DNA of 64,000 bases, taken from the NCBI GenBank assembly GCA_017962545.1, contig JAGCVD010000007.1, positions 1 through 64,000 of the forward strand, written 5' to 3'. This DNA is from Bacteroidales bacterium. Its GTDB lineage: Bacteria > Bacteroidota > Bacteroidia > Bacteroidales > P3. The notes under the pieces were generated by a model that was given only the letters and a program-made list of their open reading frames with translations, was not told where the DNA came from and did no database searches. Positions 1 through 64,000 of the stretch are shown here, one piece after another (position 1 is the first letter of the stretch; each line of letters opens with the position of its first letter). Position numbers and translations under genes: made by a program.

Positions 1-83
1 ATTCTTTATACTTATATTACTTATTATTAATTAGTTATAAGTAATTATAAAGGGGTTTTGAGACATAACTGACCCATTGAAAT

Positions 84-109
84 CGAACTGAAACTGAAAC
101 AACTGAAAC
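84..109. repeat. Short CTGAAA-type microrepeat
   Basis: Degenerate tandem copies of an ACTGAAA-like word lie just downstream of the stop codon of the 129-407 minus-strand gene. It is the first of the many 6-9 bp arrays that mark gene boundaries in this window. Confidence 0.6.
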
Positions 110-128
110 GCTCTGGCCATTTGTTGTT

Positions 129-407
129 TTACTTTTTCGAGGTTTTCTTTCCTACGCGGCCAGCGATCATCGCGTCCACTTTCTGTGCTATGGCCAGCGC
201 CTGGTGCACCAGTCGGTCGGGCAGCAGGTCGAACTGCTCTTCGGGCATCGTGAAGACGAAGTAGTAGCGGTTGTCGCGGCCCAGCGTCAGCGTGCAGTTG
301 TCCTCGCGGAAGAGGGGCTTGCCCTTTTTGCGGCGTGGGCGCTGGGTGATATAGACGTTGCCGTCGCGCATAGCCTGCACCTTGCAGTCGGCCGTGAAGG
401 CTTCCAT
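129..407 (-). CDS. Small conserved-looking hypothetical protein
   Basis: This 92-residue basic protein has no signal peptide or membrane segment. It carries an NCTLTLGRDNRYYFVF core and a lysine-rich tail, and it resembles small hypothetical proteins of Bacteroidales that I recognise only by general look, so no function is assigned. The ATG at 407 is the only in-frame start before a stop codon. Thirteen further open codons (LHILDFACTEYAE) precede that ATG and read plausibly as protein, so the gene may once have been longer, or it may be the 3' part of a broken gene. It stands alone, with a microrepeat behind it and a 370-base gap in front. Confidence 0.55.
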   Translation of the reverse strand: MEAFTADCKVQAMRDGNVYITQRPRRKKGKPLFREDNCTLTLGRDNRYYFVFTMPEEQFDLLPDRLVHQALAIAQKVDAMIAGRVGKKTSKK

Positions 408-664
408 CTCGGCGTACTCCGTGCATGCGAAGTCGAGGATGTGCAGTTACGGCCGCGAACCCTCACCGCAACCCTCGGCCAGATAACACGAAACGCGGTT
501 GAAAAAAATAATTTCACGAAAAGTTATCCACAGAGGGCGAGGAAATAAATTTTTGCCATTCCGCTCAACTTTGATTTCATCTGCGTTTCAGCACCTCGGA
601 AAAGAAAATGAATTTTCTCTTCGCTCGGTTTAAGAAACTTTCGTATCTTTGTGGCGTGAAGAGT
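408..664. other. Intergenic region before the thiamine operon
   Basis: I find no convincing gene here. The left part continues the open frame of the small upstream gene until a stop near 447. A single perfect DnaA-box-like nonamer lies at 524-532. At 645-652 there is a TATCTTTG element, matching the Bacteroides -7 box, which would start the riboswitch transcript. No good -33 TTTG is visible. Confidence 0.5.
645..652 (+). promoter_or_regulatory. -7 element of the thiamine operon promoter
   Basis: TATCTTTG matches TAnnTTTG and lies about 15 bases before the riboswitch. The -33 TTTG is not clear, so this is called from the -7 box and its position only. Confidence 0.5.
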
Positions 665-770
665 TCACAAAGGGGTGCGTTTATGTTGCACGTCTACAAA
701 GCAGTAGGCGCATAAACAGCTGAGAACAGACCCTCAAAACTTGATCGGGATAATGCCCGCGTAAGGAAAA
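665..770 (+). promoter_or_regulatory. TPP (THI-element) riboswitch
   Basis: The conserved THI pieces occur in order: GGGGTGC at 672-678, a P3 extension closed by GTTTATG (679-685) pairing with CATAAAC (711-717), CTGAGA at 720-725, ACCC at 730-733, CTTGATC at 740-746, and GGGATAATGCCCGCGTAAGG at 747-766. The aptamer ends about 5 bases before the ATG of the receptor gene. The AAGGAAAA segment is both its 3' edge and the likely ribosome entry region, so thiamine pyrophosphate probably represses translation. The three genes behind it are all thiamine uptake or activation genes, which supports the ligand. Confidence 0.95.
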
Positions 771-775
771 AGACT

Positions 776-3040
776 ATGGTAAAACACAACATTAGCTGTG
801 GCCGCTATCGCTTTTTTGAGGCCACCAGAATCAGCCGCCGGCAGATGATAGCCTGCCTTGTGTTCGGCATTTCATTTTTCAATTTTCAACTTTCAACTTT
901 AAAAGCCCAGGACACCGTGCGCACGCTCGATGAGGTGATGATACAGGACGTGCGCGTGAGCAACAAGGCGCCTCTGACCACCAGCACGGTGAGCCGCGAG
1001 GAACTCGACGACAGCCGCGCGGCGGTGAGCCTCCCCTACCAGCTGGAGACGCAGACCTCGGTGGTGGCCAGCAGCGAGAACGGCACCGTGGGCGCCACCA
1101 GCATCCGCATCCGCGGCGTGGATGCCTCGCGCATCAATGTGAACATCAACGGCATCACGCTCAACGACCCCGAGAGTCAGAGTGTCTTCTGGGCCAATAT
1201 CCCCAATATGGGCGGTATGGCGCAGAGCCTGCAGATACAACGTGGCGTGGGCGCCTCAACAGGCGGCAGCCCCGCCTTCGGCGCCGCCATCAATATGCAG
1301 ACTCTCAACGCACAGAACAGCGCCTACGGCCAAGCCGACTTGGGGCTGGGCAGCTGGAACACACGCCAGTATAGTGTCAGTGCCGGTAGCGGTATTCTGA
1401 AGAACGGTCTCTCGTTCGACTTCGCCTACAGCGGCCTGACCAGCGACGGATTCCTGCGTGGCGGACAGACCGACCAGCAGAGCTTCTTCGGCGGCATCAG
1501 CTGGTATGGCAAAAGGACGCTGGTGAAACTGCTCACCATTATCGGCCATCAGAACACCGGCATCACTTGGGACGGCGCCGACAGCGCCACCCTCGATGCC
1601 GACCCTCGCTACAACTCGGCGGGCGAGATGGATATCGACGGCAACACTTTCTACTACCGCAATGCCACCGACAACTACATGCAGCAGCACTACCAGCTCT
1701 ATGTGTCGCATCTGCTCGGCGAGCGTTGGAGCGTCAACGCAGCCCTCAACTACACCCGTGGCGACGGCTACGACGAGTACTACAAGAAGAATAAGAAGTT
1801 CAGCTCGTTCAATATGCCTTTCGCCGGCAAGAGCGACTTCATCACCCGCAAGATTATGGCCAACGACAGCTATACCGCCAACCTCTCGGCACGCTACACG
1901 GGCGAGAAGTCGACGCTCTCGTTGGGTGTCAACGCACTCCTTTTCGACGGTGACCACTACGGCAACGTACTATGGTGCCGCGACACCTCGATCCATCTCG
2001 ACGCCCCCTTCACCGACTGGTACAACTACCGCGGCCACAAGGTGGATGTCACCTCCTACATCAAGGGCACCTATGACTTCAACGACCGTCTGAACGCCTA
2101 TGCCGACCTGCAATTCCGCATGGTGGACTACACCCTCAACGGCCGCACCGACGACTGGAATGTTGTCACCGATGACTGGAACCTTTTCGACGACTTCACC
2201 AACCACTACCGCTTCTTCAATCCCAAGGCTGGTGTCAACTATCGCATCAACGACAACAGCCGCACCTACTTCGTGGCGGGCGTGATGGGGCGCGAGCCTA
2301 CCCGCAGCGACATCAAGGACTGCTACGCCAATGGCGACACCATCAAGGCCGAGGAGATGCTCGACCTGGAGTTGGGCTACCAGATAGCCCACAGCCGTTG
2401 GGCCTTCAGCGTCAACGCCTACGCCATGCTCTACAAAGACCAGCTCACCCCCAACGGCAATATCAGCAACGCTGGCTATGCGCTGATGGAGAACGTGGAC
2501 AAGAGCTACCGCCTCGGTATCGAACTGGAGGGCGGCTATCGGTTCTGCCGCCTATTCCGCATGGACGCCAACCTGACCCTCAGCGACAACAAGGCGCTTA
2601 ACGTCACCTATAGTGACTTCGCCGACGGCGACAGTCAGTTGCAGGCCGTCACCGGCAACACGCCGCTGGCCCTCTCGCCCTCGGTGGTGGGTGCCGCCAT
2701 CGCCACCATCACTCCCTGCAAGGATGCCAAGCTGCAGCTCATCGGCAAGTATGTCGGCAAGCAGTATGCCGACAACACAGGCCGCGAGTGCTACGCTATC
2801 GACCCCTACTTCATCGTCAACATGCGCGCCAGCTACACCTGGCACCTCAAAGGCACCAACGAGCTTGAGGCCCAGCTGGCCGTCAACAACGTGCTCGACC
2901 ACCACTACCGCCTCTCGGCTTGGGTGGGCGACTGGTTCGACGACTACACTACTCCGGGGACTAACTACTACTACCACAGCCGCGGATGGCTGCAGCAGCC
3001 CGGCATCAACTTCATGGGACGCGTGATATACCGATTCTAA
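776..3040 (+). CDS. TonB-dependent outer-membrane receptor, probably for thiamine
   Basis: This 754-residue TonB-dependent receptor has a plug domain near residues 45-170, with the IRIRGVDASRINVNINGI segment typical of plug domains. A long beta-barrel with many aromatic and Asp/Asn-rich strands follows, ending in terminal Phe (GRVIYRF). An N-terminal signal lies around residues 24-44, and part of it (FFNFQLSTLK) is translated from a 7-bp CAACTTT array. The gene sits directly under a TPP riboswitch and abuts a PnuC-type permease and thiamine pyrophosphokinase. The substrate is therefore inferred to be thiamine or a phosphate ester; the barrel itself does not show specificity. This arrangement is known for thiamine salvage in Bacteroidota. 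Confidence 0.92.
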   Translation: MVKHNISCGRYRFFEATRISRRQMIACLVFGISFFNFQLSTLKAQDTVRTLDEVMIQDVRVSNKAPLTTSTVSREELDDSRAAVSLPYQLETQTSVVASSENGTVGATSIRIRGVDASRINVNINGITLNDPESQSVFWANIPNMGGMAQSLQIQRGVGASTGGSPAFGAAINMQTLNAQNSAYGQADLGLGSWNTRQYSVSAGSGILKNGLSFDFAYSGLTSDGFLRGGQTDQQSFFGGISWYGKRTLVKLLTIIGHQNTGITWDGADSATLDADPRYNSAGEMDIDGNTFYYRNATDNYMQQHYQLYVSHLLGERWSVNAALNYTRGDGYDEYYKKNKKFSSFNMPFAGKSDFITRKIMANDSYTANLSARYTGEKSTLSLGVNALLFDGDHYGNVLWCRDTSIHLDAPFTDWYNYRGHKVDVTSYIKGTYDFNDRLNAYADLQFRMVDYTLNGRTDDWNVVTDDWNLFDDFTNHYRFFNPKAGVNYRINDNSRTYFVAGVMGREPTRSDIKDCYANGDTIKAEEMLDLELGYQIAHSRWAFSVNAYAMLYKDQLTPNGNISNAGYALMENVDKSYRLGIELEGGYRFCRLFRMDANLTLSDNKALNVTYSDFADGDSQLQAVTGNTPLALSPSVVGAAIATITPCKDAKLQLIGKYVGKQYADNTGRECYAIDPYFIVNMRASYTWHLKGTNELEAQLAVNNVLDHHYRLSAWVGDWFDDYTTPGTNYYYHSRGWLQQPGINFMGRVIYRF
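873..900. repeat. 7-bp microrepeat in the receptor signal peptide
   Basis: Four consecutive 7-mers (CATTTTT, CAATTTT, CAACTTT, CAACTTT) encode the end of the hydrophobic signal segment of the TonB-dependent receptor. Confidence 0.75.
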
Positions 3041-3640
3041 ATGAACATCCTCGACATCGTCGGCGCAGCCATCGGCCTGGTATTTGTATTCAGCGAGTAC
3101 AAGGCGAGCCGATGGCTGTGGCCGTCGAGTCTGCTGATGGCCGCCTTCTATGCCGTCATCAATTTCCGCATTGGGTGGTTTGCCAACATGGGCATCTGCC
3201 TCTATAACTTCGGCATCTCCATCTATGGCCTGCTGGTGTGGCGCGGTATCTTGAGGACGTCAAGACGTCAAGACATCAAGACGTCAAGTCGCGAGGACTC
3301 GAAGTCTCCCAGACAAATCTCCTCCTGTCCGGCACGCCTCTGGCCTTGGATTATCGCCGCCACAGGGGTGCTGACGCTGTTCTTCTACTGGCTGCTGCCC
3401 CTGCTGGGCGAGAGCAACAAGCCGCTGCTCGACGGCCTCAGCGCCTCACTAGGCATTGTGGGCATGTGGATGCTCTCGCAGAAGTACTGGGAGCAGTGGC
3501 TCTTCTGGCTGGTCAGCGAGCCTATCCTGGCCTACATCTACTTCTCCACAGGCTACACCGCCTCAGCCATCATGTACGTCATCTACGAAGTGTTCGTTAT
3601 CATGGGAATAATCCGATGGAAAAAGCTAAGCATATCGTAA
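3041..3640 (+). CDS. pnuC: PnuC-family vitamin permease (thiamine, PnuT type)
   Basis: This 199-residue inner-membrane protein has about seven hydrophobic segments. The Trp-rich PnuC signature near the C-terminus (KYWEQWLFWLVSEP, about residues 148-162) is clear. PnuC proteins facilitate uptake of a vitamin that is then trapped by phosphorylation. Here the next gene is thiamine pyrophosphokinase and a TPP riboswitch leads the operon, so thiamine is the likely cargo. The ATG follows the receptor stop codon directly. Between membrane segments, residues about 70-92 form a hydrophilic linker (RTSRRQDIKTSSRED) encoded by an 8-bp GACGTCAA array. It is not part of the usual family core. Confidence 0.92.
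   Translation: MNILDIVGAAIGLVFVFSEYKASRWLWPSSLLMAAFYAVINFRIGWFANMGICLYNFGISIYGLLVWRGILRTSRRQDIKTSSREDSKSPRQISSCPARLWPWIIAATGVLTLFFYWLLPLLGESNKPLLDGLSASLGIVGMWMLSQKYWEQWLFWLVSEPILAYIYFSTGYTASAIMYVIYEVFVIMGIIRWKKLSIS
3256..3308. repeat. 8-bp GACGTCAA array inside pnuC
   Basis: Four exact-length units (GACGTCAA, GACGTCAA, GACATCAA, GACGTCAA at 3256-3287) are followed by decayed copies to about 3308. The word is the reverse complement of the TTGATGTC-type word in the large array at 53998-54165. One unit gained or lost would shift the reading frame of pnuC. Confidence 0.85.
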
Positions 3641-4281
3641 TTCTCGCCGCCGGCGACTTCCCCACCCACGAGGTGCCGCTGCGCGCGCTGCGCGAGGCCG
3701 ACTTCGTGGTGTGCTGCGACTCGGCATATAAGGCAATTAAGAATGAAGAATTAAGAATTAAGAATTATGTGGTTATCGGGGACGGCGACTCGCTGACGGA
3801 GGACGACAAGCAGACGCTGGGCGACCGCTGGCTGCAGGTCGACGAGCAGGACTACAACGACCTGCACAAAGCCATGGAGTGGGTGAGTGCGGAGTGCGGA
3901 ACTCGGAATTCTGAGTTCAAAATTATTGCCGCTACCGGCAAGCGCGAGGACCATACGCTGGGCAATATCTCCTACCTCGTCACCTTCGCCGAGGAGCATC
4001 CCGGCGCCGATATCGAGATGCTCACCGACTACGGCCGCTTTACCTCAATGCGAGGGCGCCGTCGGTTTGTCAGTTTCCCGCGCCAGCAGGTCAGCATCTT
4101 CACCATGAATCCCGACTGTCCTATCGACAGCGAAGGGTTGAGGTGGCCGCTCGACGGCTTTCATGCCCGCCGCTGGTGGAATGCTACCCTAAACGAAGCC
4201 GTCGGCACCGAGTTCTCACTCAGCACCGACGGCTGGCTTGTCGTATTCCAGACGTACGAACCTAAAGGGCCATCAGTTTGA
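3616..4281 (+). CDS. Thiamine pyrophosphokinase
   Basis: This enzyme transfers pyrophosphate from ATP to thiamine to give TPP, trapping imported thiamine. The 221-residue protein shows the family landmarks: a CCDSAYKA segment, VIGDGDSL near residue 55, TGKREDHTLGN near residue 110, and a VSIFTM strand leading the C-terminal beta-sandwich. The start at 3616 (MEKAKHIVILAAGDF) overlaps the end of pnuC by 25 bp, indicating translational coupling. Two in-frame 7-bp arrays interrupt the coding sequence (NEELRIKNY and SAECGTRNSEFK). The last 20 bp overlap the convergent end of purD. Confidence 0.93.
   Translation: MEKAKHIVILAAGDFPTHEVPLRALREADFVVCCDSAYKAIKNEELRIKNYVVIGDGDSLTEDDKQTLGDRWLQVDEQDYNDLHKAMEWVSAECGTRNSEFKIIAATGKREDHTLGNISYLVTFAEEHPGADIEMLTDYGRFTSMRGRRRFVSFPRQQVSIFTMNPDCPIDSEGLRWPLDGFHARRWWNATLNEAVGTEFSLSTDGWLVVFQTYEPKGPSV
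3734..3768. repeat. 7-bp GAATTAA array inside thiamine pyrophosphokinase
   Basis: The units GAATGAA, GAATTAA, GAATTAA and GAATTAT run in tandem at 3741-3768, preceded by GCAATTAA. They encode the surface loop KNEELRIKNY just before the conserved GDGDS motif. Confidence 0.85.
3885..3919. repeat. 7-bp GAGTGCG/GAGTTC array inside thiamine pyrophosphokinase
   Basis: Five consecutive 7-mers (GAGTGCG, GAGTGCG, GAACTCG, GAATTCT, GAGTTCA) encode the loop before the TGKREDHT motif. The word family matches the array at the start of namZ. Confidence 0.8.
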
Positions 4282-5551
4282 GCAGGTCCTGTCCGATGTC
4301 GTGACGTAGGTATTTGCCGTCCCACGTGATGCTGTGGGCTCGGTTGTAGCTTTTCAGTATTGCTTCGGGCAGCGTGGCCGCCAGCGCCGTGGTGCAGATG
4401 ACACGGCCGCCGTTGGTCAGCAGCTGGCCCTCGTCGTTCATCTTGGTGCCGCAGTGGAACACCAACACGTCGGCATTTTCCTCGCCCAATGTTATCACCT
4501 TCCCCTTCTCGTAGGCTTCGGGGTAGCCTCCGGCCACCATCATCACGCATGCCGCCGACCGCTGGTCGACGGTCAGGCTGGCGCGGTCCAGCGTACCGCG
4601 GGCGGTGTGCTCCAGCAGCTCCACCACGTCGCTCTTGATGCGCGGGAAGACGCTCTCGGTCTCGGGGTCGCCCATGCGCACATTGTACTCTATCACGTAG
4701 GGGTCGCCGTTGCAGCACATCAGACCCACGAAGATGAAGCCGTGGTAGTCTATCTTCTCGTCGCGTAGGCCGCGCACGGTGGGCTTCACGATGCGTTCCT
4801 CGACTTTCTTCATGAACTCCTTGTCGGCGAACGGCACGGGGCTGATGGAGCCCATGCCGCCAGTGTTGAGTCCGGTGTCGTCCTCACCGATGCGCTTGTA
4901 GTCCTTGGCGCTGGGCAGCAGCAGGTAGTGCTGTCCGTCGGTGAGCACGAAGACGCTGAGCTCTATGCCGCTGAGGTACTCCTCGATGACCACGCTGGCG
5001 CTGGCGGCGCCGAACTTGCCGTCGAGCATCTCGCGCAGATGCGCTTTGGCGGTGGCCAGGTCGGGCTCTATCAGGACGCCCTTGCCGGCAGCCAGGCCGT
5101 CGGCCTTGAGGACATAGGGTGCCAACAGCGTGTCGAGGAAGGCCTCGGCGTCGGCCAGTGTTTCACGGGTGAAAGTCTGGTAGCGTGCCGTGGGAATCTT
5201 GTGGCGCATCATGAAGGCTTTGGCGTAGTCCTTGCTGCCCTCCAGGCGGGCGCCCTCCTTGCAGGGTCCCACGACGAGCACCTGACTCAGTTCGGGTGTC
5301 GCCTTGAAATAGTCGGCGATGCCGGCCACCAGCGGAGCCTCGGGGCCTACCACAAGCATATCCACATGATGGTCCAGTACGAAGCGCCCCACCGCGGGGA
5401 AATCCGACATATCGAGGCTTACATTCTCCCCCACGGCGGCGGTGCCGGCGTTGCCGGGGGCGATGTAGAGGCTCTTGCACAGGGGGCTCTGTGCAATCTT
5501 GAAAGCGATGGCGTGCTCGCGGCCGCCCGAACCCAGTAACAAAATGTTCAT
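4262..5551 (-). CDS. purD: Phosphoribosylamine-glycine ligase
   Basis: PurD joins glycine to 5-phosphoribosylamine with ATP in purine biosynthesis. The 429-residue protein begins with the N-domain signature MNILLLGSGGREHAIA and contains the ATP-grasp segments LKADGLAAGKGV and GGMGSISPVPF. The GARS signature (RMGDPETES) lies near residue 290. Length is normal. It has its own divergent promoter shared with the EamA gene. Its stop codon lies inside the end of the convergent thiamine pyrophosphokinase gene (20-bp overlap). Confidence 0.97.
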   Translation of the reverse strand: MNILLLGSGGREHAIAFKIAQSPLCKSLYIAPGNAGTAAVGENVSLDMSDFPAVGRFVLDHHVDMLVVGPEAPLVAGIADYFKATPELSQVLVVGPCKEGARLEGSKDYAKAFMMRHKIPTARYQTFTRETLADAEAFLDTLLAPYVLKADGLAAGKGVLIEPDLATAKAHLREMLDGKFGAASASVVIEEYLSGIELSVFVLTDGQHYLLLPSAKDYKRIGEDDTGLNTGGMGSISPVPFADKEFMKKVEERIVKPTVRGLRDEKIDYHGFIFVGLMCCNGDPYVIEYNVRMGDPETESVFPRIKSDVVELLEHTARGTLDRASLTVDQRSAACVMMVAGGYPEAYEKGKVITLGEENADVLVFHCGTKMNDEGQLLTNGGRVICTTALAATLPEAILKSYNRAHSITWDGKYLRHDIGQDLLKLMAL

Positions 5552-5574
5552 CGTGATACCTGTTTTTGAAAATG

Positions 5575-5605
5575 CAAAGATACAAAAGATATTCCGAACA
5601 GCAAA
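5575..5605 (-). promoter_or_regulatory. purD promoter
   Basis: On the minus strand TTTG (5602-5605) is followed after exactly 19 bp by TATCTTTG (5575-5582), a full match to the Bacteroides -33/-7 consensus, ending about 24 bases before the ATG. Confidence 0.85.
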
Positions 5606-5610
5606 ATTAT

Positions 5611-5641
5611 TTTGCCAATCCGCTTATCTTTCGTACTTTTG
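5611..5641 (+). promoter_or_regulatory. EamA transporter gene promoter
   Basis: TTTG (5611-5614), a 19-bp spacer and TACTTTTG (5634-5641) give a perfect -33/-7 promoter. It is back to back with the purD promoter; the two -33 elements are only 5 bp apart. Confidence 0.85.
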
Positions 5642-5660
5642 CAACCGCTATATCCAAGCC

Positions 5661-6569
5661 ATGGCATCAGGTAAACAAATCACTATCGGTCACTTGGCCA
5701 GTGCGACGGCCTACATCATCTTCGGTATCAACGTCGTGGTGTGCCGTGACATCGCCGTCGACGGCACGGTGGCGCCCATCGTCCTCTTCACGATGCGCGC
5801 CCTCGTGGCCGGCGCCCTTTTCTGGCTTGTGTCGCTCTTCGGGCCGAAGGAGAAGGTGCCGCCGCGCGACCTGTTGCGCCTCGCCGGCGCCGGTATGCTG
5901 GGCCTGCTGCTGCCACAGCTCACCTTCCTCTACGCCAGCGGCCACACCACGCCTGTCGACCTCTCGGTGATGAGCACCACCACGCCCATCTTCACCATGT
6001 TCGTCGCCGCCATCTTCTTGAAGGAGCCGATTACCTGGAAGAAAGCCGGCGGCGTGGCCCTCAGCTTCGGCGGCATCCTGTGGCTCATCCTGCAGAGCAC
6101 CTTCGGTGCGAACGGGGCGTCGCAGACCGAGCCCATAGGCATCCTTTTCTGCTTTGCCAACTATATCGTCTTCGCCCTCTACCTCGGCACCTGCCGACCC
6201 CTGATAGCACGTTACTCGCCGGTGACCTCCATGAAATGGATGTTCCTCGCCGCCTTCCTGGTGTCGCTGCCTTTCAGCCTGCCGCTGCTGCCCACGACCC
6301 ACTTCGCCGCCGTCCCCGTGTCGGTGTGGTGGGAGATAGGCTTCATGGTGTTCTTCTCCACCTTCGTGGCCTACTGGCTCATCCCCGTCGGCCAGCAGCG
6401 CATCCGTCCCACGCTGGTGAGCATGTACGGCTACCTGCAGCCTATCATCGCCATCGCTGTGGCCATCTGGGTGGGACAGGACCACATCACCGTCACCAAG
6501 GTTGTCGCCGCCCTGCTGGTCTTCACCGGCGTATGGGTCGTCAACAAGAGCCGTGCGAGAGAAAACTGA
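5661..6569 (+). CDS. EamA/DMT-family transporter
   Basis: This 302-residue integral membrane protein has about ten hydrophobic helices in two EamA repeats. The first repeat ends near VALSFGGILWLIL and the second near LLVFTGVWVVNKS. Members export or import small metabolites such as amino acids, and the substrate cannot be read from sequence. The start at 5661 is chosen because a perfect promoter lies just upstream and the preceding codons overlap that promoter. The stop codon falls inside a 7-bp GAAAACT array. The NUDIX gene follows after 21 bp and is probably co-transcribed. Confidence 0.88.
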   Translation: MASGKQITIGHLASATAYIIFGINVVVCRDIAVDGTVAPIVLFTMRALVAGALFWLVSLFGPKEKVPPRDLLRLAGAGMLGLLLPQLTFLYASGHTTPVDLSVMSTTTPIFTMFVAAIFLKEPITWKKAGGVALSFGGILWLILQSTFGANGASQTEPIGILFCFANYIVFALYLGTCRPLIARYSPVTSMKWMFLAAFLVSLPFSLPLLPTTHFAAVPVSVWWEIGFMVFFSTFVAYWLIPVGQQRIRPTLVSMYGYLQPIIAIAVAIWVGQDHITVTKVVAALLVFTGVWVVNKSRAREN

Positions 6570-6588
6570 AAACTGCCAACTGTAAACC
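6561..6588. repeat. 7-bp GAAAACT array between the EamA and NUDIX genes
   Basis: The units GAAAACT, GAAAACT, GCCAACT and GTAAACC fill the junction and contain the TGA stop of the transporter gene. Confidence 0.75.
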
Positions 6589-6590
6589 CC

Positions 6591-7001
6591 ATGTACACCT
6601 ACGAATACCCCCGACCGATGCTGACTGCCGACTGTGTGGTCGTCCGCCCGAGTGGCGAGGTGCTCCTCGTGCGCCGTGGAAACGAACCCTTTAAAGGCTG
6701 CTGGGCCCTTCCCGGCGGCTTCATGGAGATGGACGAAACAATCGAGCATTGCGCCGTGCGTGAGTTGATGGAAGAGACTGGCATCGAGGTTGATGAGAGC
6801 ATGCTGAGCCTAGTGGGCGTCTTCAGCGCCCCGGGCCGCGACCCGAGGGGCCGCACCGTCACCGCAGCCTACCTGGTGAGGGCCGACGTCGGCGAGGCGA
6901 AGGCCGGCGACGATGCCGCCGAGGTGCGCTGGTGGCCACTCAACGCCCTGCCGCCCTTGGCTTTCGACCATGATGCCATTATTGCTTCGGCCATCAGATA
7001 G
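6591..7001 (+). CDS. NUDIX hydrolase
   Basis: This 136-residue NUDIX protein has a complete Nudix box near residues 42-64: GGFMEMDETIEHCAVRELME followed by ETGIEV. The box binds Mg2+ and cleaves nucleoside-diphosphate-X substrates. The N-terminal YPRPMLTADCVV motif is typical of the ADP-ribose or nucleotide-sugar clade in Bacteroidota, but the substrate is not certain. It lies directly behind the EamA gene. Confidence 0.9.
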   Translation: MYTYEYPRPMLTADCVVVRPSGEVLLVRRGNEPFKGCWALPGGFMEMDETIEHCAVRELMEETGIEVDESMLSLVGVFSAPGRDPRGRTVTAAYLVRADVGEAKAGDDAAEVRWWPLNALPPLAFDHDAIIASAIR

Positions 7002-7066
7002 GCCGTGCGACAAAAAAAATTGCGGTGCAAAATAATAATTTACGATTGGCGTTACTAAATTAATAT

Positions 7067-8650
7067 ATGAATAAGGACAAGTCGACACAAGTGGGCAATG
7101 CCGTGTTGGTGCTCGTGGCCATGGTGCTGGGGGTGCTGATAGGGTTGATGTTTGCCGACACCTTCGGCCATCACCGTTCCACCACGCCGTTGCAGGGCAA
7201 GATGGACGAGGTGATGGAGCTGGTGCGGGAGAACTATGTCGACGAGGTAGACCTTGACTCGCTCAGCGAGCGGCTGGCAGCTGTGCTGCTCAGCGAGTTG
7301 GACCCCCACAGTACCTACCTGTCGGCCCGTGAGACGGAACGTAGCGCCGAGCAGATGCGCGGCCATTTCGAGGGGGTGGGACTGGTGATACACCGCGATG
7401 GCGACACAAGTTATGTGGGTCAGGTGATGCCTGGCGGTCCGAGCGACGGCAGCGGTCTGCTGCCGGGCGACATGATTGTCACCGTCGACGGCGACAGCGT
7501 CACAGGCCTGCCATCCGACACAGTGGTGGCACGACTGCGAGGGCCTCGTCACACGCGGGTCGACATCCGCGTGCACCGACTAGGCAAAGAATTGGATTTC
7601 AATATTCTCAGAGGTGTAGTAGACCAGCCGTCGCTGCCCTACTACGACATGCTCGACGACACGACGGGCTACATCATGCTGTCGTCGTTCACGACGACGA
7701 GTCACAATGAGTTTCACGCTGCCTTGCGGCAGCTGAAGAGCCGCGGGATGCGACACCTGATATTCGACCTGCGCGGCAACGGTGGCGGCTCGCTGTCGGA
7801 TGCCGTGGGCATCGTCGACGAGTTGCTGCCGGCCGGCAGCCCGATTTTATACACCCAAGGCGCCCACATGCGGCGGCAGGACATCAGGTCGCATCTCGGC
7901 GGCCTGTTCACCACCGGCCGTGTGACGGTGATGATTGACGAAAGTTCGGCGTCGGCCAGCGAGGTGGTGGCCGGCGCGTTGCAGGACAACGACAGGGCCA
8001 CGGTGGTGGGCCGCCGCTCCTTCGGCAAGGGGCTGGTACAGCAGAACTTCACCCTCAAGGACGGCAGCTCGCTGATGCTCACCACGGCGCGCTACTATAC
8101 GCCGTCGGGGCGCTGCATACAGCGTTCCTATGACGACGGCACCGACGAATACTATCGCGAATATGTGCAACAGCTTATCGACGAGACCTATGCCGACACG
8201 GCTGTGGCCAGCGTCAAGGACTCGACGCCCTACTATACCATCGGTGGCCGCACGGTGTACGGTGGCGGCGGCATCACCCCCGACCGGCTGTTCCCCTACC
8301 GTCACGACACCACCTTCGTGTACTACAACCAACTGAACTCAAAACACTTGCTGTCGACGACGGCTTTCGACTATGTCAAGGGGCATGCCGAAGCGTTGCT
8401 GCGGCGTTATCCCGACGATGAGACATTTTATCGGGCTTTCAAGGTCGACGACAGGTTGATTGAGGAGCTGGTGCGCCGTGGCGAGCGGGCCGGTGTGGCA
8501 CGTGACGCCGGCAGCCTGCGGGCACAGCGAGGCCTGATGGCCAACACGATGGCCGCCTATATCGGTCAGGCGCTCTATGGCGACGCCTTGATGTACCGCA
8601 TCTTCTTGCGGGAAGACGAAGACTTGAAGAAATTAAGAATTAAAAATTAA
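7067..8650 (+). CDS. S41 carboxy-terminal processing protease
   Basis: This 527-residue periplasm-facing protease has one N-terminal transmembrane or signal-anchor segment (residues 9-28). A short helical region follows, then a PDZ domain (about 95-175) and an S41 catalytic domain. The catalytic serine is in DESSASASEVVAGALQD (S294) and the lysine in RRSFGKGLVQ (near 319), so the Ser-Lys dyad is intact. Such proteases trim or degrade periplasmic proteins, in CtpA/Tsp style. The C-terminus (LKKLRIKN) is translated from a 7-bp array. The TlpA-like gene follows after 13 bp. Confidence 0.93.
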   Translation: MNKDKSTQVGNAVLVLVAMVLGVLIGLMFADTFGHHRSTTPLQGKMDEVMELVRENYVDEVDLDSLSERLAAVLLSELDPHSTYLSARETERSAEQMRGHFEGVGLVIHRDGDTSYVGQVMPGGPSDGSGLLPGDMIVTVDGDSVTGLPSDTVVARLRGPRHTRVDIRVHRLGKELDFNILRGVVDQPSLPYYDMLDDTTGYIMLSSFTTTSHNEFHAALRQLKSRGMRHLIFDLRGNGGGSLSDAVGIVDELLPAGSPILYTQGAHMRRQDIRSHLGGLFTTGRVTVMIDESSASASEVVAGALQDNDRATVVGRRSFGKGLVQQNFTLKDGSSLMLTTARYYTPSGRCIQRSYDDGTDEYYREYVQQLIDETYADTAVASVKDSTPYYTIGGRTVYGGGGITPDRLFPYRHDTTFVYYNQLNSKHLLSTTAFDYVKGHAEALLRRYPDDETFYRAFKVDDRLIEELVRRGERAGVARDAGSLRAQRGLMANTMAAYIGQALYGDALMYRIFLREDEDLKKLRIKN

Positions 8651-8653
8651 GAA
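8626..8653. repeat. 7-bp TTAAGAA array at the S41 protease C-terminus
   Basis: Tandem copies of TTAAGAA/TTAAAAA encode the last residues of the protease and contain its stop codon. Confidence 0.75.
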
Positions 8654-8663
8654 GTTCAGTGAG

Positions 8664-9695
8664 ATGAAACGGATAATAGTGATATTGATGGCTCTGTTAC
8701 CGCTGACGGCGGTGGCACAGAAGAGCACCCTGACGCTGACCGTGACGGGCCTGAACGAAGGGGCGGCGCTGGTGGTCTCTGAGCCACGGGAAGGTCGTCT
8801 GCTGCCTGTAGACACGCTCTATCTTGACGCCAAGGGAATGGTGAAGGTGACGCGCCACGCCGATGGGCCGCAGTTCATCGCCCTCAACCCGATGGAGAAC
8901 AAGGCTGTGGTGATATACGGCCTGCTGCTGCCACGCGAGAAGGTGACGATGGATGTGGACTACCGCCGCGAGAAGAACCAGGTGTATGTAACCTCCGTCA
9001 AGGGGTCGGACAACATGATGCTTTACGGCCAGTTCAACAATATGATGGTCGACGCCACCGACCCTGCCGCCCAAGCCGCATTGCCCGACAGGGTGGAGGC
9101 GCTGCTACGCCAAAACAGTTCGCTGCTGATGAGCGCCTTCCTGGTGACCTATTTCGAGAGTGCTTTCGAGCAGTATGCCCCTTTGTACAAAGAGGTACGC
9201 GACCATCAGGATCATCGCCATGCGAGCAACGAGTTTGTCAAACACCTGGACCAGAAGCTGAAATCGGTGGTGATGGTGGGGATGGAAGCTCCCGATATCG
9301 TGATGACCGACACCGCAGGTGTGGAACGCCGTCTGAGCAACCTGCGCGGCAAAGTGGTGCTGATTGACTTCTGGGCGTCATGGTGCAGCCCCTGCCGTAT
9401 GGAAAATCCCAATGTGGTCAGGATGTATCAAAAGTACCACGCCCTAGGCTTTGAGGTGTTCAGCGTGTCGCTCGACAACAACCGTGACAAATGGGTGCAA
9501 GCCATCAAGAAGGACAACCTGCTGTGGGAGAACCATGTCAGTGACTTGCGTGGCTGGAGTTCGGCGGGCGGCCGCCTGTACAGCATCAGCTCCATTCCCG
9601 CCACTGTGCTCGTCGACCGTGACGGCAAAGTGCTGGCACGCAATTTGCGGGGACCTCAGTTGGAAGAGAAGTTAAAAGAGATATTTGGCAAGTAG
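8664..9695 (+). CDS. DUF4369/TlpA-like periplasmic thioredoxin
   Basis: This 343-residue exported protein has a cleavable signal (ending near TAVAQ). An N-terminal DUF4369-type beta domain spans about residues 22-115, followed by a helical linker and a C-terminal thioredoxin fold. The redox motif WASWCSPC lies near residues 236-243, and the cis-proline loop (SSIPATVLVDRDG) is present. The combination is common in Bacteroidota and is thought to reduce periplasmic disulfides; the partner is unknown. There is no lipobox. A GGAGATAA-type array separates it from the Mrp gene. Confidence 0.9.
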   Translation: MKRIIVILMALLPLTAVAQKSTLTLTVTGLNEGAALVVSEPREGRLLPVDTLYLDAKGMVKVTRHADGPQFIALNPMENKAVVIYGLLLPREKVTMDVDYRREKNQVYVTSVKGSDNMMLYGQFNNMMVDATDPAAQAALPDRVEALLRQNSSLLMSAFLVTYFESAFEQYAPLYKEVRDHQDHRHASNEFVKHLDQKLKSVVMVGMEAPDIVMTDTAGVERRLSNLRGKVVLIDFWASWCSPCRMENPNVVRMYQKYHALGFEVFSVSLDNNRDKWVQAIKKDNLLWENHVSDLRGWSSAGGRLYSISSIPATVLVDRDGKVLARNLRGPQLEEKLKEIFGK

Positions 9696-9777
9696 GGAAG
9701 GAGACTGGAGATAAGGAGGGAAGGAGACAGGAGGGAAGGAGATAAGGAGGGAAGGAGACAGTAGTTAAGTAGATAAG
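9694..9777. repeat. GGAGATAA/GTAGTTAA microrepeat array
   Basis: About ten 7-8 bp words (GGAGACT, GGAGATAA, GGAGGGAA, GGAGACA, then GTAGTTAA, GTAGATAA) fill the whole junction between the TlpA-like gene and the Mrp gene. The same word family recurs at 10861, 24734, 33824, 39004 and 54300. Confidence 0.85.
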
Positions 9778-9782
9778 AAATT

Positions 9783-10862
9783 ATGATAACAACAACACAG
9801 ATAGAGATGGCCCTGGGCCATGTGAACGATCCCGACCTCGGGCGTAGCCTGACGGAGCTGGGGATGATTGAAAATATTAAAGTCGACGGCAAGAAGGTGA
9901 GCTTTGACTTGGTGCTCACCACTCCCGCCTGCCCGATGAAGAAAAAGATGAGCGACGACTGCATCGCCGCCATCCACGAACTGGTGGATCGCGAGGCCGA
10001 GGTGGAGATAAACCTCACCAGCAAGCCGCAGCCCGACCCCAAGGAGGAATTCAAGGAGGTGTTCAAGAACATCCACCACACCATCGTGGTGGCTTCGGGC
10101 AAAGGTGGCGTAGGCAAGAGCACCGTGGCCGTCAACCTGGCCATTGCTCTGGCCAAGACAGGTGCCAAGGTGGGCCTTGTCGACGCCGACATCTACGGTC
10201 CCTCCATTCCCATCATGCTGGGTGTGGAAGGCGAGGAGATTTACGGTCACCGTGTGGGCGACAAGACCTATATGCTCCCCATCGAGAAGTACGGCATCAA
10301 GCTGATGTCGGTAGGTTTCTTCGTGGACCCCAGCAAGGCGCTTGCCTGGAGAGGTCCCATGGCCAGCGGGGCTTTGAAACAGCTGCTGGGCGAGACCTGG
10401 TGGGACGAGATAGACTATCTGGTAGTGGACATGCCTCCGGGAACGGGTGACATACAGCTGACGCTGGCACAGAGTATTCCCGTGACGGGCGCCATCATCG
10501 TCAGCACACCGCAGCAGGTGGCGCTGGCCGACGTGGTGCGCGGTGTGGAGTTGTTCCGCAACGAGGCTGTCAACATCCCTGTGCTGGGCTTTGTGGAGAA
10601 CATGGCCTGGTTTACCCCTGCCGAACTGCCGCAGAACAAATACTATATCTTCGGCAAAGGCGGCTGCCGGAAGATGGCCGAGGAGATGCAGATACCCCTG
10701 CTGGGCGAGATACCGCTGGTACAGAGCATCGCCGAGAGCGGCGACAACGGCAAGCCCGTGGCACTCTTCACGCCCGAGAAGCTGCACGACCCCGTGCGCG
10801 AAGCCTTCGACACCCTCGCCCAGAACACCATTACCGAGATATGTAAGCTTAACATCAAGTAG
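9783..10862 (+). CDS. apbC: Mrp/ApbC Fe-S cluster carrier ATPase
   Basis: This 359-residue protein has an N-terminal DUF59/MIP18-type domain (about 1-85) and a P-loop ATPase domain. The deviant Walker A ASGKGGVGKST is near residue 105, and DADIYGPSIP and DMPPGTGD follow, as in Mrp/Nbp35 proteins. It is expected to bind and transfer Fe-S clusters in the cytoplasm. A NifU-like scaffold gene follows after 44 bp, which fits a small Fe-S maturation unit. Confidence 0.95.
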   Translation: MITTTQIEMALGHVNDPDLGRSLTELGMIENIKVDGKKVSFDLVLTTPACPMKKKMSDDCIAAIHELVDREAEVEINLTSKPQPDPKEEFKEVFKNIHHTIVVASGKGGVGKSTVAVNLAIALAKTGAKVGLVDADIYGPSIPIMLGVEGEEIYGHRVGDKTYMLPIEKYGIKLMSVGFFVDPSKALAWRGPMASGALKQLLGETWWDEIDYLVVDMPPGTGDIQLTLAQSIPVTGAIIVSTPQQVALADVVRGVELFRNEAVNIPVLGFVENMAWFTPAELPQNKYYIFGKGGCRKMAEEMQIPLLGEIPLVQSIAESGDNGKPVALFTPEKLHDPVREAFDTLAQNTITEICKLNIK

Positions 10863-10890
10863 TTAAGGAGACAGTAGTTAAGTTAGTTAA
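10861..10890. repeat. GTAGTTAAG microrepeat array
   Basis: AGTTAAGGAGACAGTAGTTA and similar words fill the gap between the Mrp and NifU-like genes. It is the same family as at 9694-9777. Confidence 0.75.
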
Positions 10891-10906
10891 GAAAATAAGA
10901 AACGAC

Positions 10907-11152
10907 ATGACCGATTTAGAGAAATCCGCCGTTGAACAGAAAGTGAAGAACGCATTGGCGCAGATACGCCCCTACCTGCAGCAGGATGGCGGCGACGTGG
11001 AATATGTCGACATGACCGCTGAAGGCGTCGTGATAGTGCGCCTCAAAGGCCATTGCGGCACTTGCCCCCATGCCATGCAAACCCTCAAGCAGGGCATAGA
11101 ACAAGCCCTTAAGAAGGCGATACCCGAAGTTAAAAGCGTGGAGAGAATATGA
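10907..11152 (+). CDS. NifU-like C-terminal domain protein
   Basis: This 81-residue stand-alone NifU C-terminal (Nfu) domain has the Fe-S ligand pair C50 and C53 in GHCGTCPHAMQTL and the leading LQQDGGDVEYVD segment. It probably carries an Fe-S cluster for delivery to apo-proteins. It lies behind the Mrp-type carrier and overlaps the cobalamin adenosyltransferase gene by 4 bp (ATGA). The family usually has CxGC, so GTC between the cysteines is a mild variant. Confidence 0.93.
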   Translation: MTDLEKSAVEQKVKNALAQIRPYLQQDGGDVEYVDMTAEGVVIVRLKGHCGTCPHAMQTLKQGIEQALKKAIPEVKSVERI

Positions 11153-11694
11153 TATACACCAAGACAGGCGATGGCGGTACCACCTCGCTCGTAGGTGGCA
11201 GCCGCGTCAATAAGGATGATGTACGTGTCGAGGCCTATGGCACCGTCGACGAGCTCAACTCGCACATAGGTCTTCTGGCCGAGATGTTCCGTCCGCAAGA
11301 GGGCGGCTATTATGACGAGCTGAAAGCCGTGCAGCACAATCTGTTTACCTTACAGACACTGTTGGCCACTGAGGATGAGGCCATTTACCGTCGTCTTCCC
11401 CAGCTAGCCGAAGAGGAGGTGGAGATATTGGAACGTCAGATTGACACCATCAGCGACTTGCTGCCCAAGTTGCACAACTTCGTCATTGCCGGCGGCAACA
11501 TCACCGGAGCCCAATGTCATGTGGCCCGGACCATCTGCCGTCGTGCAGAGCGCTGTGTAGTAACGCTTTCCCGTCAATGTCATGTCGACGATGTGCTGCT
11601 GCGCTACCTGAACCGTCTGTCGGACTATCTCTTCGTGCTCGGTCGTCGTGCCGTAGTGGCCGACGGAAAGCAGGAAGACCTGTACATCAATTAA
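11149..11694 (+). CDS. Cob(I)alamin adenosyltransferase, PduO type
   Basis: This 181-residue protein has the PduO-type N-terminus (IYTKTGDGGTTSLVGGSRV) and the helical core with RRAERCVVTL and YLNRLSDYLFVLGR. It transfers the adenosyl group of ATP to cob(I)alamin, making coenzyme B12. The ATG overlaps the NifU-like stop codon. No cobalamin biosynthesis gene is adjacent, so a salvage role is inferred. Confidence 0.94.
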   Translation: MIYTKTGDGGTTSLVGGSRVNKDDVRVEAYGTVDELNSHIGLLAEMFRPQEGGYYDELKAVQHNLFTLQTLLATEDEAIYRRLPQLAEEEVEILERQIDTISDLLPKLHNFVIAGGNITGAQCHVARTICRRAERCVVTLSRQCHVDDVLLRYLNRLSDYLFVLGRRAVVADGKQEDLYIN

Positions 11695-11716
11695 TTATAC
11701 CGGTTGATAATTTTTA

Positions 11717-11747
11717 TTTGCTGGTATCGGAAATAGTTGTACTTTTG
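11717..11747 (+). promoter_or_regulatory. Promoter of the DUF2795-like small gene
   Basis: TTTG (11717-11720), a 19-bp spacer and TACTTTTG (11740-11747) form a perfect Bacteroides promoter ending 23 bases before the ATG at 11771. Confidence 0.85.
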
Positions 11748-11770
11748 CAAAAAATTTTGACGTTTAGAGT

Positions 11771-11992
11771 ATGTATTGGACACTAGAATTAGCATCAAAA
11801 TTGGAGGATGCACCTTGGCCCGCGACAAAAGAGGAACTGATTGACTATGCGCAACGTACAGGTGCTCCAATGGAAGTTGTAGAAAACTTGCAGGAGATAG
11901 AGGACGAGGGTGATCAGTATGAAAGCATAGAAGATATCTGGCCCGACTACCCCACCAAGGAGGACTTTTTCTTTGAAGAAGACGAATACTAA
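11771..11992 (+). CDS. Small acidic DUF2795-like protein
   Basis: This 73-residue protein starts MYWTLELASKLEDAPWPATK and ends in a very acidic tail (FFFEEDEY). The LEDAPWPATKEELIDYAQRT segment resembles the DUF2795 family seen near housekeeping genes in Bacteroidota. The function is unknown. It has its own strong promoter and is followed after an 8-bp array by the DUF2520 gene, with which it may be co-transcribed. Confidence 0.85.
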   Translation: MYWTLELASKLEDAPWPATKEELIDYAQRTGAPMEVVENLQEIEDEGDQYESIEDIWPDYPTKEDFFFEEDEY

Positions 11993-11993
11993 T

Positions 11994-12017
11994 GCGTGAG
12001 TGCGTTAATGCGTTAAC
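11994..12017. repeat. 8-bp GCGTTAAT array
   Basis: Three exact 8-mers (GCGTGAGT, GCGTTAAT, GCGTTAAC) fill the gap right up to the GTG start of the next gene. Confidence 0.8.
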
Positions 12018-12782
12018 GTGTCAGTCAATATATCTATCGTAGGATCGGGGAATGTAGCCACCCACCTGGGTCTAGCGTTGCACGCTGCAGGCTACACCAT
12101 ACGTCAGGTATTGTCACGCTCGTTCGAGCATGCCCAGATGCTGGCGCGTCGCGTAGACGCACAACCTGTCAACCAGTGGCAACGCCTCGACGAGGATGCC
12201 AACATCTATCTGCTGGCTGTCACCGACGACGCCCTCTACGACCTGGCTCTCGACCTGCGTCTGCAGGGAGCCTTGGTAATCCATACCTCCGGCACCACCC
12301 CCCTTTCTGTTTTGAAACCTATCAGCCGTCGCCATGGTGTCCTCTGGTCGCCACAGACCTTTGTGCGCGACATTGCCATGGACTATAAACGCCTGCCTCT
12401 CTGTGTTGAAGGTTGCAGTCCCGAGGTAGAGGTCGCCATCGAAGAGTTGGCGTCGGCCATCAGCACATGTGTCTATCACCTTGACTACGAGCAGCGCTGT
12501 CGGGCCCATCTGGCCGCTGTGTGGGTGAGCAACTTCGTCAATGCCGTCAATGCTACGGCGCAGGACTTGATGCGGCAGGCCAATTTGGATTTCAGCATGC
12601 TGCGCCCACTTGCCGAGCAGACCCTCCGCAAGTGGGACTACGGCAACTTGTGGCAGCAGCAGACGGGGCCCGCCATACGGCATGACGACAAGACCCTCAA
12701 CGCCCAACGGCGTCAGCTTCTCGGGCAGCCGGAGCTGCTGCGTCTTTACGACCAACTTACGGAACTCATACAGAGCAAATGA
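12018..12782 (+). CDS. DUF2520/Rossmann-fold NADP-binding protein
   Basis: This 254-residue protein has an N-terminal Rossmann fold (IVGSGNVATHLGLALHAAG) and a helical C-terminal DUF2520 domain with the conserved AAVWVSNFVNA segment. It resembles an F420- or NADP-dependent dehydrogenase of the pyrroline-5-carboxylate reductase fold; the substrate is unknown. The start is GTG, since no in-frame ATG lies upstream. The stop overlaps the tatD start (ATGA). Confidence 0.88.
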   Translation: MSVNISIVGSGNVATHLGLALHAAGYTIRQVLSRSFEHAQMLARRVDAQPVNQWQRLDEDANIYLLAVTDDALYDLALDLRLQGALVIHTSGTTPLSVLKPISRRHGVLWSPQTFVRDIAMDYKRLPLCVEGCSPEVEVAIEELASAISTCVYHLDYEQRCRAHLAAVWVSNFVNAVNATAQDLMRQANLDFSMLRPLAEQTLRKWDYGNLWQQQTGPAIRHDDKTLNAQRRQLLGQPELLRLYDQLTELIQSK

Positions 12783-13564
12783 CTTTCATCGACACCCACA
12801 GTCACCTCTATGACGAGGCTTTCGACGAAGACCGCGAAGAAGCGTTGCAACGTGCCCTCGATGCGGGTGTCACCATGCTCTTGTTGCCTGATATCGACAG
12901 CAGCGCCACTCCGCGGCTGACAGCATTCTGGCAGGCCCACCCCGACTGCTGCCGCCCCATGGCGGGGTTGCATCCCACTTCTGTCAAAGAAGACTTTGAG
13001 CAAGAACTCCAACAGGTCCACGCACGTCTGTTCAGTGACAAGGTGGAGGTATGTGCCGTCGGGGAGATAGGCATGGACCTGTACTGGGACCGCACCTACG
13101 AAGAGCAGCAACGTGAAGTGCTGAAGCGGCAGATGCTGTGGGCCGAGGAGCTTGGGTTGCCCGTCTGTCTGCATATCCGAAAGGCTCATAATGAGGTCTT
13201 CGGCCTGCTGCGCGACCTTAACCGAGGCACCTACCGAGGGGTGATGCACTGCTTCGGTGGCAGCGTACAGGAAGCCTTGCGGGCCGTTGAAATGGGCTTC
13301 TGTCTCGGTGTCGGCGGCGTGGTGACCTACAAGAACGCCACCCTGGCCGAAGTGGTCAAGGTCGTCCCCTTGGAAAACATACTGCTCGAGACTGACGCTC
13401 CCTATTTAAGCCCAGTGCCTCACCGTGGTCAACGTAACGAATCGGCTTACATACCCATCATCGCGCAACGTATTGCCGACCTTCGAGGCATCACCCTCGA
13501 AGAGGTCGCCGACCGAACCACCGCCAACGCACGTCAACTGTTTAATCTCGGCAATCCCAGATGA
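12779..13564 (+). CDS. TatD-family DNase/metal hydrolase
   Basis: This 261-residue TIM-barrel hydrolase shows the TatD ligands: the FIDTHSHLYDE start, GEIGMDLYWD, CLHIRKAH, HCFGGS and LETDAPYLSP. Family members are 3'-5' DNA exonucleases or deacylases. It overlaps both neighbours by 4 bp, so it is translationally coupled in a DUF2520-tatD-CDF unit. Confidence 0.94.
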   Translation: MTFIDTHSHLYDEAFDEDREEALQRALDAGVTMLLLPDIDSSATPRLTAFWQAHPDCCRPMAGLHPTSVKEDFEQELQQVHARLFSDKVEVCAVGEIGMDLYWDRTYEEQQREVLKRQMLWAEELGLPVCLHIRKAHNEVFGLLRDLNRGTYRGVMHCFGGSVQEALRAVEMGFCLGVGGVVTYKNATLAEVVKVVPLENILLETDAPYLSPVPHRGQRNESAYIPIIAQRIADLRGITLEEVADRTTANARQLFNLGNPR

Positions 13565-14448
13565 ATCGTGAGAAAGAGATATACAAGGTTACACTGGTAG
13601 GCAGCGCAGGCAATGTGGTGCTGCTGACCTTTAAGTTTGTCGCAGGCATCCTAGGCCATAGTGCCGCCATGATGGCCGATGCCGTGCACTCGTTGTCGGA
13701 CTTCATCACCGACATCATCGTCATCCTTTTTGTGCGTGTCAGCGCCAAGCCGCAGGATGAGTCACACGACTACGGACACGGGAAGTTCGAGACAATGGCC
13801 TCTTTCTTCGTGGGACTGGCTTTGGTGGCTGCCGCCACGGGCATCATCGTCTCCGGTGCAGTGAAGTTTGCTTCGTGGCTACGCGGAGAGCAGTTACCAG
13901 CCCCTGGAAAGCTGGCACTATGGGCGGCGCTGATCTCCATCGTCGTCAAAGAGTTGCTGTATCAATATACCTCGCGTGCCGGCAAGAAGCTCGACTCACA
14001 GGCCGTCGTCGCCAATGCCTGGCATCACCGCAGCGACGCCCTCTCTTCCATCGGGGCCGCCATCGGTATCGGAGGGGCCATATTACTCGGCGACCGCTGG
14101 ACGGTGCTCGACCCGTTGGCCTCCATCGTGGTGGGCGCCATGCTGATCAAGGTGGCTGTAGACCTGTTGCGTGGCAGCATGAACGAACTGACGGAGTGCT
14201 CGTTGCCCACCGAGACTGAGCGCGAGATAGAGGATATTATCCAATCCTATCCTGGAGTCTGCGAACCACACAACCTTCGCACCCGAAAAATTGGCAACCG
14301 CATTGCCATCGAGGCACACATCTGCATGGATGGCGCCCTCACCCTTCACGAGGCTCACGACCGCGCCACCGCCATAGAGCACCGGCTCAAAGAGCGCTTT
14401 GGCTCCCAGACCCATGTCACCCTGCACATGGAACCGACAAAAGAATAA
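13561..14448 (+). CDS. Cation diffusion facilitator metal exporter
   Basis: This 295-residue CDF transporter has about six membrane helices followed by a cytoplasmic ferredoxin-like domain. The metal-binding motifs DAVHSLSDFITD (helix 2) and HHRSDALSS (helix 5) are complete. The HxxxD pairs suggest export of Zn2+ or a similar divalent ion. It overlaps the tatD stop codon by 4 bp. The uppS promoter starts immediately after its stop. Confidence 0.94.
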   Translation: MNREKEIYKVTLVGSAGNVVLLTFKFVAGILGHSAAMMADAVHSLSDFITDIIVILFVRVSAKPQDESHDYGHGKFETMASFFVGLALVAAATGIIVSGAVKFASWLRGEQLPAPGKLALWAALISIVVKELLYQYTSRAGKKLDSQAVVANAWHHRSDALSSIGAAIGIGGAILLGDRWTVLDPLASIVVGAMLIKVAVDLLRGSMNELTECSLPTETEREIEDIIQSYPGVCEPHNLRTRKIGNRIAIEAHICMDGALTLHEAHDRATAIEHRLKERFGSQTHVTLHMEPTKE

Positions 14449-14452
14449 TTTT

Positions 14453-14482
14453 TTTGTCAGTCTTATTTTTTTTGTATTTTTG
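14453..14482 (+). promoter_or_regulatory. uppS promoter
   Basis: TTTG (14453-14456) and TATTTTTG (14475-14482) are separated by 18 bp. The promoter lies just behind the CDF stop codon and 45 bases before the uppS ATG. Confidence 0.7.
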
Positions 14483-14527
14483 CATTTTAAAATCCCCCGT
14501 CAACGGGGTGCTAATGACAATAATGGT

Positions 14528-15265
14528 ATGACAACATTGGAGCAAATAGACCATAGTCGTGTGCCACAGCACGTGGCTATCATTATGGACGGCAACGGCC
14601 GTTGGGCGATGAAGCAGAACCGTGCAAGACTTTTCGGACACAACAATGCGATAGAGGCTGTGCGTGCTGCTGTAGAATCGGCCGTACAATTGAATATAGG
14701 GTATTTGACATTGTACACCTTCAGCACCGAGAACTGGAACCGCCCACAAGAGGAGGTCGACGGGCTGATGGAGTTGTTGATAAAGGCCGTCCACAACGAA
14801 ACAAAGACTCTGATGGACAACAATGTACGCCTTCAAGCAATAGGCGACCTCCAGCGTATACCGGAACGTTCGCGCAAGGTGTTGCTGGGCTGTATCGAAA
14901 AGACGTCCGTGAACACTGGCACCACGCTGATTCTCGCATTGAGTTACAGTTCACGGTGGGAGATAGCCGAGGCCATCAAGCAGATATGCCATGATAAACT
15001 CAAGGCAGACGAGGTGAATGAAGAAACCTTGCGGCGCTATCTGGTCACACGTGACTATCCAGACCCCGACTTGCTTATTCGCACTGGCGGTGAGTTCCGT
15101 GTGTCGAATTTCTTGTTGTGGCAGATGGCCTATACTGAATTCTATTTCAGCGAGCAGTTGTGGCCTGACTTCCGTCACGAGGATTTCTTTGCCGCCGTGC
15201 TCGACTACCAACGTCGTCAACGCCGCTTTGGGAAGACAGAGGCTCAGGTGGAAAGAGAATCGTGA
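14528..15265 (+). CDS. uppS: Undecaprenyl diphosphate synthase
   Basis: This cis-prenyltransferase condenses isopentenyl diphosphate with farnesyl diphosphate to make the lipid carrier for peptidoglycan and O-antigen. The 245-residue protein has HVAIIMDGNGRWA at the start, TLYTFSTENWNRP, and the C-terminal DPDLLIRTGGEFRVSNFLLW. The start at 14528 is chosen because the upstream codons overlap the promoter. It leads the conserved uppS-bamA-ompH cluster. Confidence 0.96.
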   Translation: MTTLEQIDHSRVPQHVAIIMDGNGRWAMKQNRARLFGHNNAIEAVRAAVESAVQLNIGYLTLYTFSTENWNRPQEEVDGLMELLIKAVHNETKTLMDNNVRLQAIGDLQRIPERSRKVLLGCIEKTSVNTGTTLILALSYSSRWEIAEAIKQICHDKLKADEVNEETLRRYLVTRDYPDPDLLIRTGGEFRVSNFLLWQMAYTEFYFSEQLWPDFRHEDFFAAVLDYQRRQRRFGKTEAQVERES

Positions 15266-15373
15266 GTGCAAGAAAAAATGTGAAAAAAATACCAATTATA
15301 TAATAAAATAAAAAGAAGAGAGTTATTATAAAGTTTTCGGCAAATCCGAGAAATACGAAAAGAATAACTGCAA

Positions 15374-17932
15374 ATGAAAAGAATAGAGAAGCTACTGCTG
15401 GTAATCGTGCTATGGGTGGGCGCACTAGGCGCTCATGCACAGACGGTTATCGGAAGCGGTGACGGATACGACTTCGACTATCTTACTCCCAAGACTTATG
15501 AAATCGGCGGTATCACCTTCGAGGGTGCTGAGAATTTCGACACCCGCGTGGTACAGCTTGTCGCCGGCCTGCAGGTGGGCGACAAGATTAAGTTGCCCGG
15601 CGACAAGGTATCCTCGGCCATAGAGAATCTGTGGAAGCAGGGCATGTTCGAAGATGTCCAGATACGTGTGACACGTCTGCAGGGCAATATCGCCTTCCTC
15701 AAGATAGTGCTCCGCGAGCGTCCTCGGTTGGAGCGCTTCAACTTCACTGGTGTGAAGAAAGGCGAGGCCGACAAGCTGCGTGAGGAGATGAAACTGGTCA
15801 CGGGCGATGTCGTCACGGAAAACCTTCTCCGTACCAGCACGAACAAGATCAAGGGTTACTACATTGACAAAGGCTATACCCGTGTTGAGGTGACTCCTCT
15901 GACAGAACTTGACAGCAACGGACGAGTGACCATTACCTATCAGGTGGACCGCGGCAAGAAGGTGAAGATAGACTCCTTGATTATCGAAGGCAACGAAGCT
16001 ATTAGCGACTTCAAGCTGCAGAACAAGATGGAGAAGACCCACGACGTGCACTATGCCAAATACTGGTATAAGCCGTGGCGAATCTTCACCAAGGCCTTCT
16101 GGAAGAAAAGCCGTTACATAGAGAACGACTTCCAGGAGGATCTGGATAAGATAATAGCCTACTACAACGAGCAGGGTTTCCGCGATGCCCGTGTAGTGAG
16201 TGACACGGTGTGGAATGTGCCGCAGGAGGAGCTGAATATCAGCAACAAGAAGAAGGCCAAGCAGGAACGTGTGAAGGTGAAAGTGCAGGTCTATGAAGGT
16301 CGGAAGTTCTATTTCCGCAATATCACATTCAGTGGCAACACCGTCTACGACAACGAAACCCTGTCACGCTCGCTGCGCATCAACAAGGGCGACCCCTACA
16401 ACCGTACCGTGTTGGAGCAGAACCTCTCCTATAACCCCTCAGGTACCGACATCACCAGCCTATACATGGACAATGGCTATCTTTTCTTCAAAGCCATGCC
16501 TGTGGAGGTGGCCGTCGAAGGTGACAGCATCGACATCGAGATACGCATTATTGAAGACAAACAAGCCCGTATACGCAATGTGTGGGTGGAGGGAAACACT
16601 ATCACCAATGACAAAATCATCATGCGTGAGCTGCGCACCCGTCCCGGCGACCTTTTCAGCCGTGACGCGATGATGCGTAGTTACCGCGAGTTGGTCACGC
16701 TGGGATATTTCAAGGAGGAGAGCATCAAGCCCGAGCCTCGCCCCGACGAGAAGAACGGCACCGTCGACATTGTCTATAAGGTGGAAGAAGGCCCTACCAG
16801 TCAGGTGAACCTGCAAGGCGGCTACGGCGGCGGTATGATTATCGGACAGGTGGGTATCAACCTCAATAACTTCAGCGTGCGCAACATCTTCAACAAAGAT
16901 GCGTGGGTGCCGCTGCCTGCCGGTGACGGACAGAAGCTCAGCCTGCAGGCTGCCGCCAACACCTACTATTACACCGTCAATGCCTCGTTTACCGAGCCGT
17001 GGCTCGGTGGCCGTCGTGCCCAGTCGCTCACGGGCTCCATCTACTACAACCACTTGAGCAAGCCCTATACCAAGCGTACGGATGCGAGTTACTACAGTAT
17101 GGCTATTACCGGCGCCGGTGTCAGTTTCTCCCGCCGCCTGAAGTGGCCTGACGACTACTTTGTCCTCTCTCATGGTATTTCCTACAAGCATTACCTCCTC
17201 AACAACTATACCTTCTATTCCTCCAGCCTATTCACCGACGGTGTGGCCAACGACATCAGTTACGCCTTCACCCTCTCGCGCAATTCCTTCGACTCGCCGT
17301 TCTACACCCGTAGCGGTTCGGAGATTAGCATCAACACCTATATCACACCGCCTTTCTCCCTGATGAATGGTCGTGACTATTCGGGTGCCACCGCGCAGGA
17401 GAAATACCGCTGGGTGGAGTACTACAAGATCAACGTCAAAGGTTCCTGGATGCTCAACCTGGTGGGTGACATAGTGCTCAGCACACGTTTCCGCTTTGGC
17501 TTCATGGGCTACTACAACAAGGATATCGGCCTGTCGCCTTTCGGTCGCTATATGCTCGGCGGCGACGGTCTGACATCGTGGAACTTCGACGGCCGCGAGA
17601 TAGTGCCTTTGCGTGGTTATGAGAACAACTCCATTGGCGCCAGTGCCGACGGTGGCGGATCGGTATTCGACCGCTTCACGCTCGAGTTGCGCCAGCCCAT
17701 CATCGAGAGCGCCAACGCTACCATCTGGGTGCTCGGATTCCTCGAAGGAGGTAACTGCTGGAGCGACCTCCGTGAGTTCCAGCCCTTCAAGATGTACAAC
17801 TCCGCCGGTGTCGGTGTGCGTGTCTACCTGCCCATGCTAGGCCTGATTGGTGTGGACTGGGGCTACGGCTTCGATGGCAACAACATTGGCGGCAGCCACT
17901 TCCACTTCTCTATCGGACAAAGCCTTGATTGA
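15374..17932 (+). CDS. bamA: Outer-membrane protein assembly factor BamA
   Basis: This 852-residue Omp85 protein has a signal peptide ending near AHAQ. About five POTRA domains follow (residues about 40-455), and then a 16-strand barrel that ends in SHFHFSIGQSL. BamA inserts beta-barrel proteins into the outer membrane. The ompH genes follow after 2 bp and 26 bp, matching the gene order common in Bacteroidota, where OmpH/Skp chaperones deliver substrates to BamA. No clear TAnnTTTG box precedes it, so it may rely on the uppS promoter. Confidence 0.96.
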   Translation: MKRIEKLLLVIVLWVGALGAHAQTVIGSGDGYDFDYLTPKTYEIGGITFEGAENFDTRVVQLVAGLQVGDKIKLPGDKVSSAIENLWKQGMFEDVQIRVTRLQGNIAFLKIVLRERPRLERFNFTGVKKGEADKLREEMKLVTGDVVTENLLRTSTNKIKGYYIDKGYTRVEVTPLTELDSNGRVTITYQVDRGKKVKIDSLIIEGNEAISDFKLQNKMEKTHDVHYAKYWYKPWRIFTKAFWKKSRYIENDFQEDLDKIIAYYNEQGFRDARVVSDTVWNVPQEELNISNKKKAKQERVKVKVQVYEGRKFYFRNITFSGNTVYDNETLSRSLRINKGDPYNRTVLEQNLSYNPSGTDITSLYMDNGYLFFKAMPVEVAVEGDSIDIEIRIIEDKQARIRNVWVEGNTITNDKIIMRELRTRPGDLFSRDAMMRSYRELVTLGYFKEESIKPEPRPDEKNGTVDIVYKVEEGPTSQVNLQGGYGGGMIIGQVGINLNNFSVRNIFNKDAWVPLPAGDGQKLSLQAAANTYYYTVNASFTEPWLGGRRAQSLTGSIYYNHLSKPYTKRTDASYYSMAITGAGVSFSRRLKWPDDYFVLSHGISYKHYLLNNYTFYSSSLFTDGVANDISYAFTLSRNSFDSPFYTRSGSEISINTYITPPFSLMNGRDYSGATAQEKYRWVEYYKINVKGSWMLNLVGDIVLSTRFRFGFMGYYNKDIGLSPFGRYMLGGDGLTSWNFDGREIVPLRGYENNSIGASADGGGSVFDRFTLELRQPIIESANATIWVLGFLEGGNCWSDLREFQPFKMYNSAGVGVRVYLPMLGLIGVDWGYGFDGNNIGGSHFHFSIGQSLD

Positions 17933-17934
17933 TC

Positions 17935-18564
17935 ATGCGTAAGATTGTTGCCATATTGCTGATGCTTGTCGCCTGGGTACCCGTAACCCTGGCGCAGAAA
18001 TACGCCTGCGTCAATACCGACTATATCCTCAAGAGCATTCCCGATTATACCAATGCGCAGAAACGGCTGGACAAGTATGTGGCCGACTGGCAGAAAGAAC
18101 TGCAGGACAAGCAGGATGAACTCGACGCCATGCGGGCCGAATATGAGCAGGAAAGTTATCTGCTGCCCGACAATCTGAAAAAACGCCGTCAGGAAGAGTT
18201 AAAAGAGAAAGAGCAGGCTTTGAAGGCCTTGCAGCGTCAGCGCTTTGGTGCCGACGGCGACCTTGACAAGAAGAGAGCCGAACTGCTCAAACCGGTGCAA
18301 GACCGAGTCTACTCCACCATTGAGCGAGTGGCCCATGAGAAGAACTATGCCTTCGTCTTCGACAAGGCTGCCAGCGCCACGCTGCTTTTCTCCAACAAGA
18401 AATACGACATCAGTGACGAGGTGCTCGAACTGCTGGGCTACAAACCCGGTGCTTCTGCCGAGCCGCCCAAAGGCGCTGACGAGAAGGCAGCCAAAAGACC
18501 CACCAATCCCGAGATGAAGCCTCGCGACAACGGGAAGACGCCGCTGCCTCTTGGTAAGAATTGA
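17935..18564 (+). CDS. OmpH/Skp-family periplasmic chaperone (first copy)
   Basis: This 209-residue exported protein has a signal ending near TLAQ, then a Skp-type strand (KYACVNTDYILKSIPDY), a long coiled coil (about 40-120) and a C-terminal strand. An extra proline- and lysine-rich tail of about 40 residues is absent from the second copy. I start at ATG 17935, two bases after the bamA stop; a TTG at 17929 is possible. The role is delivery of unfolded outer-membrane proteins. Confidence 0.92.
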   Translation: MRKIVAILLMLVAWVPVTLAQKYACVNTDYILKSIPDYTNAQKRLDKYVADWQKELQDKQDELDAMRAEYEQESYLLPDNLKKRRQEELKEKEQALKALQRQRFGADGDLDKKRAELLKPVQDRVYSTIERVAHEKNYAFVFDKAASATLLFSNKKYDISDEVLELLGYKPGASAEPPKGADEKAAKRPTNPEMKPRDNGKTPLPLGKN

Positions 18565-18590
18565 CAATAATAAAATAACAATACACAAAG

Positions 18591-19094
18591 ATGAAAAAGA
18601 CTTTAATCGCAATTGCCATCTGCTTGCTCGCTTTCGGCGGCAATGCTATGGCACAGAAAAACCTAAAACTCGGACACATCAACTCGCAGGAACTGATGCA
18701 GATTATGCCTGGTCGTGATTCGGTGCAGACTGTATTGCAGAATGAGGTGACGGAACTGGAGAGCACGCTGAAGCAGATGCAGGCCGAGGCCGAGAAACGT
18801 TACAATGACTATGTGGCCAATCAAGCGGGCTGGACGGAGTTGATTCGTCAGACCAAGCAGCGCGAGATTCAGGATATGAGCGCCCGCATACAGGAATTCC
18901 AGGAGAACGCCCAAAAGCAACTACAGGACCGTGAGGCCGAACTCACCAAGCCCATCATCGACCGTGCCAAGAAAGCCATCGAGGATGTGGCTCGCGAGGG
19001 CAACTACACCTATATCTTCGACGGAGCAGGTCTGCTATACAGCAACGACAGCGAGGATATCATGCCTCTGGTGAAAAAGAAACTGGGTATCTAA
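18591..19094 (+). CDS. OmpH/Skp-family periplasmic chaperone (second copy)
   Basis: This 167-residue paralogue of the preceding gene has a signal ending at AMAQ, then KNLKLGHINSQELMQIMPGR, a Glu/Lys/Gln-rich coiled coil, and a YIFDGAGLLYSN strand near the end. It lacks the long tail of the first copy. A strong terminator follows 26 bp behind the stop codon. Confidence 0.93.
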   Translation: MKKTLIAIAICLLAFGGNAMAQKNLKLGHINSQELMQIMPGRDSVQTVLQNEVTELESTLKQMQAEAEKRYNDYVANQAGWTELIRQTKQREIQDMSARIQEFQENAQKQLQDREAELTKPIIDRAKKAIEDVAREGNYTYIFDGAGLLYSNDSEDIMPLVKKKLGI

Positions 19095-19120
19095 ATAAGA
19101 AGAGACGTTTCTTGATGAAA

Positions 19121-19151
19121 AAAGGCCGTCAGGATTGTCCTGACGGCCTTT
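19121..19151. terminator. Bidirectional intrinsic terminator
   Basis: A perfect 14-bp stem (AAAGGCCGTCAGGA pairing with TCCTGACGGCCTTT) with a 3-base loop separates the convergent ompH and small-peptide genes. A T-run follows on the minus strand and a weaker one on the plus strand. Confidence 0.93.
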
Positions 19152-19155
19152 CTGT

Positions 19156-19341
19156 TTAGTCCCAGAATGCATTGCTTCCTGTGTTCCATCCGTTGCCGGT
19201 CTCATAAGACTCCATCTGATTGGCATCCTGGCTATTGTCCCAGAAAGTGACCATGTCGACAATACTACTGGCATAGCCTTTCTCCATCTTGAAGGATACT
19301 ACCGTCAGCTTCGGTGCCACATATTCTTTTTTCTCTGTCAT
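19156..19341 (-). CDS. Small YxxP-type peptide of unknown function
   Basis: This 61-residue protein begins MTEKKEYVAPKLTVVSFKME and then carries a Ser/Asn/Trp-rich tail (ASSIVDMVTFWDNSQ, NGWNTGSNAFWD). The pattern of a charged start, YxxPxxxVV strand, a short middle and a polar tail is one I recognise from many tiny Prevotella and Bacteroides proteins of unknown role. It has no secretion signal. It follows the lipoprotein gene by 12 bp on the same strand and ends at the terminator, so the two are probably one operon. Confidence 0.75.
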   Translation of the reverse strand: MTEKKEYVAPKLTVVSFKMEKGYASSIVDMVTFWDNSQDANQMESYETGNGWNTGSNAFWD

Positions 19342-19353
19342 ATAATCTGGTTA

Positions 19354-20994
19354 TTAGAGGTCTTTTACTACTCGTACCGACATGCCGAAGTGACGTTCGT
19401 CGGTGCCATAATCCAAGGCACCGTCCCTATAGAATAAAAAACGATATGCTTTCGATTTTGAATTTGAGGAAGCTGACCAATACTTTCCAGAGACGGGTTC
19501 AAGTATCTGGTGACAGCCGACACTTTGCCCATTTTTAGTATTACGGAAACCTGCGGCAGGCAGGAACACCGCTCCGGCGGCCTCCATCTTGGCCCAGTCA
19601 TCGTAAGTGACAGTTGCGGTGAAGTCGCTGCAATTGTTAAAAACAGCACCGCTGACAGTGGCTGTGGCTGGATGAGTGTATTCGTCGGGGAAGATGATGA
19701 TTCCCTTACGTTCTCCGCCGAGGGTGGCATAGGTGTAACGTGTGGTGGCATTGCCATTGATACCCGAAGTGATAGTGCTTCGGGTGTTGAATATGTATTG
19801 CCATTCTTGGTATGGCAACGTATACCATTGTCCTGCAGCGTTACCCCCATTGCTGATGGCGTTGTGCCAGCCCCAGTCGTAGTTCGTTTTGGCTAAACTA
19901 CTGGCAGGTGCCACATAATCGGTGGACGTCTTGCTGGTCATGTAGGGATACATGTTGTTATATCCGCTGGTGCCGAAACCGAACAGGTCAATGGGCAGTG
20001 AGCCACTGGCTATGTAACGAGTAGTGGAATCGATAAGTCCTATCTCGCAGATGTCGTACTGGTGGCTATGGAACGCCCACTCTCCCGTATTTGGCACATA
20101 CGTCAGGTTCCCTTGTGAGATAATCACCTTTTTGGTGCTTGTTGAGGAGAAGGCACCGCCGAGGGTGACTCCAGCGAAACCCATCTGACGACGTGCCAGC
20201 GCATAGGAGGCCTGTGAGTTACCCTGAGTCCGGCAGAAGACCAGATTCACCTCAGGGGCGTCAACCTTATGGATGCCTATCGCGATGGTGAACCTATTGT
20301 CGTCGCCCACAGGGAGCACAGGCACCTGCACGCTGCGCGTCTGTCCGGAGAGAATACGCAGAGAGGTACCGCCATTGAAGCACACCTTCACCCGCTTGTC
20401 AGCAGCCGCCACCTCGCTGCTGTCGGGATTGACGGTGATTGATTCAGCCAGTGTGATGCCTTTATTACCACTCAGTTGATAGCTGTTGCTGGAGACCACC
20501 ACGCTGTCCACCTCGATGGTAAAGCCATAGATATTCTTTATCTCCACGGTGAGGGCTGCGGTGAGGTGCTTGAAGAGCAGCCTGCTGTCGCTGGTACCGT
20601 ATGCGGCCATAGGCACCCCCAGAAATTGACGGCCATTGCTTTCCCTATAGGTGTATGTCCGTGGGATGAGCACAGTCACGTCGTCTCCGTTCAGGGCAGC
20701 TGTGCTGTTCAAGGTATCAGGGTAGAGAGCTCTGTAATGGTCTGCCGCCGCCACGTCGGTGATGTAAGCCGTAGAGCCATCGACCACGACGGTCTTCTCG
20801 ACACCGTTAATATTCACCGTCTCACCATTGACCCAGAAGGAGTTAAGTCCTTCGACAGCAGCCTTACTGCCGTTGAAGCCCTCGGCAATCAGTTGCATGC
20901 CTTGCCCTTCTTTCTGGCATCCCGCCATGAGGAAGCAGGCCGCCATAAGCAACAGCATTCCAACGGAGGATAGCAATTTGTTATTTCTCAACAT
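19354..20994 (-). CDS. Fimbrillin-like lipoprotein with a C-terminal Fib_succ-type domain
   Basis: This 546-residue lipoprotein has a signal with a lipobox (LMAGC, Cys near residue 26), predicting export to the cell surface. Residues about 30-290 resemble the fimbrillin/Mfa-like N-terminal fold (FNGSKAAVEGLNSFWVNGE, TAALTVEIKNIYG). The C-terminal part (about 330-546) has the WYTLPYQEWQYIFNTRS, GKYWSAS and GMSVRVVKDL motifs of the Fibrobacter-succinogenes-major-paralogue/DUF1566 type. I start at the Met before LRNNKLLSS because it leads directly into the signal. It may be a surface adhesin; the binding target is unknown. Confidence 0.82.
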   Translation of the reverse strand: MLRNNKLLSSVGMLLLMAACFLMAGCQKEGQGMQLIAEGFNGSKAAVEGLNSFWVNGETVNINGVEKTVVVDGSTAYITDVAAADHYRALYPDTLNSTAALNGDDVTVLIPRTYTYRESNGRQFLGVPMAAYGTSDSRLLFKHLTAALTVEIKNIYGFTIEVDSVVVSSNSYQLSGNKGITLAESITVNPDSSEVAAADKRVKVCFNGGTSLRILSGQTRSVQVPVLPVGDDNRFTIAIGIHKVDAPEVNLVFCRTQGNSQASYALARRQMGFAGVTLGGAFSSTSTKKVIISQGNLTYVPNTGEWAFHSHQYDICEIGLIDSTTRYIASGSLPIDLFGFGTSGYNNMYPYMTSKTSTDYVAPASSLAKTNYDWGWHNAISNGGNAAGQWYTLPYQEWQYIFNTRSTITSGINGNATTRYTYATLGGERKGIIIFPDEYTHPATATVSGAVFNNCSDFTATVTYDDWAKMEAAGAVFLPAAGFRNTKNGQSVGCHQILEPVSGKYWSASSNSKSKAYRFLFYRDGALDYGTDERHFGMSVRVVKDL

Positions 20995-21005
20995 CCTGTA
21001 TACGC

Positions 21006-22766
21006 TTATTTCTCGCGGATGACGTCGCCGTGGTCGTTGACAATCATACGCTGCCACTCCTGGCGGTAATGGGGCTGCTGGGGGAAGACGGCCATGCCAG
21101 TAGAGGTACGCTCAAACTTACCATCCTTCTCCTTCTTGATGTTGCCATCCATATATTTAACCAACAGGTATTTGTCAAGGTCGTTCCACTCCTTCATCAT
21201 GCGGCCGGCGGCGCGGTTGCTGAAGTCGTTGAGTTGACGCTCGAGGGCCTCACCCTCGCTCTTGGCAGCACGCTGGTCGAACTTCTGCACGTCGTGGATG
21301 TAAGTATCCTCGAGGCGGTTCTGCACCTTCTGGAGGTCGACAATCATGTCGCTATAACGGCTGTAGACGAAATTGGTGACGCGGTTGAAGAGCCAGAAGG
21401 CAGAGGTCTCGCTGTAGGTCAGCATGTCGCCATTGCCCTGACGGAAGCAGAGAGGTATCTCGGTGATACCACAGTACATGGGGGTGTAGACGGTGCTGTA
21501 GGTGTCGTCGACGCCGAACCAGAGGATGCCACCGACCTTGGCAGGCAGCCAACCGCGGCACTGGGCCACGAAGCTGAAGCCGGTCTGCTGGGTGCTGGTG
21601 GCGCGCTCGTGGACGTAGCTGTGGCCGTCGAGTTCAAAGCCCATGGGACGCCAGCGGTAGGGGCAGTTGAAGGGACCACCGCCAAGGTCCTTGCTCATAT
21701 CCATTGCGGTACCCTCATAGTGGTCACGCATAAGGTTCATCACCTCGTGCACGTCGACTTTGTGGTCAGGCTTAATCCAGAGGGGCATACGCTCGGCAGT
21801 GGCATCGCCCATAGCGTATTTCTCGTAGCGCTGCATGCCGCTAGCCACACGGTTGAACATGGCATAGACACGGGCGTCACAGCCGCGCATGCCGCTGAAG
21901 GTCAGCGGGGCATAGGTGTCGCAGAAAGAGAAGTCGGCGTTCTGGCCGTCGAACCAGCCGCAGGCGCGGGCATAGGTGATGATGTCGGCGCTGTAGACAC
22001 ACTCCACCTCGGGTTCATAGACATAGTCCATGTGGAGGCTGCTGATGACTTTGTGGAGGCCTTTGCCCTTGGCTTTGCTGAACTTGCCCTCCTGGGGGAA
22101 CTGGGTGATGCGGGCCTGGTTAGCGTGACCGCTGACCATGCCGTCGGGGATGCGGCGGGCCACCCACACGGCGCCGTCGGTATATTTGTATTTCAGCTTC
22201 TTGGCGAGGTCAGCCTTAACGGGGTCGGCGCGTTTGCCAATCATCTCGAGAATCCACACCTCGTCGGGGTCGGCGATGGAGAAACTCTCGCCCTCGGAAC
22301 AATAGCCGTAGTCAGCCACCATCTTGGTCATCCAGTAGATGGCCTCACGGGCGTTCTTGGCGCGCTGCAAGGTGACATAGATAAGCGAGCCGTAGTCGAT
22401 GCCCTTGACTTCACTCTTCCAGCACTCCTCACGGCCACCATAGGTGGTCTCGCCGATGGCCAGCTGATGCTCGTTCATGTTGCCCACGACGCTGTAGGTA
22501 TGCGCCACCTGGGGAATCTCGAAGAGGGGCTTGCCAGTGTCCCACTCGACGAGCATGAACATGGTGCCGGCGGGGTAGTCGGCAGCCTTGCGGTAGTAGA
22601 GTTCACCGTAGAGCGTGTGGCTGTCGGCGGCATAGGTAATCATGGTGCTGCCGTCCTTGGTGGCACCCTTGGTGAACAAGAAGTTCGTGCAGGCGTCGGC
22701 GGTGGAGGCGACAAGCATCGCGGCGCCGAGGAGCCCTGCTGTAATGATACGGTTGAATTTACGCAT
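21006..22766 (-). CDS. C69-family dipeptidase
   Basis: This 586-residue secreted Ntn-hydrolase of peptidase family C69 has an N-terminal signal followed directly by the catalytic cysteine C26 in ADACTNFLFTKGATKDGST. The conserved IGETTYGGRE, DYGSLIYVTLQRA and EMIGKR segments are present. It is expected to cleave dipeptides in the periplasm after signal removal exposes Cys as the nucleophile. The fimbrillin-like gene begins 11 bp after its stop. Confidence 0.92.
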   Translation of the reverse strand: MRKFNRIITAGLLGAAMLVASTADACTNFLFTKGATKDGSTMITYAADSHTLYGELYYRKAADYPAGTMFMLVEWDTGKPLFEIPQVAHTYSVVGNMNEHQLAIGETTYGGREECWKSEVKGIDYGSLIYVTLQRAKNAREAIYWMTKMVADYGYCSEGESFSIADPDEVWILEMIGKRADPVKADLAKKLKYKYTDGAVWVARRIPDGMVSGHANQARITQFPQEGKFSKAKGKGLHKVISSLHMDYVYEPEVECVYSADIITYARACGWFDGQNADFSFCDTYAPLTFSGMRGCDARVYAMFNRVASGMQRYEKYAMGDATAERMPLWIKPDHKVDVHEVMNLMRDHYEGTAMDMSKDLGGGPFNCPYRWRPMGFELDGHSYVHERATSTQQTGFSFVAQCRGWLPAKVGGILWFGVDDTYSTVYTPMYCGITEIPLCFRQGNGDMLTYSETSAFWLFNRVTNFVYSRYSDMIVDLQKVQNRLEDTYIHDVQKFDQRAAKSEGEALERQLNDFSNRAAGRMMKEWNDLDKYLLVKYMDGNIKKEKDGKFERTSTGMAVFPQQPHYRQEWQRMIVNDHGDVIREK

Positions 22767-22789
22767 AACTTATAATATTATAATGTGTT

Positions 22790-24001
22790 TCAAAAGGAAT
22801 AGACCATACTGAGCGAGAGGCGGAGATTTCCCACGGGGATATCGTAACCCGCGCAGGTGTATTCGACTTCACCGGTGAAAGAAAGGCCGGTGCCGGTGAG
22901 GTAGGTCAGACGGGGCTGGACGCGCCAGAGGTACGACATGTCGTAGCCACGGCCCAATACCGCTGTGGTGCTGTAGATGGCCAACACGGGGCCTTCATCT
23001 TGTTTTTGGGCATAGCCCACAAAGAGGCCTGGACGCCAGTGACCGCAGTTGCGCTCCACATCGAGCCATACGGTGTTGAAGGTCCAATCACGGAACATAA
23101 CGTCGTCACCCGTCACACTCGTGTAGATTATGTAGCCGCCCATCGAACAGCCTTCGTAAAGGCTGTTGTTCAGCAGGGTTTGAACCTTAAGGGTTATACC
23201 ACCGAACTTGAGGCTGCCAAACACAGAGTAGGAAAGCGAGGTGTGCAATGTGCCGTCGGCAGCCATACCCATGGTGTTCACCACCGGCTGGATGGTCTTG
23301 GCGTTGACGGCGGCACCTACGAAGAGGCCACCCTTGCGGTAACGCAGCTGGGCGTTGAGTTCGGGCACCAGGCTGTGACGGGCGAACTGGGTGCTGCTGG
23401 TGGGAACACCATTAAGTAACCCCTGGCTCATATTGTCCAACTGCCATTGTGCCACTGTCACCGCCTCGAAACCTTTCAAGTGGTACTCGTAGCGCACCTG
23501 TGGCTGGCGGGCGTAGCAGTGAAAAGGAGCGCCCATGTTCAAAGGGTTGGTCATGGGCATAATCTCATGGACAACCATGGCGTACCAGTATTGGCCTGCC
23601 AGCAGGCGGTGGTGCTCCCAATTCATGTCAATATAGGCGTGTCGCAGGCGCAGATTGTCGATGGTGGCGTTGGTGCTACCGGTGAAGTCACCCTCGACGT
23701 AGGCCGAGGTTTTGGCTCCCAGCATATCGGGACCGGTGATGCGGAGGTTCAGACGGGCGGTGATGGCCAGCATGTCGGCCTGCCAGCCGTCGTTGATGTC
23801 GTTGCCGAGACTGTCGAGCAAGATAGGCTTGGGGTAGAAAAGCATCATGTCCTCGCGACCTCCCACCACAGCGCGGCTGTCGGCATAGTAGTGGGGATTC
23901 ACGAAGCCGTGCCAGTCAAGGCTGAAGTTCGATTGGGCTCGGAGTACTCCGAACACTCCGAGTATTCCGAATACTCCGGCAAAAGTTAATACCTTCTTCA
24001 T
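22790..24001 (-). CDS. Porin-like outer-membrane beta-barrel protein
   Basis: This 403-residue exported protein starts MKKVLTFAG, and its signal is largely a translated 9-bp array (GVFGILGVFGVL). The mature part has alternating polar and hydrophobic strands rich in Tyr and Trp (NFSLDWHGFVNPHYYADSR, LRHAYIDMNWEHHRLLAGQ) and ends LRLSLSMVYSF, as in outer-membrane barrels. It resembles the hypothetical porin-type proteins of Bacteroidota. Substrate is unknown. It overlaps the preceding membrane-protein gene by 4 bp, so the two probably work together. Confidence 0.8.
   Translation of the reverse strand: MKKVLTFAGVFGILGVFGVLRAQSNFSLDWHGFVNPHYYADSRAVVGGREDMMLFYPKPILLDSLGNDINDGWQADMLAITARLNLRITGPDMLGAKTSAYVEGDFTGSTNATIDNLRLRHAYIDMNWEHHRLLAGQYWYAMVVHEIMPMTNPLNMGAPFHCYARQPQVRYEYHLKGFEAVTVAQWQLDNMSQGLLNGVPTSSTQFARHSLVPELNAQLRYRKGGLFVGAAVNAKTIQPVVNTMGMAADGTLHTSLSYSVFGSLKFGGITLKVQTLLNNSLYEGCSMGGYIIYTSVTGDDVMFRDWTFNTVWLDVERNCGHWRPGLFVGYAQKQDEGPVLAIYSTTAVLGRGYDMSYLWRVQPRLTYLTGTGLSFTGEVEYTCAGYDIPVGNLRLSLSMVYSF
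23941..23979. repeat. 9-bp GGAGTACTC array in the porin signal peptide
   Basis: Four exact 9-mers (GGAGTACTC, CGAACACTC, CGAGTATTC, CGAATACTC) give a three-residue periodic signal sequence (GVF GIL GVF GVL) on the minus strand. The core AGTACT is palindromic. Confidence 0.88.
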
Positions 24002-24726
24002 TTCTTGCTTCCTCCGGCTAAGGCGAGGATGAGTCCCAGGGCGACACCCAAGAGGGCTGCAAACAGCACCTGCAGGTTGGCAGGCAGGATGAAGGTGATG
24101 GTATGCATCGGGAACCAGAAGAGGGGTATGGTCTTCTTGATGACGAGGTTCCACTGCACATCCCAGTTGACCTTCTTGCTGATGATTTCGCGCATCTTCA
24201 TGGGGCGGAACAAACCCGCCACGGTGCCGCCGTTGTCGGTAATGTGGATGTCGGTGCACTTGTGGAAGGTCATCATGACGGGGGCGAAGATGCTGTTCAT
24301 CAGCACGCTAACGGCGAAGGCGATGCCGAGTTTGCCCCAGGTGAGTTCCGAGGCCTTGAAGAGGGCAGCATAGGTGGCGGCATGGCCTGCGTTGCCCGTC
24401 AGGGCGTCGGCCACGGTGCCGAGAAACACCGGCACACCACTCTTGAAGATGACCATCGACATGGCGATGGCCATGCCGAGGAAGCCCCACACAATCATGC
24501 GGGGAGCCACGCCGAAGCCTTTCTTGTTGTAGACCCCTTCGCGGATGCGGAGGGCCAGCATCTCGCCGAGGGTGGCGAGGATGGCGAATTTGAAGAAGGC
24601 CATGATATAGGGGTGATGCGCCGTGGCCCAGTTGAAGCCTTCTGCCGCATGCGTCTGCGGGATGGCGAAGATAGCCGCCACCACGGCGACACAAAGAATC
24701 AATATCCAGTCTGCTTTTTTCATCAT
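23998..24726 (-). CDS. Polytopic membrane protein, possibly Mpv17/PMP22-like
   Basis: This 242-residue inner-membrane protein has about five hydrophobic segments and a hydrophilic stretch near residues 165-195. The C-terminal portion (VNWDVQWNLVIKKTIPLFWF, then a Pro-containing helix and a long hydrophobic end) is reminiscent of the Mpv17/PMP22 channel family; this is only a resemblance. It is coupled by a 4-bp overlap to the porin-like gene downstream, suggesting a two-membrane transport pair. Confidence 0.7.
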   Translation of the reverse strand: MMKKADWILILCVAVVAAIFAIPQTHAAEGFNWATAHHPYIMAFFKFAILATLGEMLALRIREGVYNKKGFGVAPRMIVWGFLGMAIAMSMVIFKSGVPVFLGTVADALTGNAGHAATYAALFKASELTWGKLGIAFAVSVLMNSIFAPVMMTFHKCTDIHITDNGGTVAGLFRPMKMREIISKKVNWDVQWNLVIKKTIPLFWFPMHTITFILPANLQVLFAALLGVALGLILALAGGSKK

Positions 24727-24733
24727 TATTTTT

Positions 24734-24838
24734 TTGGGTAGTTAAGTAGGTAAGTAGTTATCGCTTCGCTCACCCTTTGGGCAGTAGTTAAGACAATTCC
24801 TGTGAAAAACTACTTAACTACTGTCTCCTTAACTACAA
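24734..24838. repeat. GTAGTTAAG arrays in inverted orientation
   Basis: The 121-bp gap between cysS and the membrane-protein gene holds copies of GTAGTTAAG and GTAGGTAAG, then the reverse complement (CTTAACTACTGTCTCC). Perfect 10-bp arms AGTAGTTAAG (24783-24792) and CTTAACTACT (24813-24822) could form a hairpin behind cysS. This is one of six sites of the same word family. Confidence 0.8.
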
Positions 24839-24847
24839 TTATTAATT

Positions 24848-26335
24848 TTAGAAACTATATGTGGCTCCGTCTTTGCCATCCTTGACGGTGACACCGGCCT
24901 CTTTCAGGGCGTCGCGGATCTTGTCGCTGGTGGCCCATTCTTTGTTGGCTTTGGCGGTGGCACGGATGTCAAGGATGATGTGCATCAGGCCATCGATGAG
25001 AGCGGTGTTGTCGCTCGCGGCCTCGTCTTTCATGCCCAGCACCTCGAAGAGGAAGGTGTCGAAGACCCACTTCAACTCGTCGATGTCGGCCTGGCAGAGC
25101 TTCTGCTTGCCGTCGGCGGCGCCGTTGATGATCTTGGCGGCCTCGAAAAGGTGGCTGATGACCGTCGGTGTGGCGAAGTCGTCGTTCATGGCGTCGTAGC
25201 ACTTGGTGCGCAGGTCGGAAACCTGCGCCACAGTGGCGTTGCCAGAGGGAGTGATGCGGCCCAACGCCTTGTAGGCTTCCATGAGCTTAGTAAAGCCTTT
25301 CTCGGCAGCCTGAAGGGCTTCATTGCTGAAATCGACGGTGCTACGGTAATGGGCCTGGAGGATGAAGAAGCGGATGGTCATGGGCGAATAGGCCTGCTCG
25401 AGCATCTCCTTGCCGTCCTTGTCCTTGTGGCTGCCGGTGAAGAACTCGTCGAGGGTGATGAAGTTGCCCAGCGACTTGCCCATCTTCTGGCCGTTGATGG
25501 TGATCATGTTGTTGTGCATCCAGTAGCGGCAGGGGGCGTGACCCGTGGAGGCGACGCACTGCGCTATCTCGCTCTCGTGGTGGGGGAAGACGAGGTCCAT
25601 GCCGCCACCGTGGATGTCAAAAGGCGAGCCGAGGTATTTGGCGCCCATGGCGGTGCATTCGGCATGCCAGCCGGGGAAGCCGTCGCTCCAAGGCGAGGGC
25701 CAGCGCATGATATGCTCGGGAGCGGCTTTCTTCCAGAGGGCGAAGTCACCGCTGAAGCGCTTCTCGTCCTGTCCGTCGAGCTCGCGTGTGGTGGCGAGCA
25801 TCTCGTCGATGACGCGGCCGCTGAGTTGTCCGTATTTATGGGTGTCCTCCTGGTACTTGCGCACGTCGAAGTAGACGCTGCCGTTACTCACATAGGCGTA
25901 GCCGGCATCGAGTATCTGCTGCACGAGGGATATCTGTTCGATGATATGGCCGCTGGCGTGGGGCTCGATGCTGGGGGGCAGCACGTTGAGCTTCTCCATC
26001 GCCGCATGGTAGCGGTTGGTGTAGTACTGCGCCACCTCCATGGGCTCGAGCTGCTCGAGGCGGGCCTTTTTGGCAATCTTGTCCTCTCCCTCGTCAGCAT
26101 CGTGCTCCAGGTGTCCCACATCGGTGATGTTGCGCACATAACGCACCTTATAGCCGAGGTGACGGAGGTAGCGGAACACCACGTCGAAGGTGATGGCGGG
26201 ACGGGCGTGACCCAGATGGCCGTCGCCGTAGACGGTAGGGCCGCAGACATACATACCCACGCGTCCCTCGGTAATCGGCTTGAAAAGTTCTTTCTGCCGA
26301 CTTAAAGTATTGTAAATTAGCAATTGCTGTTCCAT
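24848..26335 (-). CDS. cysS: Cysteine-tRNA ligase
   Basis: This 495-residue class I synthetase has the HIGH-type motif in [18 protein letters not shown] and KMSKS as KMGKSLGNF, with the zinc-binding [16 protein letters not shown]-like region ([16 protein letters not shown]). It charges tRNA-Cys. The start at 26335 (MEQQLLIYN) is chosen over an upstream Met because the promoter -7 box lies at 26357-26364. Confidence 0.96.
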
Positions 26336-26356
26336 CGTATAGAATATTTTGAACTG

Positions 26357-26364
26357 CAAATATA
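26357..26364 (-). promoter_or_regulatory. cysS -7 promoter box
   Basis: TATATTTG on the minus strand matches TAnnTTTG and lies 21 bases before the chosen cysS ATG. No clear -33 element is seen. Confidence 0.6.
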
Positions 26365-26399
26365 CGAAAATAATCCAATATACGGAGAGGAAAAAACAA

Positions 26400-28142
26400 T
26401 CAGCGGTCGAAGGGAAGAGAGCCGTGGAGGCTACGCCAAGTGGTCAGGAAGCGCTGACTGACGGGGTCGACATACTCGTGGGGAGTGATATGCCACCCGA
26501 TGCCGTCGTGGACTAAGGGCGTGAGGTCTTCGTCAGCCTCCGGCAACAGGCGCCAACAGAAACCTTCACAACGCAGACGGTCAGGATAGAGATGGCCGAA
26601 ACTGTCGTAGAAGAACTGCGTGAAGTAGACGGGGCGGCCATCGGAATTGTTGACGAGCTGTAGCACGCGACTCCAGCCGGTAAGGCCGAGGTTGTAGACA
26701 TCGACATCGGTACGTTGCCCCTCGACCTGCTGGAGATACCATAGGGGGAAGGTATCGTTGTCGCCGAGGGTGATGAGGATGGCGTCAGGGTCGCAGCTGT
26801 TGAGGTGGTTGAGGGCTATGTCGTGCACTGAATGGCAACGGCTGCGGTCGTGGTCGCTCCAGTTGCCGACGGCAAGGGTGATGGGCGCCAATAAGAGGAG
26901 AGTGGATAGAGAAAAGAGAGAAGAGGAAAGAGAATTGCCGTGATGATTTTTTTTCTTTTTACTTTTTACTTTTTCATTTATTTCATCGGCGCCGAGACCT
27001 ATCCAGATGGCAACAGCATAGAATGAGAGGACATAGGCGTAATCGCGAGAGCGGGGCTCATAGCATGGGTGGTTGAGGTAGAGGTTGAGGATGACGCCGC
27101 CGAAGAGGAAGAGCAACATGACCACCCACCAGTCGCGCCGCGACCGTTTGCGGTGCTGCCAGAGTCCCCAAAGGGCCAAGAGGATTGGCAGCACAAAAAG
27201 CACAACACAATGCCAGCGGAGGTTCTCGCGGCCGATAAAGTTGTACATCAGGTAGCGCCCATACATATAGCCTAGCTGGTAGGTGACATAGTAGGCCGCG
27301 TTGGCGGCAAAGCCTTGGTCGGAGAATGTCCAGCTGCGGTAGTGAGCCGCGTCGCGTTCACGCCACATACGGGGGTAGAGCGGAGCTTTCTCATACTGCT
27401 CCCGCTTCAGGTAGTCGCCGAAAGAACCTCTCATCTCATTGATGGACGGGTTGGCGGCGGCACGGATGGGAATAACTGCGTAAGGAGTGAGGCCCAGAAG
27501 GAAAAAGAAGAAAGAGAAAAGGAGCGTCTTGATTATCCTGGAAAACCTAGAAGTTCCAGATATTCTAGAGAAGATTATCAATGCCAGTGCGGGTACGACG
27601 AGCAGCGTCATCAGGTGGACACCTACGCCGAGACCCAGCAGGAGTCCCAGCAAAGGTAGCAGACGGGCGTTGCCCGTGCGCCGCCAACGCAAGACGATCC
27701 ATACGTCGAGCGAGCAGAAAAGCATGGCGGGGGCATAGACCTCGCTCTCGACAGCCGAGAACCAGGCCGTGTCACAGAAGAGGTAACAGAGGGCACCCAC
27801 CAGAGCACCGAAAGGCTTGGCACCCAACTCACGGATGGTGGCATAGAGCACCCCCACAGTGATACCGGCACAAAGGGCCGAGAAGGCATTGCTCAAAGGG
27901 GCCACCCACAAGGGATTGCCAAAAGAAAGGAGCATAAAAAGATGCGAAAGCAACTGGTAGACAGGAGCTCCGGAAGGATGGCCGACTCCGAGAATCCAGC
28001 CCGTGGCGATGAACTCGCCACAGTCCCACCAAGAGGCCGAACGGTCCATGGTGAGGAGATAGACCAATGTAGCCACGGCGCCGACACAGACGGCGCCGTG
28101 GGCTACCAGTTCACTACGGACTTGTTGAAGACGTCTTCGCAT
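26400..28142 (-). CDS. DUF2723-family membrane protein (short form)
   Basis: This 580-residue protein has about ten to eleven membrane helices and the DUF2723 N-terminal signature ([26 protein letters not shown], given here in part). It belongs to the GT-C-like membrane glycosyltransferase group of Bacteroidota; the substrate is unknown. Family members I know are usually near 1,000 residues, so this is about half length, keeping the membrane part and a short soluble tail. Two low-complexity stretches ([13 protein letters not shown] and the [13 protein letters not shown] linker) come from microrepeats. It overlaps the lptE gene by 40 bp. Confidence 0.85.
27539..27574. repeat. 9-bp TAGAAGTTC array inside the DUF2723 gene
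   Basis: TGGAAAACC, TAGAAGTTC, CAGATATTC and TAGAGAAGA run in 9-bp register, in frame, and encode a loop between two membrane helices. The word is shared with the array at 30074-30118. Confidence 0.7.
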
Positions 28143-28675
28143 AGCTCAGCTACTATTTCTGTCACCAGACCGCTCTCGACCGAGGAGAAGTCCTGCGAGG
28201 CGGCATAGTCGCGGTAGCGGGAGAACGTCTGTTCAAAGTCGGCATCGGGGTCGACGGTGTTGACGAAGCGTACCTTGATGGTGATGGTGAGACGGTTCAT
28301 GGAGACCTCGTCGGACGAGGAGAGCGCCGAGGCGCGGGTGTCGTAGCCGACTATCTCGCCGCTGACCTGCAGGTCGCCATCGTCAGAGATTACCGTCAGA
28401 GAGGTCTGGCTGGCGAACATCTGGCGCAGGTCGTCGCTGAGTTTCTGGCTCAGCTGGGGGTTCACCGTAGCGGCATAGTTGGGGAAGGTGGCCACGGAGA
28501 TGGTCTTGGCGCCAGGGGGTATGGAGGCGCCCGTGAAGGAGTAGCCCCCCGAGCAACCCCACAGGAGGAGACAGGAGATAAGGAGGTAAGAAGATATGGC
28601 GATTAGCAAATGCGCTGGTCGTCTCTCACCTATAACCTTTAACCTTTCACCTTTAATAATCTCTCGAGTCTTCAT
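28103..28675 (-). CDS. lptE: LptE-type outer-membrane lipoprotein
   Basis: This 190-residue lipoprotein has a lipobox near residue 40 (LLLWGC), then GYSFTGASIPPGAKTISV and a two-layer alpha/beta domain as in LptE, which plugs the LptD barrel for lipopolysaccharide export. The N-terminal 20 residues before the signal (IIKGERLKVIGER) are translated from a 7-bp array, so the true start may be a later codon. It starts inside the small upstream gene and overlaps the DUF2723 gene at its end. Confidence 0.85.
   Translation of the reverse strand: MKTREIIKGERLKVIGERRPAHLLIAISSYLLISCLLLWGCSGGYSFTGASIPPGAKTISVATFPNYAATVNPQLSQKLSDDLRQMFASQTSLTVISDDGDLQVSGEIVGYDTRASALSSSDEVSMNRLTITIKVRFVNTVDPDADFEQTFSRYRDYAASQDFSSVESGLVTEIVAELCEDVFNKSVVNW
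28628..28655. repeat. 7-bp ACCTTTA array at the lptE start
   Basis: ACCTATA, ACCTTTA, ACCTTTC and ACCTTTA run in exact 7-bp register. They encode the odd N-terminus of LptE and touch the stop codon of the 56-residue gene. Confidence 0.82.
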
Positions 28676-28823
28676 CGATACGCTGTTCGTCTTCGAGCTG
28701 CCAGAGGAGGAAGCCCGACTCCTGTTGTATGTAGTTCAGCACAGCCACCTTGGTCATCAGGTCGGGCACGGCGGCCACCTCGCTGATGAGGGCGTCTATC
28801 TTTTCCTTGAAGGCTAAGTCCAT
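28653..28823 (-). CDS. Small hypothetical protein between lptE and the ureohydrolase-like gene
   Basis: This 56-residue protein, MDLAFKEKIDALISEVAAVP..., is acidic, predicted helical and has no signal. It ends EDEQRIDEDSRDY. The stop codon lies in the ACCTTTA array and the gene overlaps lptE by 23 bp. It starts 12 bp after the stop of the ureohydrolase-like gene, so it probably lies in one operon with both. I do not recognise the family. Confidence 0.65.
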   Translation of the reverse strand: MDLAFKEKIDALISEVAAVPDLMTKVAVLNYIQQESGFLLWQLEDEQRIDEDSRDY

Positions 28824-28835
28824 AGTTATTGTGTT

Positions 28836-30017
28836 TTATCCGTTCAATCTGTTATAATAATGCCACCACAGCGGCGGTATCTCGTTCTCCTCCATGGCAT
28901 GGAGGTAGTCGGCATAGCTGCAGGGGATGAGGGTGTGCGACAGGTAGCGCTCTTTGCGCTCGGTGTCGTCGCAGGGCACCTCCATCCACCAGCGGTCGCT
29001 CTTGAGACTCTTGTGGAAGACAATCTCCATGCCGCTGTCACCCAGCTGCACCGAGAAGTGCTTGTACGCCTGCGGGTCGCGTGTGGGGAAGTCGCCCAGA
29101 CGGTAGCAGAAGCCCTCGATGAAGAACCACACGGCATGCGCCAGCATGTGGGCCGTCTGCTCGTCGTGGTCGCGAGAAGGCACCATCTCGAAAAGGCCGA
29201 AGCAGGTGGTCTTGTCGCTCATGCCGGCATAGCGGGCCAGCTGGCACAGCTGCTCGCCGTAGAGGCCGTGGGGCGACGGACAGGCCGCCGCCGGCGCGTC
29301 GCTCTGACGTACAGCACTGACATCGACAGCCACCACGTCACTGTAGCGCACCATAGGCTCGGCCAACTCCAAGTTGCCCTGCAGCTCACCCAGCCGACGG
29401 GTGCTGAACTTCAGCTCCTCCATCAACTGTATCATCTCACTCCCGACGAAATAGGTCTGGTAGCCGAGGTTGACATAGTCGAAAAGGTAGTTGGGCTGCT
29501 GCAGGATAATGTGCTGCAAGTAGTTGGCACTATTGATGGTGTCGCCGCCCTCCAGATTGAAGCGAGCGTCGACCGAGGCGATGTTGATGACACGTCCCAG
29601 CACCTCGTAGGCTTTATAGATAGGGAAGACAAGGTCGTCGCTGCCGCCGAGGACGATGACTGTGCGGCCACCATCCAACAGCTGTTGGAGCACCTCGATG
29701 ACAGCGAAATAGGTGTCCCTCACCTCCACGCCGGCGGCTATATTGCCAAGGTCAACCAGATGAAGGTCTTCATGAGGTTTGGCCAGACGGTACAGCTTGC
29801 GACGAATGAAGTCGGGCGCAGGCGCGGCACCATGGCCATCGACAGAAGCACGGTCTTCCTTGACACCCAGCATCACCAGCCGAGCCTGCTGCCAGTCGGG
29901 GAAGTCACCCGCAGTGGTATAGGCGCTGATGCTGTCGCCCAGCATGGGGCGGAACTCCATACTGTGGTAATCCACCACCGAAGTGTCTATGGGTTCAAAA
30001 TAGTTGTTCAGTTCCAT
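28836..30017 (-). CDS. Ureohydrolase-fold (arginase/formimidoylglutamase-like) protein with altered active site
   Basis: This 393-residue protein has the ureohydrolase layout: strand-rich core, GGSDDLVFPIYKA near residue 125, SVDARFNLEGGDT near 148 and VVAVDVSAVRQSDAPAA near 228. In active arginases these positions read GGDHS, DAHxD and DxDxxDP and bind two Mn2+ ions. Here most metal ligands are changed (GGSDD, DARFN, DVSAVRQSD). I infer a non-canonical or inactive family member. Similar proteins are common in Bacteroidota and are often labelled formimidoylglutamase. Confidence 0.8.
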   Translation of the reverse strand: MELNNYFEPIDTSVVDYHSMEFRPMLGDSISAYTTAGDFPDWQQARLVMLGVKEDRASVDGHGAAPAPDFIRRKLYRLAKPHEDLHLVDLGNIAAGVEVRDTYFAVIEVLQQLLDGGRTVIVLGGSDDLVFPIYKAYEVLGRVINIASVDARFNLEGGDTINSANYLQHIILQQPNYLFDYVNLGYQTYFVGSEMIQLMEELKFSTRRLGELQGNLELAEPMVRYSDVVAVDVSAVRQSDAPAAACPSPHGLYGEQLCQLARYAGMSDKTTCFGLFEMVPSRDHDEQTAHMLAHAVWFFIEGFCYRLGDFPTRDPQAYKHFSVQLGDSGMEIVFHKSLKSDRWWMEVPCDDTERKERYLSHTLIPCSYADYLHAMEENEIPPLWWHYYNRLNG

Positions 30018-30073
30018 AATATACCTAGTAACGACAAGGGACGACTTTTATTGTCTGGAGCAACCAGAAATAC

Positions 30074-30118
30074 TAGACCGACTAGAGAGATTATCTTGTC
30101 TAGAAGTCCTAGAAGTTC
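30074..30118. repeat. 9-bp TAGAnnnnC array at the PrsW C-terminus
   Basis: Five exact 9-mers: TAGACCGAC, TAGAGAGAT, TATCTTGTC, TAGAAGTCC, TAGAAGTTC. The PrsW stop codon (30109-30111) is inside it. Confidence 0.87.
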
Positions 30119-30873
30119 CAAGAGAAGCCGTCGAAGGGATGGCTGCGGTCGAAGTCCTGCTCTTTTGAACGTTCCTGCAGACGCTTGATACGCTTCAAGC
30201 CCCAGCGCCACAGCTTGATGTCAAACACGATGAAAAGGACAAAGAGCACCAGCGTCACACCTGTGGCCAGGCCACCGTCGCTGCCGCCCAGGTTGCTGCT
30301 GACCATCAGCAGCGCATCGTAGGTGCCGTGCATCAGCACGGGGTACAGCAACGCCTTCCACAGATGGCCCCAACGACCTGCGGGGTCGAACTTGGCCAGC
30401 GAGACATAGTATCCCATCGTCACGGCGAAGAGGAAATGTGCCGGCACGGCCAGCAGGCCGCGCATCAGCGCCGTCGTCATCGGGTCGTTGCCACTCATCA
30501 CATAGCCAATATTCTCCACGCAAGCAAAGCCCAACGACAGGAAGGTGGCATAGACGATGCCGTCGAAATATTCATCGAAATGAGGACTGCGCCATATCAC
30601 CCATAACAGCAGCAGCAGTTTGCAGAGCTCCTCGCTGAAGCCCGCCACGGCATAGCCCGTGAACAAGCCGTTGAACACCGGAGCATCCTCGGCCGAGGGA
30701 GCCAAAGGCATTATCACACTCTCCATCAGTCCCGCCGGTATCACACACAGACAGCCGACAAAGAAGGTCAGCAGCAACTTGCCTAGTGGCTCGGGGTTCA
30801 GCTTGTCCTTGCGATAGATGAAGTACAGCAACAGCAGTACCGGCAATATGGCTGAGATAAATGCGATATTCAT
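30109..30873 (-). CDS. PrsW-family intramembrane metalloprotease
   Basis: This 254-residue polytopic protein has seven to eight membrane helices. The PrsW/CAAX-like motifs are visible: GFSEELCKLLLLL (EE pair), a FDGIVYATFLSLGFACVEN helix, and HFLFAVTMGYY and HGTYDALL histidines for zinc. PrsW proteases cleave membrane proteins such as anti-sigma factors; the substrate here is unknown. The start at 30873 is the one directly behind the palindromic promoter. Confidence 0.9.
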   Translation of the reverse strand: MNIAFISAILPVLLLLYFIYRKDKLNPEPLGKLLLTFFVGCLCVIPAGLMESVIMPLAPSAEDAPVFNGLFTGYAVAGFSEELCKLLLLLWVIWRSPHFDEYFDGIVYATFLSLGFACVENIGYVMSGNDPMTTALMRGLLAVPAHFLFAVTMGYYVSLAKFDPAGRWGHLWKALLYPVLMHGTYDALLMVSSNLGGSDGGLATGVTLVLFVLFIVFDIKLWRWGLKRIKRLQERSKEQDFDRSHPFDGFSWNF

Positions 30874-30899
30874 AGTGTAGTCTATTACTTGTATCAAGA

Positions 30900-30950
30900 T
30901 GCAAAGATACGACTTTTTTCCAAAACACGAAAAAAAGTCGTATCTTTGCA
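30900..30950. promoter_or_regulatory. Palindromic divergent promoter of PrsW and trpS
   Basis: Two arms of about 20 bp, TGCAAAGATACGACTTTTTT and its reverse complement, are separated by about 8 bases. Each arm carries a -7 box: CAAAGATA (30902-30909) for the minus-strand PrsW gene and TATCTTTG (30941-30948) for trpS. Both ATGs lie about 25-30 bases outside the palindrome. Confidence 0.85.
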
Positions 30951-30972
30951 CACATCAAACCCATTGACAATT

Positions 30973-31971
30973 ATGGCTAAAGACATCGTTTGCAGCGGCA
31001 TACGGCCCACTGGCAATCTGCACCTCGGCAACTATTTCGGCGCCCTGCGCAACTTCGTGCGCATGCAGGACGAACTGGACTGCTTCTTCTTCATCGCCGA
31101 CTACCATTCACTGACCACACACCCCACCCCGGGCAGCATCTACAACGACGCCCGCACCATCCTGGCACAATACCTCGCCGCCGGCCTCGACCCCGAGCGC
31201 TGCACCCTCTACCTGCAGAGCGACCTCCCCGAGACCATCGAGCTCTACCTTTTCTTCAACATGAACGCCTACCTCGGCGAGCTCGAGCGCGTGACCTCCT
31301 TCAAGGACAAGGTACGCCAGAACCCCAACAATGTCAATGCCGGCCTCCTCACCTACCCCACCCTCATGGCCGCCGACATCCTTATCCACAAGGCCACCCT
31401 CGTGCCCGTCGGCAAAGACCAGGAGCAGCACCTCGAGATGACACGCACCTTCGCCCAGCGCTTCAACAACATGTACCACAGCGAGGTATTCCCTCTGCCG
31501 CAGGCCATGGGCTCCAACGGCAGCCTGGTGAAGATTCCCGCCCTCAACGGCAGCGGCAAGATGGGCAAGAGCGAGGGCGAAGCCAGCACCATCTTCCTCA
31601 CCGACGAGCCCGCCGTCATCCGTAAGAAGATAATGAAAGCCAAGAGCGACAGCGGCCCCACCGAGATGAACCAGCAGAAGCCAGAAGAGATAGAGAACCT
31701 CTTCACACTGCTCAAGGTCGTCTCCACCCCCGACACCGTCGAATATTTCGACGACCTCTACAACCGCTGCCAGATACGCTACGGCGACCTAAAGAAACAG
31801 CTGGCCGAGGATATGGTGGCTTTCGTCGAGCCCCTGCGCCAGCGCATCCTCGAATACCAGTCCGACGACGCCAACCTGCGCCGCATCATGGATCTCGGCA
31901 AGGAGAAAGCCCACGCCAGCGCCGCCGCCACACTCGCCGAGGTGCGCCGCGTCATCGGCTACCGCAACTGA
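30973..31971 (+). CDS. trpS: Tryptophan-tRNA ligase
   Basis: This 332-residue class I synthetase has the HIGH-type motif in PTGNLHLGNYFGAL and KMSKS as KMGKSEGEAST, with the DQEQHLEMTR segment near residue 150. It charges tRNA-Trp. I start at MAKDIVCSG (30973), because the upstream codons overlap the promoter arm. A strong terminator follows. Confidence 0.96.
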   Translation: MAKDIVCSGIRPTGNLHLGNYFGALRNFVRMQDELDCFFFIADYHSLTTHPTPGSIYNDARTILAQYLAAGLDPERCTLYLQSDLPETIELYLFFNMNAYLGELERVTSFKDKVRQNPNNVNAGLLTYPTLMAADILIHKATLVPVGKDQEQHLEMTRTFAQRFNNMYHSEVFPLPQAMGSNGSLVKIPALNGSGKMGKSEGEASTIFLTDEPAVIRKKIMKAKSDSGPTEMNQQKPEEIENLFTLLKVVSTPDTVEYFDDLYNRCQIRYGDLKKQLAEDMVAFVEPLRQRILEYQSDDANLRRIMDLGKEKAHASAAATLAEVRRVIGYRN

Positions 31972-31996
31972 CACATCCTCCTGTACGATAGAATAA

Positions 31997-32032
31997 AAAA
32001 GAGAGCCGACCCTGCAGGGTCGGCTCTCTTTT
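31997..32032. terminator. Bidirectional intrinsic terminator between trpS and a small lipoprotein gene
   Basis: A perfect 28-bp palindrome (32001-32028, GAGAGCCGACCCTG and its complement) is flanked by A-run and T-run, serving both converging genes. Confidence 0.94.
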
Positions 32033-32050
32033 GTGTAGTCAGGTAAAACC

Positions 32051-32251
32051 TTACTCGGCGACAACGGCCTCGACGGCGTCGGTGACGACCTCTTCGACCA
32101 TGTTCTCGACGGCGTTCTCGTCAACAACTTCCTCCTCGGCGACAACCTCGATGGTGGTGTCAGCGACGGGCTCCTCAGCGGGCTTGTTGTTGTTGCAAGC
32201 AACGAAACCGAACATACCGGCGATAGCCAGAGCGAATAAAACTTTCTTCAT
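32051..32251 (-). CDS. Small acidic lipoprotein
   Basis: This 66-residue protein has a signal and lipobox (GMFGFVAC, then NNNKPAEEP). The mature part is only about 47 residues, composed almost entirely of Glu, Asp, Val and Ala (VVAEEEVVDENAVENMVEEV). It is likely a surface or periplasmic lipoprotein of unknown role. It has its own promoter with TACTTTTG at 32338-32345 and a long AT-rich leader of about 80 bases. Confidence 0.8.
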   Translation of the reverse strand: MKKVLFALAIAGMFGFVACNNNKPAEEPVADTTIEVVAEEEVVDENAVENMVEEVVTDAVEAVVAE

Positions 32252-32515
32252 TTTTGTTTGTTTTTTAAATTGTTAAATGTTTTTTTAATCTTCTTTTTCA
32301 AATCAATTTACGGTCTTTTTTAACCGAAAATCGGGTGCAAAAGTACAACACTTTTCCCGAAGTGTTAAAAAATATAATCTGAAATAATGTTAAAAGACAC
32401 ACAACATACTGATAATCATGGATTATCATTTATCACTCTTCCCCTTAAAGGGGCTTGAGAAGCAGTGTTTTTTGACTGCTGCGGTGCTGGGAAACGGCCT
32501 TTTTGCCCCCTCTCC
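32252..32515. other. Leader of the small lipoprotein gene and rnfA downstream region
   Basis: Positions 32252-32345 are the AT-rich leader and promoter (TACTTTTG on the minus strand at 32338-32345) of the small lipoprotein. The rest, behind the rnfA stop, contains a short CCCCTTAAAGGGG hairpin near 32440-32455 but no gene that I can support. Confidence 0.5.
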
Positions 32516-33103
32516 TTACGGCAGCGGGACAAGACCGTTGAAGCCCATGAAAGCCATGGCCAGTATACCTGCCGTCACCAGCGCGATGGGCACACCCTTC
32601 ATGCCACGCGGCGTGCCAGTAAGGTCAAGCTGCTCACGGATGCCAGCAAAAAGTATCAGCGCCAGAGCGAAGCCCACGGCGATGGAAGCCGAATAAACCA
32701 CGCTCTCCAAGAAGTTCATGTTCTTCTGTATCACTAGGATGGCCACGCCCAACACGGCGCAGTTGGTGGTAATCAGTGGCAGGAAGACACCCAAAGCCTG
32801 GTAGAGCGACGGGGCAATCTTCTTCAGCACAATCTCCACCATCTGCACCAAGCCTGCGATGACAAGGATGTAGGCTATCGTCTGCAAGTATTCAAGATGC
32901 AAAGGGACAAGCACATAGGTCATAATGAGCCACGTCACCATCGTCGCCAGCAACATGACGAACAGCACGGCGCCACTCATGCCGACGGACGACTTGACGT
33001 CCTTGCTCACGCCCAAGAAGGGGCAGATGCCAAGGAACTGTGCCAGAACGACATTGTTAACCAAAATGGCCCCGATAATAAGGGCAGGTATCGTGATTCC
33101 CAT
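32516..33103 (-). CDS. rnfA: Electron transport complex subunit RnfA
   Basis: This 195-residue protein has six membrane helices and the RnfA signature LVNNVVLAQFLGICPFLGVS. A second conserved stretch near residue 110 (LITTNCAVLGVAILV) includes the cysteine that helps bind the membrane Fe-S cluster. RnfA pairs with RnfE in the ion-pumping ferredoxin:NAD oxidoreductase. Other rnf genes normally lie next to it, but here nitroreductase is upstream and nothing relevant is downstream. A perfect own promoter supports independent expression. Confidence 0.93.
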   Translation of the reverse strand: MGITIPALIIGAILVNNVVLAQFLGICPFLGVSKDVKSSVGMSGAVLFVMLLATMVTWLIMTYVLVPLHLEYLQTIAYILVIAGLVQMVEIVLKKIAPSLYQALGVFLPLITTNCAVLGVAILVIQKNMNFLESVVYSASIAVGFALALILFAGIREQLDLTGTPRGMKGVPIALVTAGILAMAFMGFNGLVPLP

Positions 33104-33130
33104 AGTGATTTTTGTTTACAATTCGGACTG

Positions 33131-33161
33131 CAAAAGTACGAACATTTTCTAAACCGACAAA
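33131..33161 (-). promoter_or_regulatory. rnfA promoter
   Basis: On the minus strand TTTG (33158-33161), a 19-bp spacer and TACTTTTG (33131-33138) form a perfect -33/-7 pair ahead of the rnfA ATG. Confidence 0.85.
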
Positions 33162-33170
33162 ATTTTTTTC

Positions 33171-33809
33171 TTACCAGCGGTCATAATGTACCCGCGAGGG
33201 GTCCCACTTGTCCTTGGGGCTGTTCTCTGTCGAGGGGTATCCGATGGGCACCACGGCGTAGGGCACCACATTGTCGGGCAGACCCAGATTTTTCCTAACG
33301 GGAGCCATGGTGTTCTCGAAAGGGTAGCAGGCTGTCCAGCAGGCGCCCAGACCATAGCCCTCGACAGCCAGCAGCAGGTTCTCGGTGGCAGCGGCCACGT
33401 CGTCACGCCACATGGGGTTGGGACGTGTCACGGCGGGACCGTCGGGGTCTTCACGGGTGGGACGGGTAACGGTGGTGTCGGCACAGACGACGATGATGGC
33501 GCCGCTCTCCATGAACTTCTTCATGTTGCCGTTGCCTTCGAAGATGGTTTCGTATTGGCTCTTGTCGGAGAGCACCACGAAGCTCCAGGGACGGATATCC
33601 ATGCCCGTGGGGGCTGACATGGCGGCGCGGAGCAGGTTCTCCATGACGGCGGCGGGAATAGTGTCGCCAGTGTAGGAGCGCACGCTCTTACGGTTGAGGA
33701 TGTTCTGCATCACCACCTCGGCAGGGTCGGCCGGAGCGGCTTCCTGTTTGTTGCAGCAGGCGCCGAACAACATCGCGGCGGCGGCAAACATAATAATTAC
33801 TTTCTTCAT
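33171..33809 (-). CDS. Exported nitroreductase-family lipoprotein
   Basis: This 212-residue protein has an N-terminal signal with a lipobox-like AAAAMLFGACC, then a nitroreductase domain: RKSVRSYTGDTIPAAVMENLL, SAPTGMDIRPWSFVVLSD, and a VEGYGLGACWTACYP segment near residue 150. Nitroreductases bind FMN. A membrane-anchored exported member is unusual but recurs in Bacteroidota. The substrate is unknown. Confidence 0.87.
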   Translation of the reverse strand: MKKVIIMFAAAAMLFGACCNKQEAAPADPAEVVMQNILNRKSVRSYTGDTIPAAVMENLLRAAMSAPTGMDIRPWSFVVLSDKSQYETIFEGNGNMKKFMESGAIIVVCADTTVTRPTREDPDGPAVTRPNPMWRDDVAAATENLLLAVEGYGLGACWTACYPFENTMAPVRKNLGLPDNVVPYAVVPIGYPSTENSPKDKWDPSRVHYDRW

Positions 33810-33823
33810 ATTTTTTAGTATTT

Positions 33824-33866
33824 AAGGAGACAGTAGTTAAGTAGTTAAGACAATACTACCGTCTCT
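33824..33866. repeat. GTAGTTAAG array with inverted arms
   Basis: AGGAGACAGTAGTTAAGTAG is followed by an imperfect complement (ACTACCGTCTC), giving GAGACAGTAGT/ACTACCGTCTC arms at 33827-33837 and 33855-33865. It lies between namZ and the nitroreductase gene and could act as a hairpin. Confidence 0.75.
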
Positions 33867-33871
33867 GTTTC

Positions 33872-35017
33872 TTATTTATATATTAAGTATTTTTCGCGTA
33901 TTTTGAGAAACTCGTCGAGGGCGGGCTGCCACGAGGCGCGGATTTCCTCCTCGCTCATACCGGCCTCTATCTGCTTGCGAAGGTCGCCGTTGCCGGCCAG
34001 CTTCTCGAAGAAGTTGCTCTTCTGGAAGAACGGCTTGATTGCTTGATTGCCTGATTGCCTGATTGCTTGAGTACGACGGTACATCTCCATCAGGTATTTG
34101 AGGCTAAATGCCGCAGGGGCCTCTTCCCGGCGGAGGTCGAGGGTGTCGGTGCCATAGGTAACCCATTCGAACGGCCAGTCGGTGCCGCGCCCCACGCCGC
34201 AGTTGGTGCCCTCGAAGAGGCAGAGGCTCGGGTAGAGGGCGACGGCGTGGGCGTTGCGCAAATTGGGCGACGGCGGCACGGGCAACTCGTAGCCCACCGA
34301 GTCACGTTTGTAACCCTGCAAGGGCATCACCGTGAGGTCACACTTGATGCCGTCTTTCAGCCATCCTTCGCCGTTGATCATCTGGGCATACTCCCCTATC
34401 GTCATTCCATAGACCACCGGCACGGGATGCATACCCACGAAGGAACGGCAGGTGGCAGTGTCGAGGACGGGGCCATCAACATAATGCCCGTTGGGGTTGG
34501 GACGGTCAAGCACTATCAACGGTATGTTGTTCTCTGCGCAGGCTTCCATCACATAGTGCAACGTGCTGATATAGGTGTAGAAGCGGCACCCCACGTCCTG
34601 CAGGTCGAAGAGTACCACATCGATGTCCTTCATCTGCTCGGGCGTAGGCTTCTTGTTCTTGCCATATAATGATATGATGGGTATGCCTGTTTGGGGGTCA
34701 ACGCTGTTGTCGACATGGGCTCCCGCTTCTGCGTTCCCTCGGAAGCCGTGCTCAGGGCAAAATATCTTCCGGATATCGACTCCCAACGCCAGCAGGGTGT
34801 CAACCAGATGGGTATTTCCCACAATGGAAGTCTGGTTGCCGACAATAGCAATATGGGAAGTTAAAAGTTGTGATGGGTCGCTCATCAGCACCTCGGCACC
34901 CGTCCGCAGCGGCGTCTCCTGCGGCACCGCAGCAGGCTGAGCGTGGCAAGCGCACAGTAGTTGCGAAAACACCGCAACACACAGCGCCAACCTCCGAACT
35001 CCGAACTCCAAACTCAT
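33872..35017 (-). CDS. namZ: NamZ-like exo-beta-N-acetylmuramidase (DUF1343)
   Basis: This 381-residue secreted protein of the DUF1343 family has the conserved FCPEHGFRGNAEAGAHVDN, VVLFDLQDVGCRFYTYISTL, LDRPNPNG and EGTNCGVGRGTDWPFEW blocks. NamZ enzymes remove N-acetylmuramic acid from peptidoglycan fragments, a recycling step found in many Bacteroidota. The signal lies at residues 9-26. The first eight residues and a loop near residue 322 (TQAIRQSGNQAIKPF) are encoded by microrepeats. Confidence 0.9.
   Translation of the reverse strand: MSLEFGVRRLALCVAVFSQLLCACHAQPAAVPQETPLRTGAEVLMSDPSQLLTSHIAIVGNQTSIVGNTHLVDTLLALGVDIRKIFCPEHGFRGNAEAGAHVDNSVDPQTGIPIISLYGKNKKPTPEQMKDIDVVLFDLQDVGCRFYTYISTLHYVMEACAENNIPLIVLDRPNPNGHYVDGPVLDTATCRSFVGMHPVPVVYGMTIGEYAQMINGEGWLKDGIKCDLTVMPLQGYKRDSVGYELPVPPSPNLRNAHAVALYPSLCLFEGTNCGVGRGTDWPFEWVTYGTDTLDLRREEAPAAFSLKYLMEMYRRTQAIRQSGNQAIKPFFQKSNFFEKLAGNGDLRKQIEAGMSEEEIRASWQPALDEFLKIREKYLIYK
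34033..34072. repeat. 8-bp GCTTGATT array inside namZ
   Basis: Five exact 8-mers (GCTTGATT, GCTTGATT, GCCTGATT, GCCTGATT, GCTTGAGT) encode the loop QAIRQSGNQAIK of the hydrolase. Confidence 0.87.
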
Positions 35018-35021
35018 AACT
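34994..35021. repeat. 7-bp CCGAACT array at the namZ start
   Basis: CCGAACT, CCGAACT, CCAAACT and CATAACT run in 7-bp register. They overlap the namZ start codon (MSLEFGVRR) and share the word with the array at 3885-3919. Confidence 0.82.
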
Positions 35022-35022
35022 C

Positions 35023-35460
35023 TTAGTTCTTCCCCGTGTGACCAAATCCGCCGGCGCCACGTTCGGTGTCGGTGAGTTCCTCGACTTGGATAATCTCGGC
35101 CTGCTCGTGGCGGGCGATGACCATCTGGGCGATGCGTTCGCCGTCATTGATGACAAAGTCCTCGTTGCTGAGGTTGATAAGGATAACGCATATCTCGCCG
35201 CGGTAGTCGGAATCGATGGTGCCGGGCGAGTTGAGCACGGTGATGCCTTTCTTCAGCGCCAGACCGCTACGGGGACGCACCTGCGCCTCGTAGCCCGCCG
35301 GCAGCTCCATAAAGAGGCCCGTCTTCACCAATCCGCGCTCCAGCGGTTTCAACGTGATGGGACCTTCCGGCAGGAAAGCCCTCAGGTCCATACCCGCCGA
35401 CTGCGAAGTCTCGTACTTCGGCAGCGGATGATGGGAGGTATTCTTGATTTTTATCTGCAT
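35023..35460 (-). CDS. dut: dUTP diphosphatase
   Basis: This 145-residue trimeric dUTPase cleaves dUTP to dUMP and diphosphate. Motifs 1-5 are present: [42 protein letters not shown] and the C-terminal [12 protein letters not shown]. The start at 35460 excludes a microrepeat-encoded extension. It shares strand with clpP and trmD. Confidence 0.96.
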
Positions 35461-35461
35461 A

Positions 35462-35506
35462 AGGTCTTTAAGGACCTTAAGGACTCTAAGGACCTTAAGG
35501 ACGTTA
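35462..35506. repeat. 9-bp AGGACCTTA array between dut and clpP
   Basis: Five exact 9-mers (AGGTCTTTA, AGGACCTTA, AGGACTCTA, AGGACCTTA, AGGACGTTA) fill the junction. The clpP stop codon (35504-35506) is the last three bases of the last unit. Confidence 0.92.
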
Positions 35507-36166
35507 CTTCTTAGTAAGTACTTCGTCAATCATACCGTACTTCAAGGCCTCTTCGGCGGTGAACCAGTGGTCGCGGTCGCTGTCTTTCTCAACTTGCTCA
35601 AAAGGCTGGCCACTGTGCTTGGCGATAATCTCATAGAGCTCTTTCTTGAGCTTCAGTATCTCACGGACGGTAATCTCCATGTCGGTGGCCTGACCGTCGG
35701 CGCCGCCCATAGGCTGGTGTATCATCACGCGGGCATGCGGCAGGGCGCAGCGGCGGCCCTTCTCGCCGGCGCAGAGCAGCACGCTGGCCATCGAGGCGGC
35801 CAAGCCGGTGCAGATGGTGCTGACCTTGGGCTGGATGTACTGCATGGTGTCGTAGATGCCTAAGCCGGCATAGACGCTGCCTCCCGGCGAGTTGAGGTAG
35901 ATCTGGATGTCCTTGGTGGGGTCTACGCTCTCGAGGAAGAGCAGCTGCGCCTGGATGACATTGGCGGTGTAGTCGTCGATGGCGGTGCCGAGGAAGATGA
36001 TGCGATCCATCATCAGGCGGCTGAAGACGTCCATCTGGGCCACGTTGAGCTGACGCTCCTCGACGATGTAGGGAGTCAGCGAGTTATTGATGGCCGAGGT
36101 ATACTTGGCCATGGTGGTGCTGCTGATGCCACGATGACGGGTGGCGTATTTTTCAAATTCTGTCAT
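35504..36166 (-). CDS. clpP: ATP-dependent Clp protease proteolytic subunit
   Basis: This 220-residue serine protease forms the ClpP barrel. The catalytic triad is S125 ([10 protein letters not shown]), H150 ([11 protein letters not shown]) and D199 (KDSDRDHWF), in the spacing expected from other ClpP proteins. The N-terminus is about 25 residues longer than E. coli mature ClpP, as is usual in Bacteroidota. It is flanked by the same 9-bp array family on both sides. Confidence 0.96.
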
Positions 36167-36167
36167 A

Positions 36168-36893
36168 TTATCTTTTTTTAAGGTCTTTAATGTCTTTAAG
36201 GTCCTTAAGGTCGTTAGAAGCCTTAAGGAGGTCGGGTCTGCGCTCCTGGGTGCGTTGGAGGGCCTGCTCCATGCGCCACTGCTCTATCTTGGCGTGGTTG
36301 CCGCTGAGGAGCACGTCGGGCACCTTCCATCCGCGGAACTCCGGCGGACGGGTGTACTCCGGCGGAGCCACGAGGCCATCCTGGAATGAGTCACCAAGAG
36401 CCGACTGCTCGTCGCCGAGGACACCGGGCACCAGACGTATCACCGTGTCACAGATGACCGCCGTGGCCAACTCGCCACCGGTGAGGACGTAGTCACCGAT
36501 GCTTATCTCCTTGGTGATGAAGTGCTCGCGCACACGCTCGTCGACACCCTTGTAGTGGCCACACAGTATCATCAGGTTCTCGGCCAGCGACAGCTGGTTG
36601 GCCATGGGCTGCGAAAGCATCTCGCCGTCGGGGGCGGTGTAGATGACCTCGTCGTAGTGGCGCTCCTTTTGGAGGCCCTCGATACAATTGGCCAGCGGCT
36701 CCACGGCCATCACCATGCCGGCGGCACCGCCATAAGGGTAATCGTCGACAGAGCCATACTTGGTCAGCGAGTAGTCGTGCAAGTCGTGGAACACCACCTC
36801 CACCAGGCCCTTCTTCTGGGCCCTTTTGAGGATGGACTCCTCAAAGAACATAGTCATCATGTTCGGGAAGAGGGTCAATATATCTAACCTCAT
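36168..36893 (-). CDS. trmD: tRNA (guanine-N1)-methyltransferase
   Basis: TrmD methylates G37 of tRNAs using SAM. The 241-residue SPOUT enzyme has [38 protein letters not shown] and [11 protein letters not shown], plus the C-terminal [11 protein letters not shown]. The C-terminus continues as [16 protein letters not shown], a three-residue periodic tail translated from a 9-bp array. The start is the second Met (36893), immediately before RLDILTLFP, which is where TrmD proteins begin. Confidence 0.96.
36181..36225. repeat. 9-bp AGGTCCTTA array at the trmD C-terminus
   Basis: AGGTCTTTA, ATGTCTTTA, AGGTCCTTA, AGGTCGTTA and GAAGCCTTA repeat in 9-bp register and encode the tail [12 protein letters not shown] of TrmD. 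The word is the same as the dut-clpP array 700 bp away. Confidence 0.9.
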
Positions 36894-36906
36894 AGCAAAT
36901 CTCAAT

Positions 36907-36941
36907 AACCTATAACCAATAACCTATAACCCATAACCCCT
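36907..36941. repeat. 7-bp AACCTAT array
   Basis: Five exact 7-mers (AACCTAT, AACCAAT, AACCTAT, AACCCAT, AACCCCT) fill the gap between the M23 peptidase and trmD genes; the peptidase stop codon touches its edge. Confidence 0.87.
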
Positions 36942-38181
36942 ATCTCAGCTTCAGTTTCTGTCCGATACGGAGGGTGCTGTTCTCGCTGATGCCGTTCAGC
37001 TGGCAGAGCTTCTTCACCGTGGTGCCGTTGCGTTTGGCTATCTTGCTCAGCGTGTCGCCGCTGCGGACGGTATAGGTGGAGGCACCTTGGTTGGAGCTGG
37101 CCGTCGAACTGGTTTGACCGGCAGAACTAGGCTTACTCGCTGATGTCTTGGCTGCGGCACTGCCGCTGACACGCAGCCGGTCGCCCGGATGCAGTATCTT
37201 GGTCTCTTTGATGCCGTTGAGCTGACAGAGACGGCGCACGGTGGTGCCGTTGCGGCGGGCTATCTTCTCCAGCGTGTCACCCTGACGCACACGGTACCAG
37301 CCACCACTGGCGGTGCCTGTACCGCCACCTTTGCCGCCTTTGGCCACCTTACGGAACGAGTTGGAGGTGAGCTCCAGCCGGTCGCTGATAAGGTCGTGCG
37401 TGGAGCAGTCCAGCACATTTTCGGGGTTGATGGCATTGCCCATGTAACGCACCTCAAAGTGGAGATGGCTGCCGAAAGAGCGGCCTGTGTTGCCACAGAG
37501 TCCGATGATGTCGCCACTCTTCACCTGGTCGCCGACGGAGACATGGCGCGCCGACATGTGGGCGTAGTAGGTCTCCAGGCCGTTGGCATGATGGATGATG
37601 ACGAGGTTGCCGTAACTCTTGTTGCGTTTGGAGATGCGCACCACGCCGTCAAAAGCGGCGTAGATGGGCTCGCCTGTGGGCTGCGCCAGGTCGAGGCCGT
37701 AGTGGAAACGGCGACGGCGCGGACCGAAGTGACTCGTGGGACGGGCTGTCCATGGCGTAGGCCAGGTGAACTTATGCCCCGCAGCATCGTTGCGCAACTC
37801 AATATAGATGGGTTCGGTGATGGAACTGACATCGAACTTAGGCAGGTGTATCATGGCGGTATCGAAGCCCTCCATCAATATCTCGTCCTCACTCTCCGCA
37901 CCTTCGTCGTTCATAGGGAAAGTCTCGGGGACATCCTCGTCTTCGTCGTCATCACCATCGTTCACCTCACGGAAAAAGGGCACCTGATACATCAGGTTGT
38001 CGTCCTCAGCCTCTTCTTCGGGCTCCACAACCACCCCTTTGTACTCCTCGTCATCGTAGATAACGTCTAGTTTACCCACCTTTACCTCCTGCTTCTTCGG
38101 AGGGCCGTCGACCTGTGCCGAAGCCCACAGCGGGAGTGCCAACAATCCAAATAACAATACGATACGCTGTATATATCTCAT
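36940..38181 (-). CDS. M23 peptidoglycan endopeptidase with two LysM domains
   Basis: This 413-residue secreted protein has a signal ending near ASAQ. A strongly acidic spacer covers about residues 45-105, and an M23 metallopeptidase domain covers about 140-265. Its zinc ligands are in HYGLDLAQP and HLHFEVRY. Two LysM domains follow (WYRVRQGDTLEKIARRNGT near 297 and YTVRSGDTLSKIAKRNGT near 370). It probably binds and trims peptidoglycan during growth or division. A perfect promoter lies ahead of it. Confidence 0.95.
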   Translation of the reverse strand: MRYIQRIVLLFGLLALPLWASAQVDGPPKKQEVKVGKLDVIYDDEEYKGVVVEPEEEAEDDNLMYQVPFFREVNDGDDDEDEDVPETFPMNDEGAESEDEILMEGFDTAMIHLPKFDVSSITEPIYIELRNDAAGHKFTWPTPWTARPTSHFGPRRRRFHYGLDLAQPTGEPIYAAFDGVVRISKRNKSYGNLVIIHHANGLETYYAHMSARHVSVGDQVKSGDIIGLCGNTGRSFGSHLHFEVRYMGNAINPENVLDCSTHDLISDRLELTSNSFRKVAKGGKGGGTGTASGGWYRVRQGDTLEKIARRNGTTVRRLCQLNGIKETKILHPGDRLRVSGSAAAKTSASKPSSAGQTSSTASSNQGASTYTVRSGDTLSKIAKRNGTTVKKLCQLNGISENSTLRIGQKLKLR

Positions 38182-38217
38182 CGAGGTATTCTATTGGTTA
38201 GTATATAAAAAGTGTTG

Positions 38218-38248
38218 CAAAATTACAAATAATCCTGCAACTGGCAAA
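38218..38248 (-). promoter_or_regulatory. Promoter of the M23/LysM gene
   Basis: On the minus strand TTTG (38245-38248), 19 bp, then TAATTTTG (38218-38225): a perfect -33/-7 pair about 35 bases before the ATG. Confidence 0.82.
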
Positions 38249-38259
38249 ATTAATTTCTG

Positions 38260-39000
38260 TTAAAAGTCGAAAATCACCTGTCCGTCGGTACGATGGGCGG
38301 TGACGCCATAGACGGTGGCGATACGTTCGGGAGTAAGGCCGTCGGCGATGGGTCCATGGTATAGCAAACGGCTGTCGTGCAGCAACATCACGTCGTCACA
38401 GAAACGCAGGGCCAGGTTGATGTCGTGGATGACGATGACGGTGGTCTTGCCGGCCTCACGCAACAGGCGCATTATCTCCAGCTGGTGGGCGATGTCGAGA
38501 TTGCTGACGGGTTCGTCCATCAGCAGCACCGGCGTCTGTTGTGCCAGAGCGCGGGCTATCATCACCCTCTGCAGCTCGCCGCCACTCATCTGGGCGGGCT
38601 TGGCCTGACGCAGGTGCCATGTACCAGTCTGCCGCATACAACGCTCCACGATGTCCCAGTCCTCCTGACTCTCGTTCTGCAGATGGCGCTGGTAGGGGTT
38701 GCGTCCCATGAGGACGGTCTCGAAAGCTGAGAACTCGAAGTCGGTCTGCGGGTGCTGCCGCACGAATGCCACCTGCTGCGCCATCTCACGTGCCGTATAT
38801 GCCGGCACCTCCTTTTGGGCGATGAGCACCCGGCCCGCCGTGGGTTCAAGCAAGCCACCGATACAGCGGAGCAAGGTCGTCTTGCCACAGCCGTTAGGAC
38901 CCATGACGGCGGTAATACGCCCCTCGGCGACCTCGGCATTGAGGTCGTTCAAAATCACACGGTCCCCGTAACTGACTCCTATATGTTGCAACTCAATCAT
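38260..39000 (-). CDS. ABC transporter ATPase, FecE/BtuD type
   Basis: This 246-residue ATPase has Walker A GPNGCGKTT, the Q-loop, the signature MSGGELQRVMIARALAQ and Walker B PVLLMDEPVSNLD followed by the H-loop. It belongs to the family that powers uptake of iron chelates, haem or cobalamin through the neighbouring FecCD-type permease. No substrate-binding protein is present next to it, so the cargo is open. Confidence 0.92.
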   Translation of the reverse strand: MIELQHIGVSYGDRVILNDLNAEVAEGRITAVMGPNGCGKTTLLRCIGGLLEPTAGRVLIAQKEVPAYTAREMAQQVAFVRQHPQTDFEFSAFETVLMGRNPYQRHLQNESQEDWDIVERCMRQTGTWHLRQAKPAQMSGGELQRVMIARALAQQTPVLLMDEPVSNLDIAHQLEIMRLLREAGKTTVIVIHDINLALRFCDDVMLLHDSRLLYHGPIADGLTPERIATVYGVTAHRTDGQVIFDF

Positions 39001-39003
39001 TCG

Positions 39004-39069
39004 CCTTAACTACTTACCTCCTTAACTACTTACCTCCTGTCTCCTTATCTCCTTAACTCCTGTCTCCTT
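39004..39069. repeat. CTTAACTAC/CTCCTGTCTC array
   Basis: Reverse-complement copies of the GTAGTTAAG and GGAGACAGGAG words fill part of the 172-bp gap between the ABC ATPase and permease genes. The remainder (39070-39172) shows no gene. Confidence 0.8.
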
Positions 39070-39172
39070 TTTCGCTACATTTTTTTTAATTCAGCGGTGC
39101 TCAAGGCCTTTGCCTCATCAAGCTCGGCAGCCACAGCACCCTTCGGTCAGGCAGATCTCCTGTCTCCTCGAT

Positions 39173-40192
39173 TCAATATCTCTTCTTATTCTTATACAAC
39201 AGATAAATAAACAGCGGCGCTCCGACGATGGCCGTAAGGCTACCCACCGGCAACTCGCTGGGGCGCAGCAGATAGCGGGCCAGCGTGTCGCACACCAGCA
39301 CGAACAGCGCGCCGCAGAGCATCGAGTAGGGCACCACCTTGCGATTGTCAGCTCCCGCCACCAGCCTGACGGCATGGGGGACGATGAGACCCACGAAGCC
39401 GATGACGCCGCACGAGCTGACGGCGAAGGCCACCATCAATGTGGTCGCCAACAGCAATACCCGCTTCACCTTCTCCACCTCCACACCCATGCTCTGCGCC
39501 GCCTCGCTGCCGGCCAGCAGCAGGTTGAGGTCGCGTCCGTAGTAGAGCACCACGGCGATGCCGACCACCGCCACCGGCGCCAGCACGGCCACATCGGTCC
39601 ACGACGAGCTGCCGAACGAGCCCATGGTCCAGAAGATGATGCTGTCCATCTTCTCCTGGTTCAGCACCATGAGGAACGAGATGAGCGCTGAGATGAGCAA
39701 CGTCAGACAGACACCCGTGAGCAGCAGCGTGGTGGTGTGCATACGGTTGCCTATCGAGGCGATGCGGTAGATGAAGAGCACCGTCAGCAATGCCGACACC
39801 AGGGCCATCCCTCCTACCCCCCACAGCCAGGCCTCCAGGCCCAGCAGTATGGCCACGGCGGCACCCAGCGAGGCGCCACTGCTGACACCCAGCACGTATG
39901 GGTCCGTCAAGGGGTTGCGGAAGATACTCTGGTAGGCTGCGCCGCAGACACTCAGCACCGCACCCACCAGCACGCTCATGACTACACGCGGCAGACGCAG
40001 ACGCCAGAAGATGGGCGAGTGGAATATCTCGTCAAGCCTAAAGTCGACGGCGCCCAACAGACAGCTGCCTGCCATAGCGGCCACCAGCAGCACCGTCAGA
40101 CCCGCCACCACCCATAAATTAAGCCTCACCCCCGACCCCTCTCCTATGAGGCGAGGGGGGTAAGTAGACCTTTTATGTACGGAACTCTTCAT
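39173..40192 (-). CDS. FecCD/BtuC-family ABC permease
   Basis: This 339-residue permease has about ten membrane helices and the FecCD landmarks RLPRVVMSVLVGAVLSVCGA, GASLGAAVA and GFVGLIVPHAVRL. It moves an iron chelate, haem or cobalamin across the inner membrane with the ATPase downstream. The first 24 residues (KRSTYPPRLIGEGSGVRL) are unlike the family and are encoded by a palindromic repeat arm. The start at 40192 lies between the two arms. Confidence 0.9.
   Translation of the reverse strand: MKSSVHKRSTYPPRLIGEGSGVRLNLWVVAGLTVLLVAAMAGSCLLGAVDFRLDEIFHSPIFWRLRLPRVVMSVLVGAVLSVCGAAYQSIFRNPLTDPYVLGVSSGASLGAAVAILLGLEAWLWGVGGMALVSALLTVLFIYRIASIGNRMHTTTLLLTGVCLTLLISALISFLMVLNQEKMDSIIFWTMGSFGSSSWTDVAVLAPVAVVGIAVVLYYGRDLNLLLAGSEAAQSMGVEVEKVKRVLLLATTLMVAFAVSSCGVIGFVGLIVPHAVRLVAGADNRKVVPYSMLCGALFVLVCDTLARYLLRPSELPVGSLTAIVGAPLFIYLLYKNKKRY
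40124..40165. repeat. REP-like palindromic element, left copy
   Basis: CCTCACCCCCGACCCCTCTC followed by CTATGAGGCGAGGGGGG forms an imperfect hairpin. Its outer arm is the inverse of the right copy (20 of 22 bases match). It encodes part of the N-terminus of the ABC permease. Confidence 0.85.
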
Positions 40193-40217
40193 GGGTGCTT
40201 TCAGCTCCCCTCTCCTG

Positions 40218-42220
<2,003 letters not shown>

Positions 42221-42254
42221 TTATTGTTTATCTTGTTCTTATTGATTGAAGTTG

Positions 42255-42262
42255 CAAATATA
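42255..42262 (-). promoter_or_regulatory. eno-dapB -7 promoter box
   Basis: TATATTTG on the minus strand, matching TAnnTTTG, lies in the 98-bp gap between eno and the giant adhesin gene. No clear -33 box. Confidence 0.6.
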
Positions 42263-42297
42263 TACAAAAAAAGGGACATACACGAAAAAACACACAC

Positions 42298-45200
42298 CTA
42301 GTGGCCTATCTGGATGTCGGTATTTCCGGTGACGGTGGCGGCGTTGCCACCACCATAAACGTTGTTATAGACCGTCGTGCTGGCACCCTTGACGATGACG
42401 GAGGTATTGCCCACGACTTGTGCCGCATTGCCGCCGCCGAAGACATCGCCGTCAAGCGTGGCGCCGATGGGGTTAAGCGCCGTGCCGATGGTGACGGGTA
42501 GGTCGCTGACGGGCGTGATGGCGTTGCCGACCATGTTCTTGGTGCGGTCGGCGCCGATGACCACCTTGGGATTGGCGGTGACGGTGGCGCCGATGCCATA
42601 GCCGCCGCCAAAGACAGCCTTGTTGATGGTGGCGTTGATGATGTTGACTACGGGCGAGGTGATGACCTCATGATTGACTTCGGCGGGCGTATAGGCCGCC
42701 TGGTTGCCGCCACCGTAGACATAGTCGATGCTCTTCGCATCATCACAGGTGTTCTCGTCGGTCCAGTCGACATTGACGGTGATGGATCCTGTGATTCTGC
42801 CGTTGACATCAGAGCCGCCATAGAGATTCTCTATAGAACCGCCATAGACATCGACAGTCACGTTGCCGGTGATATCGGCCGCATCCTCCGCAGTACCTTT
42901 CGAGCCGCCGAAGACGTTCTTATACTCCCCTCCCTTGATAATAAGGTGGATGTCACCCACGATGTCCGCATTGCGTGAACCGGCGTAGAAGTTCTCGAAT
43001 TTGGTACCGCAGCCAAGAATAATCTCACCACCGCCACCGTCGGCCTCACTGCCGCCGCCATAGGAGTTGCAGGTCAGCTGCAGGTCGCAGCCGCTCTCGG
43101 CATCGGTGATGAGGACGGTATTGCCGATAGTACCCTTTTGGTTGGAGCCACCGAAGACATTATTGACGATGCCACCGTGAATCTCCGTCGTGGCGGTGCC
43201 GCTGACGTCGGCGCCGGGGTTGTAGTTCGGGTCAGGTGTCGAGGTTGGCGTTTCTCCATCCATTATGAACGGATGGGTGTGATTGCCCGTGGAGCTGTAG
43301 CCGTTGCCGCCGCCGTATACATTCCTGACACGGCCGCCGTCAATGATGATGTGGTTGTTCTTAGTGTCGGCCGCATTGCCGCCGCCATAGACATTCTCAA
43401 CGGTGTTCTGCTCGCAGTAGTGGATGTGGACGAGGGTGGTGCCGTCGTCCTCGGTGGGATCGTGGGCGGCGAGATTGCCACCGCCGTAGACGGCACGAAG
43501 GGCATAGGTCTGGCTACCGTCGTTGACATCAAGGTCTTCGGAAGTAACCTCATCCACCGGAGCGACGAGCGTGGCGATGGCGGAGGGGAAGACATTGGTG
43601 CCGCTGTGAGCCGTGGAGTATATATGCACGGCAGTGTTGCCACGAGGGGTACCTGCCAGGTTGTTGGCGCCGAAAACTTCACCTGCGATGGTGGCGGTAC
43701 CCACGCCGACACCTTCAACATCATGTCCTATATTGACAGTGGTACCGCCAAGGACGAAAGAGGCCTTGGCGCCGCCATAGACATCGCCACCGACCGTGCC
43801 GCCGAGGATGTTCACCTCGGTGCTCTCGCCCACACGGCCTGAATTCACATCATTATTGTAGGTGACAAGGCCGACGGTCTGCTTGTAAGCACCCTGACCG
43901 CCACCGTAGACATCGATGCCCACGGTGCCGCCGGTGACGTTAACCTCCGTTGCACGACGCACAAAGCCGTTCTCTCCGCCGCCGAAGACGGAGCCGTTGA
44001 TGTAAGCACCCTGGCGGATATCCACCTGGGTGTATGTGGTGCTGGCGTAGGAGTCGTCCGAGGCCTCGTCGGTGGCCTTGAGCATACCGCGCGACGAGCC
44101 GTAGACGTTGCCGCCGTAGGAGGACGCAAGCCCCGTGGCACTGCCGATAGTAGCGGTGAGGGTGCCGGCATCGTCGCCGATGACGACCGTGGAAAGGCTC
44201 TGCGCCTTGGTGGGCAACACACCGCCACAGTTGATGCAGGGCTGGCCTACGGTGCCGAGATTACCGCCGCCGTAGACATTCTGGTGGATAGTGCCGCCAT
44301 TGATGGTGACAGTGGTGAACTTGGTGACCGAGCCGCTGGCGTTGTTGTAGCTGTCGGCGACACCGTCCTTGTCCGAGTCATAGAGGCCGATACCGGAGCC
44401 TGCCCCGAAGACATTGCCGCGGGTGGCCCACTTGTAGTGACTCAGGTCGTCCTCTCCCACAGCGGTTTTATTGGCAGCGGTGGGTTCAAGGCCTATGGTG
44501 CCTTCGTTGATGACGACAGTGGTGCTGTTGCGTACATGGCCGTCCTGTGCGCCGCCATAAACCGAGCCATAGATAGTGGGGGCAGCGATGGCATCGGCAG
44601 CGTCACCGATGGTGACATAGGAGGTGTTGATATAGCCGAGATAGTATTCAGGCACATACCACCAGCGGTTGGTGAGGGTGGGGCTGACCCAGCGCGGTGC
44701 CTGGCCGCGGCAGGCGCCGAAGACATTGCCCGTGGGCAGGTCGTCCTTGTCGCCCGCAGGGGTACCCACGGTGCCGCCCAATATGCTGACGGTGCAGCGA
44801 CCACGGTTCACGGTGTCGGACCAGTAGTTATAATAGTATTCTGCGTCGGCATCGGTGAGGCCGTCGGGACGGGTGTTGCCGGCAACCTTCTCGCCGTAGC
44901 CGGCGGCCGAGTAGTCGTCGCCGCCACCGGCGAAGTTACCCACGCCCACAGAGCCCTGGTTGCCGCCGCCGAAGACATTGCGGATGACATGGCCGCCACT
45001 CATGGTGACAGAGGTGTTGCCATAGACACGGCCGGCGGTGACGCTGTAGATGGTAGCCGTGGAATCGTCGCCAGCCGACCATTCCTCGCCTTTCCCCAGG
45101 TCGCCGTCGGTAAGGTGCTTGAGCTTGGTCTGCACATATTCTCCTTTACCTTTGCCTCCGCCATAGATATTGTGGCCTATGAGACCGTTGGTGAAGGTGA

Positions 45201-48200
45201 CCGAGGTGTTGCCGATGACGTGGCCGTTCTCGGCACCGCCATAGACGGAACCGGCGATAAGCTGGTGGTTGCTGGGAGCGGCAGCTATTTCCTCGGTGGT
45301 GGCGTAATCGTTGTAGGTGAAGTTGATGCTGACCGATGAGTTGTTGACATTGGAGAGGTGGGCCTCATGATAGCGCGAGGAGGCCAGACCCTTGCCGGCG
45401 CCATAGACGTCGCCGTTATCGATACGTGTCCCGCCGGTGCCCTCCAAGGCGTCTTTGCCGCTGATGCCGATGCGGCCACCTGTCACACTGACCGCTGTAG
45501 TGCCTGTGCCGGGAGCATACGTCATCCGGTAAGGCCAGGAGAGGTGGAAGGAGTGGCTGAGGTCTTCATGTTTGACAGAGTCGGTGATATGGCCCACTGT
45601 GGCTATCTCGCCGCCACCGTAGACGTTCTCCTTAATCCATCCGCCACTGACGGCCACTGATGCATTACCTTCCACACGGCCTGCCAGGGTGGCGGCACTC
45701 AGGAAACCCAGTATCGTATTCACCTCCTCGTCATCCTGCGAGCCGAAGCCGCCGCCGTAGACGGAGCCATAGATGGTGCCGGCCTGAACCTGTACCGAGG
45801 CATCCTCCTCGATGCAGCCAATCTCGCCGCCGCCATAGACGTTGCCCTGTATATTGACCCCGGCACCGTTGATGGTGACGAAGGTGCGCTTAGCGCGACC
45901 CAGCAGGGGCCAGATGGTGTTGCTCTTGTCGTAGCGACCCATGCCGCCGCCAAAGACGTTGCCCGAGACGATATGGCCCGTCCAGGTGCTCTCCACAGGA
46001 TTGGCACGGTAGGCGTCGTTGCCAATAGTGCCGCCCGTAACGTTGACATGGATTTCACCATGGTGGTTGACGCCGTCGTCGGGTTGGAGAACGCCATAAT
46101 TGGCATCGCCTACTGCGGCGAAGTAGGTGCCCACGGAAGCCATACGGCCGCCACCGAAGACAGAGCCGAGCATGCGGCCGCCCTTGATGTCGACCTGCAC
46201 ATTGCCGCCCACGGAACCCGACGTCTGCGACACACCGCTGAAGCCACGACCGGCACCGAAAATATTGCCGTCGACATAAGAGGTGCCCCAGGTGCCTATC
46301 CAGACATCATCCTCAATGGACACCTTGATGTCGCCGAAGACGTTGCCATCCTCGGAACCGCCGAAGACCGAGCCGAAGATGACGCCGCCGGTCACTTTTA
46401 CGTTGACATTCCTCACATTGGTGAGCAGGTTGAATTCGGTTCGCTGGTCACCCTTGCCGGCACCGAAGAGGTAGCAGGTCACAGGGTGGTCGAGGATGGA
46501 GTCGAGGGTACGGGGCACTCCGAGGGTGCCGCCGCTCATCTCGACGCGTGAAGTACCCAGCACGTCGCCATACTCGCAACCTCCATAGACGCTGGTGAGG
46601 ATATGGCCGCCGGTGATTACGACATAACTGTTGCCGCGCACACGGCCCTGGAAGCGGTACCATTTTGCAGTGTAGCCGCCCGCACCGTCGTCGGTCAGGT
46701 AGGCGTAGTAGCCCGAGCCGCCGCCAAAGACGTTCCCGAAGAAGGTGTGGCCGTCGCCGGCCTTCTCCGAGGCGTCGGTAGCTCCGTACATCCTGGCATA
46801 GGGGTCGTAGGGCAGGTAGTGTTTCGTGGGATTGCCTGCGATAATGGTGTCGCGGCCATAAGGCCAGTGGTGACATTCAGGCATTTCCGCCGCCATCGAG
46901 TTGATGTTGGTGGCGTTTTGGGTCTTTACAGCATTTATCGCATTGGTCCATTGGGTGGAGGTATACGGGTCCAGTCCCCTTTCGTTCGCCCAGTCGTAGC
47001 CGCAACCTATCTGGCCACCGCTAACCACGACACCACAGCTGTCGAGCACCTGTCCGTTTTCGCTGCCGCCCCACACGGCGCCCACGATAAAGGCATCGGC
47101 ACTGATTTGCACCTCGGCGGTGTTGACATAGCCGAAACAGGCGTTGGTGGCCGAAGCGACAGGCTCATTGGCGGCATGGGGGTCGGTGTACACGCCCATG
47201 CCGGCACCGAAGACATAGCCGATGTCGTTGAGCAGGGTGGCGTTCTTATGACCCACCTGGCCGCCGCTAATCTGCACCAGACAGCGGCCGGTGTTGGCGG
47301 CACAGCTGACGGGCTCGCCGACGACAAGGCTGTCGGCGAGATGGGCGGCCACATAGGCGGCATCGGCAAAGGAGAAGGTGCCCACCGACGCCAGCTCGCC
47401 ACCGCCGAAGAGGGTGTTGTGCACCGTGCCGCCGCTCATCGTGACGTGGGTGTTGCCCTTGACAGTGGCGAAGAGAGGGTCGAAGATGGTTCCCTTGCCG
47501 CCACCGAAGACAAATCCGTCGGTACTTTCGGGGTCGTCGAGGCCTATCATTCCGCCCGCAAGCTGCACATGGGCGTCGCCATCGACCATCGACAGCTCGC
47601 CGCCGCCGTAAATATTCTGCTTCACCGTGCCGGCAGCCATGGTAACCTTGGAGTCACCGCCGACACGTGCCATATTGGTGTCGGTGATAACACCCTTGCC
47701 GGCACCGAAGACGGAGCCATGCACCAGCGTGGTGCCCCTGATTACCACGTTCGTGTTCCCCGACACCTTGCTCTCCTCGCCGCCACCGTAGACATTGCCG
47801 GTGTTGGCCTGCAGCACGCCGGCCACGAGGGTGCCCACCGTGGTGCCATTGAGCGTCAGCGTGGCGCTGCCCGTCACGGTACCCAGGTCCTCCAACGAGT
47901 TCCAGGTATAACAGTACCATTTTGTTTCACCCTCCACGACCTTGGAATAGGTGGGAGAGGCCTTACGGTCTTCTTCCGACATCCCATTCAAATCATTTGT
48001 CCATTCGTAGACCTCACTGCCATAGCCGACATGACCGTCGGTAATCGTTCCCGCATCGTCCATGGATGGAAAAACAGCATTATTTTTATCATGCACCTGG
48101 AATGTCGGAATAGCAGCGGAATATCCAGCACCGAAGGCACTGCCGCCAACAGTGCAGTTAGTAAGGGAGGAGGTTACATCACCGTCGACTGTTCCCAGAT

Positions 48201-51200
48201 TTCCGCCACCGTAAAAGTTTGTATTGATTATGCAATCAGTCAGGCTGTTGCTGACATCACCCGTCTTTGTTAGGCCAAACTGTATCCAATTTATAAAACC
48301 ACGCTGGGTGATTTGATCTGTGACACCATTTGACTGGTTGAATACCTCAAACTCATATTCTGCATGGTAGCCCTTGTTATCGGTGCCGTCGTCAAAAACG
48401 CCTAATGGAACAAAACCATTCCAGTTGTAGTTATTATTCGTCCATGTGCCAATATGAGTGGACGCTTCATCACCATCCTTCTGCAATTGCCTGTAATAAC
48501 TGTTTCCGCCATTGCCGCCGCCAAAGAATACGTCAAATGTTGTTCCCGTGGCATGAGTGGTAACAGTCTTTCCCGTCATATCACCCACTTTGGGGCCACC
48601 ACAGTATTTGGTTACTCTGCTGTTGTCTATTGTTACATCAATATTACCGCCAACAGGATTGGAACCGTTGATGCCACCGCCATAGAACTCGGTTATCAGG
48701 GCGTGATTAACCTTAAAGGTAACGCTACCTTTAATCTTCTCATAACCGGCGCCATAAACAGAGCCAAATCTGCCACCGTCAATATAACAGTGAGGATTAC
48801 CCTGGTCGTCTCGTGGGGTTATGTCGGCCCTGTACAGTCCTGATAAATAGAACTCCGGGTAATCACCTCCAATGGCATTGACTGCGCATAGCCTGGCTTT
48901 TGCCTTATTGATGCTTGTAATATTAGGGTGAGTTCCGGGGGCAAAGCGATGGAACCACAAATGGCCACCCAGCAGGAAATAACCGGTTCTGTTACCGTTG
49001 TTATATCTTACTGACAACTGATCAAATTCACCACCATTGAGAATGACAGGAACATTGTTCGCAATTCTGTTGTTGCCTCCATCCTGCCCGCAGTCCCATT
49101 CAAACTGAGTCAGGCGCATAAAAGCCGTTTCGGTAATCTCAAAATGTCCTTGAGGAATAAACACACCAATAGCGTATGCCAGTTTGTTATGACGTACGGC
49201 AAGACCTAATTCAATTATAGGCAAGAAGTCAAAACGTACAGGCTGAATACCAGGACGGTGAGTGTTTTCTCTGAACTGAAACTGAAGGCAATGGTCGGGC
49301 TCATTGTCAAAATCCAAATCGACACTCATGATAGTGAATGGATGCCACTTGTTATCCAAATTATATCCGATACTCTTATCATCGCCAGCATTGGTGCCTC
49401 CATTTTTTACCTGATGGTTCCCAATAAGAACGATAGCCTGATCATAAACAGTGGGATATGATGATGATTCTCCGAGTGCTTTTATGGCGTTCTGCAGGTC
49501 ATCGTAAACCGTCTGTTCATGGAATGTATTTGCTATGGCTCCAGCTGAGGTGAATGCACTTTCAGACTTATAGTCAGCATTTGTTACATTTACACGGTCA
49601 ATGCTATAGCCACGATTGGCCAGATAGACGGCCTTGCCCCAATAGGCTTCGATGGTGATGGCGGTGACACCGTCGGGCACATAGTAGTATCCCCCCTGGG
49701 CGAAGACACGGCTGCTGGTGTCGTAGAGGTCCTTGCCCGTGCATTGGCGGTCAGCGAAGTTATACCCGTCCTCCCAAGCGGCAGTGAAAGGATGTTTGCC
49801 ATGCTTGTTCACAGCGGTGATTTTCCAACCGGTCACCACCTGGTCGGTATAGTTGTTCCCGTATTTTGCTGTGTGTGTAGCACCATTGGGATTGCCAAAG
49901 ACCTCATTATAGTAGGGCAGCTGTATCTTGTAGTATCCATAGTCATGGTTCAGCGTGTCCATATCGGTAATGGTGATGTGCTTTGTGACATCGGCGGCGC
50001 TGCTGTTGTGCGAGCCGGGCTTGACGGTTACGGTCAACGTGTTGTAGCTCTTGCCTTCCCATTCGTTGGCGGTGTTGCGCAGCACCCATTGGGGTACCAC
50101 AGCATTCCCGTCGGCGTCTTCGGTACGAGGATCCCACACCCTTGTCGTGTCAGGGTTGATCACCGAAGGATATTTTCCCCACTCCTTCAAGATAGGATAG
50201 GGGGCTATGCTTGGGTCGAGCACCCACTTGGCTATACCTACTTCCTTGACATCATCGTCAGTCGGTGCAGTGCCGTCGGTTCCGTTTACCCACCAGGTAC
50301 AGAGCCGGCGGTTGCTGTTCAGGATGCTACGGTAGTATTCAAAACGCGTCAGGTTCTTCTCCTCGGCGGGCCAAGAACGGTTGTAGCCGGTGGGTGTAAA
50401 GGTGGCGTTTTTGCGGAAATAGCAGTAAGGGTTGATACCATTGCTGGCGTCATTGTTGATGGAGTTGCCGCCATAAACGGGATATTTGCTGGTGCCTCCC
50501 GTGATATCGCCGTAGAACATACAGTTCACAACGATTGTCTTGAGATTACTCTGCGTAGAGGCCTGATTGTTGTTGCCGACGATGCCGGCAGCCATGGTGC
50601 CGCCGCTTACGGTAGCGAAGCTATAGCAATTGATGACACGTGAAGTGCCGTCAAGCAGACCTACGATGCTGCCTACGTAACCGCTACCGCTGACGGTGCT
50701 GGTGCTGCTTATGCTTGTAATGTTCCCGTGCGCATCCTTGGTCTCGGTGAGGGTGCCCAATACTCCGCAGTTGTAGATTCGGGAAGCGCCCGTAGCCTCG
50801 TTGCAGATGGCTCCGGCGTTGGTTCCGCCACTGATGGTGACATCGCTGAGGATAACATTCCTGATGGTGGCACCGTCGGCATAGGCCACCAATGGATGGC
50901 TGAGGTTGCTCAGCGTATTCATTTGTCCGTCGATGATGCCTCTGAAGGGCGCCAGCGAGGTGCCTATCGGCGCCGACGAGGTGAAGTCGCTGGCCAAAAG
51001 ATAGGCACCGCGCATGTTTGTCATCTCGTCCGATGAATGGACCGTATTGAAATCGTAATAAAAAGATTCCTCGGATTTGGCATAGCCGGCTTTCGCCGCA
51101 ATAGCCCTGATGACCGGGGCCGTCCCTATGCTGAATGGCGTATTGTTGTAGTTTGTCGCCGACAATGTGGCCTCGGTATCGTCGTTGGTATAGTAGATAC

Positions 51201-52128
51201 TCGCCCCTCCTGTGGCACAGGTGATGGTGACGGTGCCGGCGGAAACCGTGATGACCGGCGTGGCACAGCGCGGGAGAGCGTAAGATTTCACAATGGTGGG
51301 AAAATCGTCGGAGGGGCTCTTGGCGATGGCCTTGACGACTTCCGTGCTTTCGGTCAGGGCGACGGTAACAGAGGTGGTACCGCCGGTGAGTGTCGAGGTG
51401 GTGGGTGTGGTGCCGTCGAGGGTGTAGTAAATGGCGGCACCCGTCTCGGTGGTGATGGTCACCGTCCCGTCGCCATTGTTGGTAATGGCGGGCGGCGCTA
51501 TGGTGGCATCGGAAAACAGCCATTTGGATCTGGCGTCAGTGCTCGCCCATAGGCCAATCAGACCTCCTACATTTACTGTCGTACCGTTTATCTTTGCAGT
51601 CTTGTCATTGGTTCCCGCATAATTGTTGTAGTTGTTACCTGCCGGATTGAGCGAACTGCCAGAGACCGTCATCGGCTCAATGATATAATAAGACTGGCCG
51701 GCAACCTGCTCCACCTTGAACAGGGAATTGTTGCCATCCAAACTTGATTGAAGATGGACCCTTAATCGGGAGGCATCATTTGTAAGAGAGACATTGTGGG
51801 TCAAATATAAGTCGTCGGCTGCATGGATGATGTGATAATAACCACTGCCCTCATCCTTCACGATTCTCCAGACAGATCCGCTGACTTGTCCTGTCTGATA
51901 GGTCGTCAGATAGGGCTGACCCGTAGCGTACACCAGCGAGCCCGTAGAAGGGCAAAGATAATATGCGCTATTATCGTTGCTGGCGATATAATAGGTGCCG
52001 CTAAGGTCCTGCGCCCACAGGGCGGCGGGCAGCAGGAGGAATGCTGCCAGCGCAAGGCGGCGGAGCAGGCGTCGCAGGAGGTCTGTGGAGCGCTTGGAAG
52101 TACTTCTATGAACAGTTTTCTGTATCAT
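42298..52128 (-). CDS. Giant secreted YGGGN-repeat surface protein (left copy)
   Basis: This 3,276-residue exported protein has a signal around residues 22-40. An N-terminal beta-trefoil-like domain (about 41-190, with repeated YYxI segments) is followed by two chitobiase C-terminal-like modules (AAIYYTLDGTTPT and ASIYYTNDDTEAT, about 215-360). A GLUG-like stretch covers about 370-560. From about residue 1,115 to the end there are tens of degenerate repeats of roughly 25-30 residues with the pattern VYGGG...VxGxTxVxVxGG, expected to form a beta-helix. No T9SS sorting domain or anchor is visible, and the protein stops in mid-repeat (GNTDIQIGH). It is a paralogue of the gene starting at 56805. 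Likely role is adhesion or surface structure; not demonstrated. Confidence 0.85.
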   Translation of the reverse strand: MIQKTVHRSTSKRSTDLLRRLLRRLALAAFLLLPAALWAQDLSGTYYIASNDNSAYYLCPSTGSLVYATGQPYLTTYQTGQVSGSVWRIVKDEGSGYYHIIHAADDLYLTHNVSLTNDASRLRVHLQSSLDGNNSLFKVEQVAGQSYYIIEPMTVSGSSLNPAGNNYNNYAGTNDKTAKINGTTVNVGGLIGLWASTDARSKWLFSDATIAPPAITNNGDGTVTITTETGAAIYYTLDGTTPTTSTLTGGTTSVTVALTESTEVVKAIAKSPSDDFPTIVKSYALPRCATPVITVSAGTVTITCATGGASIYYTNDDTEATLSATNYNNTPFSIGTAPVIRAIAAKAGYAKSEESFYYDFNTVHSSDEMTNMRGAYLLASDFTSSAPIGTSLAPFRGIIDGQMNTLSNLSHPLVAYADGATIRNVILSDVTISGGTNAGAICNEATGASRIYNCGVLGTLTETKDAHGNITSISSTSTVSGSGYVGSIVGLLDGTSRVINCYSFATVSGGTMAAGIVGNNNQASTQSNLKTIVVNCMFYGDITGGTSKYPVYGGNSINNDASNGINPYCYFRKNATFTPTGYNRSWPAEEKNLTRFEYYRSILNSNRRLCTWWVNGTDGTAPTDDDVKEVGIAKWVLDPSIAPYPILKEWGKYPSVINPDTTRVWDPRTEDADGNAVVPQWVLRNTANEWEGKSYNTLTVTVKPGSHNSSAADVTKHITITDMDTLNHDYGYYKIQLPYYNEVFGNPNGATHTAKYGNNYTDQVVTGWKITAVNKHGKHPFTAAWEDGYNFADRQCTGKDLYDTSSRVFAQGGYYYVPDGVTAITIEAYWGKAVYLANRGYSIDRVNVTNADYKSESAFTSAGAIANTFHEQTVYDDLQNAIKALGESSSYPTVYDQAIVLIGNHQVKNGGTNAGDDKSIGYNLDNKWHPFTIMSVDLDFDNEPDHCLQFQFRENTHRPGIQPVRFDFLPIIELGLAVRHNKLAYAIGVFIPQGHFEITETAFMRLTQFEWDCGQDGGNNRIANNVPVILNGGEFDQLSVRYNNGNRTGYFLLGGHLWFHRFAPGTHPNITSINKAKARLCAVNAIGGDYPEFYLSGLYRADITPRDDQGNPHCYIDGGRFGSVYGAGYEKIKGSVTFKVNHALITEFYGGGINGSNPVGGNIDVTIDNSRVTKYCGGPKVGDMTGKTVTTHATGTTFDVFFGGGNGGNSYYRQLQKDGDEASTHIGTWTNNNYNWNGFVPLGVFDDGTDNKGYHAEYEFEVFNQSNGVTDQITQRGFINWIQFGLTKTGDVSNSLTDCIINTNFYGGGNLGTVDGDVTSSLTNCTVGGSAFGAGYSAAIPTFQVHDKNNAVFPSMDDAGTITDGHVGYGSEVYEWTNDLNGMSEEDRKASPTYSKVVEGETKWYCYTWNSLEDLGTVTGSATLTLNGTTVGTLVAGVLQANTGNVYGGGEESKVSGNTNVVIRGTTLVHGSVFGAGKGVITDTNMARVGGDSKVTMAAGTVKQNIYGGGELSMVDGDAHVQLAGGMIGLDDPESTDGFVFGGGKGTIFDPLFATVKGNTHVTMSGGTVHNTLFGGGELASVGTFSFADAAYVAAHLADSLVVGEPVSCAANTGRCLVQISGGQVGHKNATLLNDIGYVFGAGMGVYTDPHAANEPVASATNACFGYVNTAEVQISADAFIVGAVWGGSENGQVLDSCGVVVSGGQIGCGYDWANERGLDPYTSTQWTNAINAVKTQNATNINSMAAEMPECHHWPYGRDTIIAGNPTKHYLPYDPYARMYGATDASEKAGDGHTFFGNVFGGGSGYYAYLTDDGAGGYTAKWYRFQGRVRGNSYVVITGGHILTSVYGGCEYGDVLGTSRVEMSGGTLGVPRTLDSILDHPVTCYLFGAGKGDQRTEFNLLTNVRNVNVKVTGGVIFGSVFGGSEDGNVFGDIKVSIEDDVWIGTWGTSYVDGNIFGAGRGFSGVSQTSGSVGGNVQVDIKGGRMLGSVFGGGRMASVGTYFAAVGDANYGVLQPDDGVNHHGEIHVNVTGGTIGNDAYRANPVESTWTGHIVSGNVFGGGMGRYDKSNTIWPLLGRAKRTFVTINGAGVNIQGNVYGGGEIGCIEEDASVQVQAGTIYGSVYGGGFGSQDDEEVNTILGFLSAATLAGRVEGNASVAVSGGWIKENVYGGGEIATVGHITDSVKHEDLSHSFHLSWPYRMTYAPGTGTTAVSVTGGRIGISGKDALEGTGGTRIDNGDVYGAGKGLASSRYHEAHLSNVNNSSVSINFTYNDYATTEEIAAAPSNHQLIAGSVYGGAENGHVIGNTSVTFTNGLIGHNIYGGGKGKGEYVQTKLKHLTDGDLGKGEEWSAGDDSTATIYSVTAGRVYGNTSVTMSGGHVIRNVFGGGNQGSVGVGNFAGGGDDYSAAGYGEKVAGNTRPDGLTDADAEYYYNYWSDTVNRGRCTVSILGGTVGTPAGDKDDLPTGNVFGACRGQAPRWVSPTLTNRWWYVPEYYLGYINTSYVTIGDAADAIAAPTIYGSVYGGAQDGHVRNSTTVVINEGTIGLEPTAANKTAVGEDDLSHYKWATRGNVFGAGSGIGLYDSDKDGVADSYNNASGSVTKFTTVTINGGTIHQNVYGGGNLGTVGQPCINCGGVLPTKAQSLSTVVIGDDAGTLTATIGSATGLASSYGGNVYGSSRGMLKATDEASDDSYASTTYTQVDIRQGAYINGSVFGGGENGFVRRATEVNVTGGTVGIDVYGGGQGAYKQTVGLVTYNNDVNSGRVGESTEVNILGGTVGGDVYGGAKASFVLGGTTVNIGHDVEGVGVGTATIAGEVFGANNLAGTPRGNTAVHIYSTAHSGTNVFPSAIATLVAPVDEVTSEDLDVNDGSQTYALRAVYGGGNLAAHDPTEDDGTTLVHIHYCEQNTVENVYGGGNAADTKNNHIIIDGGRVRNVYGGGNGYSSTGNHTHPFIMDGETPTSTPDPNYNPGADVSGTATTEIHGGIVNNVFGGSNQKGTIGNTVLITDAESGCDLQLTCNSYGGGSEADGGGGEIILGCGTKFENFYAGSRNADIVGDIHLIIKGGEYKNVFGGSKGTAEDAADITGNVTVDVYGGSIENLYGGSDVNGRITGSITVNVDWTDENTCDDAKSIDYVYGGGNQAAYTPAEVNHEVITSPVVNIINATINKAVFGGGYGIGATVTANPKVVIGADRTKNMVGNAITPVSDLPVTIGTALNPIGATLDGDVFGGGNAAQVVGNTSVIVKGASTTVYNNVYGGGNAATVTGNTDIQIGH

Positions 52129-52224
52129 TTTTTAGTCCTTTGAGTCTTTTTTACATTTCGCGCGAACACGCACGCGACTGACATACAATTCCATAAAGGA
52201 TAGCAAGCCTTGTCCTTAAACAGG

Positions 52225-52232
52225 CAAAGATA
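52225..52232 (-). promoter_or_regulatory. -7 box of the left giant gene
   Basis: TATCTTTG on the minus strand lies about 97 bases before the ATG, so the transcript would have a long leader. No good -33 element. Confidence 0.5.
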
Positions 52233-52446
52233 CAAAAATTTTTTTATTACCAACCATGCCTCATTTTTTAACAAATTTTTAACATTTTATCTACTTGGAA
52301 ATCAAGGCTCTGAGCCACCCTCCCCCTACCCTCCCCCTACCCTCGCCCTAGCCGCACCCTGAAAGCCTCTCATCCAGAAGGGTTTACGCGGGGTGAAAAA
52401 ATGGCGTTTTTCGGGGTACGATAAGAGGGGAAAAATGGAAAAATGG

Positions 52447-52479
52447 AAAAAAGAAACGCCGGCCCGCGGGGGTCGGCGT
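52447..52479 (-). terminator. rpsT terminator
   Basis: A GC-rich stem (ACGCCGACCCCC with GGGCCGGCGT) followed by TTTCTTTTTT on the minus strand, 26 bases behind the rpsT stop codon. Confidence 0.88.
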
Positions 52480-52504
52480 CATACGTTGTTCGCTGCTCAG
52501 AGAG

Positions 52505-52756
52505 TTACATAGCGTTCACTTGGCGCATGATTTTCGACTTCAGGTTCGAGGCCTTGTTCTTGTGGATGACGTTGCGCTTGGCAAGCTTGTCGATGATGCT
52601 GATCATCTTCGGCATGCGCTCGGTGGCGACGCTCTTATCCTCGAGTGCACGGAAGTCGCGCAGGGCGTTACGCATGGTCTTGGCGTAGTAACGGTTCTCT
52701 ACTCTCTTCTTCTCGCTGGAGCGAATTCTCTTTTTTGCAGAAATGTGGTGTGCCAT
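52505..52756 (-). CDS. rpsT: 30S ribosomal protein S20
   Basis: This 83-residue basic protein, MAHHISAKKRIRSSEKKRVE and onward, has the S20 helical core with RNVIHKNKASNLKSKI. It binds 16S rRNA. It has a terminator behind it and lies about 70 bases downstream of the tRNA-Glu gene on the same strand. Confidence 0.97.
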   Translation of the reverse strand: MAHHISAKKRIRSSEKKRVENRYYAKTMRNALRDFRALEDKSVATERMPKMISIIDKLAKRNVIHKNKASNLKSKIMRQVNAM

Positions 52757-52828
52757 TTTCTTAATTTATCTTCTTATTTTTACTTTCTTGACTAGTCACT
52801 CATCACCATTCACTCATCACTTTCTTTG

Positions 52829-52903
52829 TACCGCGTGCGGGATTCGAACCCGCGATTTTGAGAATGAAAATCTCACGTCCTGGGCCTACTAGACGAACGC
52901 GGC
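52829..52903 (-). tRNA. tRNA-Glu (TTC anticodon)
   Basis: A 75-nt cloverleaf is read on the minus strand. The acceptor GCCGCGT pairs with ACGCGGT (first pair G-U). The anticodon stem is TGAGA/TCTCA with loop TTTTCAT, giving anticodon TTC, and the T arm contains GGTTCGAATCC. No CCA is encoded. It is followed at once by rpsT and preceded by a perfect promoter and a leader hairpin. Confidence 0.95.
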
Positions 52904-52911
52904 ATCGCTCT

Positions 52912-52951
52912 CTTTTTGAGCGGTTGTAAACCCTCCCCGCCGCTCAAAAAG
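52912..52951. promoter_or_regulatory. Inverted repeat in the tRNA-Glu leader
   Basis: Perfect 12-bp arms, CTTTTTGAGCGG (52912-52923) and CCGCTCAAAAAG (52940-52951), lie between the promoter and the mature tRNA 5' end. The arms are separated by 16 bases. There is no T-run on the transcribed strand, so it is not a normal terminator. Confidence 0.8.
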
Positions 52952-52957
52952 CGGGTG

Positions 52958-52988
52958 CAAAATTACTAACATTTTCCAACATGGCAAA
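52958..52988 (-). promoter_or_regulatory. tRNA-Glu promoter
   Basis: On the minus strand TTTG (52985-52988), 19 bp, TAATTTTG (52958-52965): a perfect -33/-7 promoter about 55 bases before the tRNA. Confidence 0.85.
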
Positions 52989-53025
52989 ATTTTTTTCACC
53001 GCCTGCGGTTGACAACTCCGGCGGG

Positions 53026-53700
53026 CTACTCGTTATCTGCCTGAAAACGAAAACCTAAGCGCTTGCCCGTCACCAACGATTTTTTGTCGAAATTGGTACG
53101 CATCTCCCCCACCGACACCAGCTTCACTTCGTCGTACGGAGGGGTCAAAAGGTCAAAATTGGTGGTATACTCGATGGCGCTCTCAATGATGCTTTGCACA
53201 GAGTCGCTGGTAATGAGCGAAGTACCGAAATTCGTGTACAACATGCCCAGCTCACGCTTGCCCTCGATGAAGTAGTGGTGCTCGTTGTTAACGAACACAC
53301 GTCCAATCATATAGCCCAGGTCGTTGTCGCGCTGGTAGGCGAAGCTGTCGGCCAGGAAGTTGTAGATGTGGATGACACCGCAGTAGGAGCGCTTGGAATC
53401 CTCGCGCACATAGGGGGTCTTCATCACCTGGTGGTCGCGCGAGAACTCGAAGACATTGGTGTGCATCATGAAGAGCAGGATGTCGCCGGCGAACTTCACC
53501 TCGAACTCGAAGTCGCCGCGGTCGGTGAACTCGAAGGCCACCTCCTTGCCCTCCTCACGGCTGCGCTGACGGAACACCTCGATCAGCTCGCGTGTCTCCT
53601 CGCGGAACATCTCGAAGGTCTCCTTGGTGGCGCGATACACATTCTGCTTCAGCTCGCTCTTGCTGAAGACCAAGTCTTTAAGCGATTCTTTCAACTCCAT
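53026..53700 (-). CDS. Conserved hypothetical protein
   Basis: This 224-residue soluble protein has no signal or membrane segment. It starts MELKESLKDLVFSKSELKQN, with a helical N-terminal third rich in Glu and Arg. A beta-rich middle follows (FEFEVKFAGDILLFMMHTNV, SYCGVIHIYNFLADSF), and it ends in RLGFRFQADNE. It looks like a conserved Bacteroidota hypothetical, but I know no function. It is a single gene with flanking gaps. Confidence 0.8.
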   Translation of the reverse strand: MELKESLKDLVFSKSELKQNVYRATKETFEMFREETRELIEVFRQRSREEGKEVAFEFTDRGDFEFEVKFAGDILLFMMHTNVFEFSRDHQVMKTPYVREDSKRSYCGVIHIYNFLADSFAYQRDNDLGYMIGRVFVNNEHHYFIEGKRELGMLYTNFGTSLITSDSVQSIIESAIEYTTNFDLLTPPYDEVKLVSVGEMRTNFDKKSLVTGKRLGFRFQADNE

Positions 53701-53997
53701 ATCCGTTTCGATTTTTGTCTCTTAATAACGAAGCTCCCATCGTAATATTTTGTCGCCTCGAAAAAAGTCCTCCACTCCCCTCTCCCACAAGCCAGGTCTT
53801 TGCGCTACACCATTAAGTTAAATTCACTTAACAATATCCTTATTCCAGATTGTATAACTCTTACAAAATCAATGCTTAATAAGGCGGGGATAAGGGGATG
53901 AGTAAGAGATGAGTAAGAGATGATGGCTAATTGGTTGGGAGTCAATACTGTTTTTTGTGATTATGTTAAATAGAAAACTGGCGGGAGGGAGTAGCTT

Positions 53998-54165
53998 GAT
54001 GTCTCGATGTCTTGATGTCTCGTGGTGTGCCGTCGGCTCGGCCGACAAGTCTCGATGTCTCGAAATCTCGAAGTCTCGAAGTCTTGATGTCTCGATGTCT
54101 TGTTGTCTCGAAGTCTTGTTGTCTCGAAGTCTTGTTGTCTCGAAGTCTCAAAGACTCACAGACTC
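53998..54165. repeat. Large 8-bp GATGTCTC/GAAGTCTT array
   Basis: About seventeen 8-mers (GATGTCTC, GATGTCTT, GAAATCTC, GAAGTCTC, GTTGTCTC and others) run in register. They are broken once at about 54022-54048 by a segment holding the hairpin GTCGGC-TCG-GCCGAC. The word is the inverse of the GACGTCAA array in pnuC. It is the longest microrepeat in the window. Confidence 0.9.
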
Positions 54166-54183
54166 ATTTAACACTTTTTTGCT

Positions 54184-54211
54184 TTTGTATAAATATTTTT
54201 TTGTATTTTTG
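54184..54211 (+). promoter_or_regulatory. tnaA promoter
   Basis: TATTTTTG (54204-54211) with TTTG at 54184-54187 (spacer 16 bp). The transcript would carry a leader of about 235 bases before the tnaA ATG. Confidence 0.6.
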
Positions 54212-54221
54212 CATCCACTTT

Positions 54222-54302
54222 ATGACCGCGTACAACCCTAATATGACCCTTCATAAGCTCTTCTTAAATATCAAGAAGAGAGACATTTACCATCTTCAGT
54301 AG
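54222..54302 (+). CDS. Possible leader peptide ahead of tryptophanase
   Basis: A 26-codon ORF (MTAYNPNMTLHKLFLNIKKR...) begins about 11 bases behind the -7 box of the tnaA promoter. It contains a small hairpin (TCTTCTT/AAGAAGA) and ends in the GTAGTTAAG array. It has no Trp and does not resemble TnaC. It may be chance, or a leader that couples translation to tnaA expression. Confidence 0.25.
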   Translation: MTAYNPNMTLHKLFLNIKKRDIYHLQ

Positions 54303-54332
54303 TTAAGGAGGAAAGTAGTTAAGGAGATAAGA
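54300..54332. repeat. GTAGTTAAGGAG array in the tnaA leader
   Basis: TAGTTAAGGAG, GAAAGTAGTTAAGGAG and ATAAG copies; same family as at 9694-9777 and 39004-39069. Confidence 0.75.
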
Positions 54333-54452
54333 CAATACCATCCGGTCTTCCCCTAGCCGCACCAACTCCTTCCCCCCACATCGACCCTACGGCCGGCATC
54401 ATCGTTTTGTCAAATCATCAAACAAATAATAATCATTAAAACATTCAACATT

Positions 54453-55829
54453 ATGGAATTACCCTTTGCAGAAGCCTGGAAAATCAAAATGGTTGAGCCC
54501 ATCAAGAAGAGCACCCGCGAGCAGCGCGAGAAATGGCTCAATGAGGCCCATCAGAACGTCTTCATGCTGAAGAGCGACTACGTCTACATCGACCTGCTGA
54601 CCGACAGCGGCACCGGCGCCATGAGCGACCGCCAGTGGAGCGCCATGATGATGGGCGACGAGAGCTACGGCGGCGCCCGCTCGTTCTACCACATGAAGGA
54701 CACCATCACCGACATCACCGGCTTCGAGTATGTCATCCCCACCCACCAGGGCCGCGCAGCCGAGAACGTGCTGTTCAGCTACCTGGTGAAGCCCGGCAAC
54801 ATCATCCCCGGCAACGCCCACTTCGACACCACCAAGGGCCACATCGAGAGCCGCAAGGCCTTCGCCATCGACGTCACCGTCGCCGAAGCCTACGACACCC
54901 AGCTCGAAGCCCCCTTCAAAGGCAATGTCGACCTCGCCAAGCTGGAGAAAATCCTGCAGGAGAACAAGGGCAACGTGCCCTTCATGGTGCTCACCGTGAC
55001 CAACAACACCGTCGGCGGCCAGCCCGTCAGCATGCAGAACATCCGCGAGACCTGCGAGCTCTGCCACAAATACGGCGTGCCCGTGAACATCGACAGCGCC
55101 CGCTTCATCGAGAACGCCTACTTCATCAAGACCCGCGAGAAAGGCTATGAGAACAAGACCCTGCGCGAGATCTGCAAGGAGATGTTCAGCTATGCCGACA
55201 GCATGACCATGAGCGCCAAGAAAGACGCCCTCGTCAACATGGGCGGCTTCATCGCCACCCGCAAGCAGGAGTGGTACGAGGGTGCCAAGATGTTCTGCAT
55301 CCCCTTCGAGGGCTTCCTCACCTACGGCGGCATGAACGGCCGCGACATGGACGCCCTGGCCGTGGGCCTGAAGGAGAACCTCGAGTTCGAGATGGTCGAG
55401 ACCCGCATCAAACAGGTCCACTACCTCGCCGCCAAACTCGACGAGTACGGCATCCCCTACCAGCGTCCCGCCGGTGGCCACGCCATCTTCGTCGACGCCG
55501 ACAAGGTGCTCACCAACATTCCCAAGGAGGAGTTCCCCGCCCAGACGCTGACCTGCGAGCTCTACCTCGAGGCCGGTATCCGCGCCTGCGAGATCGGCTA
55601 CGTGCTGGCCGACCGCGACCCCGTGACCCGCGAGAACCGCTTCGGTGGCAACGACTTCGTGCGCCTCTGCATCCCGCGCCGCGTCTACACCAACAACCAC
55701 ATGGACGTCATCGCCGCCGCCCTCAAGAACGTCTACGACCGTCGCGACACCATCAAACGCGGTCTTGAGATTACCTGGGAGGCCGAGCTGATGCGCCACT
55801 TCACCTGCCAGTTCAAGCGCCTGGGTTAA
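54453..55829 (+). CDS. tnaA: Tryptophanase (beta-eliminating lyase)
   Basis: This 458-residue PLP enzyme of the tryptophanase/tyrosine phenol-lyase family has LLTDSGTGAMSDRQWSAMMM, IPTHQGRAAENVLF, and the PLP lysine in SMTMSAKKDALVNMGG, with the Asp-Ala/Ser-Arg segment DSARFIENAYFIK. It cleaves tryptophan to indole, pyruvate and ammonia. FDTTKGH resembles tryptophanases (FDTTQGH), while MSDRQW resembles tyrosine phenol-lyases. The overall pattern matches my memory of the Bacteroides enzyme annotated TnaA, so I prefer tryptophanase. An intrinsic terminator follows. Confidence 0.88.
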   Translation: MELPFAEAWKIKMVEPIKKSTREQREKWLNEAHQNVFMLKSDYVYIDLLTDSGTGAMSDRQWSAMMMGDESYGGARSFYHMKDTITDITGFEYVIPTHQGRAAENVLFSYLVKPGNIIPGNAHFDTTKGHIESRKAFAIDVTVAEAYDTQLEAPFKGNVDLAKLEKILQENKGNVPFMVLTVTNNTVGGQPVSMQNIRETCELCHKYGVPVNIDSARFIENAYFIKTREKGYENKTLREICKEMFSYADSMTMSAKKDALVNMGGFIATRKQEWYEGAKMFCIPFEGFLTYGGMNGRDMDALAVGLKENLEFEMVETRIKQVHYLAAKLDEYGIPYQRPAGGHAIFVDADKVLTNIPKEEFPAQTLTCELYLEAGIRACEIGYVLADRDPVTRENRFGGNDFVRLCIPRRVYTNNHMDVIAAALKNVYDRRDTIKRGLEITWEAELMRHFTCQFKRLG

Positions 55830-55866
55830 ACTAGCCTAGCCTTGCTAGCAGGGCTAGCCCGGCTAG
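55830..55866. repeat. 9-bp TAGCCnnnC array behind tnaA
   Basis: TAGCC, TAGCCTTGC, TAGCAGGGC, TAGCCCGGC, TAG in 9-bp register from the tnaA stop codon to the terminator. The CTAG core is normally rare in bacterial DNA. The same word is inside the next gene. Confidence 0.9.
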
Positions 55867-55880
55867 AAAAAAACAGAGAC

Positions 55881-55912
55881 AGCCCCGCCGTGACCCGGCG
55901 GGGCTTCTTTTT
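55881..55912 (+). terminator. tnaA terminator
   Basis: The stem AGCCCCGCC/GGCGGGGCT with a 7-base loop is followed by TCTTTTTTT. Confidence 0.93.
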
Positions 55913-55947
55913 TTATATTTTTTAACTATAGATATTAAAAGATTTCG

Positions 55948-55955
55948 TATATTTG
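55948..55955 (+). promoter_or_regulatory. -7 box of the four-helix-bundle gene
   Basis: TATATTTG matches TAnnTTTG, 76 bases before the ATG; no clear -33 box. Confidence 0.55.
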
Positions 55956-56030
55956 CACTTTGGCGCGAGCCCCGCAGTTTGCTGATATCCAACTAAGTAT
56001 CAACAAGATGCGCGTCAGCGTCGGACAATT

Positions 56031-56777
56031 ATGATGAAAAAAGAAACAGGAAATAGAAGCAATAATACTAGCCAAACTAGCTATCCCCGCTTCCTCAAAA
56101 AACAGGACCGCTGGGAGAGCCTCTATTTCTACCAGAAGACCGACGTCCTCTACCAGATGACCTACCGCTTCGCCCAGCGCTTCCTTAAGAAGGGCGACCG
56201 CACCGTCGACCAGATGGTGCAGGCCGCGCGCTCCGGCAAGCAGAATATCGTCGAAGGCATGGCCGACGGCGTCACCTCCACCGAGATGGAGCTCAAGCTC
56301 CTCAACGTGGCCCGCGCCAGCATTAAAGAGCTGCGCGAAGACTACACCGACTACCTCGCCAGCCGCGGCCTGGCCGTCTGGAGCGACGGTCACCCGCGCT
56401 ACGACACCATGCTCGCCTTCTGCCGCGAGCACAACCGCGTCGACGACTACCAGCCCTTCTTCCAGCAGTGGAGCGACGAGGAGATGGCCAACACCGGCCA
56501 CACCCTCTGCCACATGGTCGACCGCATGATGACCACCTATATCGAGCAGCTTGAGATGCGGTTCGTCACCGAAGGGGGCATCAAAGAGCGTATGACCGCC
56601 GCCCGCCTCGGCTATCGCACCGACCAGCGCGAGGCGCTCCGCCGTCTCGAAGAGGAGAACAGCACCCTCCGCGCTGAAGTAGAACGCCTAAACGAGATTA
56701 TTGCTAGCCTGACTAGCCATCCTAGCACCCCTAGCCCTGCTAGCCCGACTAGTAAGGCTATCCCTGCTAGAAAATAA
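56031..56777 (+). CDS. Four-helix-bundle suffix-domain protein
   Basis: This 248-residue protein is of the four-helix-bundle family related to the 23S rRNA intervening-sequence proteins. The hallmark ARSGKQNIVEGMADGVTSTE (residues about 64-83) and the following ELKLLNVARASIKELREDY are clear. A second helical segment, a possible coiled coil (LRRLEEENSTLRAEVERLNE, about 201-220), and a low-complexity tail (SHPSTPSPASPTSKAIPARK) follow. Both the N-terminal stretch (NNTSQTSYP) and the tail are encoded by the 9-bp TAGCCnnnC array. Function is unknown. It lies 27 bp ahead of the right giant gene. Confidence 0.88.
   Translation: MMKKETGNRSNNTSQTSYPRFLKKQDRWESLYFYQKTDVLYQMTYRFAQRFLKKGDRTVDQMVQAARSGKQNIVEGMADGVTSTEMELKLLNVARASIKELREDYTDYLASRGLAVWSDGHPRYDTMLAFCREHNRVDDYQPFFQQWSDEEMANTGHTLCHMVDRMMTTYIEQLEMRFVTEGGIKERMTAARLGYRTDQREALRRLEEENSTLRAEVERLNEIIASLTSHPSTPSPASPTSKAIPARK
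56069..56086. repeat. 9-bp TAGCCnnnC units at the 5' end of the four-helix gene
   Basis: TAGCCAAAC and TAGCTATCC in 9-bp register, in frame, near codons 13-19. Confidence 0.65.
56705..56770. repeat. 9-bp TAGCCnnnC array at the 3' end of the four-helix gene
   Basis: Seven exact 9-mers (TAGCCTGAC, TAGCCATCC, TAGCACCCC, TAGCCCTGC, TAGCCCGAC, TAGTAAGGC, TATCCCTGC) encode the C-terminal tail. Confidence 0.92.
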
Positions 56778-56804
56778 AGAAAAGAAAACAAAACACTATA
56801 CGAT

Positions 56805-59800
56805 ATGAACAACACCTACAAAACCAACAAGACTGACTGGCGGCGCCGTGGGCGCTGCTTCATCCTGGCGGCGGTGATGCTGTTGGGCGGAATGCCGGCG
56901 ATGGCGCAGTATTACTACATTTTCTACAATAACAGCCGCGGCTATATCTACAACAATGGGAGCAACGGAGGTGTGACATCCACATTTGCCCCGTCGTGCA
57001 TTTGGAGAGCTGGGGCAACCCTAAGCACAACTTCGACCACCATCTACTCCTATACCGAGAATGCCAAGTATATGCGCGGGGGCAACGGCTCTTTTTCACT
57101 TGGCAATAGCCAAAACTACTGGCAGTTGAGAGACAACGTATTGGCTTATCGTTATACTAATTCATATCACGTTTATTGGACAGGATCTGCCCTTTCCTGT
57201 GCCCGAAACCAAAGCGGCAACGGATTTACTCCCACGAGAATATACATCGGTTCTCTTTCCGCAAAAGCGCCATCGCTTTCCATCACGGTTTCCGGGGGCC
57301 TAACTAATGGAGGAATACAACTTACTCCTGTCGTCACTGGCAGTTATGCCCCTGCCTGCGACACCGCTGTCGTAAGAGGAACCACCTACTACTGGATTCC
57401 GCCTGTCACTAACTCGACCGAGGCCAGTGAAACGCGGCCAGGCATAATCGACGACTGGAGCGACGCCTCTGTCACATGGACCGTCACCACAGGCGGCACC
57501 TACGCCTCTGTCTCTTCCGACGGCTTGGTGACCCTTACGGGCAACCCCACGGGCAATATTGTGGTGCGCATGACGGTGACCAAGGGCGGCTTCACCAGCA
57601 ACAACACCGCCACCATCACGCTGACGCGGGCGAATGCGGCTGCGAGTACGCCGTCGGTGACCACATTGACGACCCCCACGATGAGCCCCGCGACGGCGAA
57701 GCTGTACAAGGACGAGGACCAGGCCTTCACCGCGTCGGCGACGGCCACCAAGACGACCTACACCGTCCCCGCCCATGTGACGCTGACGGGTGGCGGCAAT
57801 ACCTACCACTACTATGACGGCACGCTGTACGACGGTGTCGAGGGCTTCCGCAGCAGCGAGGTGACGCACCCGGCGGTGACGCTTACCTGGTCGCTGAGCG
57901 GCGACGCCAGCAGCTACCTGACGCGTACGCCGACCACCGGCACCAGCACCACGGTGACGCACAGTTCGCAGAGTCCCTCGGACCTCAGCGCTATACTGAC
58001 CGTCACGGCGACGGCCACGGACGCCACCCCCACGACGGCCACGGCGACGGTGTGGGCCTACGCCCCCGTAGCGGAACCCACCATCACGCGGACGGGCAAC
58101 AGCATCAGCTTGGCGACCACGAGCACCGGCGCGAAGATATACTACACCACCGACGAAACCACGCCGACGGACGAGAGCACGGAATACACCGGTCCCTTCG
58201 ACCTGACGACGAGTCCCACGACGGTGAAGGCCATTGCCATCCGCGACGTGCATAGTTCAACGGTAGCCACCGAGACCTTCCAGATGCAGCTGGCGGCGCC
58301 GGTAATCAGCATCAGCAACACGGGCTTGGCGACCATCACGGCCGAGGCCGGCGCCACCATCCATTACACCACCGATGGCACCACGCCCACCGACGGCTCG
58401 CGCACCTACAGCGCCCCTGTCCAGCTCACCAACCCCCAGACCATCAAGGCCATCGCCGTCAAGAGCGACTACATCACCTCCGATGTAGCCATTGGTGAAT
58501 TTATCAGTTCCGGCACTTCCGGCACCAATTTGGTCCTCGATGACCGCGAAGACCATTCTTGGAGTTATTACAGCGATGCCACCTGTCCTGTCCGCAGCCT
58601 CGGCCCCGCCGACGTAAAAATCACCTACTACGGCAACGGAACCAAGACCATCAGCACCACCAACGGTGCCACGCCGGCCAGCAACAGCTGGACAGCCGAC
58701 GCCACGGGTGTCAAGGTGAATGTGGGCGGTGAGGATGAGAATTGCTTCATCTACTACAAGACGCTGGAGCGCTACAACGGAGAGACCTCTGACAGCTATG
58801 CCTACGGCAGTACCGCCATCTATGCCTATACCACCATTCCCAACCCGTTCCAAGTACGACCCACATATTCCACTGGATATGGTACGGGAAGCAACAATAA
58901 ATACACTGGCTTCCATGCCTGGCGCATCAAAGACATCAAAAACGGCAAAATATACACCGCTCCTGCAGAGGGTACATTGCAGGGGAAATGGACCAGTGGC
59001 AATGTAAACAATACCCACATCCTTTATGCCGAGCATACCTACTACTTTGTCCCCGATGGCGAGTACGACATGGAAGTGGAGTTGGAAGCCTTGTGGGCAA
59101 GGGCATATGTGGTAGAATGCTCTACCGAGAATGGTCTATCCTCAGCTATTGCCAGCAGCACATTACAATCCACACTATCTTGCGAGAGAAACTTTGTTGT
59201 CATCACTAATGGTTCACAAGTGAATGAATTCACTAACGCCTCACAAAAACCAGTCACCATCAGTAACCTTTATCCCGATGGCACTGGAACCGTAAGCAAT
59301 AGTAAATATGTCACAGGGCACTTTACTGCAAACGAAGATATAAAATTTGAAAACGTTTATATCCGAAACAGAGTTACCACCAGTGGTTATCAGTATACCA
59401 GATACACCGTGTACAATACTGATGGAGGTTCTTCTTACTCCTATTTAAGACAGGGAAACAATTACGTTACTGCCACCGTTTCATTCCCTTATAGAAAAAC
59501 AACGACATCTGTTATTGAGACATGGGTTGAAGGCAATACTTACTACGGGTATTACTACCAAAATGAAACCCAAGTAAACAATATTACTTTCGACGAATCC
59601 ATGACCTATGCCAATACCTACAATTTGACTTATGGCAGAGGTGTACAGCCATACGAAACCTACTGCGCTAACAAACTTTCTGGAGTATCTGGCTCGAGCA
59701 ATTCAAACATAGATTATACCTTACGTTTTGAAAGTGGCACCTTGGGGGCTATCGATTTAATAAGCGATATTTCATATTCCTTTGGAGGAACTGTTTCCAC

Positions 59801-62800
59801 AAAATGTATTATCGGTTGTGACTATGATAGAGCAAAAAGCGACAATACAAAACTGAATATTGCACCTTCCAGTTATATCTATGGCGGCAATGCCAATCAA
59901 GTATTCTCTAGTTCTTCCAACCGTAACAATCTTACCTACGACTGGCTGATAAAAAGCGGGAAGGTACAGAAAGACCTAACGATTGATGACGCTTCCGCCG
60001 AGAGAGCTATCTATATGGGTAACTCCATCAGTGGAGAATCTGGAGTACAATATAATGGTCGCAGAAGACTCACCATGGAAGGCGGTGAGGTTGCCAGCAT
60101 TGCCGGCGGCGTCGACTGTTATGGTGACGACTACGCCGACTATGGTGTTACTGACGGCTCTTGGAAATTAAAGATTCGCATTAAAGGTGGTACCGTAAGA
60201 GGCTCCGTCTATGGTGCTGCCGCATTTGGCGGCTCTTCCAACGACCGCCGCTTTGTCTTCACCGGTGGTGAAATCAACGGCTGGGTAGCCGGTGGTGCTA
60301 ACGGTACAAAATACACCGGAGGTGCACTGAAGGGTGCCTCGTATCTTTACGTTGGAGGAAATACTAGCGTGAACAGCAATGGCAACAACACCGTCATCAA
60401 CAGTGCCATCGGCGGCAATGTCTTTGGCGCCGGCTGCGGATTCAGCAATGGTAGTTCTTCTGGTCAGGTATATCTGGGAACCACTGTCGTTGTTGCCGAC
60501 AACGCTTACGTCGAACGTGGTGTTTATGGTGGTGGAGCTTTCGGTTATTGCTCTACCGACCAGACTTCCAACGTCTATATCCTCGGAGGAACAGTTGATG
60601 GCACGGACGGCGGTGTTACTGTTGCTTCCGTCTCGGGCGATGGTGACGGTGCCACCCGAAGCGGTGTCGCCTACGCCTCTACCATCAAGGGCGGTGTCTA
60701 TGGCGGCGCCTGCCAGAACCAAGGCGGTACGGTAAACCTGACCATGAAGGGCGGCACGGTAAACGGCAGCGTCTTCGGAGGTAGCAACCACACTGGCGTG
60801 CTCGCTGGTGGCACCACCGTGAACCTCTACGGCGGCACCATCAACGGCTCTCTCTATGGTGGCGGCAACGGTACCGGTAGCGCCACCGACATTACCGAGG
60901 CTGTGGCTGTCAATGTCTACGGCGGCACGGTGACAGAAGCTGTCTATGGCTGCAACAACGTCAGCGGTGCTCCGCAGAGTACTGTCAACGTGGACATCTA
61001 TGGGACGGATCCGGCTCCCTCGGCCGACGCCTATGCTCTTGGGGCCGTCTTCGGTGGCGGCAACCAGGCCAACTATACCGCTGGCACGCCCGTAGTGACG
61101 GTGCATAACTGCGACAACAGCATCGAGTATGTCTACGGCGGCGGCAACGCGGCACATATCACCAACGGCAACACCGACGTGACGATCTACGGCGGCAACA
61201 AGATAGGCAATGTCTTCGGCGGTGGCAACGGCACTGTGACGGCGGCCAACGTGAGCGGCAGTACCAATGTGAAGATCTACGGCGGCACCATCGGCCGTGT
61301 CTTCGGCGGAAGCAACAGCCAAGGTTCCATCGGTGGCACCATCAACGTCACCGTCAACAAGCAGGCCGAGGCCGGGCACGAGGCGTGCGAGATGCATGTG
61401 GACGAGGTGTATGGCGGCGGCAACATGGCCGCCAGCGCGGCAGGCACCATCGCCATCGGCTGCACCGGCGGCGAGACGGAGGGCATCGGCGACGTCTACG
61501 GCGGCGCCAACCAGGCCAACATCACGGGCGACATCACCCTGAATATCACCGGCGGCCGCATCCGCAACGTCTTCGGCGGCAACAACACCAGCGGCAGCAT
61601 CTCGGGCCTTATCACGGTGAACATCAACGAAGGCGACGACTGCCCGCTGACGGTGGACAACGTGTACGGCGGCGGCAACCTGGCAGCATACGCGCCCACA
61701 GGGAGCCCCACTAACGCGCCTGTGGTGAACCTGATCAAGGGCACCGTGGGTCTGAACGACTTCGACCCCGAGCACCCCGAAGGGCACGGCTGTGTGTTCG
61801 GCGGCGGCAAGGGCACAGGCGACAACACTGTCGACGACTATATCAACAAGGGCAAGGTAACTGCCAACCCCAAGGTGCGGATGTATCCGGCCAACGAGGG
61901 CGACATGGTGGTGCTGAACGCCATCTACGGCGGCGGCGAGATAGCGTCGGTCGCCGGCAACACGCTGGTGCAGATAGAGAACGGCCATGTGGGCTCGGCC
62001 TTGAAGGACGAAGCCGAGGACAACGGCTTCGTGTTCGGCGCCGGCAAGGGCTATGTGGGCAACTACCTGCTGGCCCAGGTGACGGGCAACAGCACCGTGA
62101 CTATGAGCGGCGGCTATGTGCACAACACCCTCTTCGGCGGCGGCCAGATGGCCATGGTGGGCACCTACGACCTGGCCAACGCAGCCTACGTCAGTTCGCA
62201 TCCCACCTTCGTTGAAGGGGAACAATATAACTGCACGGGCGGCGGCACGACGACGGTGACCATCAGCGGCGGCCAGGTGGGTCCCGCCGATGTGACCATG
62301 TGGGCCGACCTGGGCTATGTGTTCGGCGCGGGCCAGGGCTACTACACGCAGCCCGAAGCCATCGGCTATGCCGACCCGTCGCTGCACAACGAGGCGGCTG
62401 GCTTGAACAATGCACGCTTCGGCTATGTGAACAACGCCACAGTGACCATCAGCGACAATGCCTTTATCGTGGGCGCCGTATGGGGCGGCAGCGAGAACGG
62501 CCAGGTGCTGGGCAACTGCACCGTGAATGTCAGCGGCGGCCAGATAGGCTGCGGCAAGGGCAAGACGGAGAGATACAGCGAAAGCCAGTGGACGGCGGCC
62601 AAGAATGCCGTGACGGCCTACTACGACAATCCCACCGATGCCAACGCCACCGCCATTGCGACCATAGCGGCGGCGATGCCGGAGTGCGACAGCTGGCCTT
62701 ACGACAACCCCGTGGTGAAGAACGGCAAGACCTACCGATTCCTGCCCTACGACGCCTATATCCATGACGATCCGCTTCCCGAGAAAGAGGTCAACTATGC

Positions 62801-64000
62801 CTCCACCCACCATGCCGGCGACGGTCACACCTTCTTCGGCAACGTGTTCGGCGGCGGCTCGGGCTACTATCCCTACCGTATCACGGTGGAGGACCAGCAG
62901 GGCAACGACTCGACCTACAGCCAGTGGTATGAGTTCCAGGGCCGTGTGCGCGGCAACACGACGGTGAATATCACCGGCGGCCATATCCTGACGAGCATCT
63001 ACGGCGGCTGCGAGTATGCCGACGTGGTGGGCAACTGCACGGTGACGATGAGCGGCGGCACGCTGGGTGTGCCGCGCACCGTGGCGGGCATCCAGGCGCA
63101 CCCCGTGACCTGCTACCTCTTCGGCGCCGGCAAGGGTGACCAGCGCACCACCTTCAACCAGCGTACCAATGTGCAGAACACCTCGGTGACGGTGAACAGC
63201 AATGCCGTCATCTACGGCTCGGTGTTCGGCGGCGGCGAGGACGGCCACGTGAAGGGCAACGCCTCTGTCACCATCGGCGGCAACGCCTGGATAGGCACCA
63301 CCGGCACGTCGTACTACGACGGCAACATCTTCGGCGGCGGCCGCGGCTTCGGCGGCACCTCCATCTCGGCCGGTTCGATCGGTGGCAATGTGACGGTGAA
63401 CATCAGCGGGAGCTGCAAGATACTGGGTTCGGTGTACGGCGGTGGCCGACTGGCGTCGGTGGGCACCCACTTCGTGGATGAAGACAACGAGCGCTACGGC
63501 TACCTGCAGGGCAGCTACCCTGGCGACACGGCACAAGCCCAATACCACGGCAATATCACCCTGAACATCAGCGGCGGATTCATCGGCAACAGCGACGAGT
63601 TCACCCACGACAGATACAATCCCTCCAACTCCTACAGCAAGGGCGACATCGTGTACCACAACAACCACCTGTGGCGCTTCGAGGCAGCCCTGGCAGCCGG
63701 CGACCCGTGGGACGAGACCAAGGTGACCGACATCGTGCACACCACGGGCGGCAACGTCTTCGGCAGCAGCATGGGACGTCTGCTCAACATCGGTGAGAGC
63801 GACGACGATGATGCAGACAACTTCAACCCCCTGTGGCCGGGCTTGGCCAAGTGCCGCAACACGCAGGTGAACATCACGGACACGGCGCGTATCTACAGCA
63901 GCGTCTACGGCGGCGGCGAGCTGGGCTATGTGATGAAAGACGCCAAAGTGGACGTCAACGGCGCCGACGTGACCATCGGCCACTCTTCGGGCACGGGAAT
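56805..64000 (+). CDS. Giant secreted YGGGN-repeat surface protein (right copy), partial
   Basis: The gene starts at ATG 56805 and stays open for about 2,398 codons to the window edge. A signal lies around residues 18-35 (FILAAVMLLGG, PAMAQ). Then come a beta-trefoil-like start rich in Tyr and Asn, an Ig/BIG-like stretch (about 210-275), two chitobiase C-terminal-like modules (AKIYYTTDETTPT and ATIHYTTDGTTPT, about 425-565), and a long variable region. From about residue 1,125 degenerate YGGGN/FGGGN repeats follow to the end. The block 62101-63475 matches the left giant gene almost segment for segment (HNTLFGGGQMAMVGTYD, GAVWGGSENGQVLGNC, TCYLFGAGKGDQRTTFN). The 3' end is missing, so anchoring is unknown. 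Confidence 0.85.
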   Translation, partial: MNNTYKTNKTDWRRRGRCFILAAVMLLGGMPAMAQYYYIFYNNSRGYIYNNGSNGGVTSTFAPSCIWRAGATLSTTSTTIYSYTENAKYMRGGNGSFSLGNSQNYWQLRDNVLAYRYTNSYHVYWTGSALSCARNQSGNGFTPTRIYIGSLSAKAPSLSITVSGGLTNGGIQLTPVVTGSYAPACDTAVVRGTTYYWIPPVTNSTEASETRPGIIDDWSDASVTWTVTTGGTYASVSSDGLVTLTGNPTGNIVVRMTVTKGGFTSNNTATITLTRANAAASTPSVTTLTTPTMSPATAKLYKDEDQAFTASATATKTTYTVPAHVTLTGGGNTYHYYDGTLYDGVEGFRSSEVTHPAVTLTWSLSGDASSYLTRTPTTGTSTTVTHSSQSPSDLSAILTVTATATDATPTTATATVWAYAPVAEPTITRTGNSISLATTSTGAKIYYTTDETTPTDESTEYTGPFDLTTSPTTVKAIAIRDVHSSTVATETFQMQLAAPVISISNTGLATITAEAGATIHYTTDGTTPTDGSRTYSAPVQLTNPQTIKAIAVKSDYITSDVAIGEFISSGTSGTNLVLDDREDHSWSYYSDATCPVRSLGPADVKITYYGNGTKTISTTNGATPASNSWTADATGVKVNVGGEDENCFIYYKTLERYNGETSDSYAYGSTAIYAYTTIPNPFQVRPTYSTGYGTGSNNKYTGFHAWRIKDIKNGKIYTAPAEGTLQGKWTSGNVNNTHILYAEHTYYFVPDGEYDMEVELEALWARAYVVECSTENGLSSAIASSTLQSTLSCERNFVVITNGSQVNEFTNASQKPVTISNLYPDGTGTVSNSKYVTGHFTANEDIKFENVYIRNRVTTSGYQYTRYTVYNTDGGSSYSYLRQGNNYVTATVSFPYRKTTTSVIETWVEGNTYYGYYYQNETQVNNITFDESMTYANTYNLTYGRGVQPYETYCANKLSGVSGSSNSNIDYTLRFESGTLGAIDLISDISYSFGGTVSTKCIIGCDYDRAKSDNTKLNIAPSSYIYGGNANQVFSSSSNRNNLTYDWLIKSGKVQKDLTIDDASAERAIYMGNSISGESGVQYNGRRRLTMEGGEVASIAGGVDCYGDDYADYGVTDGSWKLKIRIKGGTVRGSVYGAAAFGGSSNDRRFVFTGGEINGWVAGGANGTKYTGGALKGASYLYVGGNTSVNSNGNNTVINSAIGGNVFGAGCGFSNGSSSGQVYLGTTVVVADNAYVERGVYGGGAFGYCSTDQTSNVYILGGTVDGTDGGVTVASVSGDGDGATRSGVAYASTIKGGVYGGACQNQGGTVNLTMKGGTVNGSVFGGSNHTGVLAGGTTVNLYGGTINGSLYGGGNGTGSATDITEAVAVNVYGGTVTEAVYGCNNVSGAPQSTVNVDIYGTDPAPSADAYALGAVFGGGNQANYTAGTPVVTVHNCDNSIEYVYGGGNAAHITNGNTDVTIYGGNKIGNVFGGGNGTVTAANVSGSTNVKIYGGTIGRVFGGSNSQGSIGGTINVTVNKQAEAGHEACEMHVDEVYGGGNMAASAAGTIAIGCTGGETEGIGDVYGGANQANITGDITLNITGGRIRNVFGGNNTSGSISGLITVNINEGDDCPLTVDNVYGGGNLAAYAPTGSPTNAPVVNLIKGTVGLNDFDPEHPEGHGCVFGGGKGTGDNTVDDYINKGKVTANPKVRMYPANEGDMVVLNAIYGGGEIASVAGNTLVQIENGHVGSALKDEAEDNGFVFGAGKGYVGNYLLAQVTGNSTVTMSGGYVHNTLFGGGQMAMVGTYDLANAAYVSSHPTFVEGEQYNCTGGGTTTVTISGGQVGPADVTMWADLGYVFGAGQGYYTQPEAIGYADPSLHNEAAGLNNARFGYVNNATVTISDNAFIVGAVWGGSENGQVLGNCTVNVSGGQIGCGKGKTERYSESQWTAAKNAVTAYYDNPTDANATAIATIAAAMPECDSWPYDNPVVKNGKTYRFLPYDAYIHDDPLPEKEVNYASTHHAGDGHTFFGNVFGGGSGYYPYRITVEDQQGNDSTYSQWYEFQGRVRGNTTVNITGGHILTSIYGGCEYADVVGNCTVTMSGGTLGVPRTVAGIQAHPVTCYLFGAGKGDQRTTFNQRTNVQNTSVTVNSNAVIYGSVFGGGEDGHVKGNASVTIGGNAWIGTTGTSYYDGNIFGGGRGFGGTSISAGSIGGNVTVNISGSCKILGSVYGGGRLASVGTHFVDEDNERYGYLQGSYPGDTAQAQYHGNITLNISGGFIGNSDEFTHDRYNPSNSYSKGDIVYHNNHLWRFEAALAAGDPWDETKVTDIVHTTGGNVFGSSMGRLLNIGESDDDDADNFNPLWPGLAKCRNTQVNITDTARIYSSVYGGGELGYVMKDAKVDVNGADVTIGHSSGTG

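Follow-up and report, generated by a model that had tools for sequence, protein, structure and literature searches.

Short degenerate tandem arrays with units of 7, 8, 9 or 11 bp are a real feature of the DNA studied here, a 64,000-nucleotide stretch (the window) from a bacterium of the order Bacteroidales, probably a gut inhabitant, and they suggest an active family of very small repeat elements. At about even chances, we read them as families of miniature, palindromic, insertion-like dispersed elements with tandem arms, the solo arrays being leftover arms. At a strict score threshold of 12, the window contains 18 arrays with units of 7–9 bp, against 0.15 expected from dinucleotide-preserving shuffles; the corresponding numbers are 20 against 0.35 at a threshold of 10.5 and 32 against 1.7 at a threshold of 9. 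In the called genes (630 kb) of the genome to which the window belongs (G000), 46, 10 and 15 strict arrays were found at units 7, 8 and 9, so that 7-bp units outnumber 9-bp units (46 vs 15), and a single reshuffling of each gene's codons left 0, 0 and 1; the gene map is that of our own simple coding model, not of an annotation tool. Because both controls give far fewer arrays, pure chance is excluded as their source, and a preliminary description of this DNA, which arrays no denser than in shuffled sequence would have refuted, withstands that check. Its count of at least 25 sites is reached at the lenient threshold of 9 and not at the strict one.

The unit lengths are discrete, as that description had stated for 7, 8 and 9 bp, and a class of 11 bp that it missed has to be added. 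In 711 kb of G000, there are 90, 26, 26 and 25 arrays at units 7, 8, 9 and 11, with only one at unit 10, two at unit 5 and none at unit 13. The congener G012 (all other G-numbers denote congeners used for comparison) has mainly units of 7 and 11 bp, with 195, 10, 50 and 197 arrays at units 7, 8, 9 and 11, and four, one and none at units 10, 13 and 5; its 50 arrays of 9 bp comprise 45 different words and largely look like coding repeats. Fifty-nine loci from other congeners (303 kb in all) gave 43, 11, 11 and 16 arrays at units 7, 8, 9 and 11, and three, three and none at units 10, 13 and 5; the set is biased, since some of the loci were retrieved as the surroundings of an array-carrying gene. 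Variant bases are confined to fewer unit columns than random (2.5 vs 3.0 distinct columns in 61 7-bp arrays of G000), in agreement with the earlier remark that the first half of the word is nearly fixed and the rest varies; copying of variant units can explain part of this restriction. A search of Rfam at the gathering threshold matched only a tRNA.

Words recur among loci about seven times more often than letter-shuffled words (0.029 vs 0.0043), and therefore the statement that each site has its own word was wrong in part; one private word per site is ruled out by this recurrence and by the vocabulary shared across loci. Vocabularies differ between species, strongly so between G000 and G012, and the pattern of an 11-bp family of G012, AATACTACCGT, was found in one of 59 congener genomes. 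Where tested, the array words seem to be confined to one genus of Bacteroidales. A reversed-pattern control was uninformative, since reversal yields the same array shifted in register, and a second was partly so, other congener words matching the reversed pattern.

Some arrays form the arms of dispersed hairpins, elements composed of tandem units, a loop and an inverted arm. In G012, 20 matches have both AGTGGRT arms, with a loop that is similar in both orientations and 15–16 nt long in 18 of the 20 (the last full unit counted to the arm), and the 7-bp element is about 76 nt long. The AATACTACCGT family has 36 loci in G012, with similar centers and flanks in the 22 compared. Neighboring arrays of the same unit in G012 are inverted in 26 cases, direct in four and otherwise arranged in three at 7 bp, and 37, 0 and 8 at 11 bp; such pairs are few in G000, where 4/5 (7 bp), 1/3 (8 bp), 0/1 (9 bp) and 1/3 (11 bp) are inverted. 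An inverted partner lies within 70 bp of 61/193 7-bp and 102/197 11-bp arrays of G012 (1 and 4 in shuffled flanks) and of 9/89 and 10/24 such arrays of G000 (0 and 2 in shuffled flanks), and is missing for 80/89 7-bp and 24/24 8-bp arrays of G000. Terminal inverted repeats, which characterize MITEs, are thus present in part of the arrays and not in most 7- and 8-bp arrays of G000. Three of seven mapped G012 elements sit where G000 has no array, two of them in frame (+75 and +123 nt) and the third at an apparent gene end (+88 nt). The flanks have diverged, and visual inspection of C6:11553 revealed no target-site duplication.

One such element in the window consists of two inverted 7-bp arrays about 16 nt apart (26894–26974, minus strand), lying in frame in a TMEM260/PMT-like gene (26400–28049); its 19 codons are missing from the G012 ortholog, and positions 26880–26990 are predicted to fold with −28.8 kcal/mol. 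Palindromic in-frame insertion into protein genes, as known from Rickettsia, applies to three hairpin elements, this one and the two in-frame ones of G012. An inverted pair with arms of the AGTAGTTAAG family (24738–24836, minus) agrees at 63 of 71 bp in the part common to another locus. Composites of G000 have near-identical cores at different loci; one with 8/7-bp arms and a unique core (39001–39182, minus) matches a locus at C12 near 137 kb at 160 of 183 positions, the core being nearly identical. In G061, 232 bp are common to two junctions at 89%. Two 8-bp arrays, GATGTCTC and AAGTCTCG, flank a short GC-rich core at 53995–54148 (no strand assigned). At five start codons, members of the 8-bp AGTAGTTAAG family terminate in GACAAATG or GACAATG, and a block of this family at 33828–33849 (plus) has GACAAT at its end.

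The arrays are concentrated at gene edges, 74 of 156 being intergenic compared with 670 of 6721 random positions (Fisher p = 1.2e-31); this set comprises units of 7–9 bp together with 14–16, after 11 further arrays at the ends of fetched pieces had been dropped. The clustering at stop and start codons noticed earlier is thereby borne out, with the correction that called genes contain 82 of the 156, most of them in frame, though 7 and 8 are not multiples of three. Many arrays start on a stop codon or a few bases from one, and the sense strand is purine-rich in 45/53 arrays starting near a stop codon, as against 81/143 array-free junctions. At orthologous junctions, the presence of arrays is patchy and the words differ. 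Junctions with an array in G000 are no longer than their G012 counterparts (median difference 0.5 vs 0 nt, p = 0.34; 36 vs 179 junctions), so that a net length gain is rejected as a general rule for junctions. The suggestion that the arrays mark boundaries of transcription or replication finds little support, half of them lying in genes, despite the purine bias.

In the window, a mixed 8/7-bp array of the AGGAGATA/AGGAGAC family (9700–9777, plus) occupies most of the junction 9695–9807, an 8-bp array GCGTTAAT (11993–12016, plus) lies upstream of a gene called at 12018, and a 7-bp array with the sense word GGTTAAA (28628–28654, minus) is found in a co-directional junction. Another 7-bp array, in sense AGTTCGG (34992–35031, minus), spans the stop codon of gene 35023–35460, and a 9-bp array TTAAGGACC (35460–35506, minus) reaches from the stop codon of a ClpP-like gene (35504–36166) up to the next start. 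At the 3' end of trmD, there is a 9-bp array (36177–36216, minus), and the orthologous junctions have 8-bp arrays, the same 9-bp word or none; between trmD and an M23/LysM gene lies a 7-bp array GGTTATN (36905–36942, minus), a junction that is a compact stop-start in most congeners compared. Farther on are an array of the newly recognized 11-bp class (52317–52360, minus), an 8-bp array GGAAAAAT (52429–52451, minus) and a 9-bp array CTAGCCnnn (56704–56752, plus) at the 3' end of gene 56031–56777.

Inside genes, a TTTCAAC-like 7-bp array (870–903, plus) occupies the 5' part of a TonB-dependent receptor ORF (776–3040), where the stretch reads as a putative signal peptide. An NMN transporter (PnuC-like) gene (3041–3640) is six codons longer than in G012 at an 8-bp array GACGTCAA (3256–3291, plus), and a NamZ-like gene (33872–34927) has an 8-bp array (34033–34070, minus) and nine codons there that are missing from the G012 ortholog. 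A 9-bp array (23938–23978, minus) lies near the N terminus (codons 8–22) of gene 22790–24001, and dapB carries a 7-bp array GAAAGAG (40430–40464, minus) at a length equal to that of three orthologs compared. The thiamine pyrophosphokinase gene (3616–4281) contains two 7-bp arrays, AATTAAG at site 1 (3735–3767, plus), where several congeners have other words, and GAGTGCG at site 2 (3885–3918, plus).

Among 65 in-gene arrays, 15 lacked a spanning G012 alignment and were dropped; of the 50 kept, at least two of which are probably aligned to paralogs (L053:8084 and L055:13880, left in), 18 coincide with gains of at least four residues, compared with 50 of 3836 random windows, and 16 are free of gaps. 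G012 has a 7-bp array at the same position for 12 of 33 in-gene 7-bp arrays of G000 (27 of 1500 random windows), mostly with a different word; the word distance at these shared sites is below random (2.4 vs 3.5), and some drift in place is therefore likely. For thiamine pyrophosphokinase, 22 of 30 fetched loci were aligned, and arrays were detected at site 1 in 13 and at site 2 in 16 of the 22 species. Word classes, set by hand and including at site 1 G019 and G250, in which the detector flagged no array, require 11 parsimony steps at site 1 (12.6 shuffled, P = 0.15) and 12 at site 2 (14.1 shuffled, P = 0.036). Many arrayed and array-free species, those with AATTAAG or AATTAGG included, are equal in loop length at site 1, and words in opposite orientation occur at one thiamine pyrophosphokinase site.

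If several families of very small dispersed elements have given rise to the arrays as complete or leftover arms, a full element would be a hairpin with an arm of tandem 7-, 8-, 9- or 11-bp units, a short loop or core and an inverted arm, the arm in G012 comprising four 7-bp units and 2 nt, or three 11-bp units and more. Copies would spread within a genome, as is supported where a family has a conserved loop or core, each species would amplify its own words, and solo arrays would be remnants after loss of one arm. Elements would settle in operon junctions, and in genes if their total length preserves the frame and the word is free of stops; selection may filter location, so that junctions and permissive loops survive. 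Copying could proceed in trans by an enzyme or by template switching on hairpins during replication. Among the ideas of the preliminary description, selfish micro-expansion comes closest, in that families with conserved loops or cores are dispersed and amplified separately per species. In favor of the element reading are the conserved loops and cores, the inverted pairs, the in-gene length gains and the G012 elements at sites without an array in G000, as well as the prevalence of 7-bp units in genes. Against it stand the solo state of most 7-bp and, by the partner test, all 24 8-bp arrays of G000, the absence of a length gain at junctions, some length-neutral in-gene cases, the lack of a visible target-site duplication at C6:11553, and the failure to find a Y1 transposase or reverse transcriptase in the 81%-complete G000 assembly, in G008 or in G009.

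There are three competing explanations. Ordinary long simple-sequence repeats, in which slippage makes and homogenizes units of 7–11 bp in place, words drift and selection against frameshifts leaves arrays at gene edges, are an outside chance; a heptamer excess in bacteria is known and was ascribed by Mrazek et al. to polymerase slippage, according to passages of PMC4679880 and PMC4692102, other Bacteroidota loci hold 7-bp arrays at lower density, and the low word distance and unchanged junction length also fit. However, slippage does not account for a vocabulary common to many loci, conserved loops and cores, the predominance in G012 of inverted over direct pairs, words in opposite orientation at one site, or 7- and 8-bp units in frame in genes, where a one-unit slip of 7 bp would shift the frame. 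With similarly low probability, fixed array sites are rewritten again and again with sequence from arrays elsewhere in the genome, by ectopic gene conversion or a dedicated writer, the unit length staying and the words being replaced. The arrays shared in place with G012 under mostly other words, the weak tie of the thiamine pyrophosphokinase word classes to phylogeny and the unchanged site 1 loops of AATTAAG/AATTAGG species suggest as much; yet AATTAAG and GTGGAAA are too dissimilar for homologous conversion, many in-gene arrays coincide with length gains, independent insertions into one permissive loop would give a similar picture, and no writer was identified. Site-specific repeat-writing, proposed earlier, thus fits part of the data, namely the shared in-gene sites and the sometimes unchanged length. 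A broader form of it, also rather improbable, would be a writing activity of the genus that acts genome-wide and measures out 7, 8, 9 or 11 nt by an inherent ruler. It would set new arrays or substitute existing ones at fixed landing sites such as the two thiamine pyrophosphokinase loops, so that sister species keep site and period but exchange the word, often without changing gene length, and would have the hairpins as products or templates. Very unlikely is that the arrays are RNA- or DNA-binding motifs selected for period and strand, for example in control of translation or mRNA stability in operons: the purine bias past stops, the AGTAGTTAAG endings at start codons and the translational control proposed for TAACTGA repeats (MacGregor 2015, as given in part of PMC4679880) would suit them, but not the patchy presence and differing words at orthologous junctions, the location of half of the arrays in genes, or the strongly different vocabularies of G000 and G012.

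On our best reading, the dispersed elements would behave in a manner akin to REP, MITE and Rickettsia palindromic elements and to the heptamers of long simple-sequence repeats (LSSR), and no description of this tandem-array family was found in the literature on Bacteroidales tandem repeats and in-frame repeats. Cyanobacterial STRR are heptamer classes of few recurrent words in filamentous cyanobacteria; heptamers occur here too, but in a Bacteroidales host and beside further unit lengths. The LSSR of Mrazek et al. (2007, via PMC4679880 and PMC4692102) and the heptameric repeats of Xanthomonas and Nostoc (PMC4692102) are, in the sections concerned, over-represented heptamers mostly near or between genes that vary between related species at the same place. 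The arrays resemble them in these respects and, like LSSR, are head-to-tail units of 1–11 nt beyond chance, but come in several discrete units including 11, partly have inverted arms around conserved loops, use many words in each genome and include numerous 7- and 8-bp arrays in genes; words independent from locus to locus, as slippage would give on our reading, were not observed, copying between loci being indicated. The TAACTGA direct repeats of Beggiatoaceae, cyanobacteria and some Bacteroidetes, as presented in part of PMC4679880, are likewise 7-bp repeats, often in 2–6 copies, near start codons and patchy, but consist of one word, as against dozens of species-dependent words and hairpin elements here. 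Rickettsia palindromic elements (PMC10969869, in part) are small palindromes dispersed in one genus and in frame in unrelated metabolic genes, but measure about 150 bp and encode a conserved peptide, whereas tandem units of 7–11 bp, an element of about 76 nt in G012 and a Bacteroidales host are found here. REP/BIME-RAYT systems, as outlined in sections of PMC3733652, share high-copy small palindromes in species-specific families, often 3' of genes, and inverted pairs; they differ from the present case in its tandem-array arms, frequent in-frame presence in genes and no Y1 transposase found in G000. Borg repeats (PMC9879509, in part) are fast-evolving tandem arrays in and between genes, but inside genes their units always have a length divisible by three and are perfect or nearly so, unlike the mostly 7-bp, degenerate arrays here.

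Tolerance of foreign DNA is expected of few bacterial genes, and here housekeeping genes of several species contain small repeats in frame, with unit lengths unfit for the codon. As elements, they would rank among the smaller DNAs that invade genes and could supply new protein segments and signal peptides; as arrays written in place, they would imply a DNA-writing process with a fixed ruler that is still to be discovered. Such repeats may also disrupt assemblies from short reads and lead to wrong gene calls in this group.

As for a copying enzyme, neither a Y1 transposase nor a reverse transcriptase was found in the 81%-complete G000 assembly, the missing 19% of which could contain a driver gene, or in G008 and G009. 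PF01797 (Y1) is present in 8/12 congener genomes and was not found in G000, G008, G009 or G029. Given these absences and the mixed array content of Y1 loci, either enzyme as a required driver is unsupported. Sixteen Y1 loci were fetched and 12 inspected: seven hold arrays of unit 7–11, and five have none of unit 7, 8, 9 or 11. Locus L261 (G012) has a hairpin of a G012 11-bp word, and L254 has six arrays and, among four loci compared, its own 43-nt palindromes, which are unrelated to the arrays.

Unit lengths of the short degenerate tandem arrays are discrete. The source assembly (1.95 Mb in 42 contigs, 81% complete, with the window on contig C27) has uncultured Bacteroidales MAGs as its closest named neighbours by enolase, and because several of these come from ruminants, the window is probably of gut origin. 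Arrays were scored from self-matches at lag p (match +1, mismatch −1.5), segments scoring at least 12 were retained, and multiples were given to the smallest unit detected. The window and 33 fetched stretches of this genome, 34 pieces with 711,584 bases in all, hold 90, 26, 26 and 25 arrays at units of 7, 8, 9 and 11 bp, and 1, 2 and 0 at 10, 5 and 13 bp. Dinucleotide shuffles gave almost no arrays, and one run of codon permutation within genes gave no 7- or 8-bp array and a single 9-bp array; units of 3, 6, 12, 18 bp and so on are present, as coding repeats would predict. The congener G012 (1.65 Mb), sister of the source genome in a tree of 22 species, has mainly units of 7 and 11 bp and only 10 arrays of 8 bp, and because its 50 9-bp arrays have 45 different words (unit sequences), that class may consist mostly of coding repeats. 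By enolase, G061 (97% identity to the source, versus 96% for G012) is at least as close, and is represented by fetched parts rather than a whole genome. Units of 7, 8, 9 and 11 bp lead again among other congeners (59 loci, 303 kb), a sample partly fetched around an array-bearing gene. In 1.17 Mb of other Bacteroidota loci, grouped by us via enolase identity, the 7-bp density is about one-third as high and the other classes are scarce, 11 bp above all.

On a map of 566 genes from a simple coding model (89% coding), 74 of the 156 arrays with units of 7–9 (and 14–16) bp are intergenic, compared with 670 of 6,721 random points, after exclusion of 11 of 167 arrays that lay where a fetched piece ends. 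The 11-bp class is intergenic in 18 of 19 cases, 11 of them between divergent genes (6 of 25 arrays, at piece ends, were left out). Many arrays at co-directional junctions start on the stop codon or a few bases off, and some occupy the entire gap up to the next start. With a slightly lowered array threshold, the sense strand is purine-rich in 45 of 53 arrays that start within 15 nt of a stop, compared with 81 of the 143 junction starts that lack an array; stop triplets are more numerous on the sense than on the antisense strand in 32 of these arrays, fewer in 9 and equal in 12, whereas the 143 array-free starts include 58 with more and 48 with fewer. Blocks of AGTAGTTAAG, which terminate in GACAAATG or GACAATG, contain the start codon of the following gene (loci L046:19737, L047:2279, L050:9325, L057:14307 and L062:15959).

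The remaining 82 of the 156 arrays lie within called genes. Most of them are flanked on either side by sequence of high coding potential in one frame, so real genes read through 7- and 8-bp units without loss of frame; examples in the window are the genes for an NMN transporter, thiamine pyrophosphokinase and a NamZ-like enzyme, and dapB. The few cases with poor coding potential downstream may be miscalled gene ends. Recurring peptides include QLSTFNFQLST, RSSEFGVRSSE, NEELRIKN and forms like NSELRTPNSEL. Near some gene starts (window 870–903 and 23938–23978; L048:5854 and L048:7723), the encoded stretch, rich in F, S, I, L and V, reads as a predicted signal peptide.

Words recur, and the vocabularies are species-specific. 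Two loci carry the same canonical 7-bp word with a probability of 0.029 in the source genome (0.0043 after letter shuffling) and 0.078 in G012 (0.0064 after shuffling); between the two genomes, the probability is 0.017. AACTCCG, AAGAATT and AAAATTG are the commonest of the 90 in the source (7 each), and ACCCACT (34), AAAATTG (30) and AAAGTGG (18) of the 195 in G012. Nine 7-bp words and no 11-bp words are common to both. One 11-bp pattern with 186 occurrences in G012 was found in none of 58 other congener genomes, and the 7-bp pattern AGTGGGT is patchy, occurring in 25 of 59 congener genomes with a maximum in G012 (141 matches), although its reversed control was unclean. The 9-bp word TTAAGGACC, with up to three mismatches, was detected in 11 of 49 congener genomes (116 matches in G002, 49 in the source) and in none of 32 genomes of other genera, its reversed control giving single matches in four genomes. 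AGGAGATAAGGAGACAGGAG has 45 matches in the source and single matches in 7 of 197 genomes from other genera of the order.

Some arrays are parts of dispersed hairpin families whose loops or cores are conserved. Hairpin arms account for many of the ACCCACT arrays of G012: one arm has four AGTGGRT units followed by AG, and a loop separates it from the inverted arm. Of 20 matches, 18 have a loop of 15–16 nt and the other two have loops of 13 and 26 nt; the loop of a copy in one orientation is the reverse complement of that in the other. A larger palindrome, centred on a sequence like ACGCTTTTAAAGCGT, is built from the AATACTACCGT arrays (C1:10004, C16:2013 and 34 other loci of G012), and among the 22 of these 36 loci that were inspected, the centre and the outer flanks are alike; 11-bp palindromes of the source have CCAAAGAAATACC arms (L060:6526, L062:18681 and L063:4463). 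Among 299 junction sequences of the source, 73 pairs match at an E-value of 1e-9 or better, part of which tandem arrays alone can explain. Cores flanked by the 8-bp family AGGAGATA / AGTAGTTA recur almost unchanged at distant loci: window 39001–39182 and C12 near 137 kb agree at 160 of 183 positions, and two further loci at 87 of 89. In a G061 locus (L072), one series of differing word blocks is present at two junctions, which agree at 207 of 232 positions.

More arrays have an inverted partner within 70 bp than shuffled flanks would give; this holds for 7 and 11 bp in G012, and in the source for 7 bp (9 of 89, leaving 80 arrays without one), 9 bp (3 of 26) and 11 bp (10 of 24); none of 24 8-bp arrays there has one within that distance. 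A full hairpin with 7-bp arms (window 26894–26974; −28.8 kcal/mol with flanks) lies inside a TMEM260/PMT-like gene whose G012 ortholog is without 19 codons there. Another dispersed hairpin, CCCCTCTCC...GGAGAGGGG, lies at the dapB 3' end and the FecCD gene 5' end (window about 40110–40230), its in-frame reading there being a 12-letter peptide; it also occurs in the G012 ortholog of L063:3975, where the source carries a 7-bp array. In L254 (G002), which tandem arrays also crowd, repeated 43-nt inverted arms, CCCCAGAC...GTCTGGGG, surround a Y1 transposase gene; these arms are REP-like and unrelated to the tandem-unit arrays.

Sites shared between species often carry different words. For thiamine pyrophosphokinase (55 species with a match, 30 loci fetched, 22 species aligned), arrays were detected at site 1 (window 3735–3767) in 13 of the 22 and at site 2 (3885–3918) in 16, with five and nine word classes, respectively, set by hand. 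Agreement of these classes with the tree is weak or absent (11 steps versus 12.6 when shuffled, P = 0.15, at site 1; 12 versus 14.1, P = 0.036, at site 2), array orientation varies between species, and the source and G012 differ at both sites. Because species with AATTAAG or AATTAGG at site 1 have the same loop length as the array-free G016 and G024, that array seems to replace native codons without adding any; species with GTGGAAA are three residues longer.

Arrays in genes are accompanied by gains in about one-third of the genes tested. G012 matches were available for 65 in-gene arrays, of which 50 had a spanning alignment and 15 were dropped. The source gains at least four residues at 18 of the 50 (compared with 50 of 3,836 random windows) and shows no gap at 16, and local identity is 0.43 versus 0.78. 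A lenient detector found a G012 array at 19 of the 50 sites, at least three of which appear to be ordinary coding repeats or to come from a paralog. Both genomes have 7-bp arrays at 12 of 33 sites (27 of 1,500 random windows), with words differing by 1–4 of 7 letters (mean 2.4, versus 3.5 for random pairs). Conversely, 7 of 19 G012 hairpin positions could be mapped to the source: two are in-frame gains of 75 and 123 nt, one is a gain of 88 nt at an apparent gene end, one (84 nt) lies in a gene whose source copy contains a weakly repetitive stretch, and at the other three the source carries another array, in two cases of the 9-bp family.

At the M23–trmD junction, readable in 17 loci, GGTTATN arrays are present in four (the source, G008, G023 and G001), other repeat fragments were seen by eye in L072, G036 has a longer gap without an array, and the other 11, including G012, G010 and G029, are compact. 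The trmD–clpP junction, compared without G008 and L082, has the same 9-bp word in the source and G002, 8-bp words in G010, G001 and G004, and no array seen in G012, G007, G024, G029 and G016. Genome-wide, array-bearing junctions of the source do not exceed their G012 counterparts in length (36 versus 179 junctions), and insertion is therefore not demonstrated for the class of junction arrays as a whole. Arrays are present in G012 at 10 of these 36 and at 18 of the 179 comparison junctions. One congener contig ends within a composite array (L072:16080–16536), as expected if such repeats break short-read assemblies.

These features suggest that solo arrays may be remnants of hairpins, which would be copied by an enzyme or by template switching, with selection deciding where arrays persist. 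This reading does not account for the choice of units (7, 8, 9 and 11 but not 10 bp), for arrays that leave the length unchanged or for sites that are used repeatedly. No description of such elements was found in searches largely confined to open-access literature. RPEs, REPs, MITEs, LSSRs and TAACTGA repeats are behavioural kin of the arrays, and for each of those compared feature by feature at least one feature was absent or undecided.

The window also contains a very large minus-strand frame of 3,276 aa (42298–52128) and a called plus-strand frame of about 2,366 codons (56901–63998), beneath which runs a minus-strand ORF of 1,271 aa (60168–63983).
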